A DNA stretch of 64,000 nucleotides, from positions 558,001 to 622,000 of the forward strand of contig NZ_CP084506.1 in the NCBI RefSeq assembly GCF_003113495.2. The letters run 5' to 3'. A program made the position numbers and the translations under genes. Every line of letters begins with the position of its first letter. Within the stretch, counting starts at the first letter, position 1. Of the stretch, positions 1-64,000 are shown piece after piece. Under the pieces are notes generated by a model. The model ran no database searches, had not been told where the DNA came from, and saw only the letters and a list, made by a program, of their open reading frames with translations. This DNA comes from Edwardsiella tarda ATCC 15947 = NBRC 105688. Its GTDB lineage: Bacteria > Pseudomonadota > Gammaproteobacteria > Enterobacterales > Enterobacteriaceae.

Positions 1-561
1 GAGAATAGCTTGGCGGATTACGCCGTACTGACGCAGGCCTTACAGCAACAGGGGGTGGCACTGACCGCCGCCGAGATGCATGGCTTAGTGAGCGGATTGT
101 TGTGTGGCGGCAACCGTGATGCGAGCTGGCTGACGCTGGTACATGATCTGACGAATGAAGGGGTGGCCTTCTCCCAGTCACTCGCCCAGCCGCTACAGGC
201 GCTCTATGCGCAGACGCGCGCGACCTTAGAGGGTGACGAGTTCGCTTTTCAACTGTTGCTGCCCACAGAAGAGGAGGCCTCGGTGTTCGTGCGTGCCGAT
301 GCCTTGGCTGGCTGGGTGAACCACTTCCTATTGGGATTGGGCATGATGCAGGCCAAGTTGGGCCAGGTGAAGGGCGAGGTGGGTGAGTCGATCGACGATC
401 TGCGCAGCATCGCTCAACTGGGCTACGATGAGGACGAGGATCAGGAGGAGCTGGCTCACTCGTTGGAGGAGGTGGCCGAATATGTGCGTATGGCCGCCAT
501 GCTATGCCACGGTGAGTTCCACCAACAGGATGCGGCGCCGGCACAGCCTCAACTGCACTAA
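1..561 (+). CDS. ygfB: YgfB family (UPF0149) protein, 5' end cut by window edge
   Basis: The frame is open from base 1 (the first codons read E-N-S-L-A-D-Y), so the true start lies upstream; a TTG at 10 can be read as a start but lies inside the conserved N-terminus. The visible 186 codons match the YgfB/YecA family (E. coli YgfB about 192 residues), including the N-terminal AEMHGL..G..CGGN block and the C-terminal block [18 protein letters not shown] near visible residues 130-147. The molecular function is poorly defined; this is a cytosolic helical protein. As in E. coli, it precedes pepP-ubiH-ubiI, but the spacer to pepP is long here (about 330 bp). Family assignment is secure; the full length is not visible. 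Confidence 0.9.
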
Positions 562-893
562 TCTCCTCGCCGCCACGGCGCAATGCCGTGGCGTGTCAGC
601 GTAACCGCGGCGTAGATCTTCATCATCGCTGTCGGCGCCTGACTGGATCGATGCCGCCTTTCCTTAGGGAATCGACGCCATGGGCTGTCGATGCTATTTG
701 CCTTACCCTTTGTTTTTCCTATCGTGGTAGTCTAGACCCAATGCGTACTGTTCACGCGCGCACGGACGGATTAGGCGCCATGGCACGCACAGCCTCCTTT
801 ATCCAATGACCGCTACAGGCTTGTGTCGTGGGGCACGACGCGTAGGCGTCGCGCCAGCCGTATCATTTACTAGCCGATTTTCAGGAGATGGAT
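562..893 (+). other. ygfB-pepP spacer with two hairpins
   Basis: No convincing gene lies here; the short open frames have no recognisable protein character. Two inverted repeats are visible. One is at 571-593 (arms CGCCACGGC/GCCGTGGCG, 5-nt loop) just after the ygfB stop and may act as a weak terminator or processing hairpin; no T-run follows it. The second is at 832-855 (10-bp arms with one mismatch, GTAG loop), about 40 bp before pepP. A Shine-Dalgarno AGGAG at 883-887 serves pepP. The spacer may hold a separate pepP-ubiHI promoter, but no clear -35/-10 pair could be fixed. Confidence 0.5.
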
Positions 894-2216
894 ATGACCC
901 CGCAAGAGTATCAGCGTCGCCGTCAGGCGTTGCTGGCGAAGATGCAGCCGGGCAGTGCGGCGCTGTTTTTTGCCGCCCCGGTTCATTGCCGGAATGCTGA
1001 GAATGAATACCCCTATCGTCAAAATAGCGACTTTTGGTATCTGTGCGGTTTCAATGAGCCGGAAGCGCTGTTGGTGCTGATCAAGAGCGACGAAAACCAT
1101 AGCCACAGCGTGTTATTCAATCGGGTGCGTGACGTGACGGCGGAGGTCTGGTTCGGGCGTCGACTCGGGCAAGAGGCGGCGCCGGCGCGCCTGAATATCG
1201 ATCGGGCCTTGCCGTATGGCGATGTGGCGGAACAGTTACCGTTACTGCTGAATGGCCTGGATGTGGTGTACCACGCCCAGGGCGTATATGACTTCGCCGA
1301 TGAGCAGGTGTTTGCCGCGTTGGAAACCCTGCGCCGAGGTGCTCGCCAGAATCTGCGCGCGCCGGCGACGCTGACGGATTGGCGCCCCTGGGTGCATGAG
1401 ATGCGTCTGTTTAAGTCGGCGGAGGAGATCGCCGTGATGCGGCGTGCCGCCGAGATCACCGCCATGGGGCACACCCGGGCGATGGAGAAGTGCCGTCCGG
1501 GAATGTATGAATATCAGTTGGAAGGCGAGCTGTTGCACGAGTTTAACCGGCATGGTGCCCGCTCTCCCTCGTTTAATACGATCGTCGGCAGCGGTGAAAA
1601 CGGCTGCATCCTGCATTACACCGAGAATGAAAGTGAGCTGCGCGATGGCAACCTGGTGCTGGTCGATGCGGGAGCCGAATACCGCCACTATGCCGGGGAT
1701 ATCACCCGCACCTTCCCGGTCAGTGGACGTTTCAGCGAGCCGCAGCGCCAGATTTACCAGCTGGTGTTGGATGCGATGGAGGCGGCCATCACCCATTATC
1801 GTCCCGGCAGCAGTATTCGCCAGGCCCAGGAAGCGACAGTGCGTGTGATGGTGCAGGGGCTGGTCGCATTAGGGATCTTGCAGGGTGACGTGGAAACGCT
1901 GATCGCCGAACAGCAATACCGCGCCTTCTTTATGCATGGCCTGGGGCATTGGCTGGGACTCGATGTGCATGATGTCGGCGACTATGCCACCCCGGCGCGT
2001 GACCGAGTGCTCGAAGCGGGGATGGTGCTCACCTGTGAGCCGGGATTGTACATCGCGCCGGACGCCGACGTTCCGCAAGCCTATCGTGGCATCGGGGTGC
2101 GTATCGAAGATGACATTCTGATCACCGACACGGGGTGCGAGATCCTAACGGCGGGCGTGGTTAAATCGATCGAGGAGATCGAGGCGTTGATGGCGGCGGC
2201 GCGGGTTACCGCATGA
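894..2216 (+). CDS. pepP: Xaa-Pro aminopeptidase P (proline aminopeptidase II)
   Basis: PepP removes N-terminal residues from peptides with proline in position two; it is a cytosolic dimanganese enzyme of the pita-bread fold. The protein is 440 residues (E. coli 441). The ATG at 894 was chosen because AGGAG at 883-887 lies 6 nt upstream; the in-frame ATG at 888 touches the Shine-Dalgarno. Residues 1-170 form the N-terminal domain and about 175-430 the catalytic M24 domain. The expected metal ligands are visible: D258, D269, H352, E382 and E405, with further histidines in the FMHGLGHWLGLDVH block. The gene overlaps ubiH by 4 bp (ATGA), so the two are translationally coupled, as in the E. coli pepP-ubiH-ubiI operon. 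Confidence 0.97.
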   Translation: MTPQEYQRRRQALLAKMQPGSAALFFAAPVHCRNAENEYPYRQNSDFWYLCGFNEPEALLVLIKSDENHSHSVLFNRVRDVTAEVWFGRRLGQEAAPARLNIDRALPYGDVAEQLPLLLNGLDVVYHAQGVYDFADEQVFAALETLRRGARQNLRAPATLTDWRPWVHEMRLFKSAEEIAVMRRAAEITAMGHTRAMEKCRPGMYEYQLEGELLHEFNRHGARSPSFNTIVGSGENGCILHYTENESELRDGNLVLVDAGAEYRHYAGDITRTFPVSGRFSEPQRQIYQLVLDAMEAAITHYRPGSSIRQAQEATVRVMVQGLVALGILQGDVETLIAEQQYRAFFMHGLGHWLGLDVHDVGDYATPARDRVLEAGMVLTCEPGLYIAPDADVPQAYRGIGVRIEDDILITDTGCEILTAGVVKSIEEIEALMAAARVTA

Positions 2217-3391
2217 GTATCATCATCGCCGGAGGCGGCATGGCGGGCGCGACGCTGGCCCTCGCGCTGTCGGCGTTGAGTGCGGGGCGTTGTCCGGTCA
2301 CGCTGGTGGAGTCGATTGCGCCGGGGAGCGGGCATCACCCCGGCTTCGACGCGCGATCCATCGCGTTGGCGCAGGGCACCTGCCAGCAGTTGGCGCGGAT
2401 CGGCATCTGGCCGGCTTTGGCGTCGCATGCCACGGCCATCAATCAGGTGCAGATCAGCGATCGGGGTCACGGCGGCGCGCTGTGGCTGGATGCGGCCGCC
2501 TACGATCTGCCCGCTTTGGGGCAGGTGGTGGAGCTGCATCGTGCCGGCGAGCAGCTGTTTCGGCTGTTGGCGACGGCGCCGGGCGTGACGCTACACTGCC
2601 CGGCGACGGTGGTTCGGGTCGAACGGCAGGCTGAAGGCGTGACGGCTTGGCTGGCGGATGGGCGTAGCCTCTCCGGCCAGTTACTGGTGGCGGCCGATGG
2701 CTCTGCCTCGGCGTTGGCGACCCTGTGCGGTATGCGTTGGCAGAGCGAGTCCTATGCGCAGGCGGCGCTGATCGCCAACGTCGCCAGCAGCGAGGCGCAT
2801 GCGGGTCGCGCCTTCGAACGCTTTACCGCCGACGGGCCGTTGGCGTTGTTGCCGATGAGCGAGGGGCGTAGCGCCCTGGTGTGGTGCCTACCGCCTGAGC
2901 AGGCGGCACAGGCGGCGCAGTGGGACGAGGCGACCTTTTTGGCGCGCTTGCAACAGGCGTTCGGTTGGCGCCTGGGGCGTTTTACGCGTACGGGGCGACG
3001 TGACTGCTATCCGTTGGCCTTGCGCCAGGCACAGGCGCATGTCAGCCATCGTCTGGTGTTGGTGGGGAATGCGGCGCAGACGCTGCATCCCATCGCCGGT
3101 CAGGGCTTTAATCTGGGACTGCGTGATGTGATGACGCTGGCGGAGACGTTGAGTCGCGCCTGGTGCGCGGGGCAAGATCCCGGCAGTTACGCGACCTTGG
3201 CCGATTATCAGCGTCGTCGCCGGCCTGACTGTCAGGCGACGGTGGCCTTGACCGACAGTCTGGTGCGCCTATTTGCCAATCGCCTGCCCCCGTTGGTGGT
3301 GGGGCGGAATCTGGGCCTGATGACCTTGGCACTGTTGCCCGCGTTGCGTACGCCGCTGGTGCGACGGATGTTGGGTCAGGTCGCACGCTAA
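2213..3391 (+). CDS. ubiH: 2-octaprenyl-6-methoxyphenol hydroxylase UbiH
   Basis: UbiH is a FAD-dependent monooxygenase of aerobic ubiquinone biosynthesis (C1 hydroxylation of the ring) and acts with the membrane-associated Ubi complex. The 392-residue protein starts with a GGGMAG dinucleotide-binding motif at residues 6-11. It has the second FAD motif GN-A-QTLHPIAGQGFNLG near residues 285-302, typical of the UbiH/UbiI/Coq6 family. The start overlaps the pepP stop by 4 bp. It lies next to the paralogue ubiI, as in E. coli, and this order is the reason for calling it UbiH. The family is certain, and the UbiH identity is strongly supported by synteny and length (E. coli 392). Confidence 0.96.
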   Translation: MSIIIAGGGMAGATLALALSALSAGRCPVTLVESIAPGSGHHPGFDARSIALAQGTCQQLARIGIWPALASHATAINQVQISDRGHGGALWLDAAAYDLPALGQVVELHRAGEQLFRLLATAPGVTLHCPATVVRVERQAEGVTAWLADGRSLSGQLLVAADGSASALATLCGMRWQSESYAQAALIANVASSEAHAGRAFERFTADGPLALLPMSEGRSALVWCLPPEQAAQAAQWDEATFLARLQQAFGWRLGRFTRTGRRDCYPLALRQAQAHVSHRLVLVGNAAQTLHPIAGQGFNLGLRDVMTLAETLSRAWCAGQDPGSYATLADYQRRRRPDCQATVALTDSLVRLFANRLPPLVVGRNLGLMTLALLPALRTPLVRRMLGQVAR

Positions 3392-3419
3392 GCCTTTTTG
3401 CTTGGGAAGACAGTAAGTT

Positions 3420-4634
3420 ATGCAATCATTCGATCTCATTGTCGTCGGTGGCGGCATGGTTGGGCTGGCGTTGGCCAACGTCCTTTCGGGCAGCGGGCTG
3501 CGCATCGCCCTCGTCGAGCCGCAGCCCCCTCGGCCAGCGCTGGCGGAAGACGGGCGTGTCTCGGCGCTGAATATCGCCAGCGAACGCCTGTTACAACAGC
3601 TTGGCGTATGGCCGGCGATCCTGGCACAACGGGCGAGTGCCTGTCGCGGCATGGAGGTGTGGGAGGCGGATAGCTTCGGCCGCATCGCCTTCGACGCCGA
3701 GGCCTATGGTCATGCTCATCTGGGGCACATCGTCGAGAATCGGGTGGTGCAACAGGCATTGTGGCAGCGCGCCGAGCAAGATAAGGCGATCACCCTGTTG
3801 GCGCCCGCCCGTGTGGCGCAGGTGGCCTGGGGGGAGAATGAGGCCTTCTTGACCCTGGAGGGGGGGACCATGCTCAGTGCGCGGCTGCTGGTCGCCGCCG
3901 ATGGCGCCCACTCTCAGCTACGTCAGTTGGCCGATGTCCCCTTGACCTTTTGGGATTATCAACAGCATGCCTTGGTGGCGACCATCCGTTGCGCGCAGCC
4001 GCACGCCGGGATCGCGCGGCAGATCTTCCGCCCGCAAGGTATCCTGGCCTTCCTGCCGCTGAGTGATGAGTTCCACTGCTCTATCGTCTGGTCGCTGCCG
4101 CCTGGCGAGGCGCAGCGCCTGCAGGCGGCTGACGATGAGACGTTCGCCCGTGAGCTGACGATCGCCTTCGATCATCGTCTCGGTCTGTGTCGTTGTGTCA
4201 GCGAGCGGCAGGTATTCCCGTTACGAGGACGCTATGCGCGCAGTTTTGCAGGCCATCGCCTGGCCTTGATGGGGGATGCGGCGCATACCATTCATCCACT
4301 GGCCGGGCAGGGGGTCAACCTCGGGTTGATGGATGCGGCGGAGTTGGCCGGTGAGTTGCGTCGCCTCCAGGCTCAGGGTAAGGATATCGGTCATCACCTC
4401 TACCTGCGCCGGTATGAGCGGCGACGCAAGCAGAGCGCGGCGGCGATGTTGGCGGCGATGCAGGGGTTCCACGATCTGTTTGCCGGAGCCAATCCGGCGA
4501 AGAAGCTGCTGCGTGACGTGGGACTGACGCTGGCCGATCGCTTGCCCGGCATCAAGCCACAGCTGGTGCGTCATGCCATGGGGCTGGTGGATCTGCCCGC
4601 ACTCCTCCAAGCGCACAACAACGAGACGCGCTAA
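3420..4634 (+). CDS. ubiI: 2-octaprenylphenol hydroxylase UbiI
   Basis: UbiI (formerly VisC) is the FAD monooxygenase that hydroxylates C5 of the ubiquinone precursor ring. The protein is 404 residues (E. coli 400). GGGMVG lies at residues 9-14, and the family motif GDAAHTIHPLAGQGVNLG is near residues 283-300, followed by a helical C-terminus. It starts 28 bp after ubiH and shares the family fold, so the pair likely arose by duplication. It is the last gene of the operon before the gcvT regulatory region. Confidence 0.96.
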   Translation: MQSFDLIVVGGGMVGLALANVLSGSGLRIALVEPQPPRPALAEDGRVSALNIASERLLQQLGVWPAILAQRASACRGMEVWEADSFGRIAFDAEAYGHAHLGHIVENRVVQQALWQRAEQDKAITLLAPARVAQVAWGENEAFLTLEGGTMLSARLLVAADGAHSQLRQLADVPLTFWDYQQHALVATIRCAQPHAGIARQIFRPQGILAFLPLSDEFHCSIVWSLPPGEAQRLQAADDETFARELTIAFDHRLGLCRCVSERQVFPLRGRYARSFAGHRLALMGDAAHTIHPLAGQGVNLGLMDAAELAGELRRLQAQGKDIGHHLYLRRYERRRKQSAAAMLAAMQGFHDLFAGANPAKKLLRDVGLTLADRLPGIKPQLVRHAMGLVDLPALLQAHNNETR

Positions 4635-5015
4635 GCGCCGGGGCGGCATCGGCCGCCCTCGCGTGAAATATTCTAATGTCATGTCTCCTTTCGCATTAAT
4701 TTTTCTTGCCCCGCCTTACCTTGCTCTTGCCGTTTTATGCTGCTTTTTAAGTCGATAAGGTTATTTATCGGCAATGAAAATGCAGCATAAATGTTAATTG
4801 TGTGCATCTGTGCGCATTTTTCCGGCGCAATATTCTGCATCATCGTTTGCGTGCATCTATGCACGCTAGACGCATTACACCTATTTTATCTTATGGTTAA
4901 TCCCATTTTTCGGTGCTACCGTCGGAGCGATGTCATCGTTTGCGTATGGCGGCGCCATGCCTGGGGGCATGCCTGCGCGTGCGGCGTAAGCCGCGTTACT
5001 CAGTCGAGGATGAGA
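4635..5015 (+). promoter_or_regulatory. gcvT regulatory region
   Basis: This 380-bp gap has no gene; an open frame running in from 4791 has no homology to GcvT and is not used. A GcvA-like CTAAT site sits at 4664-4677. Two copies of a near-palindromic 19-mer follow, at 4798-4816 and 4847-4865 (shared core GTGCATCTRTGC; the second copy contains the perfect dyad GTGCAT-CT-ATGCAC). Two copies of the 12-mer CATCGTTTGCGT lie at 4841-4852 and 4934-4945; its CGTTTGCGT end equals one half of the PurR operator. GcvA, Lrp and PurR control gcvTHP in E. coli, so this layout fits, but the assignments are inferred. I saw no glycine riboswitch pattern. Confidence 0.5.
4664..4677 (+). promoter_or_regulatory. 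candidate GcvA binding site upstream of gcvT
   Basis: The 14-mer TGAAATATTCTAAT contains CTAAT, the core reported for GcvA sites in E. coli. It lies about 340 bp before the gcvT start, comparable to the distal GcvA sites of E. coli gcvT. The same 14-mer occurs at 9712-9725 before the symporter gene. Assignment to GcvA is inferred. Confidence 0.5.
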
Positions 5016-6110
5016 ATGACAAAACAGACCGTGCTTTATGAGCAACATGTGGCCGATGGCGCACGTATGGTGGACTTTCATGGCTGGTTGATGCCGTTGA
5101 ACTATGGTTCCCAGTTGGAGGAGCATCATGCCGTGCGGCGTGACGCCGGGATGTTCGATGTGTCGCACATGACTATCGTCGATCTACACGGCCCCAATGT
5201 GCGTGCCTTCTTGCGCTACTTGCTGGCCAACGATGTGGCACGACTGACGCAGCCGGGTAAGGCGCTGTATAGCGCGATGCTTAATGCGAGCGGGGGGGTT
5301 ATCGACGATCTGATCGTCTACTTCCTGGCGGAGAATTATTTCCGTCTGGTGGTCAACTCCGCCACGCGCGCGCGCGATTTGGCCTGGATCGGCGAGCATC
5401 TGCCCCCGTTCGGCGTCGAGTTACGGGTCCGTGATGATTTGGCGTTGATCGCGGTGCAGGGGCCGAATGCGCGTCAGCGAGTGGCGGAGTTGTTGGATGC
5501 CGAGCAACGTCTGGCATTGGCCGATATGAAGCCCTTCTTCGCCCGCCAGATTGACTCACTGTTTATCGCCACCACCGGCTATACCGGGGAGGATGGCTAT
5601 GAGATCGCCTTACCGCTCGCCGAGGCGGTGCCCTTCTGGCGGCGTCTGGAGCAGGCCGGCGTGCGTCCCTGTGGTTTGGCGGCACGCGACACGCTGCGTC
5701 TGGAGGCGGGCATGAACCTGTATGGCCAAGAGATGGATGAGCAGGTCTCGCCCTTGGCGGCCAATATGGCGTGGACCATCGCCTGGGAGCCTGAGACGCG
5801 CGATTTTATCGGCCGTGATGCCTTGATGCGTCAGCGTCATCAGCCGCATGCGCAACTGGTTGGTTTGCTGATGCGGGAGAAGGGGGTGTTGCGTGCCGGG
5901 ATGACGGTGAGTCTCTGCACGGAGCAAGGCGAAGTGGTGCAAGGGGTGATCACCAGCGGTACCTTCTCACCGACGCTGGGGTGCAGCATCGCATTGGCGC
6001 GCGTACCACAGGGCATCGCGGGGGAAGGGCGCGTCAATATTCGTGGGCGCGAGGTGGCGGTCACGTTAGTGAAGCCGAGCTTTGTCCGTCAGGGCCGCAG
6101 TCTGATTTAA
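5016..6110 (+). CDS. gcvT: aminomethyltransferase, glycine cleavage T protein
   Basis: GcvT takes the aminomethyl group from lipoyl-GcvH, releases ammonia and forms 5,10-methylene-THF. The start at 5016 gives 364 residues, the same as E. coli; GAGGA at 5006-5010 is 5 nt upstream and the protein then begins [11 protein letters not shown]. Family features are visible: RMVDFHGW near residues 17-24, MFDVSHM near 47-53, YSAMLN.SGG..DDLIVY near 85-105 and [16 protein letters not shown] near 227-242. It is followed by gcvH after 68 bp and is first in the gcvTHP operon. A longer open frame back to 4791 is rejected because it lacks homology and a ribosome site. Confidence 0.97.
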
Positions 6111-6178
6111 CCCGAGGCGCCGGGGCGTCTCAGTCGACAAACAAGCTAGACAGTACTCAATTCCAGGAGAGGATGGCG

Positions 6179-6565
6179 ATGAGCAATGTACCGACAGAGT
6201 TGAAGTATAGCGCGTCTCATGAGTGGGTGCGTGCCGAGGAGGCGGGGGTCTTTTGCGTTGGCATCAGCGATCATGCCCAATCCCTGCTGGGGGATATGGT
6301 GTTTGTGGATCTCCCCGAGCTGGGGGAACACGTCGAAACCGGTGCCGATTGCGCCGTGGCCGAGTCCGTTAAGGCGGCATCCGACATCTATAGTCCACTG
6401 GCCGGGGAGATCGTGGCGGTGAACGAGGCGCTGGTGGACGCGCCGGAGCTGGTGAATAGCGAGCCCTATCAGGCGGGGTGGTTGTTTAAGATCCGTGCCG
6501 ACGATCCTGCCGAATATGCGGCCTTACTCAGCGCCGATGAGTATCAACGCGCGCTGGAGGCGTAG
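6179..6565 (+). CDS. gcvH: glycine cleavage system H protein
   Basis: GcvH is the lipoyl-carrying shuttle between GcvP, GcvT and the L protein. The ATG at 6179 gives 128 residues (E. coli 129); AGGAGA at 6165-6170 lies 8 nt upstream, which favours it over the ATG at 6173. The lipoylation site is K65 in [15 protein letters not shown]. The fold is a barrel-sandwich hybrid. A strong hairpin separates it from gcvP. Confidence 0.97.
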
Positions 6566-6575
6566 CGCGCCAACT

Positions 6576-6604
6576 CCAGGGCCGCCCTCGTTGGGCGGCC
6601 CTGG
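6576..6604 (+). repeat. perfect 12-bp hairpin between gcvH and gcvP
   Basis: The arms CCAGGGCCGCCC (6576-6587) and GGGCGGCCCTGG (6593-6604) flank a 5-nt loop. No T-run follows, so it looks like an intercistronic hairpin that stabilises upstream mRNA or attenuates gcvP rather than a full terminator. Confidence 0.75.
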
Positions 6605-6656
6605 CCTATGATATGCCGGGCGCCGGGCGGCGGCGCAACCAAGGAATGCATAAGCT

Positions 6657-9539
6657 ATGACGCAGACTCTCTCTACGCTGGAAAACGGTGAGGCGTTTAT
6701 TGCCCGCCATATCGGGCCGACGCCGGCCGAGCAGCAGCAGATGCTGGCGGAGACCGGGGCGCCGGATCTGGCGACGTTGATCGCACGCCTGGTTCCCGTC
6801 GACATTCAACTTCCAGCCGCACCACCCATCGGTGCGCCCTGTGATGAACAGCAGGCGCTGGGTGAACTGCGGGCGATCGCCGAGCAGAATCAGATCTATA
6901 AATCCTTTATCGGGATGGGGTACTACGGGGTGAAGACGCCGCCAGCGATCCTCCGCAACATGCTGGAGAATCCCAGTTGGTACACCGCCTATACCCCCTA
7001 CCAGCCCGAGGTCTCTCAGGGGCGGTTGGAGGCGTTGCTTAACTTTCAGCAGATGACGCTGGATCTTACCGGCCTCGATCTGGCCTCCGCCTCGTTACTG
7101 GATGAGGCGACGGCCGCCGCCGAGGCGATGGCGCTGGCGCGGCGCGCCAGCCGGCTGAAGCAGGCTTCGGTGTTCTTCATCGCCCAGGATGTGCATCCAC
7201 AGACGATCGATGTGGTTTGCACGCGGGCACAGACTTGTGGCGTCGAGGTGGTCATCGGCGATCCGCGTCACGCCGTCGATCATCGCGATCTATTCGGTGT
7301 GTTGCTGCAACAGGTCGGTAGCGAGGGGCAGCTGCATGATTACCGCGCGCTGATGGCGGCGTTGCATGAGCGCGGAGTGATCTGTTGCATGGCCGCCGAT
7401 CCGCTGGCGTTAGTGTTGTTGCAGGCGCCGGGGCGGCAGGGGGCCGACGTGGTGTTCGGTTCGGCCCAACGCTTTGGTGTACCGATGGGCTATGGCGGGC
7501 CGCATGCCGCCTTCTTCGCCTGCCGCGAGGCGTTTAAACGCGCCATGCCGGGGCGCATCATCGGGGTGGCGCGTGATGCCGCCGGTAATCCGGCACTGCG
7601 TATGGCGATGCAGACGCGCGAGCAACACATTCGGCGTGAGAAGGCCAACTCCAACCTCTGTACCTCCCAGGTACTGCTGGCCAACATCGCCGGGATGTAT
7701 GCGGTCTACCATGGCCCACAGGGGTTGCGGCGTATTGCCGAGCGGGTACATCGTTTGGCGGATATCTTGGCGTTGGGGCTACAACAAAAGGGCGTGACGC
7801 TACGTAATCACAGCTGGTTCGATACCCTGACGGTCACGGTGGCGGATAAAGCGGCGGTGTTGGCGCGGGCGCAGGGATTTGGTATCAACCTGCGCGCCGA
7901 TCTGACGGGGGCGGTAGGGATCGCCTTCGATGAGTGCAGCACGCGCGACGATCTGGAGGCGCTGTTTACCATCCTGCTTGGCGATGACCATGGCTTGGAC
8001 ATCGATACGCTGGATACCTTGGCGCAGGAGGCGAGTGAAGGCAGTATTCCCGCCGCACTGTTACGTAGCGAGCCGATCCTGACACACCCGGTGTTTAACC
8101 GTTACCACAGCGAAACCGCGCTGATGCGTTATATGCATCGTCTGGCGCGGCGCGATCTGGCGTTGGATCAGGCGATGATCCCGCTGGGATCCTGCACCAT
8201 GAAGCTGAATGCCGCCGCGGAGATGATCCCGATCACCTGGCCGGCCTTCGCGGAGCTGCATCCCTTCTGCCCGCCGGAGCAGGCGCGTGGCTACCAGATC
8301 CTGCTAAACCAATTGGCCGGTTGGCTGACGCAATTGACGGGTTATGATGCGGTCTGCCTGCAGCCCAACTCTGGCGCGCAAGGGGAGTATGCCGGGTTGC
8401 TGGCTATCCGCCGTTATCATGAGAGCCGTGGCGAGGGGCAGCGCACCCGCTGCCTGATCCCGGCTTCGGCCCATGGCACCAATCCGGCCTCGGCACAGAT
8501 GGCCGGGATGGAGGTGGTCGTGGTGGCCTGTGACGAGCGCGGCAACATCGATCTGCACGATCTGCGGCGTCAGGCCGAGGCGGCGGGCGAGACGTTGGCG
8601 GCGATCATGGTGACTTACCCATCGACGCATGGCGTCTATGAGGAGACCATCCGCGAGGTGTGCCAGATCGTGCATCAGTATGGCGGCCAGGTCTATCTGG
8701 ATGGTGCCAATATGAATGCTCAGGTCGGTATCACTACGCCAGGTTATATCGGCGCCGATGTTTCGCACCTCAACTTGCATAAGACCTTCGCCATTCCTCA
8801 CGGCGGCGGTGGTCCGGGGATGGGGCCGATCGGCGTTAAGGCCCATCTGGCGCCTTTCGTTCCCGGCCATACGGTGGTGCATATCCCCGGCATGACGACA
8901 CGCCAGGGCGCGGTCAGCGCCGCCCCGTTCGGTAGCGCCTCGATTCTGCCCATCAGCTGGATGTATATCCGCATGATGGGGGCGGAGGGACTGCGGCGCG
9001 CCAGCGCGGTGGCGATCCTTAACGCCAACTATATCGCTCAGCGTCTGCGCGCCGCCTACCCGGTGTTGTATAGCGGGCAGGATGGTTATGTGGCGCATGA
9101 ATGTATTCTGGATCTGCGTCCACTGAAGGCGAGCAGCGGCATCAGCGAGATGGATATCGCCAAGCGCCTGATCGACTATGGCTTCCATGCACCAACCATG
9201 TCGTTTCCGGTTGCCGGGACCTTGATGGTGGAGCCGACGGAATCAGAGGATAAGCGCGAGTTGGATCGTTTTATCACGGCGATGCTGGCCATTCGAGGCG
9301 AGATTGCTCGGGTCGAGACGGGTGAGTGGCCGTTGCAGGATAACCCGCTGGTCAACGCCCCGCATACCCAGACGGAGCTAGCCGGAGAGTGGACGCACCC
9401 CTACAGTCGCGACGTGGCGGTGTTCCCGACGCCCCAAAGCCGTGACAATAAGTACTGGCCGGCGGTGAAGCGCTTGGACGATGTCTATGGCGATCGTAAT
9501 CTGCAATGCGCCTGTCCACCGGTGAGCGACTGGGCATAG
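6657..9539 (+). CDS. gcvP: glycine dehydrogenase (decarboxylating), glycine cleavage P protein
   Basis: GcvP is the PLP enzyme that decarboxylates glycine and passes the aminomethyl group to lipoyl-GcvH. The protein is 960 residues (E. coli 957), a fused two-domain form: an N-terminal half without PLP (about 1-440) and a catalytic C-terminal half. The PLP lysine is K709 in [18 protein letters not shown], followed by the glycine-rich loop. The start ATG at 6657 has a weak AAGG upstream. A GC-rich hairpin in the gcvH-gcvP gap may lower its expression relative to gcvH. Confidence 0.98.
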
Positions 9540-10068
9540 GTGTAAGGCGACCGGGGGAGTGTACCCGGTTGCCCGCCTATCGGCTACGTACCGTGTATCG
9601 ATTTGCCAGAGGGGCGCGGCAATGTTATGGTTGCGCCCCCTGATACGCCTTGAGGGCGTCATCACGTATCTGATTTCACCTGGTTGCGTGTCCACGTACC
9701 ATTTTCTCGAATGAAATATTCTAATTCATTTCTCTCTCGCCGCCGAACGGCGTACTCGCCGCTTTTTTGAATAAAACTCATTATAAACATAGTGTTATAT
9801 TTTTATTGGCTGTTATTACTTTCACTTATCATCACTTTTATTCATGCATCGCTGGCTCACTTCCTCGGCTATTCCTCCCGATAAAGTGTGATAGAGTTCT
9901 CATCGTGAGCTGTTGCCATTCCCTGTAGAGGCTTCCTGCGCTGCGGCGGCGACGCACAATTCCTGCGTTTATTCGGTTGAGATCACCGCGCCCGTTCATC
10001 GGGCGACGGCGGCATGCTATTCCCCGTTAAACGCCCTATACACCGACAGGTAAAAATAAAAACGGGTA
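9540..10068 (+). promoter_or_regulatory. gcvP to symporter spacer
   Basis: This 529-bp non-coding stretch holds no supported gene. A weak inverted repeat (ACCGGG/CCCGGT) at about 9550-9568 follows gcvP. An AT-rich segment at 9710-9850 carries the GcvA-like site and is the probable promoter region of the downstream symporter; the precise -35/-10 boxes are uncertain. Confidence 0.5.
9712..9725 (+). promoter_or_regulatory. candidate GcvA binding site upstream of the symporter
   Basis: The 14-mer is identical to the one at 4664-4677 upstream of gcvT. Here it sits inside a longer dyad (AATGAA ... TTCATT, 9710-9730). A shared site suggests co-regulation of glycine uptake and glycine cleavage. Confidence 0.5.
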
Positions 10069-11490
10069 ATGACAGGTATGGACTTTTTGGCACAGTGGGT
10101 TAATCGCATCAATAGTCTGTTGTGGGATGAGCTTTTGATCTTTTTACTCTGTGGCACGGGGATTTATTACACCCTGCGTCTGGGCTTTATCCAGATCCGT
10201 CATTTCGGATCCGGTTTCCGTGCCCTCTTTGGGGGAATGTCGTTGTCCGGTGCGAAGGCGGATAAGCAGGGGATGAGTTCATTCCAGGCCGTCGCCACGG
10301 CGATCGCCGGTCAGGTGGGGACGGGTAACTTAGCCGGTCCGGCAACGGCGATCGTCGCCGGTGGCCCGGGCGCCATCTTCTGGATGTGGGTCTCCTCATT
10401 TCTTGGTATGGCGACCATCTATGCCGAGGCGATCCTGGCGCAGAAATATAAGTCTTTCGATAAACAGGGGCACGTGGTCGGTGGCCCGGCTTATTACATC
10501 GAGCAGGGACTGAAATGCAAATGGTTGGCGGCGCTCTTCTCCGTCCTGATCATCTTCGCCCTGGGTTTCATCGGTAATATGGTGCAATCCAACTCGATCG
10601 CCGCCGCCTTCGAGGGCTCTCTCGGGGTTCCCGGTTGGATCGTCGGGGTGGTGTTGGCCTTGTTGACCGGTGGGGTGATCATGGGGGGGTTGCGTAGCAT
10701 CGCCTCCTTCACCGAGAAGGTCGTGCCGACCATGGCGATCTTTTATCTGGTGGGGGCACTGCTGATCTTGGGTTTGAACGCGCATTACATCCTGCCGGCC
10801 TTTAAGGCGATCTTCGTCGCTGCCTTTAACCCGCAGGCGGTACTCGGTGGCGGGGCAGGTATCGCCATTCAGCAGGCGATGCGCTTTGGTATTGCCCGGG
10901 GTTTGTTCTCTAACGAGGCCGGGATGGGGTCGACACCGCATGCTCACGCGGTGGCGAAGGTGAAACACCCCGAGCAGCAGGGCTTTATCGCCATGATGGG
11001 GGTCTTCGTGGTGTGCGTGATCGTCACCCTGACGGCGTTGGTGATCATTACCTCGGGGATGGCTATGTGGCAGCAGGGCGGCCAGACTCAAGCCTCTTTC
11101 CTCGGCGTCTTCTCTGGCCAGGGGATCGCGGTGACTCAGCAGGCTTACTCTTATGTCTATGGCCACTTTGGTAGCCTGTTTATTTCGGCCTCGTTGTTCT
11201 TCTTCGCCTTCTCGACCATCATCGGTTGGTACTACTATGCGGAGACGAACGTACGTTATCTGTTTAACTCGCAGAAAGCGGTACGGGTCTATCAGCTGTT
11301 GGTGATCGTCTTTATTTTTATCGCGTCGTTCTTCCATGTGGAACTGGTATGGAACATGGCCGATATGTTTAACGGCCTGATGGTGTTGCCGAACCTGGCG
11401 GCGTTGTTACTGTTGTCTCCGGTGGTGATCCGTCTGACGCGTGAGATTGCGACGCGTCGTCATGGTGAGGTGGCGACGGAAGGCGAATAA
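10069..11490 (+). CDS. alanine/glycine:cation symporter (AGCS family, AlsT-like)
   Basis: This is an inner-membrane Na+ (or H+) coupled transporter for alanine or glycine. The 473-residue protein has about 11 hydrophobic segments. It has the N-terminal family block LGTGIYYTLRLGFIQ-like (residues 25-45), the SSFQAVATAIAGQVGTGNLAGPA block near residues 67-90, and GLFSNEAGMGSTPHAHA near residues 280-296. The start is either ATG 10069 or ATG 10078; both ribosome sites are weak, and the later one leaves a more typical AGCS N-terminus. The gene follows gcvTHP and shares the CTAAT 14-mer with gcvT, which points to glycine as the physiological substrate; that part is inference. Confidence 0.9.
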   Translation: MTGMDFLAQWVNRINSLLWDELLIFLLCGTGIYYTLRLGFIQIRHFGSGFRALFGGMSLSGAKADKQGMSSFQAVATAIAGQVGTGNLAGPATAIVAGGPGAIFWMWVSSFLGMATIYAEAILAQKYKSFDKQGHVVGGPAYYIEQGLKCKWLAALFSVLIIFALGFIGNMVQSNSIAAAFEGSLGVPGWIVGVVLALLTGGVIMGGLRSIASFTEKVVPTMAIFYLVGALLILGLNAHYILPAFKAIFVAAFNPQAVLGGGAGIAIQQAMRFGIARGLFSNEAGMGSTPHAHAVAKVKHPEQQGFIAMMGVFVVCVIVTLTALVIITSGMAMWQQGGQTQASFLGVFSGQGIAVTQQAYSYVYGHFGSLFISASLFFFAFSTIIGWYYYAETNVRYLFNSQKAVRVYQLLVIVFIFIASFFHVELVWNMADMFNGLMVLPNLAALLLLSPVVIRLTREIATRRHGEVATEGE

Positions 11491-11534
11491 GCGGCATCGC
11501 AGTGATCTTGATGGTGTGATGTCGAGGCGAGAAG

Positions 11535-11562
11535 ACGGCGGACGGGGTAACCCGGCCGCCGT
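11535..11562. terminator. probable bidirectional terminator hairpin
   Basis: The inverted repeat ACGGCGG/CCGCCGT encloses an inner GGG/CCC pair and a short loop between the convergent symporter and trhA genes. The T-runs are poor, so the terminator role is inferred from position. Confidence 0.5.
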
Positions 11563-11570
11563 TGTCGTTG

Positions 11571-12221
11571 TTAGAGATAGAGATAGATAGCGAAGAAGTG
11601 GCAGGCGCTGCCTCCCAGGACAAAGCCATGCCAGATGGCATGGTTGTAGGGGATGCGTTTGCAGACATAGAAGATGACCCCCAGAGTATAGATGATCCCC
11701 CCTAAGGCCAGCAGGGTGAGTCCACCGCCGGAGAGACGTAGCGCCAGCTGATAGATGACAATCAGCGATAGCCAGCCCATGGTGAGGTAGGTGATCAGTG
11801 ATACCACCTTGAAGCGATGGGCGAAGGCCAGTTTAAAGATGATCCCCGCCAGCGCCAGCGACCAGATCACCGCCATCAGACCACGAGCGAGCGGTGAGTC
11901 TAAGCCGACCAGTAGGAAAGGGGTATAGGTCCCGGCGATCAGGAGATAAATGGCGCAGTGGTCGAAGATCTTCAACCAACGTTTGGCCGTCGGATGTGGA
12001 ATGGCGTGGTAGAGCGTCGAGGCGAGAAACAGCAAGATCATGCTGCCGCCATACAGGCTATAACTGGTGATCGCGGTGGCGTCGGCACCACTGTCGCTGG
12101 CTTGCACCAGCAGGAGCACCAAGCCGACGATCCCCAAGATAAAGCCAATGCCGTGGCTAATGCTATTCGCCACCTCTTCCGCCAAGGAGTAACTCGATAG
12201 GGGGGCGCTGACTGTTGTCAT
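11571..12221 (-). CDS. trhA: TrhA/YqfA membrane protein (hemolysin III family)
   Basis: The protein is a seven-helix inner-membrane protein of the PAQR/hemolysin III family, named for membrane homeostasis of unsaturated fatty acids in E. coli (YqfA). From ATG 12221 it is 216 residues. The ATG 5 codons upstream (12236) overlaps the best Shine-Dalgarno (TGAGG), so 12221 is preferred. Conserved features are SLAEE.ANS.SHGIG (about residues 13-27), the STLYHAIPH metal-histidine block, [17 protein letters not shown], and the C-terminal [17 protein letters not shown]. The position next to ubi/gcv genes matches E. coli. Confidence 0.93.
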
Positions 12222-12574
12222 CGTTAGTAACCTCACAGGGTGAGAGTCGGCCCTAGGTTGTATGCGACCGACCCAAAATTCACGCCCTCTAGGTTAGCTG
12301 AGAACAATTCCAGTGTACACGTGTACGCTAAAAAAGAGTCAGGATGTGTGGCATCCTCACCTCGGCGCGATGTGGCTAGAATCACATATAATCACCATGA
12401 TTATTATTTTTACAACAGCGTAAGGTGTGCATTAGCGGGGTGTACGCCGCGAGAAAAGCATAACCGGCGCAGATATTTTTATCTTATTGAATTCATTGAG
12501 CTGATTTTTAAGTAAAAACTAGACATTTTGCACAGAAAATCGCCAATTTATTAATTTGATAAGAGTCCCAATTA
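12222..12574 (+). other. trhA-tsx divergent spacer, first part
   Basis: The stretch is AT-rich and non-coding. It includes a perfect 12-bp palindrome GTACACGTGTAC (12315-12326), a short hairpin at about 12342-12357 (AGGATG/CATCCT) and a CRP-like site at 12371-12386. It probably carries the promoters of trhA (minus) and of the tsx transcript (plus). Confidence 0.5.
12371..12386 (+). promoter_or_regulatory. candidate CRP site upstream of tsx
   Basis: The sequence TGTGG-CTAGAA-TCACA matches the CRP consensus TGTGA-N6-TCACA at 9 of 10 defined bases. CRP and CytR control tsx in E. coli, so the context fits, although the site is about 410 bp before the tsx start. Confidence 0.6.
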
Positions 12575-12739
12575 ATGTATCATTTCTACGAACTATTTCG
12601 CCGCAAACGTGAACGCAATCGATTACGCTTTTTAAAAACTATTGCTGGATCACGGTTTCTGTATCTGGTTATTTCTATAATGCGCGTGGCCAGCGAGCAG
12701 GCATTAGAGCGAGTGATGGCTGATTTGTGGCGATGTTGA
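12575..12739 (+). CDS. possible small protein (54 residues) upstream of tsx
   Basis: This is an ATG-started frame of 54 codons ending in TGA. The product has a very basic N-terminal region (residues 9-18 rich in Arg/Lys), a hydrophobic stretch FLYLVISIM near residues 28-36, and an amphipathic tail. I do not recognise a family. A weak AAGAG lies about 10 nt upstream. The gene sits 57 bp before tsx in the same direction, so it could be a leader peptide or small membrane-associated protein, or a chance frame. Confidence 0.35.
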   Translation: MYHFYELFRRKRERNRLRFLKTIAGSRFLYLVISIMRVASEQALERVMADLWRC

Positions 12740-12796
12740 CATGTTGTCGTTGTCTCCCTCTGCGCGGGGGAGCTTTTTAAGGTATGTGGCACTCAT

Positions 12797-13672
12797 ATGA
12801 AAAAAACAATTTTAGCTGCGGGCGCGCTGTTATCCTGTCTTACCACCACCAGCATGAATGCAACGGCGGCAGACAACAACGGCGAGTATCTTTCTGATTG
12901 GTGGCACCAGAGCGTCAACGTGGTAGGCAGTTATCACACTCGTTTTGGGCCGTTCCGTACCAATGACGTCTATCTAGAATATGAAGCCTTCGCCAAGAAG
13001 GATTGGCTCGACTTCTATGGCTATGTCGACGTACCGAAGTTCTTCGGGGCCGGTAACAGCGTCGATAAGGGTATCTGGGACAAAGGCTCTCCACTATTCA
13101 TGGAGATCGAGCCGCGTTTCTCCATCGATAAGCTGACCGGCCTGGACCTGGGTTTTGGACCGTTCAAGGAGTGGTACTTCGCGAACGACTATGTCTTCGA
13201 CATGGGGCATAACAGCGCTAACCGCCAGAACACCTGGTATATGGGTCTGGGGACCGACATCGATACGGGCCTGCCGATGAGCCTGTCACTGAACGTGTAC
13301 GGCAAGTATCAGTGGGAAAACTACGGTGCGGCCAACGAGAATAGCTGGGACGGCTATCGGGTGAAGGTGAAATACTTCGTGCCGTTGACCGAGCTGTGGG
13401 GCGGTAACCTGAGCTATATCGGCTTTACCAACTTCGACTTCGGCTCTCGTCTGGGCGACAAGTCTGGCGTCGGTTCTAACGGTAACCAGTTGCGCTCCAA
13501 CAACTCCATCGCCTCCAGCCATATCCTGGCGTTGAACTACACCCATTGGCACTACTCGGTGGTGGCGCGTTACTTCCATAACGGTGGTCAGTGGAAAGAG
13601 GGCGCGGCGCTGGGTGAAGATCTGCATCCGACCGGTTGGGGTTACTACCTGGTGTTGGGTTACAACTTCTAA
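12797..13672 (+). CDS. tsx: nucleoside-specific outer-membrane channel Tsx
   Basis: Tsx is a 12-stranded outer-membrane barrel that lets nucleosides and deoxynucleosides enter the periplasm. The protein is 291 residues with a signal peptide of about 25 residues (cleavage after ...ATAA). Family blocks include [43 protein letters not shown] and the C-terminal [12 protein letters not shown] with the terminal Phe of outer-membrane proteins. A rho-independent terminator follows directly. A CRP-like site lies upstream. Confidence 0.97.
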
Positions 13673-13693
13673 TTCCTCTATTTCCGGTGATCT

Positions 13694-13727
13694 AGGCCCC
13701 GTCTCGACGGGGCCTTTTCTTTTTTTG
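13694..13727 (+). terminator. rho-independent terminator of tsx
   Basis: The arms AGGCCCCGTC and GACGGGGCCT (13694-13715) have a 2-nt loop and are followed by a T-rich run to 13726. Confidence 0.9.
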
Positions 13728-13882
13728 CCTGCGGAGGTGTCGTATCCGCCGGCGATTCGCTGCTTATGTCTCCACCGAAAGGGGGAACTGGCGTGGAAAA
13801 TCGAACCGTTTTTTCGCGACCGGTTTTACGCGATGATGGTGGCCGTCGTCTAGCACACATTTTCCCTCTTTAAGGAGCAATC

Positions 13883-14707
13883 ATGACCCGACACCTCAGC
13901 AAGGATACCCAGTTGTGCATGTCATTGGCGGCACGTCCAGGTAACTTCGGTACCCGCTTTCATAACTACCTGTATGATGCTCTCGATCTCGACTACCTGT
14001 ATAAGGCCTTTACGACGCAGGATATCGTGGCCGCCATCGGCGGTGTGCGTGCATTGGGGGTACGCGGTTGTGCCATTTCGATGCCCTTTAAGGAGGCGGT
14101 GATCCCATTAATGGATGAGATGGATGCTTCGGCGGCGGGGATTGGCTCGGTGAATACCATCGTCAATAGTGACGGTTGGCTCAAGGCCTATAACACCGAC
14201 TATATCGCTATCGCTCAACTGCTGCGCCAGTATGCGCTCGATCCGACGCTGACGTTTGCCCTGCACGGCAGTGGTGGGATGGCCAAGGCGGTCGCCTGTG
14301 CCCTCAAGGATGCCGGTTTTACCCGTGGTTATATCGTGGCGAAGAACGCGGTAAGTGGCCAGCAGTTGGCGCAACTCTACGGTTATAGCTGGTGTCAGAC
14401 GCTGCCTCCCGAGGCCTCGGTCGATCTGTTGATCAACGCCACACCGATCGGCATGCTGGGCAGCGAGTTTGCTGGCGTGCTCTCCTTTAGCCCGGAACGC
14501 ATTGCCCACGCCAGCGCGATCTTCGAGGTGGTGGCACAGCCGATCGAGACCCCCTTGGTACAGGCGGCGCGTGCAGCCGGGAAGGTTGTGATCACCGGCG
14601 CCGAAGTCTTCGCCATTCAGGCGGTGGAGCAGTTTGTCTTGTATACCGGCATTCGACCAGAGCATGCCCTGTTCTTACAGGCTGCCGCCTATGCTCGAGG
14701 CGCGTGA
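13883..14707 (+). CDS. shikimate 5-dehydrogenase-like protein (SdhL/HI0607 type)
   Basis: This member of the AroE/YdiB superfamily is an NADP-dependent oxidoreductase; the SdhL group has weak shikimate activity and its true substrate is unknown. The protein is 274 residues. The substrate domain (1-100) has the N-terminal block SKDTQLCMSLAARPGNFGTRFHN, catalytic K70 in SMPFKEAV, N91 and D106. The Rossmann part has LHGSGGMAKAVACAL near residues 127-141 and INATPIGM near 183-190. AAGGAG precedes the ATG. It stands alone between tsx and ygfZ and does not replace aroE, which is not in this window. Confidence 0.88.
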   Translation: MTRHLSKDTQLCMSLAARPGNFGTRFHNYLYDALDLDYLYKAFTTQDIVAAIGGVRALGVRGCAISMPFKEAVIPLMDEMDASAAGIGSVNTIVNSDGWLKAYNTDYIAIAQLLRQYALDPTLTFALHGSGGMAKAVACALKDAGFTRGYIVAKNAVSGQQLAQLYGYSWCQTLPPEASVDLLINATPIGMLGSEFAGVLSFSPERIAHASAIFEVVAQPIETPLVQAARAAGKVVITGAEVFAIQAVEQFVLYTGIRPEHALFLQAAAYARGA

Positions 14708-14723
14708 AGCGCGAGCGTTGGCG

Positions 14724-14751
14724 CTCCCGTCACCCATCAGGGCGACGGGAG
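14724..14751. terminator. hairpin between convergent sdhL-like gene and ygfZ
   Basis: The arms CTCCCGTC and GACGGGAG have inner CCC/GGG pairing around ATCA. The placement between two gene ends suggests a bidirectional terminator, though the T-runs are weak. Confidence 0.6.
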
Positions 14752-14759
14752 ATTGCCGG

Positions 14760-15755
14760 TTACTCGGCTTCGTCGAGCCCATAGGGTAATGGGGCAATGG
14801 TCAGTTGACTGAGGTCGTCGTCGCGTACGCGCAATACGCTGTCGGCGGCGAGATCACTGCTTAAGACCGCCTGAATATAGACTTCACCGTCGGCGAGGCG
14901 CAGCGCGGCCAATACGGTTCCGCTGCGGCGCCAACTGTCGCCTAAGCGCAGTTCGAGATCCTCGCTGGCGTGTGGCAGGCGCCCGGCACTACCACGCAAC
15001 CAGAACAGGGCGCGCCGATTGGCGCCACGGAACTTGGCGCGCGCCACCATCTCTTGGCCACTATAGCATCCCTTATTGAAGCAGATCCCGCCGAGGGCTT
15101 GGAGATTGATCGCCTGTGGCAGGAACTGGTCGCTGCTTGCCTCATCGATGATCGCGAGACCCGCCTCGATATCCAGAGCCAGCCATTGTGCGCCATCGCT
15201 GAGCCGTGCGCGGCCGCTTAACTGCTGGATGATGCGTTTGGCCTCATCTTCATCGTCGCAGATTAACAGGTAGCGCGGCTGAGGTTCGGCGAGGAATAGC
15301 AGTTGACTATGTGCCGCTTGGCGCAATGGGCAAGCCGCATCGGGCAGCTCGCTAAATAACTCACCGAGCGCCTCGCGTGCCTGTGCGCCGGCGAGGCCTA
15401 GCACGATCGCGTGCGGCTCATCGGCGAGGGTGACCTTAGAGAAGACGGCGTATTTCTTCAATTCCAGCAACTGAATTTCAGCTACGCTGCGACGCAGCAG
15501 GTAGGCGAAGCCATCTGCGCGCCGCCACAGGCGTAGCGTACTCCACAGTTTGCCCTTAGCGTCGCAGTGCGCACACAGAGCATGTTGTTGCGCCGTGAGG
15601 GCCGGGACATCAAGGGTGAGCTGGCCTTGCAGGTAACTCTGCGCATCCGCGCCACTGACGCCGACCAGTTGCCAGTCTGTCAGAGCCATCAGGGTGAGCG
15701 GGAGTTGTGCGGCGGCCAGTACGGGCTGCGAGGTGAATTGGGCGTTAAGGTTCAT
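14760..15755 (-). CDS. ygfZ: folate-binding tRNA-modifying / Fe-S protein YgfZ
   Basis: YgfZ is a GcvT-like folate-binding protein that supports Fe-S enzymes such as MiaB. The ATG at 15755 gives 331 residues (E. coli 326); AGGGA lies 8 nt upstream, and the open frame extends 22 codons further without homology. The signature KGCYSGQEMVARAKFRG, with the conserved Cys, is near residues 223-239. The N-terminal block LPLTLMALTDWQL and the HCDAKGKLWSTLRL block match the family. It is divergent from sdhE as in E. coli. Confidence 0.95.
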   Translation of the reverse strand: MNLNAQFTSQPVLAAAQLPLTLMALTDWQLVGVSGADAQSYLQGQLTLDVPALTAQQHALCAHCDAKGKLWSTLRLWRRADGFAYLLRRSVAEIQLLELKKYAVFSKVTLADEPHAIVLGLAGAQAREALGELFSELPDAACPLRQAAHSQLLFLAEPQPRYLLICDDEDEAKRIIQQLSGRARLSDGAQWLALDIEAGLAIIDEASSDQFLPQAINLQALGGICFNKGCYSGQEMVARAKFRGANRRALFWLRGSAGRLPHASEDLELRLGDSWRRSGTVLAALRLADGEVYIQAVLSSDLAADSVLRVRDDDLSQLTIAPLPYGLDEAE

Positions 15756-16325
15756 GATAGTTCCCTGTAAGGTCATATCGGAAGTAGTGTCCATGGTAAG
15801 AAAGCCGGCTCGCGATGCCAATGGTTAATTGCATCCAGGCCACGTCTTGTTCAAGCATTCCCGAGCGTGTGTGCCTACGCCGGGTAACCACGGAGCCTCG
15901 TTAGTGAAGTGGGCGGACCCTATCGTGGGCCAGTCGTACGGTGTCGCGCCAGGTGATGCGTGTCTTATGGCCGTAGCCGGGGCCGCTATGTGGGGTCATG
16001 GCCGCGTCGCGTCTGAGTTTGCTCACCGTGAATGATGAGAGATGCTAACCGAATAGCGTCATCGTCAGAAATAGGCCGTAATTTGAGGATAGTATTGCGT
16101 AACGTATTACAATTGCAGAATAAAAGCGCACAGATAACAAATCTTGTCGTGCTGAAGTAAGGCAAAATATGACAGAGTATGAAGGGATTCCCGCAATGAA
16201 GTGTTTTTTCACGCTAGAATAGAGAGCGATTAGCGACGGGCATAAACCAGGCCGCCACGTGGGGAGGTCCCCCGTCTTTTGTTAGCCGTAGAAAAATTTA
16301 AATATAAAGCCGGAGTGAATGAGTC
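15756..16325 (+). other. ygfZ-sdhE divergent spacer
   Basis: The 570-bp region has no supported gene (a 68-codon frame at 15829 lacks protein character). The right part is AT-rich. TAGAAT at 16215-16220 is a possible -10 for the sdhE transcript; the matching -35 is uncertain. Confidence 0.45.
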
Positions 16326-16592
16326 ATGGATATCAATAATAAAGCACGGGTTCACTGGGCATGCCGCCGCGGAATGCGTGAGCTGGACATCGCCATTATG
16401 CCCTTCTTCGAGCATGAGTATGATGCGATGAGTGACGCCGATAAGCAGACGTTTGTCCGCCTGCTGAACTGTGATGATCCCGAGCTGTTCAAGTGGCTGA
16501 TGAACCAAGGCGTGCCGGAGGATGCCGATCTGGCACGGATGATTACCCTGATTCAGACGCGAAATAAAGCACGTGGCCCCATGGTGCTGTAA
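16326..16592 (+). CDS. sdhE: FAD assembly factor SdhE
   Basis: SdhE promotes covalent attachment of FAD to SdhA and FrdA. The protein is 88 residues, all helical. The diagnostic RGMRELD motif (RGxxE) is at residues 15-21, and [16 protein letters not shown] lies at residues 45-60. It overlaps cptA by 20 bp, the same arrangement as E. coli sdhE-cptA. Confidence 0.96.
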
Positions 16593-16995
16593 TGTCCATG
16601 TCTCCTGGCGCACCCAGGTGATCGCGTTGTTGGGATATGGTGCGCTGGTGTTGACGATCCTCCTGGCCCCCTGGCCTGAGAGTTATGGCGTCAGCGCTTT
16701 CTGGTTGCTGCTATTGGTGGTGGTGATCTTCGAGTGTATCCGTAGCCAGCGCCGTATCGCGCGTAATCGCGGGGAGTTGCAATACAGCGCTACGGGAGAG
16801 TGGCGTTGGCAACAGCGTGAGTGGCGGCTTGCCCGCCGGCCGTGGATCAGCGATATGGGCGTATTGTTATTGCTACAAAGCAGCGCCGGGCCGGCACGTC
16901 GACGCCGCCTGTGGTTGGCGGCAGACAGTATGAGCCAGGAGGAGTGGAGTGAGTTACGGGCCCTGTTACTGAACGCTCCCGAGACCAACGACTGA
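16573..16995 (+). CDS. cptA: CptA/YgfX small membrane protein
   Basis: CptA (YgfX) is an inner-membrane protein named as the toxin-like partner of SdhE in E. coli, proposed to affect MreB and FtsZ. The protein is 140 residues from a GTG at 16573, which reproduces the E. coli N-terminal length (VSWR at residues 11-14). Two transmembrane helices lie at about 17-32 and 39-54, then a basic cytosolic domain with [12 protein letters not shown] near residues 113-124. It is translationally coupled to sdhE. Confidence 0.92.
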
Positions 16996-17078
16996 GCGTC
17001 GGTATCGTCAAGGGGCCCATCGTTCTTCTCGTGTTTCTTCCAGCGGGGGGAGCGCCTCGGGTATGAGGGGGGCGGGGG

Positions 17079-17597
17079 TTAGAGTAGTTCCGCCGCCTCC
17101 AGCATGATCTGTTGGCACCATTGCTGCAGGCGTGCATCGCTGAGGTCATACTGGTTGGCCTCATCCAAGGCGAGGCCCGCGAAGAGGCGCCCCTCATCCA
17201 GGGTGGCGCGTGAGGCGCTAAACTCGTAGCCCGCCGTCGGCCAATAGCCGACCATGTTGACCCCTAAGGGCAGCAGTTGGTCGTGCAACAATCCGAGTGC
17301 ATCCTGGAACCATTCACCATAGCCTAACTGATCGCCCAACCCATACAACGCCACGATCTTGCCCTGTAGCGGTAGGGTCGGCAGGGTGTCCCATACCGCC
17401 TGCCAATCTTCCTGTAATTCGCCGAAGTCCCAAGTAGGAATGCCGAGGATCAGCATGTCGTACTGGGTCATCGCCGTGATCGGCGTCTCTTTGATGTTAT
17501 GTAGGGTGACCAGATCGGCGCCGAGGATATCGCGAATTTTCTCTGCTGCCATCTCGGTGTAGCAGGTGCTGGAGCCGTAAAAAAGACCGATTTTCAT
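17079..17597 (-). CDS. fldB: flavodoxin 2
   Basis: FldB is a long-chain FMN electron carrier of the cytosol. The protein is 172 residues. The FMN phosphate loop GSSTCYTE is at residues 8-15, the flavin-stacking loops are PTWDFGE near 54-60 and [12 protein letters not shown] near 84-95. It lies divergent from xerD and convergent with cptA, as in E. coli, which separates it from FldA. Confidence 0.95.
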
Positions 17598-17734
17598 TGT
17601 GCATTTGCCATGGTTGCCAAAGCGGATAACGTCAGTGTAACAGATTTGAATCCACTGCCGGCATCATGTAGGCTGGCCGACAACGACGCGCCGCACGCGC
17701 TGCGCAAGGTTATCATGGGGATTGAGGAGTCGGA

Positions 17735-18634
17735 GTGCACGAGCAGGATCAGGCGCTGATCGAACAATTTTTGGATGCGTTATGGCTAGAGAAGAATCTG
17801 GCCGAAAATACCTTGGCCTCTTACCGCCAGGATCTGCGTACCCTCGCCGAGTGGCTGGCCTATCATGACCTCTCATTGCTGACGGCGTCGCCCGGCGACC
17901 TGCAGAATTTCTTCGCCCAACGCGTCGATGGTGGCTACAAGGCATCCAGCTCTGCGCGTCTGCTGAGCGCGCTGCGCCGCTGCTACCAGTATCTCTATCG
18001 TGAGACGTTGCGAACTGACGATCCAAGCGCACAGCTGGCGGCGCCGAAGCTGCCGCAGCGGCTGCCGAAAGATCTCTCCGAAGCTCAGGTAGACGCCTTG
18101 CTACAGGCACCGGCGATCGATAATCCGCTAGAGCTACGTGATAAGGCGATGCTGGAGTTGCTGTACGCCACCGGTCTACGCGTTTCCGAGCTGGTTGGCC
18201 TGGGGCAGGAGGATGTCAGTCTGCGCCAAGGGGTGGTACGGGTGATCGGCAAGGGAAACAAGGAGCGCCTGGTGCCGTTGGGCGAAGAGGCGATCTATTG
18301 GATCGAATACTATCTGGAGTATGGTCGTCCCTGGCTGGTGAATGGCCAGACGGTGGCGGCGCTGTTTCCCAGTAATCGTGCGCGCCAGATGACGCGCCAG
18401 ACCTTTTGGCATCGCATCAAGCATTATGCCGTGTTGGCGGGTATCGATACGCAGCGCCTGTCGCCGCACGTATTGCGCCATGCTTTTGCCACCCATCTGT
18501 TGAACCATGGCGCGGATTTACGTGTCGTACAGATGCTCTTGGGGCACAGTGATCTTTCTACCACCCAGATTTATACCCATGTCGCGACGGAGCGGCTCAG
18601 ACAGCTACATCAACAGCATCATCCCCGCGCTTGA
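17735..18634 (+). CDS. xerD: tyrosine recombinase XerD
   Basis: XerD, with XerC, resolves chromosome dimers at dif with FtsK. The protein is 299 residues from GTG 17735 (GAGGAG about 6 nt upstream; E. coli 298). The N-terminal core-binding domain is about 1-95 and the catalytic domain about 110-290. The catalytic set is complete: R149, K173, H245, R248, H271 and nucleophile Y280. It is the housekeeping recombinase, followed by dsbC and recJ in the E. coli order, and not an island integrase. Confidence 0.97.
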   Translation: MHEQDQALIEQFLDALWLEKNLAENTLASYRQDLRTLAEWLAYHDLSLLTASPGDLQNFFAQRVDGGYKASSSARLLSALRRCYQYLYRETLRTDDPSAQLAAPKLPQRLPKDLSEAQVDALLQAPAIDNPLELRDKAMLELLYATGLRVSELVGLGQEDVSLRQGVVRVIGKGNKERLVPLGEEAIYWIEYYLEYGRPWLVNGQTVAALFPSNRARQMTRQTFWHRIKHYAVLAGIDTQRLSPHVLRHAFATHLLNHGADLRVVQMLLGHSDLSTTQIYTHVATERLRQLHQQHHPRA

Positions 18635-18661
18635 GCGGAGGGCAATGCAAAGGAATTGGTT

Positions 18662-19378
18662 ATGAAAAAAAGCGTGATTTGGTTGGCATTACTGGCGGCA
18701 TCCGTCAGCGGCCTGGCCCGGGCAGATGATGCCACTATCCAACAGTCGTTGAAGAAGCTGGGGATCCAGCAGACACAGATCCAGTCTTCGCCGCTGGCGG
18801 GTCTAAAGACCGTCTTCACCGAGGGTGGCGTGCTGTATGTGACGGATGACGGCAAGTATATCCTGCAAGGGCCGATGTATGATGTCAGCGGCGCGGTGCC
18901 GGAAAATGTGACCAATCAACTGCTGCTCCAGCGTCTCAATAAGCTGGAGCCCGAGATGATCGTCTATAAGGCACCGAAGCAGAAGTATGTGATCACCGTC
19001 TTTACCGACATCACCTGCGGCTATTGCCATAAGTTGCACTCGCAGATTAAGGAGTATAACGATCTGGGGATCACCGTACGCTATCTGGCCTTCCCGCGTC
19101 AGGGATTGGACTCGAAAGCGGAGAAGGATATGCAATCCATCTGGTGTATGGCCGATCGACGTAAGGCCTTCGACGAGGCGGTAAAAGGGGAGGCGATCTC
19201 GCCGGCCACCTGTGACATCAATATTAAGTCTCACTATGAGTTAGGCGTACAGTTCGGCATTCAGGGGACGCCGGCGATCGTCCTGAGCAATGGGATGGTG
19301 ATCCCGGGTTATCAGGGGCCGAAAGAGATGCTGGCGATGCTGGATGCCCAGGCGCAGATGAGTCAGAAGAAAGGTTAA
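18662..19378 (+). CDS. dsbC: thiol:disulfide isomerase DsbC
   Basis: DsbC is a periplasmic homodimeric isomerase that repairs wrong disulfides; DsbD keeps it reduced. The ATG at 18662 (AGGA 7 nt upstream) gives 238 residues with a signal peptide of about 20 (SGLARA). The dimerisation domain is about 21-80 and the thioredoxin domain follows, with active site C119-GY-C122 in FTDITCGYCHKL and the cis-Pro loop in GTPAIVL. A second Cys pair (SIWCM / PATCD) matches the structural disulfide. Confidence 0.96.
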   Translation: MKKSVIWLALLAASVSGLARADDATIQQSLKKLGIQQTQIQSSPLAGLKTVFTEGGVLYVTDDGKYILQGPMYDVSGAVPENVTNQLLLQRLNKLEPEMIVYKAPKQKYVITVFTDITCGYCHKLHSQIKEYNDLGITVRYLAFPRQGLDSKAEKDMQSIWCMADRRKAFDEAVKGEAISPATCDINIKSHYELGVQFGIQGTPAIVLSNGMVIPGYQGPKEMLAMLDAQAQMSQKKG

Positions 19379-19382
19379 GGCA

Positions 19383-21116
19383 TTGGCGATCAAGACACGG
19401 TTATGCCGGCGTGAGGCGGTGGCAGAGAGCCAATTGCCGGATGCGTTGCCGCCGCTGCTGCGTCGTCTGTACGCGAACCGCGGGGTGCGCAGTGCTACTG
19501 AGCTGGAGCGTGGCGTCAAGGGGTTACTCCCCTATGCGTCGCTGAGCGGTATCGAAGCAGCGGTCGCGCTGTTGCAGGAGGTGCTGGAGCAGCGTCTGCA
19601 CCTGGTGATCGTCGGCGATTTCGACGCGGATGGGGCAACCAGTACCGCGCTCTCGGTACTGGCATTGCGCGCCATGGGCTGCGACCACGTGCAGTATCTG
19701 GTTCCCAATCGTTTCGAAGATGGTTATGGCCTCAGCCCGGAGGTGGTCGCTCAGGCCGCCGAGATGGGCGCCGAGATGATCATGACCGTCGATAATGGCG
19801 TCTCCTCCCATGCCGGGGTGGAGGCGGCCCATGCGCGCGGTATCCGCGTGCTGGTGACCGATCACCACCTACCCGGTGAGACACTGCCGGCGGCAGAGGC
19901 CATCGTCAATCCTAACCTCGCCGATTGCGCCTTCCCCTCGAAGTCACTGGCGGGGGTCGGGGTCGCCTTTTACCTGATGTTGGCGCTACGGCGTCATCTG
20001 ATCGATCAGGGCTGGTTTGAGCGACTCGGGCGTCCGGCGCCCAATCTGGCCGAGCTACTCGATCTGGTGGCGCTGGGGACGGTGGCGGATGTGGTGGCGC
20101 TCGATAGTAATAATCGGATCCTGGTTCATCAGGGATTGAGCCGCATTCGCGTCGGCCGTTGCCGCCCGGGGATCCGGGCCCTGCTGGAGGTCGCCAAGCG
20201 CGATGCCGCCCGTCTGACTGCCGGTGATCTGGGGTTTGCCCTGGGGCCGCGTCTGAATGCGGCGGGGCGACTGGATGACATGTCGCTCGGGGTGGCGCTG
20301 TTACTGAGTGAGGATATGCCGCAGGCGCGGGCATTGGCCTGCGACTTAGATAACCTGAATCAGACCCGGCGCGAGATTGAGCAAGGGATGCAGAGTGAGG
20401 CGTTGGCGATCTGTGCCTCGCTGGAGCGTACGCTGACCGAGCTACCCTATGGCTTGGCGTTGTACCATCCCGAGTGGCATCAAGGGGTGGTCGGTATCGT
20501 GGCCTCACGCATCAAGGAGCGTTTTTATCGTCCGGTGATCGCCTTCGCACCGGCGGGGGATGGCCTGCTGAAAGGCTCCGGGCGTTCGTTGCCTGGGTTG
20601 CATATGCGCGATGCCCTAGAGCGTCTGGATACCTTGCATCCCGGATTGATGTTGAAGTTTGGTGGTCATGCGATGGCCGCCGGACTGACCATTGAGGCGG
20701 ATCGTTTCGAGGACTTCCGCCGCCACTTCGCAACCTTGGTCGGCGAGTGGCTCGATCCGGCGCAGTTGGAGGGAGTGGTCTGGTCGGATGGTGCGTTAGG
20801 GGGAGACGAGTTGACGTTGCCGGTCGCCGAGCAGTTGCGCGAGGCTGGCCCTTGGGGCCAGGCGTTTCCCGAGCCGACCTTCGACGGCTGTTTCCGCATT
20901 CTCCAGCAACGGCTGGTGGGAGAGCGCCACTTGAAGTTGATGTTGGAGCCGTTGGCGGGCGGGCCGTTATTGGACGGCATCGCCTTTAATGTTGATACCA
21001 CGTTGTGGCCGGACGCGAGCGTGCGTGAGGTAGAGCTGGCCTACCGTCTCGATGTCAATGAGTACCGTGGAAATCGCAGTGTACAGTTAATGATCGAGCA
21101 CCTCTGGCCGCGTTGA
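19383..21116 (+). CDS. recJ: single-strand-specific exonuclease RecJ
   Basis: RecJ is the 5'-3' ssDNA exonuclease of recombination and mismatch repair. The protein is 577 residues, the same as E. coli, from a TTG start at 19383 four bases after the dsbC stop. The DHH-phosphoesterase motifs are visible: DFDADGATST near residues 80-89, MTVDNG, VTDHHLPG near 158-165, and the glycine-rich GGHAMAAG near residues 425-432. It probably shares a transcript with xerD-dsbC and ends at a strong hairpin. Confidence 0.96.
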   Translation: MAIKTRLCRREAVAESQLPDALPPLLRRLYANRGVRSATELERGVKGLLPYASLSGIEAAVALLQEVLEQRLHLVIVGDFDADGATSTALSVLALRAMGCDHVQYLVPNRFEDGYGLSPEVVAQAAEMGAEMIMTVDNGVSSHAGVEAAHARGIRVLVTDHHLPGETLPAAEAIVNPNLADCAFPSKSLAGVGVAFYLMLALRRHLIDQGWFERLGRPAPNLAELLDLVALGTVADVVALDSNNRILVHQGLSRIRVGRCRPGIRALLEVAKRDAARLTAGDLGFALGPRLNAAGRLDDMSLGVALLLSEDMPQARALACDLDNLNQTRREIEQGMQSEALAICASLERTLTELPYGLALYHPEWHQGVVGIVASRIKERFYRPVIAFAPAGDGLLKGSGRSLPGLHMRDALERLDTLHPGLMLKFGGHAMAAGLTIEADRFEDFRRHFATLVGEWLDPAQLEGVVWSDGALGGDELTLPVAEQLREAGPWGQAFPEPTFDGCFRILQQRLVGERHLKLMLEPLAGGPLLDGIAFNVDTTLWPDASVREVELAYRLDVNEYRGNRSVQLMIEHLWPR

Positions 21117-21141
21117 GGCAGAGTGCACAAAATCATGTATT

Positions 21142-21176
21142 GTAGAGGGGTGATATTTATCACCCCTCTACTTTAT
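21142..21176 (+). terminator. terminator after recJ
   Basis: A perfect 14-bp stem (GTAGAGGGGTGATA at 21142-21155 with TATCACCCCTCTAC at 21158-21171) is followed by a short T-rich stretch. The remaining spacer to prfB (21177-21454) has no gene and probably holds the prfB promoter. Confidence 0.75.
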
Positions 21177-21454
21177 TAGCATAATTAATAACGAGGGCGC
21201 GCAGATTAGTAAATTCGTTGAACTGCTGCGTTAAGTGCCGGATTTTATAGCAACAGTGCAGGATCTCGCTGTAAGGTCTGCCATTTCGCTAAACGAGTTG
21301 CTATAGTCTGTAGAGATAACGCGGGCAATTATGCCACCCATCCGCTATCACATGGTTGGATATCCCGTTGCTTTGCGTTTTTCCATCTTGGCCGGGGCGT
21401 AGGGCGGTAATCGTTTTTCCCGGTCGGTGTACTTTTTATAGAAGATAACAGCAT

Positions 21455-22553
21455 ATGTTTGAAATTAATCCGGTAAAACACCGTATTCAGGACCTGTCTG
21501 CGCGGACAGATGTTCTGAGGGGGTATCTTTGACTACGATGCCAAGAAAGAGCGCCTAGAAGAAGTTAACGCCGAGCTGGAGCAGCCGGACGTATGGAATG
21601 AACCGGAGCGTGCACAGGCACTGGGCAAAGAGCGTTCCTCCCTGGAGAGTATCGTCAATACCATCGACGAGATGCATCAGGGATTGGAGGATGTATCCGG
21701 ATTGCTGGAGCTGGCCGTCGAAGCCGACGACGAAGAGACCTTCGATGAGGCCGTCGCCGAATTGGATCAGCTCGAAGTAAAACTGGGGCAACTGGAGTTC
21801 CGCCGTATGTTCTCTGGCGAATACGATAGTGCCGATTGTTACCTGGATATTCAGGCCGGTTCCGGGGGCACCGAAGCCCAGGACTGGGCCAGCATGCTGC
21901 TGCGTATGTATCTACGCTGGGCAGAAGCCAAAGGCTTCAAAACCGAAATTATCGAAGAATCCGAAGGTGAAGTGGCCGGCTTGAAGTCCGCCACCATCAA
22001 AATCAGCGGCGACTATGCTTACGGTTGGCTGCGTACCGAAACCGGCGTACATCGCCTGGTGCGTAAGAGCCCGTTCGACTCCGGCGGTCGCCGTCACACG
22101 TCGTTCAGTTCCGCCTTTGTTTATCCTGAAGTGGATGATGATATCGATATCGATATCAATCCGGCGGATCTGCGTATCGATGTTTACCGCGCCTCCGGTG
22201 CCGGTGGTCAGCACGTCAACAAGACGGAGTCCGCCGTGCGTATTACCCATATTCCGACCGGACTGGTGACGCAATGCCAGAATGACCGTTCACAGCATAA
22301 GAACAAAGATCAAGCCATGAAGCAGATGAAAGCTAAGCTTTATGAACTTGAGGTGCAAAAGAAAAATGCTGAACGTCAACAGATGGAAGAGAACAAGTCC
22401 GATATCGGTTGGGGTAGCCAAATCCGTTCTTATGTGCTGGATGACTCCCGCATTAAAGATTTACGTACCAGCGTTGAGACACGTAATACACAGGCCGTGT
22501 TAGATGGCGACCTGGATAGGTTTATTGAGGCAAGTTTAAAAGCCGGGTTATGA
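21455..22553 (+). CDS. prfB: peptide chain release factor 2, with programmed +1 frameshift
   Basis: RF2 ends translation at UGA and UAA. Reading from ATG 21455, 25 codons run to an in-frame TGA at 21530-21532; a +1 shift there continues from 21531 for 340 more codons, giving 365 residues, the E. coli length. The codon-recognition SPF motif ([14 protein letters not shown]) and the catalytic GGQ ([14 protein letters not shown]252) are intact. Residue 246 is Ala, as in most bacteria and unlike the less active Thr of E. coli K-12. lysS follows after 9 bp in the same operon. Automatic calls that start at 21672 or 21531 would be truncated. Confidence 0.97.
21518..21532 (+). promoter_or_regulatory. 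prfB programmed frameshift site
   Basis: The internal Shine-Dalgarno AGGGGG (21518-21523), the 3-nt spacer TAT, slippery codon CTT and stop TGA followed by C match the classical autoregulatory RF2 element: low RF2 lets the ribosome slip +1 at CUU-UGA. Confidence 0.97.
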
Positions 22554-22562
22554 GGAAACACT

Positions 22563-24080
22563 ATGTCTGAACAACAGCAACAAGGCGCCGAACAGGCTCT
22601 GGACTTAAACAACGAAATGCAGGCTCGCCGCGAGAAGCTGGCAGCCCTGCGTAAGGAAGGCGTCGCTTTCCCTAACGACTTCCGTCGTGATACCACTTCC
22701 GATAAGCTACACAGCCTGTACGATGGTAAGAGCAAGGAAGAGCTGGAAGCACTGGACATTGAAGTTTCCGTCGCCGGGCGCATGATGACTCGTCGTATCA
22801 TGGGTAAAGCCTCCTTCGTTACGCTGCAAGATATGGGCGGCCGTATCCAGTTGTACATCGCACGCGATGACCTGAAAGATGACGTGTATAGCGAGCAGTT
22901 TAAGAAGTGGGATCTGGGTGACATCATCGGTGCGCGCGGTAAACTGTTCCGTACGCAGACCGGCGAACTGTCTATTCATTGCCACTCTATCCGTCTGCTG
23001 ACCAAGGCGCTGCGTCCGTTGCCGGACAAGTTCCACGGCTTGGCTGACCAGGAAACCCGTTATCGTCAACGTTACCTGGATCTGATCGCTAACGAATCAT
23101 CCCGCGAGACTTTCCGTACTCGCTCCAAGATTCTGGCGGCTATCCGTAACTTCATGGTCAACAAAGGCTTCATGGAAGTCGAGACTCCGATGATGCAGGT
23201 GATCCCGGGGGGCGCCTCTGCCCGTCCGTTCATCACTCACCACAATGCGCTGGACATCGATATGTACCTGCGTATCGCGCCGGAACTGTATCTGAAGCGT
23301 CTGGTGGTCGGTGGCTTCGAGCGTGTGTTCGAAATCAACCGTAACTTCCGTAACGAAGGCGTCTCTCCGCGTCACAACCCTGAGTTCACCATGATGGAAC
23401 TCTATATGGCTTACGCGGATTATAAAGACCTGATCGTTCTGACCGAAGAACTGTTCCGTACCATCAGCCAGGATGTGTTGGGCAGCAGCGTGGTGCAGTA
23501 CGGTGATCAGACCTTCGACTTCAGCAAGCCGTTCATCAAGATGAGCATGAAAGAAGCCATCTGCCACTATCGTCCGGACATCGCCTCTGCCGATCTGGAT
23601 GACATGGAGAAGGCGTGCAAGATCGCCGAATCTCTGGGCATCAAGATCGAGAAGAGCTGGGGCCTGGGCCGCATCCAGTGCGAGATCTTCGACGAGACGG
23701 CAGAAAGCCAGCTGATCCAGCCGACCTTCATCACCGAATACCCGGCGGAAGTCTCCCCGCTGGCGCGTCGTAATGACGAGAACCCGTTCATCACCGACCG
23801 TTTCGAATTCTTCATCGGCGGCCGTGAGATCGGTAACGGTTTCTCCGAGTTGAACGATGCCGAAGATCAGGCCGAACGTTTCCAGGATCAGGTGAAAGCC
23901 AAAGATGCCGGCGACGACGAAGCCATGTTCTACGACGAAGACTATGTGACCGCGCTGGAGCACGGTCTGCCGCCGACCGCCGGTCTGGGCGTGGGTATCG
24001 ACCGTATGATGATGCTGTTCACCAACAGCCACACCATCCGTGACGTCATCCTGTTCCCGGCGATGCGTCCGCAAAAATAA
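22563..24080 (+). CDS. lysS: lysyl-tRNA synthetase, class II
   Basis: LysS charges tRNA-Lys. The protein is 505 residues (E. coli 505). An N-terminal OB-fold anticodon-binding domain (about 60-150) precedes the class II core with motif 2 [18 protein letters not shown] near residues 262-279 and motif 3 [13 protein letters not shown] near 477-489. Codon use looks strongly biased, as for a highly expressed gene. Its own terminator follows. Confidence 0.98.
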
Positions 24081-24101
24081 GCGTTATCTTCATCGCTTAT
24101 C

Positions 24102-24128
24102 AGCCCCGGCTATGCCGGGGCTTTTTTT
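24102..24128 (+). terminator. terminator of prfB-lysS
   Basis: The arms AGCCCCGGC/GCCGGGGCT (24102-24122) have a TAT loop and are followed by seven T residues. Confidence 0.92.
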
Positions 24129-24145
24129 ATCGTTTCTTGACCCGC

Positions 24146-25141
24146 TTACCAACCATAGGCGATACCCGCCCCGATCACCTCACCATCATGATTATCCCAT
24201 GCCGAAGCCAGACGGATATCGGTACGGGGTGTCAGTCGATACTGAGCGCCGATGGCTACGGCGTTGGCGTTACGGTAATTGGCGACGCCGAGACCGGTGC
24301 TAAAGGTCTGTTGGTTGGTATAGGGGATATCGGCCATCGCCGCGACGGAGGCGATCCCACCGTTGCTCTGGTTATGTTGTTGCGTCATCTGCTGTTGGAG
24401 ATGGGCTATCTGCCCACTGAACAGCTTGCCGAGATGGTCGATACGGGTATTGGCCGAGCGAATATCATCGTGTTCGATGGTCATCATCGCGCGATGGCTA
24501 TTGCTCATCTGTGCGACATTAACCGCATCGCTGGCTTGTGTCCCCGCGCTCAGATCGGTGAGTTGACGATGATTGCCTGCGGCGCCGATGGAGACGCTAT
24601 TCGCACGATTGGTGCGGCTGTTGGCCCCGATGGCGACACTATTGATGTTATCGGCCTGACTGGCGCTACCTAGGGCGAGGCTGTTATAGGCGGAGGCGTG
24701 TCCGCTGACACCGATGGCGGTGGCGTAGGGGGCGTTGGCCTGTGCATCGTCCCCGACAGCGATGCTGTTATCGGCGCTGGCGTGGGCGCCGGCACCGAGA
24801 GCGGAGGCGTGTAAGGCGGCATGACTGGCAGCCCCGATCGCCAGCCCGGATTGTTGGCTGCGACTGGCGCTACCGATGGCGACACTGTTGGTGCCGTCGG
24901 CATCGGCATCGGCGCCGATGGCGCTGGCCGCGCTACCGTGGGTACGGCTACTACTGCCTAACGCCGTATTGTAGTCGCCTTGGCCGCAACCGCTGTTGTT
25001 CCCTAAGTGGAGGTTGAGCTCGCTGCGTGTATTGATCGCAGAGAGAGCGACTGTGGGGAGTGGGGCGGCGGAGGCGATGGCTAAGGGTATGACACTACAG
25101 AAACATGATAACGAGGCAATCCGGATACGAGCTAGGGACAT
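24146..25141 (-). CDS. small YadA-like trimeric autotransporter adhesin
   Basis: This is a type Vc secreted outer-membrane adhesin, likely binding host or cell surfaces. From ATG 25141 (AGAGG 8 nt upstream) it is 331 residues. It has a signal peptide (about 1-26), then a YadA-head region with left-handed beta-roll repeats of about 14 residues whose cores read SxAIG/SxALG (residues about 50-185). A neck/stalk with QLTDLSAGTQASDAVNVAQ (about 190-210) follows, then a short coiled coil and a C-terminal YadA anchor of about 75 residues beginning near GGIASVAAMADIP. The stalk is very short, so the adhesin would sit close to the cell. The last residue is Trp rather than Phe. Confidence 0.9.
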   Translation of the reverse strand: MSLARIRIASLSCFCSVIPLAIASAAPLPTVALSAINTRSELNLHLGNNSGCGQGDYNTALGSSSRTHGSAASAIGADADADGTNSVAIGSASRSQQSGLAIGAASHAALHASALGAGAHASADNSIAVGDDAQANAPYATAIGVSGHASAYNSLALGSASQADNINSVAIGANSRTNRANSVSIGAAGNHRQLTDLSAGTQASDAVNVAQMSNSHRAMMTIEHDDIRSANTRIDHLGKLFSGQIAHLQQQMTQQHNQSNGGIASVAAMADIPYTNQQTFSTGLGVANYRNANAVAIGAQYRLTPRTDIRLASAWDNHDGEVIGAGIAYGW

Positions 25142-25778
25142 GATGTAATCCTCTGTTCCATTGAGTGAAGAACCATACACGGTCATGTTCTGAGTGGCGG
25201 ACAGCGTTGGACGGCGGTGATGACAGCCCGCTGTCGGCGGCGAGAGGCCCGAGTCCAGGTTTATCGGATGATCCGCGTGGGCTCCTCCTGCCGGACGCCG
25301 AATAGGGTGTGTGCGACAGGGGGCAGCATGACTCCGCGCCGATGCGATGAGTTATGTTTACCCGATATATCGAGGTGAGCTGATACAGAACACAACATAA
25401 TGTCTTTATATATTATGGTGTTGTGTCGATAGTCGTCCGTATTCTTTTGCAAATTGAATGGGATATTTTTCGTTATTGTCTACTGATGTCATTTTTCTAT
25501 TACCCCTTATTACCGCGAAACAATTAATGGCTATATCGCGTGGTTTGTTATTTCTGTGATTAATTCTTAGCGTACGAGCTAAACGAGATAGGGGTAACGG
25601 GACCTGTCGGGGGGAGTGTGCATATTGCACGGGCTCTTATTGCCGGAGAGGGCGTAGGGGGGCTAAGGTCAGGCCGTGTGCTTGTCGCCGACCCGCTTAG
25701 TCGATGGCGGTTCCTACGTCTGAGATGAGATGTTCTATGATATATGTTGAAATATTCATCACTTAGCATCATTGCCTC
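25142..25778. other. spacer between adhesin gene and glyU
   Basis: This is a non-coding, locally AT-rich stretch (about 25380-25560). No gene, repeat or att-like duplication of the tRNA end was found. It must hold the adhesin promoter on the minus strand; boxes could not be fixed. Confidence 0.45.
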
Positions 25779-25806
25779 TTGCTGCGCCGGCGGAAGTGAT
25801 TATAAT
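25779..25806 (+). promoter_or_regulatory. promoter of glyU
   Basis: TTGCTG (25779-25784), a 16-bp spacer and a perfect TATAAT (25801-25806) sit 13 bp before the tRNA. Confidence 0.8.
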
Positions 25807-25818
25807 GGTCTGCATATC

Positions 25819-25892
25819 GCGGGCGTAGTTCAATGGTAGAACGAGAGCTTCCCAAGCTCTATACGAGGGTTCGATTCCCTTCGCCCGCTCCA
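25819..25892 (+). tRNA. glyU: tRNA-Gly (anticodon CCC)
   Basis: The 74-nt cloverleaf includes an encoded CCA: acceptor GCGGGCG/CGCCCGC, anticodon stem AGAGC/GCTCT with loop TTCCCAA (anticodon CCC at 25851-25853) and T-loop TTCGATT. It appears identical to E. coli glyU as I recall it, and lies downstream of lysS as there. It reads GGG codons. Confidence 0.97.
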
Positions 25893-25900
25893 AATTAGCA

Positions 25901-25928
25901 ACCCTCGCCTCGGCGGGGGTTTTTGCTT
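25901..25928 (+). terminator. terminator of glyU
   Basis: The arms ACCCTCGCC/GGCGGGGGT (25901-25920; one G-T pair) are followed by TTTTGCTTTT. Confidence 0.9.
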
Positions 25929-26032
25929 TTCGGGTTCCATGTACGGTCAACCGATATCCCCGGCATCGCTCGTGGTTTTCACGAGATAAAAAAAGGGACA
26001 GGCCGTCGCCTGTCCCATCGCGTCAGAGAGGA

Positions 26033-26635
26033 TTAGTTAAACCATCCGCTGGCTTTGTCTGCGGCGGCCTTGCCCGCATTCTCAATCCCGCTTCCCATCC
26101 GCTCCTTGAGGTGCTTATCGCCCTCGCTCTCGTTGCGAATGGCGTCACCGACGGCGGACTTGTTGCTGATTTCAGCGCGTCGTTCAGCCGCATCCAGCTG
26201 CATCTGGTTTTTCTGCTCTTCATCCACCAGCTTGCTGCGGGCATGATTACGGGCTTTGGACAGCTCCAGCTCCGCGCGGCGCGCGTCCATCTCCATTTTC
26301 ATGTTTTCCAGCTCCATCTGCCGCAGTTGATCTTGGTAGGACTGCTCGCGCTGCTTATCGGCCATCCGCTCTTGATGCGCCTCCCGCTGTGCGGCAAGCT
26401 GCTGCTGTTCCCGCTTGAGGCGGGCCTGTGCGGCGGCATGCTGGCGCTGTGCGGCGACGGCCTGTTCATGGCGTAGATGGGCCTGGCGGGCGGCCTCTTC
26501 CTGTGCCTGCCTGTTGGCCTCCTCCCTCACCCCCTGCTGCTCGGCGGCGGCGACCGCGTTTAGCTGGGATGAAAGGGGACTGGCGCAGGTCAGCGTCGGT
26601 ATCGCCAGCAACAGGGCGATTAATGGCTTGCGCAT
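26033..26635 (-). CDS. exported coiled-coil protein (DUF5384-like)
   Basis: The protein is 200 residues with a signal peptide of about 18 (ending TCAS), then a long highly charged helical region (about 25-165) rich in Gln, Glu, Ala and Arg with heptad character. It ends in a short Gly/Ala tail (GKAAADKASGWFN). It resembles periplasmic proteins annotated as DUF5384; the assignment is from memory of the pattern SQLNAVAxAEQQG and is moderate. It lies 12 bp downstream of a lipoprotein gene on the same strand, so the two are probably co-transcribed and act in the envelope. Function is unknown. Confidence 0.75.
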   Translation of the reverse strand: MRKPLIALLLAIPTLTCASPLSSQLNAVAAAEQQGVREEANRQAQEEAARQAHLRHEQAVAAQRQHAAAQARLKREQQQLAAQREAHQERMADKQREQSYQDQLRQMELENMKMEMDARRAELELSKARNHARSKLVDEEQKNQMQLDAAERRAEISNKSAVGDAIRNESEGDKHLKERMGSGIENAGKAAADKASGWFN

Positions 26636-26647
26636 GTTAGACCCCGC

Positions 26648-27163
26648 TTATGACTTTTTCGGGCAGGCCGCGTTTGGCTGGATACGGGTTTCCCCTTGTT
26701 CCATGGAGATCACCAGCGCGATACCCGGCTGGAACTGGCAGGTTTCGCCAACCTGAGTCGAGGTGTAGATCTTGCTGCCCTCTTTGTAGGTCAGGGAGAC
26801 GCCGTGTACCAGTACCTTGTCTTTGACCAGTGAGCCCGCCGCGGCGCCAGTTGCTGCGCCAGCAGCACCACCAGCAACGGCGCCTGCCTTGGAGCCATGT
26901 CCCAGATTGTAGCCGCCGGCGGCGCCAGCAACGGTGCCCAGGATCGCGCCGACGGTTTGCGCCATTTCTTTGTTCTCTTTATTATCTACAGCAACCTTGG
27001 CCGGCAGAATAGAAATAATATTGACGGTTTTGCTCTCCTGTTTCTGATTTAGCTGAGTCGGATTATAGACATCGGCAGCATATTGATCTGCATTATTCAT
27101 ACAACCGGAAAGGAATAAAGAGGAGGATAATGCCAGCAGTGCACAGGAAGTTTTTACTTTCAT
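26648..27163 (-). CDS. glycine-zipper outer-membrane lipoprotein
   Basis: The 171-residue protein has a lipoprotein signal ending in the lipobox LSGC (lipidated Cys at about 21). The residue after it is Met, not Asp, so outer-membrane sorting is expected. A glycine-zipper segment with repeated GxxxG/AGAAxG spacing spans about residues 70-112, as in SlyB/PcP-type proteins, and a small beta-rich C-terminal domain with two Cys residues (about 138 and 168) follows. It is the first gene of a pair with the downstream coiled-coil protein. The family is recognisable; the specific role is not known. Confidence 0.8.
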   Translation of the reverse strand: MKVKTSCALLALSSSLFLSGCMNNADQYAADVYNPTQLNQKQESKTVNIISILPAKVAVDNKENKEMAQTVGAILGTVAGAAGGYNLGHGSKAGAVAGGAAGAATGAAAGSLVKDKVLVHGVSLTYKEGSKIYTSTQVGETCQFQPGIALVISMEQGETRIQPNAACPKKS

Positions 27164-27873
27164 TTAATATACCATTCTCTGTCAAAAAACGCATAGCGGC
27201 ACGAAATGCCGCAGCGGAATATCGTTACGCAAGAGTTCCTTCGCCGTCTGTGACGGTGAGTGAGAGGAAGAGGATTTGGACAGTCTAATTATTCTGCTGA
27301 TTTGATTATAAAAGCTGATGCATTTGCATGCTAGGCGATGATGATCGTCCCTACACGCCGTGTAAGGAACAACAGATTAATTCATAACTGATTGGATTTA
27401 ACGCTTTTTATCTTGCGGGAGAGATTCTATGACCGATGTCTCATGCTGTAAACCCAGAGGCTGGCTCATTGCACTTTGGAAAACACTTAACATTTGACTT
27501 AGTGCGCTATCACTGGCTGATGATTTGGCTTAGTTTGCCGTGCTGAGGTAGATAAGAGGGAATATATAAAATGAGTTAATGTGTTTGTCGTGTATTTAGC
27601 GATAGAGATAAACTGTCAGTTTATTTGATGATGGTCAAACTGGAGGCCGTAATAGTATAAAAAGTGGGTTAATGTTGGTTTGGTTTTCTCAGTTTATTGC
27701 ATTGCTGTTGTCTGATTTTCTCTATTACACGCTGTGTTGTTATTTTATGTTGTATAAGTTAGTGCATTACGCGTTATTGCCGAGAGACGATAGGCGTTTC
27801 TGTTTGTTAACCCGGCAGCGAGGGTCTATCAGGATATCAACTGCCGGGTAAACGATGCCGTGAGCGGTATAAC
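27164..27873. other. AT-rich spacer between lipoprotein gene and lpxP
   Basis: There are 710 bp without a supported gene. An inverted repeat ACCCGGCAG/CTGCCGGGT (27810-27818 and 27841-27849) with a 22-nt loop lies beyond the 3' end of lpxP and may terminate it. A 22-codon frame at 27429-27497 with GGGAGA upstream exists, but nothing else supports it. The right-hand AT-rich part looks unlike the neighbouring coding DNA. Confidence 0.45.
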
Positions 27874-28800
27874 CTAACGGGTATACAACGACGGCATGCC
27901 CTCTGGGCGGGTCTTAAAGCGGCGGTGTAGCCACAGGTATTGTTCTGGCGCGCGCAGGATCTCGCGTTCGACAATCCGGTTCATGAAGGTGGCGGCTTGT
28001 ACCATGTCGTGTGCCGGGTAGCCATCCAGTTCTGGCTCGATGATCAACTGATAGCCTTGGGCGCCGGGTTTACGGATCAAAACGGTGGTCAGCATGACGG
28101 CATTCGACAAGCGCGCCAGCGTGGCGGTGCCATTGGTGGTGGCGGCGCTGCTGACGGCAAAGAACGGGGCGAAGGAGCTGCCGCGTGGGCCATAATCCTG
28201 ATCGGGGGCGAACCAGACCGCCTCGCCGCTTTTCAGGGCCCCGACGATGCCCTTCAGATTCTTACGATCCAGCATCTGCTTATTGCCGCGCGAACGCCCT
28301 CGGGTTTGCAGATACTCTAACACCGGGTTGTTGTGCGGACGGTAGACCGCCATCATCGGGTTGCACAGTCCCATCACGCGACCGCCGAGGTCGAGCGACA
28401 TAAAGTGGACGCCGACCACTAACACCCCTTTCCCTTTTTGCCGTGCCGCCTGCATGTGTTCCAAGCCGGAGACGTTGAACCAGCGCCGGATGCGGCGATC
28501 CGACCAGAACCAGGCGATGCCGAGCTCAAACAGCGAGATCCCCAGGGATTTAAAGTTTTCCCGCACGATATGGGCGATCTGCTCAGGACTCTTCTCCGGG
28601 AAGCATAGCGTGAGATTCTGGCGGGCGATGGAGGCGCGTCGCGCCATCAGGCGCATGGCGCAGAGGCCGAGTAGACTACCCAGTCCACAGATCCAGCGGT
28701 AGGGCATCTGCACCAGCAGATAGAGTAAGCCGATGCCTAACCACAGCATAAAATAACGAGGGTGTAAAAATTCCCGGCGGAAGTGAAACGTTTTTTTCAT
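27874..28800 (-). CDS. lpxP: lipid A palmitoleoyl/lauroyl acyltransferase, LpxP type
   Basis: This inner-membrane acyl-ACP-dependent transferase adds the secondary acyl chain to Kdo2-lipid IVA; LpxP is the cold-induced palmitoleoyl enzyme in E. coli. The protein is 308 residues with one N-terminal hydrophobic helix (about 17-32). The catalytic HX4D is H132-D137 in VHFMSLDLGGRVMG; this block, YRPHNNPVLE, and WFAPDQDYGPRGSSFAPFF match LpxP more closely than LpxL. The long AT-rich leader would fit cold regulation, which is inferred. Confidence 0.88.
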   Translation of the reverse strand: MKKTFHFRREFLHPRYFMLWLGIGLLYLLVQMPYRWICGLGSLLGLCAMRLMARRASIARQNLTLCFPEKSPEQIAHIVRENFKSLGISLFELGIAWFWSDRRIRRWFNVSGLEHMQAARQKGKGVLVVGVHFMSLDLGGRVMGLCNPMMAVYRPHNNPVLEYLQTRGRSRGNKQMLDRKNLKGIVGALKSGEAVWFAPDQDYGPRGSSFAPFFAVSSAATTNGTATLARLSNAVMLTTVLIRKPGAQGYQLIIEPELDGYPAHDMVQAATFMNRIVEREILRAPEQYLWLHRRFKTRPEGMPSLYTR

Positions 28801-29343
28801 TGTTACCTGATAATCGTGGGTAAATTATTTTTTATTTGATCGTAGCCTCTGACCGCGTTGACACAACTGCGGCCATAACACCTTGATATTATTTTTGATA
28901 TGAATAAGTCATCCTGGCGAAAGCCCTTTTTGCCCTATCTTTCCGATCGTCATTGACGGTGTGTGCGTGGATGCCTGGCATGAGCTTGCTCACAGGGAGC
29001 GCGTAGGTGCGAAGCCATAGCACGCTTGGATCGTGCGTCAATTCTCGATTTTCGGCAGTATCCTATGTTCATTCGGGAACAGCGGCCCAGCGAGTGGAGG
29101 CCGATCACGGAAAAAGGCGGATGCTGAACGGGGTGAATGGCTGCGTTAGGGTTGCCTTGTTGGTCAAACCAGTGTTGGCATTAACTCATGGGGCCAGGCT
29201 TTTCGCAAGCGCTATTTTATTGTGACGAAGGGGATTAGGAACATGACTTATAATGTAATAATCGTTGCCCAAGTTATTTATTAAATGTGTTTAAGTCATG
29301 CGAGTTATTTTATTTCATCGGTAATATATAGTGCGTGGGAGAG
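28801..29343. other. spacer between lpxP and the chondroitinase genes
   Basis: This is a non-coding stretch of about 540 bp. A 72-codon frame at 29007-29225 has no protein-like character. The left side should contain the lpxP promoter and leader (minus strand). Nothing else could be assigned. Confidence 0.45.
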
Positions 29344-29361
29344 CGGCCCCCGTAGGGGCCG
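29344..29361 (-). terminator. hairpin after the chondroitinase cluster
   Basis: The arms CGGCCCC/GGGGCCG with a 4-nt loop lie just past the last gene of the minus-strand cluster. No strong T-run follows; the terminator role is inferred from position. Confidence 0.55.
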
Positions 29362-29370
29362 TGGTGACGC

Positions 29371-32300
29371 TTAGCTGCGTGTTAAGGTGAGGGCGAGCGG
29401 GTGTGCCGCCTGGGTCGTCACACGTAACAGCGTATTGCCATCCTGGTGCTGCAGATGCGCGCCGGCGATCGGCTGAGCTAGTTGCCAGCGCCCCTTCAGC
29501 GTCAGTTGGGCATGTTGCGGCGTGGGTTCGCTGCTACGCCAGGGGCGCGAATAGATGCTGACCTCGCGCTGCTTACCATCGGCGCCGATCTGATCGGGAT
29601 CCTGTCCTGCGTACAACGCCAGATCCGGGTTGACGACGCTCAGGCGTAGCGTATCGCCTTGCGGGGCGAGTAGTGCCATTACCGGTGCATCGCTGGCGAG
29701 CAATAGACCGTCACGCTGAAGGCGTGTGGGCTGGAAGAAGGCGTATCCCTCTTGGCCGCTGGCTTGATCTCGGACGGCGTGTAGGCGGTTATCCTTCTGC
29801 AGTACCTGGTAGTCCGGTGCCGTCGCCTCGGGTGCATCGATGATGATGGCATACTCATATCCCTGCTGTTGCGGCGCATTGCCATGTAGCAGGCTGGCGA
29901 CGGCGAATAGCCCTTCGGTCGGCGCATCGTTACGGTCATCGACAGAGTGTTGACGCTGGTAGCTGACGCGGAGCTGCTGACCCGCCGGTAGCCAGTAGCT
30001 GTTGCCTGCCGGGTCGACCAGATGGCTGGCGCCTTGCAATACCTGCTGGCTGCCTAACTGGTTGATGCTTTTCCCGTTGACCTGGATGGCTTGCTGTTGT
30101 GGCACGGCGAACTGGAACAGCGTCGTCTCTGTCGGATGACGGCGATCCTCGTTGCTGATCCCCGAGCCGAGGGCGATCACCCGATTATCAAACAGGAAGT
30201 AGGATTTGTTAGCACGCAGGCTCTCTTGGCCATACTTACTGTGGCCATGCAACTTCATCGCAAACATGCTGTTGCCATCCAGGGTATTGGCACCGACATA
30301 GCGCTCCGTCGACAGCAACATCTCCTCGATCCCGGCTCCCGGCAACTGATTAAGCTGAGCCTTCAGCAGGGGATAAGGCAGGATCACACTGGTGGTACCC
30401 GGATAGCGGTTCCAGTCCCAGCCCGCGTGGCTAAAGCCTTGGCGCTTCGCGTCGGCCGGAATGATCTCTAACTGTCCATATTGCAGATAGCGGCCATAGC
30501 GGTTGTTGTTCTGGTAGCTCTCGTTGCCTACCAGATAGCGGCTGAAGCCACGGGCAATGGCGAGCCAAGAGCGCCCCGGATCTTGTTGTCCGGCGCGGCG
30601 TTGGATGGCCATCGCCGCGTAGTTCATCGCCCAGGCACCGCTAGGTTCGGCTTCGGCAGGGATATCGGCGAAGCGCGCCTCGCCAGCCAGGCGCGCGTAA
30701 GCGGCGGCCAGTTCAGGATCGACCGTTTGACTACCATCCGGCGAACCGGCTAACGCCATCCATTTAAACGGCGCGATGGTGATGGCGTGCAGCCCGGTGG
30801 GATGGCGCCCGCTGAGTGTCAACGGGATCTGGGTCTCCTTGGTGTAGATCCGCATCTTCAACAACACCTCTTTCAGGCGTTGATGCGCCTCTGTCGGGAG
30901 GCGGAAGGGAGACTCGCTCAAGGCATAGACCGTGGGCGCCAGTCCGCCGAAGGCATCCTTGGCATAGGCTGGATAGTGCTGCGAATGATGGAAGATCGAG
31001 CCATCCGGCTTGAAGCCGCCGCTCACGCCTTGAGAGCGCAACACCGTCTTGGCTAACCATTCGCGAGTCTGGTTGAGCAATGCGTCGCGTTGGGCGGGAT
31101 CGGGCAACATCAGAATACTCTTCACCATCCATTGCAGCTGGGTGTTGAGGATATCCACGTTGGCATCGACGATCTGGGCATCAGGCTCGAAGATGCGCCC
31201 TGTAGCGTTGTACCACATCATCGCCTGTTGGGTCGGCGCCAGTAATTGGTGTTGTGCCAATAGATTACGCTGGATGAACCAGGCATCGAATAGTTCACGC
31301 GTCTGGTAGCCGACATGGGTGATGATCTGGTAGCCACTCCCCCGTGCAAAGCCCTGGTCGAGGACATAGCGAGTGGTATCAAGGAATTGGCGTTGTAGGG
31401 CATCGCGCTGTTGGGCGCTCAGGGTATCGCTTCGCAGGTAACGGGCGGTCTGCAATAGGATCTTGCCGACGTTCCGAATCGCGTTGGCATCGGTGATGGC
31501 TTCAAGCGTCTGCGGGGTAAACACGCCTTTCACTTTCATGAAGTGCTGACGGTTGGGGTGGTCGAGCGGGCGTCCACCGATGGTGCCGTCGGCCAGCGGA
31601 TGGATACCCAACTGGCGGTAGGCCGCCAGGTTCTGAGCCACCTGCTCGGCGCTGACCGGACTGTCGTGTCGAATGCCATGGTAGTCGTCGAAGCGGCGAT
31701 AGATTGGGGCGCTGGGACCACGCTGATCGTCGAAGGGGACGTCGAAGTTGAGGGTGGGGAAGCGCTGGCTCAACATCTCGTCATACATCAACAACGCGCT
31801 CCAGTTCTTGCTGACCATCTCGTTGACGGCGGTGTTGGCGAACGGCGTGGTGTAGTCAGGCAGCGGCCAACGGTTATCGACCGGCACCCCCAACATGATC
31901 TGGTCGAAATAGAGCGTGCCGGCTTGAGCCGGTGCCGTGATGGTGACGCGGTCCATCTGGGCGCTGGGTTTTCCCTGCATGTCGCGGTAAGGCACGGCGA
32001 TGCCCCGCCAGCCACTAAAGTTCAGTTTGGCCTGGAAACTGGCCGCTGCGCGATCGCCCTGGGCGAAGCGAAAGGTCAGGACATCGTCTACCGGGCGCTC
32101 GTTGTAGATCCAGGCCATAAAGGTCAGCGGGGTGGCGCTGTCAGCCGCGTCACGATAGACGATCGGTGACCGGATGGTTAGGGTCGCGGCGGGTTCGTGC
32201 TGCCACTTCAGGGCGTGTGTCCCATCTTTGGCTCGTTGGTCACTGATGCTGATGACGCCATGCTGACTGCTTAGCGAGTCCGGCACGGTCTGTTCGAACA

Positions 32301-32418
32301 GATAGACCGCGTTGCCGCTGGGCTCCTGACTGACGGAGGGGAGGGCGGCGGCGAGGGGCGCCGACAGGCAGGCTAGCACACCGAGGGTAATGAGATTGAT
32401 ACCGTGATGGTTTTGCAT
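29371..32418 (-). CDS. chondroitin sulfate ABC exolyase (cABC II type, PL8)
   Basis: This polysaccharide lyase of family 8 releases disaccharides from the ends of chondroitin and dermatan sulfate oligosaccharides. From ATG 32418 it is 1015 residues (P. vulgaris cABC II about 1013) with a Sec signal peptide ending ...LAAALP; ATG 32433 is an alternative start. The N-terminal galactose-binding-like domain (about 30-190) is followed by the alpha-toroid and the antiparallel beta-sandwich domains. The expected catalytic residues are H478 and Y485 (HHSQHYPAY block), R538 (SGRHPTG) and E633 (VGNESYQNNNRYGRY). Similarity to the Proteus enzyme, compared from memory, is very high along the whole length. 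It is last in the cluster, 67 bp after the endolyase gene. Confidence 0.93.
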   Translation of the reverse strand: MQNHHGINLITLGVLACLSAPLAAALPSVSQEPSGNAVYLFEQTVPDSLSSQHGVISISDQRAKDGTHALKWQHEPAATLTIRSPIVYRDAADSATPLTFMAWIYNERPVDDVLTFRFAQGDRAAASFQAKLNFSGWRGIAVPYRDMQGKPSAQMDRVTITAPAQAGTLYFDQIMLGVPVDNRWPLPDYTTPFANTAVNEMVSKNWSALLMYDEMLSQRFPTLNFDVPFDDQRGPSAPIYRRFDDYHGIRHDSPVSAEQVAQNLAAYRQLGIHPLADGTIGGRPLDHPNRQHFMKVKGVFTPQTLEAITDANAIRNVGKILLQTARYLRSDTLSAQQRDALQRQFLDTTRYVLDQGFARGSGYQIITHVGYQTRELFDAWFIQRNLLAQHQLLAPTQQAMMWYNATGRIFEPDAQIVDANVDILNTQLQWMVKSILMLPDPAQRDALLNQTREWLAKTVLRSQGVSGGFKPDGSIFHHSQHYPAYAKDAFGGLAPTVYALSESPFRLPTEAHQRLKEVLLKMRIYTKETQIPLTLSGRHPTGLHAITIAPFKWMALAGSPDGSQTVDPELAAAYARLAGEARFADIPAEAEPSGAWAMNYAAMAIQRRAGQQDPGRSWLAIARGFSRYLVGNESYQNNNRYGRYLQYGQLEIIPADAKRQGFSHAGWDWNRYPGTTSVILPYPLLKAQLNQLPGAGIEEMLLSTERYVGANTLDGNSMFAMKLHGHSKYGQESLRANKSYFLFDNRVIALGSGISNEDRRHPTETTLFQFAVPQQQAIQVNGKSINQLGSQQVLQGASHLVDPAGNSYWLPAGQQLRVSYQRQHSVDDRNDAPTEGLFAVASLLHGNAPQQQGYEYAIIIDAPEATAPDYQVLQKDNRLHAVRDQASGQEGYAFFQPTRLQRDGLLLASDAPVMALLAPQGDTLRLSVVNPDLALYAGQDPDQIGADGKQREVSIYSRPWRSSEPTPQHAQLTLKGRWQLAQPIAGAHLQHQDGNTLLRVTTQAAHPLALTLTRS

Positions 32419-32451
32419 GGGCGGGTATTCCATTATCAAGCGTGGAACAAG

Positions 32452-32478
32452 GCGGGCGAGGGGAGGCCCCTCGCCCGC
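32452..32478 (-). repeat. 12-bp hairpin between the two lyase genes
   Basis: The arms GCGGGCGAGGGG and CCCCTCGCCCGC have a 3-nt loop, in the gap between the endolyase and exolyase genes. There is no T-run; it may tune the ratio of the two enzymes by mRNA stability or partial termination. Confidence 0.7.
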
Positions 32479-32485
32479 GCTGCGT

Positions 32486-35400
32486 TTAGGGCAGTTTCTT
32501 CAGCGCAATCTGTTGGGGAATGCCGAAGTCGATGCGGAAACGGAGTCGCGTCTCGTCGCCGCTGGTTGAGCAGTCGATGCCCTGCTCCGGCGTGGCCGGT
32601 TGCCAACGTCCTCGTAGGGTGACGTCGATGGTGACCGGTTTCGCCGCCTTCTGACGTGTCATGTTGAGATCCGGGGTTACCGCGCTGAGCACCAGGCCAC
32701 CCTCTTGCGGACGGGTCATCACGATAGCCGGGCGGTTGACGCCGATCACCTCGCCCTCGTTGAGGCGTTGCGTGCGATAGAAGACATACCCCGTCACCTG
32801 GCTGAGGTTGTCGCGGATGACATGAACCCCGTCGTTACTGCGCAGGACGGTGAAGGGGGCTTTACCCTGCTTCAGCTGTTGCGCCAATTGGTTCATGCGT
32901 TGCGGGGTGGCGTCGAGCACCACCAGATACTGATAGGCGCCATTCTTGACCGCCTTGCCATGATTGAGCCAGGCGACGCTGAATTCCCCCTCCGTCGGCG
33001 CCATGCTCTTATTGTCGGCCGAGTGTTGTAACTGGCGGCGGACCTCCGCCGTCGGCCCCTTCACCAGCAGATAGCCGTTGCCGTTGGCATCGATCAGCCA
33101 GTCCCCGTTGTGCAGGCTACCCTGCCAGGAGGCGGCATCAATGCGCTGTCCGTTGACCCAGATGGCGCTGTCGCGTCCCGGTTGATTGGCCAGTTGGAAC
33201 AGGGTGGTCTCCAAGTCGTGCTTGCTGTCGCTGCTCTTGAGATTGCTGCCGACCATGATCAGGCGATCATCGACGGCCAGGACGCTTTTCAGCGCGCTCA
33301 ATGCCTGATCGAAACTGGGCTGATCACGCATTGGGCGCAGATCGAAGGCCAGCATGCCATAGCGGCCATCCAGCGATGAGGTGCCGCTGAAGGGGTGACT
33401 CCCGCGCTGCATCAGGGTATGACGATTGGGGCTGTTGAGTGCTTCCAACGGCAGATGCAGGGTGGTGGCTCCGGGCATCCGGTTCCAGTCCCAACCCGCC
33501 TGGCGATAGCCCTGATCCTCTTGCGAGCCCTGGTTGATGATCTGCACCACGCCATGGCTCTGGTAGCGACCATAGCGGTTATCTTTCTGGTAGATCTCGG
33601 AGGACCAGACGTTGCTGTTAAAGGCTTTCAACGTCACCATCTTGTCGTGCCAACGGTGGATGCCGAAGGCGCCGCCATTAAAGGCGTAGAAGCCTTGCGG
33701 TAAGGCTGCCGGCGGGATGGCGCTACCGAATAGCGCCTTGGCATCGGCCTCGCTCTTCCCCGCCAGGCGGAGGTAGATGGCCGCCAGGGTCGGATCGGGC
33801 TTTTTACCGTAGGCCATGGCCAGCCAGTAGTAGGCGTTGGTCAGGCTGGCGAGCGACGGCGAGTTGAAGGGGTGGCGCCCGGCCAGCGAGATCCCGGTCT
33901 GCGGGTTGCTGTAGATCCAGGCGGCGACCATCGCCTGCTTGAGCTTGTCCAGCCCCGCGCGCTGTAGGGCGAAAGGCGTATCGCGCAACAGGTAGGCGAG
34001 CTGAGCGGCGTTCTTAAAGGCCGGGAAGGAGTAGCCTGGGTAGTTCCCCTCATGGCGCCAGGCGGTGCCATCTGGGCGCAGGCCATCGTTACTGCCCGGC
34101 GGCGTCTGAGCCAGAGCTCCGCTGATGTAATGGCTGAAGGTGTTCAGCAAGTCGATACGCTGTTGCGGGTTAGGCTCCAGCAGCAGTAGGGCGAGATGCT
34201 GGCGCGACAGGGTATTGAAGTAATCTAGGTTACTGCTCTGCGGGCCGACCTTCATGTCGAAGCTAGCTTTAAACTCACGCGAATACCACAGCAGCGCATC
34301 GTAGACCTGCTGTGTCAATTTGGCCTGATCCAGCACCGGATTCATCAACAGTGCCGAGATGTACCACCAGCGGGCGCTATATCCCCAGTGGTGGGTCGTG
34401 ACCAGGCCGCTGCCTTTGGCAAAACCTTGATCGAGCAGGTGACGGGTCATCAGCAGATACATGTCGGCCAACGTTTTCCGGGTCGCTGCGTCGTGACTCT
34501 GGAGGTAGGCATGGCTGATGTTGTACATCAGTGTGGTGTAGTCGCCCAGGATGACATAACGATCGAATTTCGCCTTATCTTGCGCGCTCAGATACTCCGG
34601 TTGATAGAGCACCTTCTGTTTGTCGGTGATCAGATGGCGTCCACTCAGCGTGCCATCGGCCGCCACGCGGATCTGCAACGCCTGGAAGGCGGCGCGTAGC
34701 TTATTGAGATCGGCTTCGGCCTTCAGGTTGCTGTCTTGTGGTCCATTGACGAACTCATCGATCAGTCGTTGGCGGATCAGATCGACGCCAGCCTGGTTCG
34801 CCGCCGTCAGCGCCAGCGTTGGCTCGGCGTGATGAAAGGCGATCTCCGGTTCGTCGTAGCGCGTCTTGACATGGTAGTCCGACCATTGATAACGCGCATC
34901 ATCGACCGAGATCATCACGCGATCGATGAACAGGCGGCCGGACTTCTCCCCGGAGGGGGCACGGAAGCGGATGGTATCGATATGCTTACCGAGTGAGCGG
35001 CTGACGCTGGGTTCGCCGGCATCTTCGTCGCTGCGTACACCGACGCCGCTCATCTCCCGATTGGCCAGATCGTTGTTGAGCGAGACGCCGACGGCGCGCC
35101 AGCCCTGGAAGTTCAGTTTGACCTGAGTGCCCGCGTCGGCCTCATTGTTAGCATTAAGGCCGTTACCGAGATCGACGATAAGCACATCGTCGATCGGCTT
35201 CTCGTTGTAGATCCAGAAGGAGAGCACCGGCGTGGCGGAGCGTCCCCAGGCTTTGGAGACCTGAGCATCCGACGGGATCTCCATGTCGTGGCGCAGCAAT
35301 AGGCTGGCGCCACGTTGCCAATCCCAGACCAGTGCGCGTTCGCCCATGATGGCGCGTTTATCGCTCAGCGCGACATGGGAGCCGGGGGTCGTGGTGATGT

Positions 35401-35557
35401 CAGCGAGATCGGCGGGCTGATCGAAGCTGTAGATCTGCGCGCGCATGATCTCGGCACGTTTCTTGGCGGCGGCGTCGTTCGGCGCCGCGTAGAGCGGGGC
35501 GTTGAGTAGCAGGGCGGCAATCGAGGCCGCCAGCAGGGTGCGATGCATGGATGACAT
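32486..35557 (-). CDS. chondroitin sulfate ABC endolyase (cABC I type, PL8)
   Basis: This lyase makes internal cuts in chondroitin 4- and 6-sulfate and dermatan sulfate. The ATG at 35557 (AGGGA 8 nt upstream) gives 1023 residues (P. vulgaris cABC I 1021) with a signal peptide ending LYAA. Domain order is N-terminal beta-jelly-roll (about 30-230), alpha-toroid catalytic domain (about 235-615) and beta-sandwich (about 620-1020). The four catalytic residues of the Proteus enzyme, H501, Y508, R560 and E653, correspond to H502, Y509, R561 and E654 here, each in a conserved block (WRHEGNYPGYSFP, AGRHPFNSPS, NVWSSEIYQKDNRYGRY). It sits 26 bp after an autotransporter gene. Activity should be intact; location is periplasm or secreted. 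Confidence 0.95.
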   Translation of the reverse strand: MSSMHRTLLAASIAALLLNAPLYAAPNDAAAKKRAEIMRAQIYSFDQPADLADITTTPGSHVALSDKRAIMGERALVWDWQRGASLLLRHDMEIPSDAQVSKAWGRSATPVLSFWIYNEKPIDDVLIVDLGNGLNANNEADAGTQVKLNFQGWRAVGVSLNNDLANREMSGVGVRSDEDAGEPSVSRSLGKHIDTIRFRAPSGEKSGRLFIDRVMISVDDARYQWSDYHVKTRYDEPEIAFHHAEPTLALTAANQAGVDLIRQRLIDEFVNGPQDSNLKAEADLNKLRAAFQALQIRVAADGTLSGRHLITDKQKVLYQPEYLSAQDKAKFDRYVILGDYTTLMYNISHAYLQSHDAATRKTLADMYLLMTRHLLDQGFAKGSGLVTTHHWGYSARWWYISALLMNPVLDQAKLTQQVYDALLWYSREFKASFDMKVGPQSSNLDYFNTLSRQHLALLLLEPNPQQRIDLLNTFSHYISGALAQTPPGSNDGLRPDGTAWRHEGNYPGYSFPAFKNAAQLAYLLRDTPFALQRAGLDKLKQAMVAAWIYSNPQTGISLAGRHPFNSPSLASLTNAYYWLAMAYGKKPDPTLAAIYLRLAGKSEADAKALFGSAIPPAALPQGFYAFNGGAFGIHRWHDKMVTLKAFNSNVWSSEIYQKDNRYGRYQSHGVVQIINQGSQEDQGYRQAGWDWNRMPGATTLHLPLEALNSPNRHTLMQRGSHPFSGTSSLDGRYGMLAFDLRPMRDQPSFDQALSALKSVLAVDDRLIMVGSNLKSSDSKHDLETTLFQLANQPGRDSAIWVNGQRIDAASWQGSLHNGDWLIDANGNGYLLVKGPTAEVRRQLQHSADNKSMAPTEGEFSVAWLNHGKAVKNGAYQYLVVLDATPQRMNQLAQQLKQGKAPFTVLRSNDGVHVIRDNLSQVTGYVFYRTQRLNEGEVIGVNRPAIVMTRPQEGGLVLSAVTPDLNMTRQKAAKPVTIDVTLRGRWQPATPEQGIDCSTSGDETRLRFRIDFGIPQQIALKKLP

Positions 35558-35583
35558 GATAAATTCCCTTCTCAATAGCCCGA

Positions 35584-37674
35584 TTAGAAACGGTTGCCCA
35601 GGGTCAGACCGATAACGCCCTCACCGTAGCGATCGTCGCGGTTGTAGCCCACACCGATGCCCAGATTGAGTGACTCGCTGATGTCGAGGCGAGCATTGGC
35701 ATCGACACGTACCTGGTTACCGCCCACGCGAGCCCCGATGGTTTCGAAGGTGGAACCGCCGTTGTTGATCGACACCAGGGCATGGCGCTGGCGGATACGG
35801 CGGTCGCCATCGAGGTCATGCAGGTAGCTGGCCTGGAGGGACGGTGTTAGCGTGCCCCAGCCTGTGGCGAGTTGGGTCCAGGCACTCATGCCACCACCCA
35901 GGTGGTTCAGGCTATATTTTTGGCTGCTGTTGCTCAGTGCCAGCACCGAACCGCTCTCACGCCAGGAGTTGAGATTGACCCACTGGTATTGGTAGGTCAG
36001 CATCGGACGTAGGTTGAAGCCTGCCACCTCCAGATTCAGACCGGCGTTGAGCTGATAGCCCGCTTGCATCCCCGTGTAATCACCGTTGGCCTGGGTCTCG
36101 CCCTGCCAGCCATTACCACCGTCGATACGGCGTTCGCTCTTGACGCGCAGGTAGCCGATATTGAGGTTACCATCGGCGAACAGCATGCCGCTGCGCCAAC
36201 CGAGGTAGGGCATCAGCTCGACGGTATCGATGCGTTTGCTTTGATCGACGCCGCGGCTGTCGGCCTGGTTGTGGCTGTAGCCCAGGGCAAAGCCGAGCAT
36301 CGCGCTATCATCGATCTCCTGATCGGCACCGAGGCTGATGCCATAGCGGTTCATCGTAAACCCGTTGGCATAGTCGTTGCCGCTCTGTGAACCGTGGCCA
36401 TACAGGGTATTGACCCACAGGTTCCAGCCACTGTCGCGCTCTTGTGCTGGCAGTTGCCCCAGGTAGCCGAGCTGGCGCTGGGCGATGTGGTTGCGCATGT
36501 CGCCGACCAATTGATTGGCGGCGCGGAGTTCGCTGCCATCGCTGTTCGGTGTCATTTGGTTGGCCAGGTTGGCGATGGAGCTCGCGTTGTTGCCGGCAGA
36601 GACCAGCAGTGCCAAGGCTTGATCGGAGGCGGCGCTGTGGGTGCCGTTAAACTCGTTGAGTACGTTGGGGACGATAAACTCGGTAGCGCGTAGGGCGTTC
36701 GCCGAGGCGCCACCCTGTTCGGCCAAGGTGGCAAAGGTGCTGGCCCCGCCATAGCTGACGCCATAGTTAACGATCAGCTTATTATCGCTGACGCCACCGT
36801 TTATCTGCGGTGGAGAGGATTCGATCCAGGAGTCGGTTGCCGTCAATAGCGGAGAGATATCCAGCTGGGTGCCATCCATACCGGCGATGGTGACCTTATC
36901 GGCATTGGTGATGCCCTGGGTGGCTTCGATCAGCACGATATCTTTATTGATAATGCTGGAAATATTACTGCCGTTGTAGCCCATGCTGACGGTACTGCCA
37001 TCTTTATGCAGGGAGAGTTTGTCGACCCGCAGGATGGCATCATTCAGGTTGGTTTTATCATTAAGCAGGAAGACCAGGTTACTGCCTTTCTGGTTGACGA
37101 AGGTTCCCCCAAAATTGATCGTTTCATCCTGACCCATTATGGTCAGGGTTCCCCAGTTTTCGATCGTATTAAAACCGGTAATATTCTTACCATCAAAGGT
37201 GGCGCTAGAGTTATTCAGGGCAAAGTTGATTTTATTCCCTTTCCCCGTGTCACCATTGCCGAGGATATCGCCGATAATGGTACTGCCATCGGTGATATCC
37301 GCGCGCATCGCGCCGGTTGCCTGGCGGAAGTCCATGGCGATACCGTTGCCTTGGATGGTCGAGCCACCTTTCACGCTGATGATGCGACCGCTGGAGAACT
37401 GACCATCGACCTGAATGGCTGGGCCTTGCTCGCTGACGATGTTGGCGCTGTTGATGTAGATGTTGCTGGTGACGGTGGTGCCTTTCTCAACCAGAATCGC
37501 CGGTGCGTTTGGCGTATTCACCAGGACATCGTTGGCGATGGTGGTTCCCTTTTCTCCGACGATGATGGTGTCACAGGTCGCATTATTGGGATCGCAAACT
37601 TCTGCCGCCCAGGCAGTATTATAGAGGGCAGAGACAATGGCGGTATAAAGGAAAAGGTGCTGGTATTTATTCAC
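35584..37674 (-). CDS. type Va autotransporter in the chondroitin cluster
   Basis: The protein is 696 residues. A signal peptide (about 1-23, ending AWA) is followed by a passenger of roughly 400 residues rich in Gly, Asn, Thr and Ile with repeated short beta-strand patterns typical of a beta-helix. An autotransporter barrel of about 270 residues (from near WNLWVNTLYGHG, residue 430, to the C-terminal Phe) follows. A Cys pair near residues 27-34 (CDPNNATC) is unusual for autotransporters. No protease motif is evident. The place between a porin and the lyase genes suggests a role in binding glycosaminoglycan or holding it at the surface; that is inference. The family of the barrel is secure. 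Confidence 0.85.
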   Translation of the reverse strand: MNKYQHLFLYTAIVSALYNTAWAAEVCDPNNATCDTIIVGEKGTTIANDVLVNTPNAPAILVEKGTTVTSNIYINSANIVSEQGPAIQVDGQFSSGRIISVKGGSTIQGNGIAMDFRQATGAMRADITDGSTIIGDILGNGDTGKGNKINFALNNSSATFDGKNITGFNTIENWGTLTIMGQDETINFGGTFVNQKGSNLVFLLNDKTNLNDAILRVDKLSLHKDGSTVSMGYNGSNISSIINKDIVLIEATQGITNADKVTIAGMDGTQLDISPLLTATDSWIESSPPQINGGVSDNKLIVNYGVSYGGASTFATLAEQGGASANALRATEFIVPNVLNEFNGTHSAASDQALALLVSAGNNASSIANLANQMTPNSDGSELRAANQLVGDMRNHIAQRQLGYLGQLPAQERDSGWNLWVNTLYGHGSQSGNDYANGFTMNRYGISLGADQEIDDSAMLGFALGYSHNQADSRGVDQSKRIDTVELMPYLGWRSGMLFADGNLNIGYLRVKSERRIDGGNGWQGETQANGDYTGMQAGYQLNAGLNLEVAGFNLRPMLTYQYQWVNLNSWRESGSVLALSNSSQKYSLNHLGGGMSAWTQLATGWGTLTPSLQASYLHDLDGDRRIRQRHALVSINNGGSTFETIGARVGGNQVRVDANARLDISESLNLGIGVGYNRDDRYGEGVIGLTLGNRF

Positions 37675-37710
37675 GTGATAACCTCGGCGTTGGCAATTTT
37701 TATTGATGAA

Positions 37711-38595
37711 TTAGAAACTCGCGCGTACGGCGACCTTAAAGTAGTCGTACTCGGTTTTCTTATCGCTATCTTTGGTTTTGATTTTCTCGTGATAATATTC
37801 AGTCATAAGGCGCCACTGATTATTAATCGGATAAGCTAATTGCAGGCTGTAACGTGACATATCTTTCTTGATCACATCACCCAAGGCATTACGCTCGGTT
37901 ATTTCACCGAATACCGATTGACGGGTAGATGGTGAGATGACCAGGCCGATAGGCGTGTTCCAGCTTAGGTATAAACGTACCTGTTGGTTGCGCTGGATTT
38001 CACGCGTATCGAAATCATTTTGCTTATTGGCATGCTTGCCGCTTTGGTAATAGGCCAGCGTAGTGTTGATCTTGGGGGTGATAAAGTAGCGAATACCAGG
38101 TTCAAACTCCCATGAAAGATAATCGGTGTTAGTGGTCAAGCCTTTCTTCAGATCTTCTTTCTTTTCGATGCTGAACATGCCGCTACCGGCCAGCGCCCAG
38201 TTATTCGAGAGGTTGTAGTAATAGGAGGTCTTGGTGCTATAGAAATCGACGGTGAGGCGGTTGCCATTATCATAAGAGGTAATATCTTGACGTACCTTGA
38301 AGCTGGGTTGGATCCAGCCATTATTGATCTTGTAGCGGTAGCCCGCTTGGAGATCCAGACGCTGATAACGACTGTTGTTATCGGCTTCGCGCTGACGCAG
38401 GCCGGCGTCGAAGTACCAGTTAGATTTGGTTGGGTTAATGTTGATGTCGAGACGATAGCCGGAATAGTTAGCAGGGGTATCGTAATCGGCGGTTTCCCAG
38501 GAGAAGACGGTATTGATATTAGCGGCATGCGCACTCAATGAAGTCAGTGAAAGCGCCAGCAGCGAGCCCAGAAATAATTGGTTATTCTTGTTCAT
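37711..38595 (-). CDS. outer-membrane monomeric porin, OmpG/KdgM-like
   Basis: The protein is 294 residues with a signal peptide of about 24 (SAHA) and a mature part of alternating amphipathic strands rich in Tyr, Trp, Asn and Asp, ending in ...VAVRASF with the terminal Phe. The length and strand pattern fit the 14-stranded OmpG family or the smaller acidic-sugar porins of the KdgM type. Its place next to sulfatase and chondroitin lyases suggests it admits negatively charged chondroitin oligosaccharides. Substrate and exact family are inferred. The base composition looks more AT-rich than in the lyase genes. Confidence 0.75.
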   Translation of the reverse strand: MNKNNQLFLGSLLALSLTSLSAHAANINTVFSWETADYDTPANYSGYRLDININPTKSNWYFDAGLRQREADNNSRYQRLDLQAGYRYKINNGWIQPSFKVRQDITSYDNGNRLTVDFYSTKTSYYYNLSNNWALAGSGMFSIEKKEDLKKGLTTNTDYLSWEFEPGIRYFITPKINTTLAYYQSGKHANKQNDFDTREIQRNQQVRLYLSWNTPIGLVISPSTRQSVFGEITERNALGDVIKKDMSRYSLQLAYPINNQWRLMTEYYHEKIKTKDSDKKTEYDYFKVAVRASF

Positions 38596-38681
38596 AGCAT
38601 TCCTTACGATAATAATCGTGATGCATTAATGCCGTTATTTATTTTGTTATGGTAATGATGTCAACGCAGGCCAGACGGCAT

Positions 38682-38710
38682 CCTTACTATCGCCGTAGAC
38701 GATAGTAAGG
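38682..38710 (-). repeat. 11-bp hairpin between sulfatase and porin genes
   Basis: Perfect arms CCTTACTATCG/CGATAGTAAGG with a 7-nt loop lie in the 148-bp gap between the sulfatase stop and the porin start. It may be an intercistronic processing hairpin or an operator; no T-run follows. Confidence 0.65.
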
Positions 38711-38743
38711 TGCTGTAGGGTAATTACCTATGGTGAGTGGCGA

Positions 38744-40309
38744 TTAGCTAGCTTTGGCGCACTCGGCCACTTTCTTATTCAGTTTATTGGTGGTCGCTGT
38801 GGTGAATTCAACCGGGCGCCAGGAGTCGCCGGTTTTTTCCAACCAAGGGAGCAACTCTTCATCGGTCAGCTTTTGAATCAATGCTTGATTACCCGCCGCA
38901 ATATTTTTCATCTGGTAGGGATCGTTAATATTGTCGTACAGGGTATATTTTAGCGGTTGACCATCTTGGCGATCGATCACCAGAGTATGGCTGGCGGTAC
39001 GTACGCCGCGACGTCCGAAGGAGGGCTCACCATAGGGGACGAATAAGTACAGCTGTGAGCTGGCTGTTTCACCCTTACCGCTGGTGATCCGCTCGGCTAA
39101 GTTGTTGCCCTCGACCGTCCCCGGGATCCACTGCTCCAGCCCCATCAAGCCGAGGATGGTCGGGTAGATATCCGGTGCCGACATCAATGCGTCGTCGTTG
39201 CCCGGCGCGATCTTGCCCGGCAGGCGGAACATCATCGGGATACGCATCGCCTCTTCGTAGGCAACGTTCTTGGTCGGTTGGCCGTTAGCGCCCAGGCAGC
39301 AGCCATGGTCGGAGAAGAACACCACCAGGGTGTTATCCGCCAGCCCCTGCTTATCCAACTCGGCCAGGATACGACCAAACTGCTCGTCGACCCCGTTGAC
39401 CATCGCCATATACTCTTTGAAGTATTGCGGGCCGTAGCCTTCTTGGTAGTTGGCTTGCCAATCGACATTGGGACGGGTATTGAGATCGCGCGAGGTCTTA
39501 CCCGCGAAGCGATCCAGATATTTTTGCGGCACCTGGTCGTAAGGCGAATGGGGGGGATTCATGGAAACCACTAACGCAAACGGCTTATCCGCCGCGCGGA
39601 AGTTACCCTCATCGTTACGCAGGAACTTGATGGCCATGTCGGCCTCATGTTCGGCACTCCACTGATCGACGAACATCGGCTTCTCGCGTGGGGTGGTGTT
39701 GCCCCAGTACATCGGACGCATGTGCAGATCGTAGGTGCCATAGGAGTACCAGAAGTCGAAGCCGTGGCGACGATCCGGGGCGGTCCAGTCGTTCCAGTAA
39801 CGGCCCTCCATCGGGTTGTTGTAGCTTTCGATGTAGGGGGCATGCGGGGCATCCAGATGCCATTTACCGATGTAGCCGGTGCTGTAGTCCAGCTTCTTCA
39901 GCACGTCGGACCAACACTGAGCGTAGCGTGACAGTTCGATGCCGACCTTACCGCCGAAGTCGTGCGCATTGCCGGTGATGCCGTTGCGGATCGGGTATTG
40001 ACCGGTCATCAGCATGCCACGAAACGGCGTACACAATGGGTAGTTAGAGACGGCCTGGCGCATCACACGGGATTGCTTGGCGAAGGCGTTCAGGTTGGGG
40101 GTCAGCGAGGGATCCTGCCCCATAAACTGTAGCGCCTGTGTGCGGAATTCATCGGGAAAGACGATCAGCAGGTTAGGCGCATCCTTGGGCCGGCCTGGCT
40201 TGTCTTGGCCCTGCGTTTGCCCTAGCGTGGCGGCGAGGGTCGCCGGCGCCGAGATGGCGGCGCCTCCGGCGGCCAACCCTTTCAGAAAGCTCCTGCGAGT
40301 AACGGACAT
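38744..40309 (-). CDS. Tat-exported type I sulfatase
   Basis: Type I sulfatases hydrolyse sulfate esters with a formylglycine made from Cys or Ser. The 521-residue protein has a twin-arginine signal (TRRSFLKG at residues 4-11, then a hydrophobic stretch). The modification motif C93-T-P-F-R97 (PLCTPFRGMLMTGQYP) is of the Cys type. Metal-site blocks FPDE near residues 51-54 and VVFFSDHG near 330-337 are present. Formylglycine must be made in the cytosol before Tat export; no maturase gene lies in this window. GGGGGG precedes the ATG. It is the first gene of the cluster; its natural substrate is probably a chondroitin or dermatan sulfate fragment, by context. Confidence 0.92.
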   Translation of the reverse strand: MSVTRRSFLKGLAAGGAAISAPATLAATLGQTQGQDKPGRPKDAPNLLIVFPDEFRTQALQFMGQDPSLTPNLNAFAKQSRVMRQAVSNYPLCTPFRGMLMTGQYPIRNGITGNAHDFGGKVGIELSRYAQCWSDVLKKLDYSTGYIGKWHLDAPHAPYIESYNNPMEGRYWNDWTAPDRRHGFDFWYSYGTYDLHMRPMYWGNTTPREKPMFVDQWSAEHEADMAIKFLRNDEGNFRAADKPFALVVSMNPPHSPYDQVPQKYLDRFAGKTSRDLNTRPNVDWQANYQEGYGPQYFKEYMAMVNGVDEQFGRILAELDKQGLADNTLVVFFSDHGCCLGANGQPTKNVAYEEAMRIPMMFRLPGKIAPGNDDALMSAPDIYPTILGLMGLEQWIPGTVEGNNLAERITSGKGETASSQLYLFVPYGEPSFGRRGVRTASHTLVIDRQDGQPLKYTLYDNINDPYQMKNIAAGNQALIQKLTDEELLPWLEKTGDSWRPVEFTTATTNKLNKKVAECAKAS

Positions 40310-40756
40310 TAACCCCCCTTCTTGTTCTTTGCGTTTTCTTTCGATTGGTTTTTACACATCTTATTTATACTTTTTGTGCAGCTCAAATCATAAATTAACG
40401 AAACTTTTGGAAATAGAAGCGGGATCACACTAAATCGTCTCTTATCCCCGTAGTGGAAGGGCGAGTGAGGAGGAAAACTGTGAGGGAGTTAACAAGGATA
40501 GCGATTTGTCATCCTATTATTCATGGAGTTATAACCGGTTGAGGGTTCGGTAATCGCGGAGTATAAGACGCAGGATTTCCGTCGTATCAGCGGGGGTGAG
40601 TGATCTTTCATTGTCGCTTTCGACATTGTCGCGTACGGCGTTAATCTCACGATCGAAAGCCGAGTGATTAATAGATAATTAACTATAAATTATGTGATTA
40701 GCGGCGCTTCGTTTTAATAAATTTAAAACGAAAGCCGTTTGGTGATCGATTTGTGA
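40310..40756. promoter_or_regulatory. upstream region of the chondroitin cluster
   Basis: This 447-bp, fairly AT-rich stretch without a gene lies between the sulfatase start and the 3' end of lysR. It should hold the main promoter of the cluster (minus strand), but I could not identify reliable boxes or an operator. No dedicated regulator gene for the cluster is present beside it. Confidence 0.45.
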
Positions 40757-41707
40757 TTAAAAATCGCTCAGTTTGTTTTCGTTGTCTTTCGTGTGGCTGG
40801 TATTTAAGCATTGCGTGAGCGCGATAACTTCGGCGTGCAACGCGCTGATAAAGGCGTCGACCGGCGCCGAGCCGGGACGATGTTGAGGCCGAATGAGGCT
40901 GATGGTGAAGGGGACGGCGATACTGAATGGCCGCCAGGCCAATCCCTGTTCGGCAAAGTCGAGCGCCGTGAGCGGATTGACGATGGATAGACCCACCCCC
41001 TGTCGCACCAAGGCGCAGATGGCGGCGGCACTGTGCGTTTCCGCGACCATACGACGCCGCACGCCGGCCTGTAGAAAGAGCGCATCCAGCGTGTGGCGGT
41101 AGCTATCGTCTGCCGCCAGACTGATGTAGGGCTGGTCGGCGAAATGCGCCGGCGTCAGGCAGGCGTAGCGCAACAGGGGATGGTTGGCGGGGAGCACGCA
41201 GACCTCGTTCATGACCGCCAGGGTATGGCGTTGGCAACCCGGGGGCGTGCGACTCTCTTCCGTTAACCCGAGATCGTAACGCTGTGCGGAGAGCCACTCT
41301 TCCAGCAGAGGGGACTCCTGGGGGGTGATGGTCAGGCTGACATCGGGATACTGGCCGAGAAAACGGCGGCAGACGAGCGGCAGCAGAGACTGGGCGAAGG
41401 CCGGTAGACAAGCGATGCTGAGGCTAGCCCGGCGGAACTGGCGGATCTGACCGGCGGCATCCACGATGCGCTCCAAGCCGTGATAGGCACGTTGCACCTC
41501 CTCGAACAGTTGGCGTCCTTGTACCGTGGGGCGTAAGCGTCCCCGTACACGATCGAAGAGTTTCAGCGCCAGGAGGTGCTCTAGCTGGGCGAGCTCGCGA
41601 CTGACGGTGGGCTGTGAGGTCTGTAAGAGTGCCGCCGCCTCGGTCAGGCTACCGCTGGTCATCACGGCGTGAAAGATCTCTATTTGACGTAGGGAAACAC
41701 GGCGCAT
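40757..41707 (-). CDS. lysR: LysR, activator of lysA
   Basis: LysR senses diaminopimelate/lysine status and activates lysA in E. coli. The ATG at 41707 (GGAGG 6 nt upstream) gives 316 residues (E. coli 311). The winged-helix DNA-binding domain covers about 1-65 (SLRQIEIFHAVMTSGSLTEAA, QPTVSRELAQLE) and the effector domain about 90-295. The whole protein resembles E. coli LysR closely, for example QESPLLEEWLSAQRYDLGLTE. It is divergent from lysA with a 145-bp shared control region, the classical arrangement. Confidence 0.95.
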   Translation of the reverse strand: MRRVSLRQIEIFHAVMTSGSLTEAAALLQTSQPTVSRELAQLEHLLALKLFDRVRGRLRPTVQGRQLFEEVQRAYHGLERIVDAAGQIRQFRRASLSIACLPAFAQSLLPLVCRRFLGQYPDVSLTITPQESPLLEEWLSAQRYDLGLTEESRTPPGCQRHTLAVMNEVCVLPANHPLLRYACLTPAHFADQPYISLAADDSYRHTLDALFLQAGVRRRMVAETHSAAAICALVRQGVGLSIVNPLTALDFAEQGLAWRPFSIAVPFTISLIRPQHRPGSAPVDAFISALHAEVIALTQCLNTSHTKDNENKLSDF

Positions 41708-41852
41708 GGCGTCCTCCGTTGGCACGCGTGAGCGCGGCGAGATAGCTAATCCATATCATAAATGAATAGACTTGCGACAAATAGATATTTTTTCCACGCC
41801 GCGCGGGCTGTTACATATAATCCATGGTCGACTGCTTCAGGAGCCTCGCGTC

Positions 41853-43106
41853 ATGCCTTATCCCCTTAATCAGGCTGGTTATGCCTTAAATGACACCCTA
41901 CTCGGCGCCTTACCGGCACAGTTCGGTACACCGCTATGGATCTACGATGCGGGGGTGATCTCGCGCCAGATCGACACCCTGCGCCAGTTCGATACCATTC
42001 GCTTTGCGCAGAAGGCGTGCTCCAATCTCCATATTTTGCGTCTGATGCGTCAGGCGGGCGTCAGGGTGGATGCGGTCTCGCTAGGGGAGATCGAACGCGC
42101 CTTGTTGGCGGGTTTCCAGCCGGGGGGGGATGAGATCGTCTTTACCGCCGATGTGATCGATGAGGCGACGTTGGATCGTGTGTGTGCATTGGCGATCCCG
42201 GTCAACGCCGGATCATGCGACATGTTGCGTCAACTGGGGGAGCGTGCGCCCGGCCATCCGGTCTGGCTGCGCATCAATCCCGGTTTCGGGCATGGTCATA
42301 GTCAGAAGACCAATACCGGTGGCGAGAACAGTAAGCATGGTATCTGGCATCAGGATCTGGATCAGGCCTTGGCGCTGATCGATGCCTATGATCTGCGCCT
42401 CGTCGGGCTGCATATGCATATCGGGTCGGGCGTGGATTACGATCACTTGGCGCGGGTGTGCGACACGCTGGCTAATCAGGCGATTGCCCTGGGGCGCGAC
42501 ATTCAGGCGATTTCAGCCGGAGGCGGCTTGAGTATTCCCTATCGCGCCGACGAGCAATCGGTCGATGTGACGCACTATTTTGGTCTGTGGGACGCCGCGC
42601 GGCGGCGTATCGCCGCGCATCTGGGGCATCCGGTGCGTCTGGAGATCGAACCGGGGCGCTATCTGGTCGCCCAGTCAGGCCTGTTGATGGCTGAGGTCCG
42701 TGCGGTGAAGACGATGGGGCAGCGCCACTTCGTCCTAGCGGATGCGGGGTTTAACGACTTGATGCGTCCGGCGATGTATGGCAGTCATCATCATATCTCT
42801 CTGTTAGCGCGGGATGGCCGTGCGCTAAGTGGTCCGCTGATCGAGACGGTCGTCGGGGGGCCATTGTGTGAGTCGGGCGATGTGTTTACCCAGCGCGAGG
42901 GGGGAACGGTTACCGCCTGCGCCCTACCGGCGGCGCAAGTCGGCGATTGGTTGGTGTTTCATGACACGGGGGCCTACGGTGCGTCGATGTCATCGAATTA
43001 CAACAGCCGGCCATTGTTGCCGGAGGTCTTGGTGACGGAGCAGGGGGTCACCTTGATCCGTCGTCGCCAGCGGATGGAGGAATTATTCGCCTTGGAGCAG
43101 CTATAA
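41853..43106 (+). CDS. lysA: diaminopimelate decarboxylase
   Basis: LysA is the PLP enzyme that makes lysine from meso-diaminopimelate. The ATG at 41853 (AGGAG 9 nt upstream) gives 417 residues (E. coli 420); the open frame extends 27 codons further upstream without homology. The PLP lysine lies in FAQKACSN (about residue 53), with the HMHIGSG block near 188-194, the GGGLSIPY glycine loop near 223-230, and the catalytic Cys in GPLCESGDVF near 336-345. Control by the divergent LysR through 41708-41852 is expected. Confidence 0.97.
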   Translation: MPYPLNQAGYALNDTLLGALPAQFGTPLWIYDAGVISRQIDTLRQFDTIRFAQKACSNLHILRLMRQAGVRVDAVSLGEIERALLAGFQPGGDEIVFTADVIDEATLDRVCALAIPVNAGSCDMLRQLGERAPGHPVWLRINPGFGHGHSQKTNTGGENSKHGIWHQDLDQALALIDAYDLRLVGLHMHIGSGVDYDHLARVCDTLANQAIALGRDIQAISAGGGLSIPYRADEQSVDVTHYFGLWDAARRRIAAHLGHPVRLEIEPGRYLVAQSGLLMAEVRAVKTMGQRHFVLADAGFNDLMRPAMYGSHHHISLLARDGRALSGPLIETVVGGPLCESGDVFTQREGGTVTACALPAAQVGDWLVFHDTGAYGASMSSNYNSRPLLPEVLVTEQGVTLIRRRQRMEELFALEQL

Positions 43107-43265
43107 TAAAACACACCGTATGCAGCGGATTGACGCTTAATTAAATTGTTGCCTTATGTTTCATAACCCAACAATAACCTTATTTAACTAATTAGATCAT
43201 ATTTAGCCGGACTCGGATCGCCTAGACTCAGCAGCCTGACTTCTTACCGCGTAATTGGTTTGGTT

Positions 43266-45401
43266 ATGAATAATAAAGCAACCTGTTCCTTGTCGCGTAT
43301 GGAGCCGGTCTGGCAAGATTTGCTGCATCAGGCGACGCGTAGTCTACTGGCCCAGCGTAACTTGCCAGGGCTGATGCGAGCCCTGCACCAGCTCTCCTTC
43401 TCGGTGATCCGCTTCGATCGCGTCAACATTCTGCGGCTGGACCCGCTGCATAACCGCATCACCCTGTACCGCTACGATCCACAACGGGATTGCGTCACAC
43501 AGGATAGCGATGTGCTGCTGGCCGACGGTCCCGGCGGCCGCGTCTGGGCCGAACAACGCCCAGTCTGTTGCTCTGGGGCGACCTTTCGCCACGATTTCGC
43601 CGCCTTGGCCGCGCTGCCACAGTACGCCGCGATTGGCACTTACTGCCAGATGCCGCTGACCACGGAGCAACAACGCCTGGGCGGCCTCGAACTGATTAAA
43701 GAGGGGGCTGACGCCTTCAGCGAAGGGGAGTTGGCGCTGGCGGCGCCGCTGGCCGAGGTGGTGGCGCAGATCTTCGAACGCTTGCTCGAGCGAGAACAGT
43801 TTCAGCAGCAAGAGGAGCAGCTGCGGCGTGAACGCGACCACTTTCGCATTCTGGTCGATGTGACGAACGCGGTGACCAGCAAACTGGAGCTGGATGCGTT
43901 GGCGGCAGAGGTCTCGAAAGAGATCCATCGCTTCTTTGGCATCGACTATATCGGCCTGTCGCTGGTGGAGCAGCATGACGATCGTCTACGCTCCTACATC
44001 ACCGGTTACCAAGAGGGCCAGCCGGTACTGCGTGAGCAGAAGCTGTTGCCGTTGGCCGGCTCTCTCGCGCAGCAAGTGATCCGTGACAAGAGCATGTTGT
44101 TGATGGATCTCTCCGATTCGGCACGCCTGGCACCACAAGATCGCCAATTGGCCCAGATGCTCAACTTCGGTCATCGCACCATCTGCCAGTTACCGTTGAT
44201 CTTTGGCAATAAGGTGTTGGGGGTCTTGAAACTGGCGCAGTGCCAACCGGGGATCTTCACACCGCGTAACCTCAAGCTATTGCGCCAGATCGCCGCGCGT
44301 ATCGCCATCGCCGTCGACAATGCCTTGGCCTACGGCGAGATCTCGCGCCTGAAGGATAGCCTGGTGCATGAGAACCGCTATCTGACGGAATGCATCCGCC
44401 AAGAGGGGGATTTCGGCGAGATCGTCGGTCAAAGTGAGGCGATGCGCAGCGTGCTGGAGCAGGTGGAGATGGTGGCGGCCAGCGACTGTAGCGTGTTGAT
44501 TCTGGGGGAGACGGGGACCGGCAAGGAGTTGATTGCCCAGGCTATCCACAATCTTAGCCTGCGGAATCAGAAACGCATGGTGAAGATGAACTGTGCCGCC
44601 ATTCCCAGCGGGTTGCTCGAAAGCGATCTGTTTGGTCACGAGAAGGGGGCCTTCACCGGGGCGAGCGCTCAGCGTATGGGGCGTTTCGAATTGGCTAACC
44701 ATGGCACCCTGTTTCTGGATGAGGTGGGGGACATTCCGCTGGAGCTACAGCCTAAGCTGTTGCGCGTATTGCAGGAGCGGGAGATCGAGCGGGTGGGCGG
44801 CAGCAAGGTGATCCCGGTCGATGTCCGGTTGATCGCCGCCACCAATCGCGATCTCAAGCAGATGGTGCAGGATCGTCAATACCGCAGCGATCTCTACTAT
44901 CGGCTCAATGTCTTTCCCATCGTGATCCCACCGTTACGGGAGCGGCCACAAGATATCCCACTGTTGGTCAAGTTCTTCACCCGCAAGATCGCCAAGCGGA
45001 TGAATCGCACCATCGACAGTATTCCGACGGAGACCATTCGCATGTTGAGCCAGTTACCCTGGCCGGGCAACGTGCGTGAGTTGGAGAATATTATCGAGCG
45101 CGCGGTGATCCTTAGCCGTGGCCCGGTGCTCACCCTGCCGATGAACGAATTGCAGTATCACCTCTCGCCTCCGCTGGCCAACCGTGCGCCGGCGGGATTG
45201 GAAACGTTGCCGACCCTGCCAGCCGCCGCGCAGGCGGACACGGCGTTGAGCGAGCGCGAGCGCATCCTACAGGTGTTGCGTGAATGCAATGGCATTGTCG
45301 CCGGTCCGCGTGGGGCGGCGATGCGTCTGGGCGTGAAGCGAACGACCCTGATCTCACGTATGCAGCGTCTGGGGATCTCTGTTCACGATCTCAGCGTGTG
45401 A
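43266..45401 (+). CDS. fhlA: formate hydrogenlyase transcriptional activator FhlA
   Basis: FhlA is the formate-sensing sigma-54 activator of the FHL regulon. From ATG 43266 it is 711 residues (E. coli 692). Two GAF domains (about 15-170 and 195-345) bind formate, the AAA+ domain spans about 385-620 with Walker A GETGTGKE (about 414-421) and the sigma-54 contact loop GAFTGA (about 462-467), and the C-terminal helix-turn-helix (about 660-708) includes GAAMRLGVKRTTLISRMQRLGI. It lacks a receiver domain, as expected. It lies beside hycA, whose sigma-54 promoter and dyad are just downstream of this gene, so fhlA directly precedes one of its own targets. Confidence 0.95.
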   Translation: MNNKATCSLSRMEPVWQDLLHQATRSLLAQRNLPGLMRALHQLSFSVIRFDRVNILRLDPLHNRITLYRYDPQRDCVTQDSDVLLADGPGGRVWAEQRPVCCSGATFRHDFAALAALPQYAAIGTYCQMPLTTEQQRLGGLELIKEGADAFSEGELALAAPLAEVVAQIFERLLEREQFQQQEEQLRRERDHFRILVDVTNAVTSKLELDALAAEVSKEIHRFFGIDYIGLSLVEQHDDRLRSYITGYQEGQPVLREQKLLPLAGSLAQQVIRDKSMLLMDLSDSARLAPQDRQLAQMLNFGHRTICQLPLIFGNKVLGVLKLAQCQPGIFTPRNLKLLRQIAARIAIAVDNALAYGEISRLKDSLVHENRYLTECIRQEGDFGEIVGQSEAMRSVLEQVEMVAASDCSVLILGETGTGKELIAQAIHNLSLRNQKRMVKMNCAAIPSGLLESDLFGHEKGAFTGASAQRMGRFELANHGTLFLDEVGDIPLELQPKLLRVLQEREIERVGGSKVIPVDVRLIAATNRDLKQMVQDRQYRSDLYYRLNVFPIVIPPLRERPQDIPLLVKFFTRKIAKRMNRTIDSIPTETIRMLSQLPWPGNVRELENIIERAVILSRGPVLTLPMNELQYHLSPPLANRAPAGLETLPTLPAAAQADTALSERERILQVLRECNGIVAGPRGAAMRLGVKRTTLISRMQRLGISVHDLSV

Positions 45402-45422
45402 CGTCAGCGTTGTCTGACGGCG

Positions 45423-45438
45423 TCGACAGTTATGTCGA
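45423..45438 (+). promoter_or_regulatory. candidate FhlA enhancer (hycA)
   Basis: This is the dyad TCGACA-GTTA-TGTCGA, extended to 10-bp arms (45419-45442), about 135 bp before the -24 element of the hycA sigma-54 promoter. The same dyad with 4-bp spacer occurs before fdhF and hycB. It could also act as the fhlA terminator stem, but no T-run follows. Confidence 0.65.
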
Positions 45439-45510
45439 CGCCGCTTGCCAGCGTGAGCGTGGCAGGTCAGCGCGCAGTCAGATTCGGCGATAAAGTCGCC
45501 ATCCTCGCCG

Positions 45511-45536
45511 AAATTAGTTATTAACGTTACTAATTT
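45511..45536 (+). repeat. inverted repeat in the hycA control region
   Basis: The arms AAATTAGT (45511-45518) and ACTAATTT (45529-45536) surround the small palindrome TAACGTTA. The repeat lies between the enhancer dyad and the -24 box, where a DNA-bending protein or a regulator could bind. Its role is unknown. Confidence 0.4.
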
Positions 45537-45573
45537 TCTGTAAAACATCATACAAATAATTAATAATTAAAGC

Positions 45574-45589
45574 TGGCATGTATCCTGCT
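45574..45589 (+). promoter_or_regulatory. sigma-54 promoter of hycA
   Basis: TGGCATGTATCCTGCT has the required GG at -24 and GC at -12 with exact 10-bp spacing between them. The hycA start is about 100 bp downstream. Confidence 0.8.
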
Positions 45590-45689
45590 TATTTATTACC
45601 GCAGAGGGAGCGATATATGCCTCCGTCTGGTGTGCGGCGCATCACATCGCGATGCGTACAATCTTTGGGAGTATGGTGGAGTATTTACT

Positions 45690-46160
45690 ATGAAGGTCAG
45701 CGAACTAACCGAGAAGTCGCTATTTATCCATAATAAAAATGAAAAACTGATGGCGCAGTGGGCGACCTATAAGAGCAGTCTCATTAAGGCGACCACCTCT
45801 TCCCGGCTGAAGATTTTCCATGAGTTCAGCTGTGGTGATGGCGACAGCGTCAACTTCACGGTCTTCGACCACTTTATGGTGGAGATCCGTCTGGCGGGCG
45901 AGTTTTACAGTAAGACGATCCAATATGGTTTGCGTCTGGATACGGGCGATGAGGCGCGTTTTGTCGAACTGGGACGGGCGAGCTTCGATGATGAGGGGAT
46001 GCTGGACGGCCGAGTCAACAACCGTGATCGGGATGGGGTACTGGAGCACTATCTGGAGAAGATCCAGTCGCTGTATGACACCCTGTACCACGCGATGCAG
46101 GATACCCGCCCATTGAATGAGGTGCTGTTAGCGCGTTGGGGCGCCACGGCTAGCGTCTGA
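45690..46160 (+). CDS. hycA: formate hydrogenlyase regulatory protein HycA
   Basis: HycA counteracts FhlA activation of the FHL genes in E. coli. From ATG 45690 (GGTGGAG about 9 nt upstream) it is 156 residues (E. coli 153). The C-terminal block DGRVNNRDRDGVLEHYLEKIQSLYD (residues about 106-130) closely matches the family, and the N-terminus keeps the EKSLFI..KNEKL.AQW pattern. In E. coli hycA is the first gene of the hyc operon; here it is a separate plus-strand unit next to fhlA and convergent with hypE, while hycB starts 18 kb away. Confidence 0.88.
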   Translation: MKVSELTEKSLFIHNKNEKLMAQWATYKSSLIKATTSSRLKIFHEFSCGDGDSVNFTVFDHFMVEIRLAGEFYSKTIQYGLRLDTGDEARFVELGRASFDDEGMLDGRVNNRDRDGVLEHYLEKIQSLYDTLYHAMQDTRPLNEVLLARWGATASV

Positions 46161-46305
46161 TGCGAACCGCCGTCGGCGTTTAAGGGGAAGCCTTCCCCAC
46201 TGATGCCGGCGTGGCCGGTTACGGCTCCCGCATCGCCGCCATCTGGCCCGATGGCGTGGGCGAAATCGACCGGGTGCGGGTGCACCCGGCCAAAGCTGCG
46301 TGGCA

Positions 46306-47337
46306 TCAACAGATGCGCGGCAGCGGTTCGCTGTGTGGCAGATCGAGCAGGCGTGCGGCGCCGAACAGGCCGACCAGACGCACCTGACGCCGATCGGTGG
46401 CGACCCCGATGGTGGCCGCATCGACGCCTAACGGGTGCGCGTGCAGGCAATCCAATACCGCCTGTTCCGCCTCCGGTGCGACGGCCAGCACCAGCTTGCC
46501 TTCGTTGGCGAAGTTGAGCGGCTCCAGGCCGAGCAGTTCACAGATGCCACGTACCGCATCCTTCACCGGCAGGCTCTTCTCGTTGACATCCATGCCGCAG
46601 CCGCTGGCTTGGGCAAACTCGTGCAGGATGGCGGTCACCCCACCGCGCGTCGCATCGCGTAGGGCGCGTACCCCAGGGATGTTACGCAGCGGGGCGATCA
46701 GCGGCGCCAGGACGGCACAGTCGCTGGAGAGTTGCGCTTCCAGTCCCAGCTTTTCCCGCAGGTTGAGGATGGTGGCGCCGTGATCCCCCAGCGTGCCGCT
46801 CACGATCAGACGATCGCCAGGCTGGATCTCGCTGGCGGCCCAACGGATATCCGCAGGAATGGCGCCGATCCCGGCGGTGTTGATGAAGAGCTTATCCGCC
46901 GCGCCGCGCTGCACAACCTTGGTGTCGCCAGTGACGATCTGGATGCCCGCCTCACGGGCGGTTTGCGCCATGCTCTGTACGATCTGTTCCAGATCGCGCA
47001 GTGGCAGCCCCTCTTCCAGGATGAAGCCGCAGGAGAGGTATTTGGGATGAGCGCCGCTGACCGCCAGGTCATTGGCGGTGCCGCAGACGGCCAGCTTGCC
47101 GATGTTACCGCCGGGGAAGAAGAGCGGATCGATCACATAGCTGTCGGTGGTAAAGGCCAAGCGGTCACCCTGCTGGTTAAAACTACACAGCGGCAGACGC
47201 GCCTGGTCTTCGCGCGCATTGAGCGCCGGATTATCAAACAACGGCAGAAACAGGCTCTCCAGCAATTGTTGCATTGCCAGGCCGCCGCTACCGTGCGCCA
47301 TGGTAATCACATCGTCTTCAGACCATTTACTACTCAC
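46306..47337 (-). CDS. hypE: hydrogenase maturation factor HypE
   Basis: HypE dehydrates its C-terminal thiocarboxamide to thiocyanate, the cyanide donor for the [NiFe] Fe(CN)2CO centre. The protein is 343 residues from a GTG start, 2 bp after hypD, and ends PRIC with the essential C-terminal Cys. The ATP-binding region TDSYVIDPLFFPGGNIGKLA and FILEEGLP blocks match the PurM-like fold. It is the last gene of hypABCDE. Confidence 0.96.
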   Translation of the reverse strand: MSSKWSEDDVITMAHGSGGLAMQQLLESLFLPLFDNPALNAREDQARLPLCSFNQQGDRLAFTTDSYVIDPLFFPGGNIGKLAVCGTANDLAVSGAHPKYLSCGFILEEGLPLRDLEQIVQSMAQTAREAGIQIVTGDTKVVQRGAADKLFINTAGIGAIPADIRWAASEIQPGDRLIVSGTLGDHGATILNLREKLGLEAQLSSDCAVLAPLIAPLRNIPGVRALRDATRGGVTAILHEFAQASGCGMDVNEKSLPVKDAVRGICELLGLEPLNFANEGKLVLAVAPEAEQAVLDCLHAHPLGVDAATIGVATDRRQVRLVGLFGAARLLDLPHSEPLPRIC

Positions 47338-47339
47338 GG

Positions 47340-48458
47340 TTATTGCTCCATTCCTCGACGATATTGGTAGAACGCCGCACAGGCCCCTTCCGAAGAGACC
47401 ATCAGTGCGCCAAAGGCATTCTGTGGGTTACAACGAGCGCCAAACAGCGGGCAATCCGCCGGTTTGCAGCGCCCGGTCAGGACATCGCCGCAACGTGCCT
47501 GTGGATCATCGGCGACGTGCTGGCTCTGCGGTTGGAAACGCCGCTCGGCATCGAACGCGGCGTAGGCCGGACTCAGGGCGACCCCGGAGTGTTCGATCTC
47601 ACCCAGGCCGCGCCATTCGCTGCGCTCACGGGTGACGAAGACCTCGTCTAACGCCTGCTGCGCCAGGGTATTGCCGCTATCGGGGACGATGCGGCGATAT
47701 TGGTTCTCTACCTCACAGCGTCCCTCGCACAGCTGCGCCAGCAACATGTCCAACGATTGCAGAATATCCAGCGGCTCGAAGCCGGTGATCACCAACGGCT
47801 TGTGGAACTCGTCGCAGATGAAGGCGTAGGGGTGGGCGCCGATCACCATGCTGACGTGCCCCGGTGCGATAAAGCCGTCGATGCGGACATCGGGCTGTTG
47901 CAACAGGCTGCGCAGGGTGGGGGTGATGGTGATGTGTTGGCAGAATACGCTGAAGTTATTGACGCCCTGGCGACGCGCCTGCTGCAGGGTGACCGCGGTG
48001 CTGGGCATGGTGGTTTCGAAGCCGAGGCCGAAGAAGACCACCTCACGGTCAGGTAGCTGTTGCGCCAGCGTCAGGGCGTCGAGCGGCGAGTACACGATGC
48101 GGACGTCCGCACCTTGGCGCTTGGCGTCTAGCAGGGAGCCGTTGCGTCCCGGGACACGCATGGCGTCGCCGAAGGTACAGAACACCACGCCGGGACGGCG
48201 GGCAATCTCGACGCATTGATCGATACGCCCCATCGGCAGCACACAGACCGGGCAACCCGGGCCATGGACAAACTCGATTTCCGGCGGTAGCAGCTGGTCG
48301 AGGCCAAACTTGAAGATGGCGTGTGTATGGCCACCGCACACCTCCATGATTTGTAAGGGTAGGCGGCAGTCGGCCGGTAGGTCGGCGACGCGCTGGCGGA
48401 TCCGCGCTAACAGCGCCTCGGCCAGTTGGGGATCGCGGAATTCATCAACAAACTGCAT
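47340..48458 (-). CDS. hypD: hydrogenase maturation factor HypD
   Basis: HypD is the Fe-S scaffold on which Fe(CN)2CO is assembled with HypC. The protein is 372 residues (E. coli 373). Conserved Cys motifs are visible: MEVCGGHTH (about 38-46), GPGCPVCV (about 66-73) and the C-terminal cluster with CGDVLTGRCKPADCPLFG.RCNPQNA. The start lies 3 bp from the hypC stop. Confidence 0.96.
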   Translation of the reverse strand: MQFVDEFRDPQLAEALLARIRQRVADLPADCRLPLQIMEVCGGHTHAIFKFGLDQLLPPEIEFVHGPGCPVCVLPMGRIDQCVEIARRPGVVFCTFGDAMRVPGRNGSLLDAKRQGADVRIVYSPLDALTLAQQLPDREVVFFGLGFETTMPSTAVTLQQARRQGVNNFSVFCQHITITPTLRSLLQQPDVRIDGFIAPGHVSMVIGAHPYAFICDEFHKPLVITGFEPLDILQSLDMLLAQLCEGRCEVENQYRRIVPDSGNTLAQQALDEVFVTRERSEWRGLGEIEHSGVALSPAYAAFDAERRFQPQSQHVADDPQARCGDVLTGRCKPADCPLFGARCNPQNAFGALMVSSEGACAAFYQYRRGMEQ

Positions 48459-48461
48459 CGA

Positions 48462-48754
48462 TCACTCCCCGCTGCGTGCCGCGCCGGCGCCGCCGCGCAT
48501 GAAATGCGCCACGTCGGCCTCAACCGCTTCCATCGCCTGTAAGGCCTCCAGAGTATCCTGTGCCTCTTGCTCGTCCAGTATGCTCATGGCGAAGCCGACA
48601 TGCACCAGTACCCACTGACCAAGCAGATCGCTCGGCGCCCCTTCACACACCAGCGCGATGTTGACTTCGCGCTTGACGCCGCAGACATCGACTTGCGCCA
48701 GCTGATGGATATCGTCGCCCACGGCGACCACTTTTCCCGGTATTCCCAGACACA

Positions 48755-48755
<1 letters not shown>
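48462..48755 (-). CDS. hypC: hydrogenase maturation chaperone HypC
   Basis: HypC carries the Fe(CN)2CO group and binds the large-subunit precursor (HycE). The ATG at 48755 gives 97 residues beginning MCLGIPGKV with the essential Cys2. The start overlaps the hypB stop by one base (TAATG); a longer frame to 48797 is rejected because the exposed N-terminal Cys is required. Confidence 0.95.
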
Positions 48756-49876
<1,121 letters not shown>

Positions 49877-49899
49877 AAGGGGTCTCCTGAGCGTTAAGG

Positions 49900-50241
49900 T
49901 TACTCAATCTCAATCTGTTTGATTTGCATGCTATCGCCGTCATCGACGCGCAGGTTATGGCTCTGGCAGTGCGGGCAACCGGCATCATGGCTGGTCACCG
50001 TGATGGGCTGGCTGCAACTCCAGCACCAGGCTTGCGCCGGGATGGTGTTGATATGCAGCGCGCAGCCCTCGGCTAGCGTACCGCGACAGACGATGTCAAA
50101 ACAGAAGGTTAAGGCGCTCTCCTCGATGCAGGAGAGCGCGCCGATGTCCAGCCAGACCGCGGTGACGCGCTGGGCGTCGCTGGCGCGCGCCTGGCGTTCG
50201 ATAATGTCAAATGCGCTTTGGCAAAGGGATAATTCATGCAT
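49900..50241 (-). CDS. hypA: hydrogenase nickel-insertion protein HypA
   Basis: HypA is the nickel metallochaperone partner of HypB. The protein is 113 residues; it begins MHEL with the Ni-binding His2 and has the zinc site of two CxxC pairs (CWSC about 73-76, CPHC about 89-92). It heads hypABCDE and follows hypF by about 70 bp. Confidence 0.96.
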
Positions 50242-50310
50242 GATCGTTCTTCTTTTGTTGTGCCGGCCTATCCTCGGGGAAAGCGGGCGGCTGAACTTTG
50301 ATGCGCGTCA

Positions 50311-52636
50311 TCAGTTCACCGATTCCTCTTCGCCGGATGGCGCATCAGCGGCGGAGATCGCATCATTTTGGCGATAAGCGGCGATGATCGCCTGGCCGAG
50401 CGCCAATGCACCGTCACCGGCGGGGAGGCGTTGGGGGAGTAGCAGGCGGTAGTCCGCCAGGCGCTCCTGCAACAGTTGGCGCAGCAGTCGATTGTGCAGC
50501 ACCCCGCCGGACAATACCAGCGTTTGGCACCCTTCCCGCGCGGCATGGTGACGCAGCAGCGCCGCCAGGCCATCGGCCAGTGCGCGGTGGAAGGCCAGCG
50601 CGCGCAGCGGGAGCGGGGCTTGCCAGCTGAGCCAATCGTGCCAGAAGTCCCCCATCGCCAACTCGCCTTGAGGGGTCAATCGCAGGGTGATGGGGGTCGC
50701 TTGCGGCCAGGCCTGCCAGGCTTGTGCCTCCAGGCGGCAGGCCGCCTCACCCTCGAAGCTGATCGCCTCGTGGCAGATGCCTAACGCCGCCGCCGCCGCG
50801 TCGAACAGACGGCCACAGGAGGAGGCGGGCGGGCAGTTGAGTCCCCGTTCGATCGCCTTAGCCAGCAGGGGCCAGTTCTTCTGCTGGAGGGCGTGTGTCT
50901 CCGGGTAGCGTTGCCAATCGGGGAGGAAACGCAGCAGTTGTGCCAGTAGGTTACGCCAGGGCTGGCGTGCGGCCAGATCTCCACCGGGCAGCGCCACCGC
51001 CGGCAGCCCACCCAGCCGGTGATAATCACGGTAGTCGACGCGGAGACACTCGCCGCCCCAGAACTCGCCCTCCTCGCCGTAACCGATACCGTCCAGTGCC
51101 AGGCCGATCAGCGGAGTCTGCTGCGGGGTGATGCCATGCTCGGCCATGCAGGCGACCAGATGAGCGTGATGATGTTGCACCGCAATCAACGGCAGCGCCT
51201 GTTGCTCGGCCAACTGCTGTGCCAGGCGGCGGCTGTGATAGCCGGGATGACGGTCGCAGGCGATGGCCTGCGGGGTGAATTGGTAGATCTGTTGTAGCAG
51301 TTGCCAAGTTTGGCGCATCTGCTGCTGGATACGCGCCTCCCCCAAATCACCGAGGTGTTGGCTGAGTAGGGCGCGCCCCTTGTGTAGCAGGCAGAAGGTA
51401 TTTTTCAGATCGCCGCCGACGGCGGCCACATCGGGCAACCGCTGAAAGGCCTCGGGGAGATCGAGCGTATCCGGCACATAGCCGCGTGCCCGGCGTAGCA
51501 TTTCGCTGCCGTCGGGATGGTAGCGCAGCAACGAATCGTCGGCGCGTTGTACGATGTCGCGGTTATGCATCAGCCACAGATCGGCGATGCCCTCCAGATC
51601 GCTCAACGCCTGGTCGTTGCTCAATGCCGGCGGTTGACCACTGGCATTGCCGGAGGTCATCACCAGCGGGCGGCCGAGGCGTGCCAGCAGCAGATGGTGC
51701 AGCGGGGTGCTGGGCAGCATCACGCCGACTTCATCCAGGCCGGGAGCGACCCCGGTCGGTACCGCGTCGGAGGCGGGGATCAGGACGATGGGCGCCGCGG
51801 GGCTGTTCAACAGGGCCACGAGTCCCGCCTCCGGCGTGGTGCGGCAGTAGCGTGCCAGCCAGTCTATTCCCGGCAACATCAGGGCCAGCGGCTTCGCCGG
51901 ACGCTGCTTACGGGTACGTAGGCGGGCGATGGCGGCGGCATCGCTGGCGTCGCAGGCGAGGTGAAATCCGCCTAATCCCTTGATGGCGACGATACCTCCG
52001 CTCTCCAGTACCTGGCAGACGGCCTGCCAAGCCTCCTCACCGTCGCGCCGCGCCTGCCCGCCCGCCTCACAGGGCCCACAGCGTTGGGCCACACAGGGCA
52101 CAGGCGGTCGGCTGGGCGTGAAAGCGGCGATCGGCGGGATCGCCATATTCGCGCGCGCAACGCGGGCAGAGTGGAAAGTCGGCCATGGCGGTGTTGGGCC
52201 GATCGTAGGGCATGCGGCGGATGATGGTGAAGCGTGGGCCACAGTGGGTGCAATTGATAAAGGGGTAGCCATGGCGTCGATTGCGCGGATCGCGCATCTC
52301 CGCCAGGCAGTGCGGGCAGGTGGCGGCATCGGGCACGATCTGGGTGTCCATGGCTCCCTGGCGACTTTCGACGATGCGAAAACCGTCGGCGGGGCAGGTC
52401 GGCCAAGGTTGGGGCTCGATGCTATCGATGCGTGCCAGCGGCGGGCAGTCGGCATACAGCCGTTGGCAGAGCGCCGCGAGATCCAGCGGTAGCCGCACCA
52501 CCAGCCAGACGCCGCCGGCATCGTTGCTGACCTCGCCATGTAGCCCCATCTCGTGGGCTATCTGCCAGACATAGGGGCGAAAACCGACGCCCTGAACCTT
52601 TCCTTTTATCCGTAGTGCGATGGCGTTGTGTTCCAA
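50311..52636 (-). pseudogene. hypF: carbamoyltransferase HypF, split by a frameshift
   Basis: HypF converts carbamoyl phosphate to the carbamoyl-adenylate that provides cyanide via HypE. Together the two frames code for a full-length HypF (about 750 residues). The N-terminal part starts at TTG 52636 and has the acylphosphatase domain ([14 protein letters not shown]) and zinc fingers ([30 protein letters not shown]); it stops at TGA 52067-52069. Coding continues in another frame from about 52085 downward ([14 protein letters not shown] onward) with the YrdC-like and Kae1-like domains to 50311. One extra base, or two missing, in about 52067-52090 explains this. No slippery signal is evident. 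Either a true inactivating mutation or a sequencing error. Confidence 0.85.
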
Positions 52637-52947
52637 AAAAATAACTCCGAGCCAGCGCGCCGCGGGGCTGGCGATGTTGCTATATAAGCGGGAAGCGCGG
52701 CGTTACGCCCTACGCGCTGAGGACGACGGTCTTGCGATGGTGGCGGCACCCTACCGTATAACCAGGCAGCCTACACGCAAATCGCGCCGCGTTAAATAAA
52801 GCGAACGGTGAATAAATTGTCGCAAATGGGCCGCGGGGGACGCAATGCGGCATGTCATATCTGAGGGATAGTTCTCGCTTTCGTGGCGGGCGAGCCGCCC
52901 AGACGAACGCCCCCGCGCAACGCGGCGCGCGGCGGGGGAGGCGGCGA
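52637..52947 (-). other. hydN-hypF spacer
   Basis: The 311-bp stretch has no gene. A GC-rich imperfect hairpin (CCCCCGC ... GCGGGGG, about 52909-52938) directly follows hydN and may terminate it. I found no convincing sigma-54 promoter or TCGACA dyad for hypF here, so how hypF is transcribed is unclear. Confidence 0.5.
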
Positions 52948-53490
52948 TTACAGCAGATCGCCGAGATTATCGAAGGCGGCGCGTTGGCGGCGCTCTTGGA
53001 TCAGCGCCTGCATGGCATTGCGGTCGATCAGGCGCAGCGCCTCGGTCGGGCAGGCCTCTACGCAGGCTGGACCGTTGGCGCGGTGGTGGCACAGATCGCA
53101 CTTATTGGCCTCGGCCTTGCTGCCGCTGAGGCACCCTTGGCTGCCATAGCGTTGCGTCACCGCCGTGGTGACCACCTCCATGGTGCCGTAGGGGCAGGCG
53201 ACCACGCAGGTCTTACAACCGATGCATTTCTCCTGGTCAACGCAGATAAAGTCCTGTTGACGGCTGATGGCGCCATTGGGGCAGACATTGGCACAGGGGG
53301 CATCTTCGCACTGGCGGCAGAGAATCGCCGTGCTGATGTTGTCTCCCTTGATGACGTGAATGCGTGGCGTGAAGTTGTCGCGGCTGAGGTTATGCAGCTC
53401 GCTCTCTTCCCGATGGGCCATGACGCAGGCGATTTCGCAGGTACGGCAGCCGATGCATTTCTTGGGATCCGCAATGACAAACCGATTCAT
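52948..53490 (-). CDS. hydN: ferredoxin-like electron carrier HydN
   Basis: HydN is an iron-sulfur protein that supports formate dehydrogenase H activity. The protein is 180 residues with four [4Fe-4S] Cys sets: CIGCRTCEIAC (about 12-22), CRQCEDAPCANVC (about 58-70), CIGCKTCVVAC (about 89-99) and CDLCHHRANGPACVEAC (about 132-148). It is close to HycB in sequence but lies next to fdhF and hypF, as HydN lies next to hypF in E. coli. Confidence 0.93.
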   Translation of the reverse strand: MNRFVIADPKKCIGCRTCEIACVMAHREESELHNLSRDNFTPRIHVIKGDNISTAILCRQCEDAPCANVCPNGAISRQQDFICVDQEKCIGCKTCVVACPYGTMEVVTTAVTQRYGSQGCLSGSKAEANKCDLCHHRANGPACVEACPTEALRLIDRNAMQALIQERRQRAAFDNLGDLL

Positions 53491-53532
53491 TCAATTACTC
53501 CCGATATCGTTATAGTGTCGCGCCGTATCGTG

Positions 53533-53614
53533 CCGACGGGGGGCATAGACCCTCACCGTCGGGGGGATTATCAAAAGTGATACGCGGTGTGTTAGTTTGA
53601 TACGGCACCGCGTA
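53533..53614 (-). repeat. two inverted repeats between fdhF and hydN
   Basis: The first has arms CCGACGG (53533-53539) and CCGTCGG (53556-53562). The second has arms TACGCGGTG (53581-53589) and CACCGCGTA (53606-53614). They lie in the 178-bp fdhF-hydN gap and could reduce read-through from the fdhF transcript. Neither has a T-run. Confidence 0.55.
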
Positions 53615-53668
53615 CCCCGTTGATAAGCCATTTAAAGGCGCGTTATTGTTTTGAGAGCCGTCGGCCCG

Positions 53669-55813
53669 TCAACCCTCTGCGCTTTCGCGTAGATGACGCT
53701 TAATGCTGTCGTACTCGCGCACCACATAGGCTTCCGCCGCCGCTTGATCGGCGATGGCTTCCAGGGTGACGGCGCAGTACTTGTATTCCGGCGTCTTGGT
53801 GATCGGACTCAAGTTCTCGGCGACCAGTTCGTTACAGGCGCCGATCCACCACTGGTAGGTCATGTAGACCGCCCCGCGGTTGGCACGTTCGCTGACGGAC
53901 GCCCGGCTGATGACCTTGCCTTGGCGTGAGCGGATCCACACCAGATCTTGATCGCGGATGCCGAAGGTCTTGGCGTCTGCGGTGTTGATCTGAACGTAGC
54001 CCGGTTCGTCGGCCAGCGCGGCCAGCGCCTTACAGTTACCGGTCATGGAGCGGCAGGAGTAATGGCCGACTTCACGTACCGTCGCCAGCACCAGCGGATA
54101 GTCGTCGCTGACGCGATCGATCGGCGGACGCCATTCGCAGGTGAAGAACTGGCCTTTGCCATTCGGCGTATCGAACTTACCGCCCTGGTACAGATATTGC
54201 GTGCCGGGGCTATCCAGGGTCGGGCACGGCCACTGGACATAGGCCAGATCCGCCATCTTCTCGTACGTGGCACCATAGTAGATCGGGCACAGCTCGCGCA
54301 GCTCGTCCCAAATCTCCTGGGTGTTGTGGTAGTGCATCGGGTAGCCCATCGCCGTTGACATCAGGCTGATGATCTCCCAGTCACGCTTCACGTCACCCTC
54401 GGGCTCTACCGCCTTATAGAAACGCTGGAAGCCGCGATCCGCCGAGGTATAGACCCCTTCATGCTCGCCCCAGCTGGTGGCCGGGAAGATCACGTCGGCG
54501 ATGGCCGCGGTCTTGGTCATGAAGATATCTTGTACGATCAACAGATCGAGCTGTTCGAAGGTGCGGCGAATGGTGGCCAGATCCGGTTCGGTTTGCAGCG
54601 GATCTTCGCCCATCACATAGTGCGCCTTCAGCAGACCGTGCTCGATGTTGTGCGGCACCTCGCTCAGGGCATAACCGATCTTATCGTTCAGTTTCTCGAC
54701 GCCCCAGGCCTTGGCGAATTTCTCCAACACCTCCGGCTGGTTAACGTACTGGTAGCCGGGGAAGGTGTTGGGCAGTGCGCCCATGTCACAGGCCCCCTGC
54801 ACGTTGTTCTGGCCGCGTACCGGGCCGACACCGACGTAAGGCTTGCCCAGGTTGCCGGTCAGCAACGCGATGCTGGTCAGGGTACGGACGGTCTCCACCC
54901 CTTGGTAGAATTGGGTCACACCCATTCCCCACAGGATGGTGGCGGTCGGCGCCTTGGCGTACATGCGCGCCGTCTCGCGGATCATCTGTGCGCTGATGCC
55001 GGTGGTCTCTTCCACCGACTCCGGGGTATAGGTGGCGACCAGATCGCGGAAGGTCTCGAACGCTTCCGTATGCTGCTCGATGAAGGCCCGGTCATGCAGG
55101 TTTTCGGCGATGATCACCTGCGCCATGGCGTTCAGGAACGCGATATTGGAGCCGTTTTTCAGCGGCACGTGAATATCGGCGATGCGCGCGGTCTCGATGC
55201 GCCGCGGATCGCAGACAATGATTTTTGCCCCTTTCGCCTTCGCCTTGATGATACGGCGCGCGACGATGGGGTGAGAGTCCGCGGCATTGTAGCCGAAGAC
55301 AAAAATACAGTCGGTATCTTCAATTTCGACGATGGAGTTGCTCATGGCGCCGTTACCGACCGATCGCTGCAGACCTGCAACCGAAGGGCCGTGTCAGACG
55401 CGTGCGCAACAGTCGATATTGTTAGTACCGATCGCCGCACGGGCAAACTTTTGCATCACGTAGTTGGCTTCGTTGCCGGGACCGCGCGATGAACCGGTGG
55501 TCATGATGGCATCGGGACCATACTTCTCTTTGACCGCCAGCAGTCGGGAGCTGGCGAAGGCGATCGCCTCGTCCCAGGAAACCGCTTCCAGTTTGCCGCC
55601 GCGCTCGCGACGGATCATCGGTGACTTCAGGCGAGGCGTCAGGATCTTGGTGTCGTGGATAAAATCCCAGCCGTAATACCCTTTCAGGCACAGCTCACCC
55701 TGGTTCGTCACGCCATTCGCCCCTTCGGCGCGAATGATCCTGCCGTTATCCACCACCAGGTTGATTTTGCAACCTGAGGCGCAATAAGGGCAGACCGTGA
55801 TGACTTTTTTCAT
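53669..55813 (-). CDS. fdhF: formate dehydrogenase H, selenocysteine-containing
   Basis: FdhF oxidises formate to CO2 and feeds electrons to the FHL hydrogenase through HycB. ATG 55813 (GGAG 8 nt upstream) to the stop at 53669 gives 714 residues (E. coli 715) when the in-frame TGA at 55394-55396 is read as Sec140; the surrounding residues CCARV-U-HGPSVAGL match the E. coli active site. The N-terminal [4Fe-4S] Cys set is CPYCASGC plus ELCLKGYYGW, followed by the molybdopterin bis-MGD domains. A SECIS hairpin follows the UGA. It is transcribed from its own sigma-54 promoter and sits just downstream of hycI. Standard callers split it into two frames. Confidence 0.97.
55349..55396 (-). promoter_or_regulatory. 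bacterial SECIS element of fdhF
   Basis: Directly after the UGA the mRNA can form the SelB-binding hairpin with the apical GGTTGCAGGTCTGCA core (GGUC loop), nearly the same as in E. coli fdhF. Confidence 0.9.
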
Positions 55814-55960
55814 CAACATTGCTCCTATTATTATGATCACCGGCGGCTTATGGCCCATCCGATGTAACGATGCTACAGAGAGCCGGGGCGCATCGCGTTG
55901 CTGCCCCGCCCGGTGACGGACGGCGTCATGACCTCTCCGCCGCGCTCTCCCGTTTATATA

Positions 55961-55976
55961 TGCATGATGCGTGCCA
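55961..55976 (-). promoter_or_regulatory. sigma-54 promoter of fdhF
   Basis: On the minus strand TGGCACGCATCATGCA is a near-perfect -24/-12 element (consensus TGGCACG-N4-TTGCA). It lies about 150 bp before the fdhF start. Confidence 0.92.
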
Positions 55977-56068
55977 GGTTTTCCCATCAAGCCGAGTGGC
56001 TTAATTGCCTGAACTATAAAGGCAGGTGGGGGAAGCCCGTGATGATCCGCATCAAAGTGCCGACGGAC

Positions 56069-56084
56069 TCGACAAAAGTGTCGA
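56069..56084 (-). promoter_or_regulatory. candidate FhlA enhancer (fdhF)
   Basis: The dyad TCGACA-AAAG-TGTCGA lies 93 bp upstream of the fdhF -24 box and just past the hycI stop codon. The identical 16-mer (opposite strand) is found before hycB. Confidence 0.75.
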
Positions 56085-56101
56085 TCCCGTCGTCGCGTGA
56101 C

Positions 56102-56587
56102 TCAGCGCATGACCTCGTCGTCCGGCACGGCCAGACGAGGGATGCCGCCATCCTCCTGCCAATGGTGTAGGCGCTGATACAACGCCTCGACCGCCTCCTT
56201 GACCGGCTGCATCATCGGCGCATAGAAGGCGACGATGGCCGGTTGGATACCGATAAAGGTGATGTCGGCGACATCCTCGCGCAGCTGGGCTATCAGGTAG
56301 CTCAGCGGTAGATTATGGGTGGTGACGATAAACAGCTCGGCGATATCGCGCTCGTCGATGATGCGCATCTCGCCCGGCTCCAATCCCATCTCTGTCGCAT
56401 CGACGATCAGCAGCTTGTCTGGCCGCAGATCTCGGATCTGGTGGGCGTAGCTCTCGGGGCTACTGCCGCCGTCGATGACACGCCAACCGGGGATCGGGTG
56501 CCCGCATAGCTTCTCGGCCAGCAGCGGACCGGCGCCGTCGTCGCCCATCATGCTGTTGCCTACACACAGGATAAGATTGTCAGCCAT
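56102..56587 (-). CDS. hycI: hydrogenase 3 maturation endopeptidase HycI
   Basis: HycI removes the C-terminal extension of HycE after nickel insertion. The protein is 161 residues (E. coli 156). Nickel-binding acidic residues are in GNSMMGDDGAG (about 10-20) and VDATEMG (about 62-68), with a His in VTTHNLPLS (about 88-96). It overlaps hycH by 8 bp and is the last gene of hycBCDEFGHI. Confidence 0.95.
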   Translation of the reverse strand: MADNLILCVGNSMMGDDGAGPLLAEKLCGHPIPGWRVIDGGSSPESYAHQIRDLRPDKLLIVDATEMGLEPGEMRIIDERDIAELFIVTTHNLPLSYLIAQLREDVADITFIGIQPAIVAFYAPMMQPVKEAVEALYQRLHHWQEDGGIPRLAVPDDEVMR

Positions 56588-57023
56588 TGTGTCGTTTCAC
56601 CATCAGATAGATTGTCGGTTCATTCTCAATCAGCCGCAGGGCGTCGATCAGCGCGTGACTCCACGCCTGCTGCTGGGCGGTCATCGTCGGCCGCGCCCGA
56701 TCCAGGGCACAGGCCAGCAGATGGGTGTGGCTACTGTCGATGGTGATCTCGCCGAAGCGTAGCAGCCCCGCCAGCTTACGTCGTGCCTCCCCCTCCTCCA
56801 ACTGACCGATCCAGTCGCGATAGTCGCTCAGGGGCAGGGAGAGACAGGGCTTCAGGCAGTCGATCACCCCCAGGTGGTGGCCGATGGCCAGGCTGTAGTA
56901 GATCACCTCACGGGCCGCCGGCGGTGTCGCCGCTTCCTCTTCGGCCTGTTGAATAAACTTGGCGTTGAGGATGTGGAACACCACCGTCGGATCGGGGAAG
57001 TAGGCGGCGGCGCGATCGTTCAT
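56580..57023 (-). CDS. hycH: formate hydrogenlyase maturation protein HycH
   Basis: HycH is needed for maturation of the hydrogenase 3 large subunit in E. coli; its exact role is unclear. From ATG 57023 it is 147 residues (E. coli 136). The block [19 protein letters not shown] near residues 49-67 is highly conserved and the C-terminus reads YLMVKRHNG. The start overlaps hycG by 4 bp. Confidence 0.93.
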
Positions 57024-57844
57024 CGTATGCCTCCGTTGGGGGCGGCCTGGTTGCATACCTGCAACAGACGGCCCATCACCTCGTTTAAGCGTGGATCATT
57101 CTCGTCGGCGAGGAAGCGCGCCAGGCGCTCCTCCACGCTCAGCGCATCGCGGCTGGCCAGCAGGGTCATGAATTTGTCGGCCAGCTGGCGGCCATAACGG
57201 TAGCCGGACATGCGCCGTGCCTCACGGTCGATCAACACGCGCAGGGGTTGCGGGATCGCCGGATGCAGGATGGCGGCCTGCTCGTCTTCGCCTTGCGGGT
57301 GGTGCTCCGCCTTGAGTTTTTGATCCAGTAAGCCGAGCGCCACGGCGAAGCCATACAGCGTCGCCGCTGGCGTTGGCGGGCAACCAGGGATATAGACATC
57401 CACCGGCACGATCTTGTCGGTGCCGCCCCAGACGCAGTAGAGATCGTGGAAGATGCCGCCGCTACAGCCGCAGGCACCGTATGAGATCACGATCTTGGGA
57501 TCGGGGGCCGATTGGTAGGCGCGTAGCGCCGGGACGCGCATCGCACGGGTGACGGCACCGGTAAACAGCAGGATGTCGGCGTGGCGTGGCGAGGCGACCA
57601 CTTTGATACCGAAGCGCTCGGCATCGAACAGCGGCGAGATGGCGGCGAAGATCTCGATTTCGCAGCCGTTGCAGCCGCCGCAGTCGACGCGGTAGACGTA
57701 GGCGGAGCGGCGGATGTCCTTCAGCAGGGTCTGCTTCAGGCGAGCGGCCTGCTCATCCAGGGTGATCGGGATGGGTTGGCCGTTGGCGTCGCGCGGACCG
57801 ATTAGATGACCTTGTGCGGACGGGGTCGTGAGGATGTGGCTCAT
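57020..57844 (-). CDS. hycG: hydrogenase 3 small subunit HycG
   Basis: HycG is the [4Fe-4S]-bearing small subunit that pairs with HycE (homologous to complex I NuoB). The protein is 274 residues (E. coli 255). Cluster Cys residues appear in [11 protein letters not shown] (about 54-64), [10 protein letters not shown] (about 120-129) and YIPGCPPTP (about 151-159). The stop overlaps hycH by 4 bp and the start overlaps hycF by 4 bp, showing tight coupling. Confidence 0.96.
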
Positions 57845-58398
57845 TGTGACGCCTCCGGCATCAGGTGACGACTCAGGGTAATGCGTGTCGTCGGAATGGT
57901 GTTGTGTTTCTGCTTACAGGCCGGACAGGTTTCGAACTGAGCGCGGCGCGCCTCGGCCTGTTCGGCGCTGAGTTGACCCGCCTGCACCAGCAGGGCCATG
58001 GCGTAGTCGATCTCCTTCTGGGCGGCGTAGGGGGCACCGCACTCGACACAATGGCAGATGGCGAAGTCGGCGCGTTGTTGTAGATCCTCCTTGCGCCACA
58101 CCGCCAGTTCAAACTCCGGTGAGAGCACGATGGCGGCGGTGGGGCAGACCTCCTCACAGCGGGCGCAGAAGATGCAGCGTCCCAGGTTGAGCGACCAGCG
58201 GCGCAGCCCGTTGGCGACGTCGTTCTCCATGGTCAAGGCGTTGGCCGGACAGGCAGCGGTGCAGGCGCCGCAGGCGATGCACTGGCGGGCGTCATATTGC
58301 GGCTTGCCGCGAAAGTTGGGGTCGACATCCAGCGGCCGTGCCGGGTAGGCGACGGTGGCGTGGCGATGCCGTAGGGCAGTTTTGAGTAGTTTCAACAT
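57841..58398 (-). CDS. hycF: formate hydrogenlyase ferredoxin subunit HycF
   Basis: HycF is a NuoI-like polyferredoxin of the FHL complex. The protein is 185 residues (E. coli 180) with two [4Fe-4S] motifs, [12 protein letters not shown] (about 40-51) and [12 protein letters not shown] (about 75-86), and a further CxxC-type pair set (CHCVECG and CPAC) in the C-terminal part. Confidence 0.95.
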
Positions 58399-58417
58399 GG
58401 TCTCGGGTCTCCGGCGA

Positions 58418-60118
58418 TCACTTCAGCGGTGAATCCTTGCGTTCCAGTCCGTAGCGCTCGATCTCCTTGTAGGGAACGGTCACCGACTTGCGGCGGTTGA
58501 CGTCCACCAGGGTGACGCGGTCGGTACAGGAGTAGCAGGGGTCGAGGCTGCCGATGATCAACGGAGCATCGGACACGGTGTTGCCGCGTAACATGTAGCG
58601 CAGGGTCGGCCAGTTGGCGTAGGTCGCCGCCCGACAGCGCCAGCGGTACAGCTTCTGGTTGTCGCCGGTCATCGACCAGTGGATGTCGTCGCCGCGCGGC
58701 GCCTCGGTGAAGCCCAGGGCGAAACGGTGCGGCACATAGTTGAAGCCTTCGACGGCCAGTGGGCCGCCCGGCAGATTATCCAGGCCGAACTCGATCATAT
58801 TGAGGGCGGTGAACACCTCGTTGATGCGCACCTTGACGCGTGAGATGACGTCACAGCCCTGTTCGCTGTGCACCGTCATCGGCAGCAGATCGTACCCGGC
58901 GAACGGGTGGTCGGCACGGGTGTCGCGTGCGTGGCCGCTGGCGCGTACCATCGGGCCGACGTTACTGAAGTCGCGCGCGATCTGCGGGTCGAGGCGGCCG
59001 ATGCCGACGGTGCGTTGCTCGATGTTGGGGGTACTGAACAGGATGTCGATCAGCGCCTTCACCTCGGCGCGCATCTCGGCGGCCAGCTGGCGCGTGGCGA
59101 TCATATCCGCTTTCAGCATGTCGCGGCGGATGCCGCCAATCAGGTTCAGGCCGTAGGTTTTGCGCGCGCCGGTGAGGATCTCCGCCATCTTCATCGACTT
59201 CTCGCGTACGCGGAAGAATTGCATGAAGCCGGCGTCGAAACCGACGAAGTGGCAAGAGAGTCCCAGGTTGAGCAGGTGACTGTGCAACCGCTCCACCTCC
59301 AACAGGATCGAGCGGATGGCCTTGGCGCGCAACGGTACCTCGATGCCTAACGCATTCTCCACCGAGCTGGTGTAGGCGGTGCTGTGAGCGAAGCCGCAGA
59401 TGCCGCAAACGCGATCGGAGAGGAAGGTGACTTCGTTGTAGCCCATGCGGGTCTCCGCCAGCTTCTCCATGCCGCGATGGACATAGAACAGGCGGTAGTC
59501 GGCATCGACAATGTCTTCGCCATCGACGAATAGCCGGAAGTGGCCCGGTTCGTCGGAGGTGATGTGTAGTGGGCCGATGGGGACGATCTTGCCGCTGCCG
59601 CTCTCGTTAACGAAGGGGTAGGTCTCCTGGTCGGTGGTCGGCGCCGGACGCTGGCGATAGTCCATGGCATCCTTACGCAGCGGATAGAGATCGTCCGGCC
59701 AATCGTCCGGCAGCACCAGACGGCGCTCATCCGGCAGGCCGACGGCGATCAGCCCATACATGTCGCGCACCTCGCGCTCGCCCCAGACGGCGGCGGGGAC
59801 ACGCGGGGTGACGGAGGGGTATTCGCGCGTGTTGGCGTCGACCAGCGCCTTGACGGTGATCCAGCACTTGGTGCCTTGCTCCATCGACAAGACATAGTAG
59901 ACCGCATAGCTGCCGCACAGCGGGCGCTCGTCGTTGCCGAACAGGACCGAGAGCCAGCCGCCTTGCTGGTAGTACAGGTATTCGACCACCTCCGGCAGCA
60001 TGCCGGTCTTCACCGTGATGGTGGCCTGCGTCGCGGTCTGCCAGCTCTCGTCGAGGATGGCGTGGGGGAACTGCTGGCGCAGCGCCGCAATGTAGTGTTG
60101 TCCGATGTGTTGAGTCAT
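58418..60118 (-). CDS. hycE: hydrogenase 3 large subunit HycE
   Basis: HycE is the [NiFe] catalytic subunit that evolves hydrogen, with a NuoC-like N-terminal part (about 1-170) fused to a NuoD-like part. The protein is 566 residues (E. coli 569). The nickel ligands are in RVCGICGFAHS (about 237-247) and DPCYSCTDR (about 526-534). After that Arg comes a 32-residue tail, VTLVDVNRRKS...DSPLK, which HycI removes, the same length as in E. coli. Maturation needs HypA-F. Confidence 0.97.
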   Translation of the reverse strand: MTQHIGQHYIAALRQQFPHAILDESWQTATQATITVKTGMLPEVVEYLYYQQGGWLSVLFGNDERPLCGSYAVYYVLSMEQGTKCWITVKALVDANTREYPSVTPRVPAAVWGEREVRDMYGLIAVGLPDERRLVLPDDWPDDLYPLRKDAMDYRQRPAPTTDQETYPFVNESGSGKIVPIGPLHITSDEPGHFRLFVDGEDIVDADYRLFYVHRGMEKLAETRMGYNEVTFLSDRVCGICGFAHSTAYTSSVENALGIEVPLRAKAIRSILLEVERLHSHLLNLGLSCHFVGFDAGFMQFFRVREKSMKMAEILTGARKTYGLNLIGGIRRDMLKADMIATRQLAAEMRAEVKALIDILFSTPNIEQRTVGIGRLDPQIARDFSNVGPMVRASGHARDTRADHPFAGYDLLPMTVHSEQGCDVISRVKVRINEVFTALNMIEFGLDNLPGGPLAVEGFNYVPHRFALGFTEAPRGDDIHWSMTGDNQKLYRWRCRAATYANWPTLRYMLRGNTVSDAPLIIGSLDPCYSCTDRVTLVDVNRRKSVTVPYKEIERYGLERKDSPLK

Positions 60119-60193
60119 TTTACTTTGCGGCCTTCTGAGTTAGGGCAAAAAAGGAGAAACGGGTCGCCGAAATAGGGAATGTCATGGTTCACC

Positions 60194-61129
60194 TCACGCG
60201 ATCAGCCAAGAGAAGAAGGCCAGTAGCGCCAGGCCGAAGCCGGCCCAGGTGGTGTAGCCGGTCTTCAGGAAGCGTAGCCGGGCCATGCTGTTTTCCAGTA
60301 GGGCGACGATGACGATGCCGACGAGCAACTTCACCAGTGCGATCACTGTCGCCAGCAGCAGGGCGCCAGCACTCAGGGTGGCGCTCTGCCCCCAGGGGAA
60401 GAACACGGCGATGAACAGTTGCAAGACCACCAGCTGTTTCAGGCCGATGCCCAGCTTGAGGATGCCCAGCCCTGGGCCTGCGTATTCGGTCAGCGGCCCC
60501 TCTTGGAGCTCCTGCTCGGCTTCGGCCAGATCGAAGGGCAACTTGCCCATCTCGATGAAGGTGGCGAAGGCACAGGCCAATAGCGCCAAGGCCAGCGCCA
60601 GCGAGGCGTGTTGCGACCAGTCACGGACATAATCGCCCATCAGACCCAGATTGCTGGAGCCCGCCAGCAGCGCGGTGACCCACAACGCCAACATCAGGAT
60701 CGGTTCGACCAGGATGCCGAGCAGCGACTCGCGGCTGGCACCGATGGCGCTAAACGGGCTACCGGTATCCAATCCCGCCAGGATGAAGAAGAAGCGGGCG
60801 ACGGCGAACAGATAGACCAGGGTGATGACATCGCCCAACGCTGGCAGCGGGGTGCTGCGAGTCACCAACGGCAGGGCACTGGCGATGGTCAGCATGGTGC
60901 CGACCATGACGTATGGCATCATCTGGAACAGGGCTCCGCTACAGTGTGGCGCGATGTTCTGGCGGCGCAGCAGTTTGCCGATGTCCCGGTACTCTTGCAG
61001 GAGGCCGGGGCCACGTCGACTGTGCATCCGCGCGCGCAATACCCGCGAGATGCCGCAGGCTAGCGGTGCCAACGCCAGCAGGATCAGCGCCTGGAACAGC
61101 GCCAGCAGCAGAATGGAAAGTGAACTCAT
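60194..61129 (-). CDS. hycD: formate hydrogenlyase membrane subunit HycD
   Basis: HycD is the NuoH-like membrane anchor of FHL, with about eight transmembrane helices. Three ATGs occur in a row at 61135, 61132 and 61129; the third is spaced best from GAGGAG and gives 311 residues (E. coli 307). Conserved cytosolic loops RRGPGLLQEYRDIGKLL, GASRESLLGILVEP and EMGKLPFDLAEAEQELQEGPLTEYAG are present. Confidence 0.95.
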   Translation of the reverse strand: MSSLSILLLALFQALILLALAPLACGISRVLRARMHSRRGPGLLQEYRDIGKLLRRQNIAPHCSGALFQMMPYVMVGTMLTIASALPLVTRSTPLPALGDVITLVYLFAVARFFFILAGLDTGSPFSAIGASRESLLGILVEPILMLALWVTALLAGSSNLGLMGDYVRDWSQHASLALALALLACAFATFIEMGKLPFDLAEAEQELQEGPLTEYAGPGLGILKLGIGLKQLVVLQLFIAVFFPWGQSATLSAGALLLATVIALVKLLVGIVIVALLENSMARLRFLKTGYTTWAGFGLALLAFFSWLIA

Positions 61130-61139
61130 CATCATCTCC

Positions 61140-63041
61140 TCAGGAGAACACGGCGACTAGCAGCAGCGCCATTTCGCACAGCGCCAGTACCGGGTAGACA
61201 CGCAGGGCGCCCTCGTTCAGCAGTCCGCCGCACAGCGGCGCCGGGTTGCAGAGGCGACGTAGGGTGAACAGCGGGGCAAACAGGACACGCAGTGGCTGGG
61301 CGAAACCGCCAGCGGTGACCACCATGCCCGGTTCGTGGCCGTAGCCGCAGGTCCAGGCGTCGCCGTGGCGGCGCGCCGGCAGGCGGCTGCTGCGATACAG
61401 GGCGCTCAGCAGCAGAGGTAGCAGTGGGAAGGCCAGCAACAGCAGGGCGATCAGCGGTGGTGACAGCAGGGTCATGTTGCTGCTGCCCGGCGACATGATG
61501 GCGCCCATGGTCAGCGCGTCGTTACCCATCACCAGTTGCAGCGTGTTGGCGCAGAGGTGTAGCAACGCGGGGACGATCCACGGTGCGCCGACACCGAACA
61601 GCACACAGGCCAGGCTGAGCAGTAGCGCGGGCAGTAACAGGCTCCAGGGCGTGCGGCCCGGATTGGCGGCCGCCTCGCTACGCGCCGCGCCGAGGAAGGT
61701 CATGGCGAAGATCTTCGCCACGCACATCACCGCCAACGCTCCGGTGATCGCCAGGGCAACCATGGCCAGCGGGGCCAGCAGCCGCAACGCCCCAGGGCTT
61801 TGCTGGCTCAGACTGAACAGGGACTGGTAGGTGTACCATTCGCTGACGAAGCCGTTGAGCGGCGGCAGGGCCGCCATCGACATCAGGGCCAATAACATCA
61901 GTAGACCGGTCAGCGGCATGCGGCGTAGCAGTCCCCCCATCTTATCGATGTCGTGTAATCCGGTGGCATGCATCACGGCGCCGGCACCGAAGAATAACCC
62001 GCCCTTAAACAGGGTGTGGTTGATCAGATGGAATAGCCCGGCGAGCAGGCCCATGACGGCCAGCAGTGGGTTACCTAGGCTGAAACCGATGACGCAGGCC
62101 GTTAGGCCGAGCAGGATGATGCCGCTGTTTTCGATGGTGTGATAGGCCAGCAGGCGGCGCAGGTCGTGCTCAGCCAGGGCATACAACCCCCCGATGAACG
62201 CGGTGACGGCGCCGACGATCAGCAGCAGCAGTCCCCACCACAGCGGAGGGACACCGAGCCAGTCGATGCTGAGCTTGAGGAGACCGAACAGGCCGATCTT
62301 GAGCATCACGCTGGCAAACAGCGCCGCCGCCGGTGCCGGGGCGTTAGCGTGTAGCTCGGGGATCCAGCCGTGCAGCGGTACCAGGCCGGTGACGATGCCG
62401 AAGCCGAGCAGCCCGAGCAGCAGGATCGCCGCTTGTTGACCGTGGCTAAGGAGCGCCAGATGGAACTCGCTCAATACCAGGGTGCCACTGGCGCGCCACA
62501 GTAGCCAGAAGCAGAGCAGCAGCGCCAGAGAGCCGAGGCGAGACATCAGCCAATAGAGTCCGGCGGCGCGGCGCGCCTTGGCGTTGCCCCCCAGCCAGAC
62601 CAGCAGCGCCGCGCTCAGGCTCATCAGCTCCAACATCACCATAAAGGTCGGGGCGTCGTTACATACCACCAGCAGGCTGATGGCGGCGCTGAGCAGGTTC
62701 ATCAATCCAGCGTGGCAGGCGGCCTTGCCGCCGGCGTGCGGCGTCGTACCGAAGGCGTACAGGGCGCAGAGCAGGCTCAGTAACGAGGTGAGCAGCAGCA
62801 TCAGGCTGTTTAGTGGACTGAACAGTAATGGGACGCTGCCGAATAACAGCGTGCTGGGAGAGAGCGGTGACGCCTGCAGCAGCAGCGAGGCGGCGGCAAC
62901 GCTGCCGCATAGGCCCGCCAGGATCCCGCCCGTGGCGGCGAGGCGTGCGGCGCAACGGCCAAGGCCGCCGAGTGCCAGCGCGATGACGGCGCTGATCAGA
63001 TACAGTGCCAGCATCAGATTAAACAGTTGCAGAATACTCAT
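61140..63041 (-). CDS. hycC: formate hydrogenlyase membrane subunit HycC
   Basis: HycC is the antiporter-like (NuoL/Mrp type) membrane subunit with about 16 hydrophobic segments. The protein is 633 residues (E. coli 608). The antiporter core has LLAYHTIENSGIILLGL and HLINHTLFKGGLFFGAGAV, with the conserved Lys/His of the family. The start overlaps the hycB stop by 4 bp. Confidence 0.95.
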   Translation of the reverse strand: MSILQLFNLMLALYLISAVIALALGGLGRCAARLAATGGILAGLCGSVAAASLLLQASPLSPSTLLFGSVPLLFSPLNSLMLLLTSLLSLLCALYAFGTTPHAGGKAACHAGLMNLLSAAISLLVVCNDAPTFMVMLELMSLSAALLVWLGGNAKARRAAGLYWLMSRLGSLALLLCFWLLWRASGTLVLSEFHLALLSHGQQAAILLLGLLGFGIVTGLVPLHGWIPELHANAPAPAAALFASVMLKIGLFGLLKLSIDWLGVPPLWWGLLLLIVGAVTAFIGGLYALAEHDLRRLLAYHTIENSGIILLGLTACVIGFSLGNPLLAVMGLLAGLFHLINHTLFKGGLFFGAGAVMHATGLHDIDKMGGLLRRMPLTGLLMLLALMSMAALPPLNGFVSEWYTYQSLFSLSQQSPGALRLLAPLAMVALAITGALAVMCVAKIFAMTFLGAARSEAAANPGRTPWSLLLPALLLSLACVLFGVGAPWIVPALLHLCANTLQLVMGNDALTMGAIMSPGSSNMTLLSPPLIALLLLAFPLLPLLLSALYRSSRLPARRHGDAWTCGYGHEPGMVVTAGGFAQPLRVLFAPLFTLRRLCNPAPLCGGLLNEGALRVYPVLALCEMALLLVAVFS

Positions 63042-63652
63042 TGGGCGTCATTTCCCCCGGATAGGCTTGCGAGCGCCAGCAGATCGGCGCGTTGGGCATC
63101 GAGAACGTGTAGACGTTTGGCGGCGCTGGCAGCCTCCAGGCGGCGCTCATCCACCAACATGATGGCGTGGGTCGGACAGGCGCGAACACAGGCGGGGCCT
63201 GCCTCGCTAAACTGGCACAGGTCGCACTTCACCGCGATGCTGCGGATGCCGGGATACCAATCTAAGAAGGGGCCAACGCTGAGGTGCGCCGGTGGCGCCG
63301 GGGGGGCCAGGGGCGAGTTGCTGTTAGCCGGAATATGCAACGGTTTGCTGCCGGCCAAGGTGATGGCGCCGAAGGGGCAGGCGATACCGCACAGCTTGCA
63401 GCCGACGCACAGGCTTTCATTGAGCTGAACGGCGCCGTCTTGGTGGGTAATGGCGTTAACCGGGCAAACCAGGGCGCAGGGTGCATCTTCGCAGTGGTGG
63501 CACATCTGGGGCGCCGACTCATGGCTGGTCCTGACCAGCGTCAGGCGCGGTTGTGCCTGGAGACCTTGCGCCTCGTGCTCTTGCGCGCAGGCGGCCATGC
63601 AGGTATTGCACCCGATGCACAGTCGGGGATCCGCAATCACAAAGCGGTTCAT
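63038..63652 (-). CDS. hycB: formate hydrogenlyase Fe-S subunit HycB
   Basis: HycB links FdhF to the hydrogenase module. The protein is 204 residues (E. coli 203) with four [4Fe-4S] Cys sets: CIGCNTCMAAC (about 12-22), CHHCEDAPCALVC (about 52-64), CVGCKLCGIAC (about 82-92) and CDLCQFSEAGPACVRAC (about 141-157). It is the first gene of the hycBCDEFGHI operon, which here lacks hycA. Confidence 0.95.
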   Translation of the reverse strand: MNRFVIADPRLCIGCNTCMAACAQEHEAQGLQAQPRLTLVRTSHESAPQMCHHCEDAPCALVCPVNAITHQDGAVQLNESLCVGCKLCGIACPFGAITLAGSKPLHIPANSNSPLAPPAPPAHLSVGPFLDWYPGIRSIAVKCDLCQFSEAGPACVRACPTHAIMLVDERRLEAASAAKRLHVLDAQRADLLALASLSGGNDAQ

Positions 63653-63697
63653 GTTATGTCCTCAGAGACAGACTACAAAAAAGATCCGCCCGAGCTA

Positions 63698-63713
63698 AGC
63701 ATAAACCGTGCCA
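63698..63713 (-). promoter_or_regulatory. sigma-54 promoter of hycB
   Basis: On the minus strand TGGCACGGTTTATGCT is a strong -24/-12 element, 46-61 bp before the hycB start. Confidence 0.92.
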
Positions 63714-63807
63714 ATTATATTGATATTATTTATTTCATTTAAAACAATGCATTGTGATATTCCACCTCGCAAGGTGGATGGACAATGTCGATATCCGGCA
63801 TGGCATA

Positions 63808-63823
63808 TCGACACTTTTGTCGA
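63808..63823 (-). promoter_or_regulatory. candidate FhlA enhancer (hycB)
   Basis: The dyad TCGACA-CTTT-TGTCGA lies 95 bp upstream of the hycB -24 box. Additional half sites lie close by (TGTCGA at 63786-63791 and TCGACA at 63820-63825), which suggests a multi-site enhancer. Confidence 0.75.
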
Positions 63824-63827
63824 CACG

Positions 63828-64000
63828 TCATGCCGTCGTGACGAAATCGGCGACGGATTCCCGCAGGCGCATTTCACCGCCAAAGGGGGCAAGCGCGTCG
63901 ACCGCCTCGCCCCGACTGAGGCGTAGCGCCTGTTGAATGGCGGCGGTGATCATGGCATCGATGGGGAGGTAGACGGTGGAGAGCGCCGGAGTAAGGTAGG
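63828..64000 (-). CDS. LacI/GalR-type transcriptional regulator, C-terminal part only
   Basis: The frame is open to the right window edge; 56 codons and the stop (63828-63830) are visible. The segment reads TPALSTVYLPIDAMITAA, then IQQALRLSRGE, and ends near EMRLRESVADFVTTA. This is typical of the last strands of the sugar-binding domain of LacI-family repressors (TxV..P.......A and RES motifs). In E. coli the LacI-type gene ascG lies beside the hyc/hydN region, so an AscG-like protein is possible. The DNA-binding domain is outside the window. Confidence 0.65.
   Translation of the reverse strand, partial: YLTPALSTVYLPIDAMITAAIQQALRLSRGEAVDALAPFGGEMRLRESVADFVTTA

Follow-up and report, generated by a model that had tools for sequence, protein, structure and literature searches.

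In E. coli, upstream activating sites of FhlA have reportedly been footprinted by the Boeck group at fdhF, hyc/hyp and hydN. Other activators, NtrC, NifA and NorR, bind remote palindromic enhancers and act on sigma-54 promoters by looping. We examined a 64,000-nucleotide stretch (the window) of Edwardsiella tarda ATCC 15947 = NBRC 105688 (contig NZ_CP084506.1, positions 558,001 to 622,000, forward strand) in which a dyad, TCGACA-N4-TGTCGA, precedes three sigma-54 promoters of the FHL cluster. The window dyads resemble the NtrC, NifA and NorR enhancers in being remote palindromes at such promoters; the half-sites of those three activators are different ones. With the E. coli FhlA sites they share the half-site TGWCR/YGWCA, the 4-base register found at fdhF and hydN, and the position upstream of a sigma-54 element. 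The E. coli dyads read ACGTCA-N4-TGACGA (fdhF) and TCGTCA-N4-TGTCGA (hydN), whereas the arms of the window dyads are perfect. E. coli-type hyc/hyp promoters carry mostly arrays of the same half-site, not the dyad, and of 30 hycA loci only 9 had a dyad (≤1 mismatch) ahead of some sigma-54-like site, which in 8 of these was the hycA element itself. When a 25 kb region of E. coli K-12 was scanned at ≤1 mismatch, no dyad plus sigma-54 match was found; the hydN dyad was present, with its sigma-54 element below the cut-off.

A published FhlA matrix was derived from 13 promoters (PMC7658346, Table 2). As tabulated there, it has the register and half-sites of the dyad, but as a detector it failed, ranking the window dyads only 73rd to 455th of 127,974 positions.

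Dyads and sigma-54 elements in the window

The features on which the analysis rests are as follows.

43260..45401, + strand: fhlA, formate-responsive sigma-54 activator (NF011958, 887.2 bits, cut-off 830)
45418..45443, + strand: perfect inverted repeat with 11-bp arms around the hycA dyad, a possible 3'-end hairpin of the fhlA mRNA
45423..45438, + strand: exact dyad TCGACA-GTTA-TGTCGA of the hycA promoter, candidate FhlA site, 21 nt past the fhlA stop codon
45574..45589, + strand: sigma-54 -24/-12 element TGGCATGTATCCTGCT of hycA, matrix score 14.8 bits
45690..46160, + strand: hycA, FHL regulator (NF007567; HycA 212.7 bits, cut-off 180)
53669..55807, - strand: fdhF, formate dehydrogenase alpha subunit (TIGR01591), in-frame TGA read as selenocysteine
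55961..55976, - strand: sigma-54 element TGGCACGCATCATGCA of fdhF, matrix score 16.8 bits
56069..56084, - strand: exact dyad of fdhF, candidate FhlA site, 17 nt past the hycI stop codon
63038..63652, - strand: hycB-like Fe-S protein, gene 1 of the hyc operon, 63% identity to E. coli HycB
63698..63713, - strand: sigma-54 element TGGCACGGTTTATGCT of hycB, matrix score 16.8 bits
63808..63823, - strand: exact dyad of the hycB operon, candidate FhlA site, 4 nt past the stop codon of a LacI-type gene

Aligned with E. coli FhlA over 698 positions, the regulator encoded beside hycA was 53% identical, and 27 of 35 residues matched at the C-terminal helix-turn-helix end, as counted on the alignment. Its scores against the NCBIfam models of NifA (395.1, cut-off 528.85) and NorR (381.7, cut-off 476) did not reach the cut-offs. 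The fhlA start codon is unsettled, and searches were run with 43266-45398. HydN was also identified by NCBIfam (281.2 bits, cut-off 260).

An earlier note, made from the sequence alone, had placed a shared dyad and a sigma-54 element at each of these three promoters. Both assignments were borne out: the three 16-mers were the only matches to TCGACA-N4-TGTCGA without mismatch in the window, and the elements had the scores listed above on a matrix whose highest possible score is 21.3. The fdhF and hycB dyads are, as that note also said, one 16-mer on opposite strands, each the reverse complement of the other. Its distances of about 135, 93 and 95 bp needed a slight correction, since 135 bases separate dyad and element at hycA but 92 were counted at fdhF and 94 at hycB (start to start, 151, 108 and 110); the dyad lies upstream in all three cases. 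Half-site-like words occur near the hycA and hycB dyads, and the fdhF dyad has no further half-site alongside. Scanning the spacers between dyad and promoter for IHF sites yielded one candidate with one mismatch in each of hycA and hycB, about the level of chance, and none in fdhF.

Specificity of the dyad in the window and the genome

In 300 mononucleotide shuffles of the window the mean number of exact copies was 0.003 and the maximum 1, and at ≤3 mismatches the window held 48 matches compared with 25.2 ± 4.5 in dinucleotide shuffles. The sigma-54 scores associated with the three FHL dyads (14.8-16.8) exceeded the 99% quantile for random window positions, 12.4. Sigma-54-like stretches above 14 bits were also found at 17113, 50930 and 54186, with no exact dyad near any of them.

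The earlier note had proposed scanning the genome for the dyad near -24/-12 elements, and the outcome agreed with its expectation: the 3.8 Mb genome contains the dyad three times, always at FHL sigma-54 promoters, with no random scatter, and a control pattern read backwards occurs once. When the pattern was relaxed to WCGWCA-N4-TGWCGW, six sites were obtained, and only the hycA, fdhF and hycB copies had a sigma-54 element nearby.

Conservation across the Enterobacteriaceae

The hycA dyad is exact in E. hoshinae, E. piscicida, E. anguillarum and Hafnia alvei and has two mismatches in E. ictaluri, while copies of the fdhF and hycB dyads with one mismatch are kept in E. piscicida, E. anguillarum and E. 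ictaluri. Hafnia alvei has five exact dyads, four of them at the sigma-54 elements of hycB, fdhF, hydN and hycA. Across the family, we took the region of about 1.2 kb ahead of the best fdhF match and counted the relaxed pattern (≤1 mismatch) where a sigma-54 element followed it. This pattern, which was drawn up after viewing the same loci on which it was counted, was present in 75 of 79 FhlA-encoding Enterobacteriaceae genomes and in none of 13 with fdhF and no FhlA match at E≤1e-100. Most of these 13 genomes are devoid of the sigma-54 element as well, so an activator that always travels together with FhlA would give the same co-occurrence. The combination was not found in four of the 79 (G156, G029, G053 and G117). 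In 20 rounds of a shuffle control, 0-1 of 83 loci matched per round. Furthermore, when the sigma-54 site was picked first and the strict pattern was used, 25, 43 and 79 of 81 loci matched at ≤1, 2 and 3 mismatches, with 0.02, 0.28 and 3.64 expected by chance.

Further features define the site more closely. The central two bases were A/T in all 19 FHL-linked exact dyads compared with 3 of 26 other exact dyads. The distance from dyad to -24 box tends to shift by about whole helical turns, giving a start-to-start series of about 77, 87, 97, 110, 121, 141 and 151 bp. In addition, extra half-sites were frequent at -5 (42 of the 79 family loci) and +27 (38). Titles and abstract openings on FhlA sites, on FhlA in Edwardsiella and on helical phasing at sigma-54 enhancers, a route that leaves subscription journals mostly uncovered, showed no paper addressing the matter.

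Site claims are confined to the Enterobacteriaceae. Across the order, we also looked for the strict dyad with TGGCA lying 61-121 bp further on. This approach was rejected, since it matched 41 of 394 genomes and the control pattern matched 31, leaving little or no excess; matches upstream of an fdhF match were seen only in G000 (2), G029 (C14) and G040.

Hairpins, other regulators and FhlA

Each dyad starts 4-21 nt past a stop codon, and its main role might therefore be that of a 3'-end hairpin or terminator for the gene upstream (fhlA, hycI or the LacI-type gene). RNA folding is compatible with this at hycA (45400-45460, -34.6 kcal/mol, z -4.99) and hycB (z -5.38) and less markedly so at fdhF (z -2.09, 9 of 200 shuffles as good). 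However, an intrinsic terminator combines a GC-rich hairpin with a following T-run, and at the hycA copy, the only one scanned, the hairpin is present and no terminator-like T-run was found. Pairing continues beyond the dyad for 4-9 contiguous pairs in all five Edwardsiella hycA copies, and for 6 and 5 pairs at the fdhF-type loci of G077 and G061, yet flank complementarity over the 79 fdhF-type loci was 0.16-0.34 per position, roughly chance, and Hafnia fhlA has a separate hairpin ahead of its dyad. Termination would also leave the fixed arms, the A/T centre and the helical steps to the -24 box unexplained. We rejected it as the main function of the dyads and regard it as very improbable.

A narrower proposal is that at hycA a single shared sequence serves both as the FhlA site and as the end hairpin of the fhlA transcript. 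The long arms of the five Edwardsiella copies point this way, as does a paired G-C to A-T substitution between the window and E. piscicida arms, although palindromic operators keep symmetric changes too and comparable additional pairing is seen at G077 and G061. The E. ictaluri operator has degenerated to TCGGCA-N4-TGTCGG, while the changes keep G-U pairs and the RNA stem persists. With the T-run missing from the window copy, such dual use seems unlikely, but it is a good deal more plausible than termination as the main role. As for the protein, binding by one other than FhlA, whether a regulator of anaerobic metabolism or a different sigma-54 activator, would be compatible with the sequence, and our regulator-site scans covered IHF alone; against this, every exact copy in the genome is at an FHL promoter, the dyad co-occurs with fhlA, and one gene matched FhlA at E≤1e-100 among the 5 of 15 first-look candidates that were scored. 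We consider this the least probable of the alternatives.

Each dyad is thus very probably an enhancer, or upstream activating site, of FhlA, a reading well supported at the level of sequence by uniqueness, sigma-54 linkage, conservation, co-occurrence with fhlA and stepwise spacing. The earlier note had judged the dyad most likely to be the sequence that FhlA recognises in this organism; the family counts favour FhlA, and the restriction to this organism is slightly too narrow, because the same half-site occurs in many Enterobacteriaceae, everted at fdhF, and the matrix tabulated in PMC7658346 has the same register. Elements of this kind are known already; what is added is a further genome and a more precise definition that holds across the family.

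Proposed mechanism and implications

By analogy with known FhlA, its helix-turn-helix domains would recognise the two everted half-sites, TCGACA and TGTCGA, across the A/T-rich centre, and formate-loaded FhlA would oligomerise at the dyad. Looping of the 92-135 bp spacer could then bring FhlA into contact with the sigma-54 form of RNA polymerase bound at the -24/-12 element, dyad and polymerase staying on one helix face, and FhlA would open the promoter with ATP. In Edwardsiella, one regulator may in this way activate the hyc operon and fdhF, perhaps together with the genes that follow fdhF, and may switch on hycA from a separate promoter beside fhlA. Since HycA is named as an antagonist of the system, FhlA-driven hycA would give negative feedback. 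For the organism, this points to a single formate switch that would govern both hyc and fdhF and, separately, the gene of the antagonist, hycA.

More tentatively, and with rather less than even confidence, we propose that a perfect 16-bp everted, A/T-centred dyad can by itself make up a complete FhlA enhancer that works in either orientation, the fdhF dyad of the window being a case in point; that in relatives of E. coli the dyad decays and satellite half-sites are added at fixed offsets; that selection keeps dyad and -24 box on one helix face, with the spacer changing by whole turns; and that the Edwardsiella hycA copy doubles as the fhlA end hairpin. The natural spacer series offers a ready-made test of whether activator and polymerase need the same helical face.

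The definition of the FhlA site across the family, by arms, A/T centre and helical spacing, is now sharp and testable. The published matrix lacks the sharpness needed to pick out the Edwardsiella copies, and the new definition allows the formate regulon to be read from genomes. Besides the exact copies, the Edwardsiella genome contains 20 near-dyads that differ at one position and another two that fit the relaxed pattern, and none was a convincing further regulon member when scored for sigma-54 elements: the best score at 50-175 bp was 12.7 bits at one site, followed by 9.9 and then 8.1 or less. The highest-scoring of these sites (L190) is a dyad with one mismatch whose sigma-54-like match lies 117 bp away.

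The dyad at the FHL promoters

The window was re-scanned for the dyad TCGACA-N4-TGTCGA and for sigma-54 (-24/-12) elements. The three dyads and three elements of the earlier note were found where it had placed them; its spacing of 135 bp to the -24 box also stood, while those of about 93 and 95 proved to be 92 and 94 intervening bp.

45423-45438, hycA dyad; sigma-54 element 45574-45589, forward strand
45690-46160, hycA, adjoining fhlA, with its own sigma-54 promoter and detached from the hyc operon
48755-49876, frame whose N-terminus is a very long run rich in histidine, presumably HypB by position and appearance
52948-53490, hydN, behind fdhF
56069-56084, fdhF dyad; sigma-54 element 55961-55976, reverse strand
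63652 down to 56102, hyc genes in order of frames, ending with hycI
63808-63823, hycB dyad; sigma-54 element 63698-63713, reverse strand

FhlA (which shares 95% identity with its E. hoshinae counterpart), HycA and HydN each scored above their own NCBIfam cut-offs, as did FdhF, its TGA read as selenocysteine, above that for formate dehydrogenase alpha; most of the individual hyc names are presumptive, assigned from gene order.

The earlier note had proposed that the dyad is most likely the FhlA site and had suggested a genome scan for it near -24/-12 elements, and that scan agreed: the three copies were the only exact ones in the whole 3,799,645-base genome, and window shuffles gave a mean of 0.003. 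With up to one mismatch, 23 sites were found genome-wide, 20 of them away from FHL promoters, against 18 for a control (the pattern read backwards); the relaxed pattern WCGWCA-N4-TGWCGW gave six, including the three FHL dyads, against 8 for its control. At the 20 non-FHL near-dyads and two extra relaxed sites, the best sigma-54 scores 50-175 bp away on either strand were 12.7 and 9.9 bits and the rest at most 8.1, compared with 14.8, 16.8 and 16.8 bits at the FHL dyads and a 99% quantile of 12.4 bits at 400 random window positions.

Conservation in relatives

Gene names in relatives were verified by tblastn with window proteins. E. hoshinae has exact dyads at hycA and fdhF, a one-mismatch dyad at hycB and one further exact copy elsewhere. 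The hycA dyad is exact and the other two carry one mismatch in E. piscicida and E. anguillarum; E. ictaluri, with no exact copy genome-wide, has one mismatch at fdhF and hycB and two at hycA. Hafnia alvei has five exact dyads, four of which precede the sigma-54 elements of hycB, fdhF, hydN and hycA. There, an exact dyad (locus L066:1333) belongs to a promoter of hydN's own, and hydN is followed by a second fdhF-like gene, whereas the window lacks such a promoter and its hydN has neither its own dyad nor a strong sigma-54 element. The hyc operon of E. coli, unlike that of the window, begins with hycA. The dyad stays with the promoters when the cluster is rearranged. In locus L067 (828-2893), two LacI-type regulator genes (one scanned) terminate immediately upstream of the hycB promoter; in E. 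coli the end of ascG directly precedes hydN.

Co-occurrence with FhlA

The N-terminus of FdhF (E<=1e-40) matched in 93 of 198 Enterobacteriaceae genomes, and these included all 80 with FhlA (E<=1e-100). The 1.2 kb or so preceding the best fdhF match was extracted from 92 of the 93 (all but G170), and likewise for only four second fdhF copies, chosen for exact dyads already seen nearby. In 79/83 loci of FhlA-positive genomes, or 75/79 without the four chosen copies, a sigma-54 element stood downstream of a relaxed dyad with <=1 mismatch; none of the 13 FhlA-negative genomes with fdhF showed the pair over the same 1.2 kb, and dinucleotide shuffles never yielded more than one positive among 83 (20 rounds). 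In G029, one of the four misses, an exact dyad does lie upstream of fdhF. Since the relaxed pattern had been devised on the same loci, the count was redone with the earlier note's pattern, picking the best sigma-54 site first. At <=1, 2 and 3 mismatches, 25, 43 and 79 of 81 FhlA-positive loci were positive (83 minus two too short, the four chosen copies retained; expected 0.02, 0.28 and 3.64), as were 0, 0 and 1 of the 13 FhlA-negative genomes.

In 55 of the 79 positive loci, no more than 250 bp separated the sigma-54 element from fdhF. In the other 24 the element was more distant and is probably the promoter of a hydN-fdhF pair, because a HydN-like frame precedes fdhF in every one. In L073 (genome G095), the fdhF promoter including the dyad is duplicated, and the first copy precedes a fragment matching 92 residues of the FdhF query.

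The four central bases were unconstrained in all patterns used. The middle two were A or T in 19/19 FHL-linked exact dyads versus 3/26 other exact dyads (Fisher 6e-10); the G033 copy, some 20 kb away from a hycA match, was classed among the latter.

Spacing, half-sites and proposed mechanism

Start-to-start distances to the -24 box clustered at about 77, 87, 97, 110, 121 and 141, with one at 65, over 60 distinct distance/dyad/-24 combinations (Rayleigh R = 0.72 at period 11.0); that of the window hycA was 151. On 27 distinct values, including hycA, hycB and hydN distances entered by hand, R was 0.58, matched by 1 of 5000 random sets. In G070 and G193, of one genus, the same dyad differs in spacing by 12 bp. 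Because the genomes are related, the number of loci overstates that of independent changes; the spacing likely changes by whole helical turns.

Around the dyad, the 79 loci hold 96 additional half-sites (WCGWCA or TGWCGW) against 17.2 expected, many of them at fixed offsets such as -5 (42) and +27 (38). The window fdhF dyad has none, and half-site-like words lie close to the hycA and hycB copies. What counts against the simplest reading is that the N4 dyad is absent from most E. coli-type hyc/hyp promoters; ten examples show the same half-site repeated in arrays, both direct and inverted. The dyad (<=1 mismatch) preceded any sigma-54-like site in 9/30 hycA loci and the hycA element in 8/30. 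L205 (G485, a different family of the order) holds an exact dyad with half-site-like words after it; within the 1.6 kb examined, no sigma-54 element exceeded 12.5 bits.

Binding, looping and ATP-driven opening are known behaviour of FhlA and its class. By analogy, FhlA would bind the dyad, and DNA looping would be followed by ATP-driven opening of sigma-54 polymerase, a scheme that partly follows PMC11291172. The published FhlA matrix (PMC7658346), built from 13 promoters, reads TGWC-N6-GWCA; its register equals YGWCA-N4-TGWCR, and the window dyads score modestly.

Each window dyad starts 4-21 nt 3' of a stop codon and could fold as RNA. Such a hairpin is possible as a second role of the hycA dyad, whose Edwardsiella copies have 4-9 additional pairs outside it, with no T-run after the window copy. 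As the main role it is unlikely. Complementarity also continues, with interruptions, past the window fdhF and hycB dyads, and it extends beyond the dyad in G077 and G061; the wider family shows no such extension. At E. ictaluri hycA (L002:12160-12190; compare window 45418-45443), the FhlA-site letters are lost (TCGGCA-N4-TGTCGG) and the RNA stem is retained through G-U pairs.
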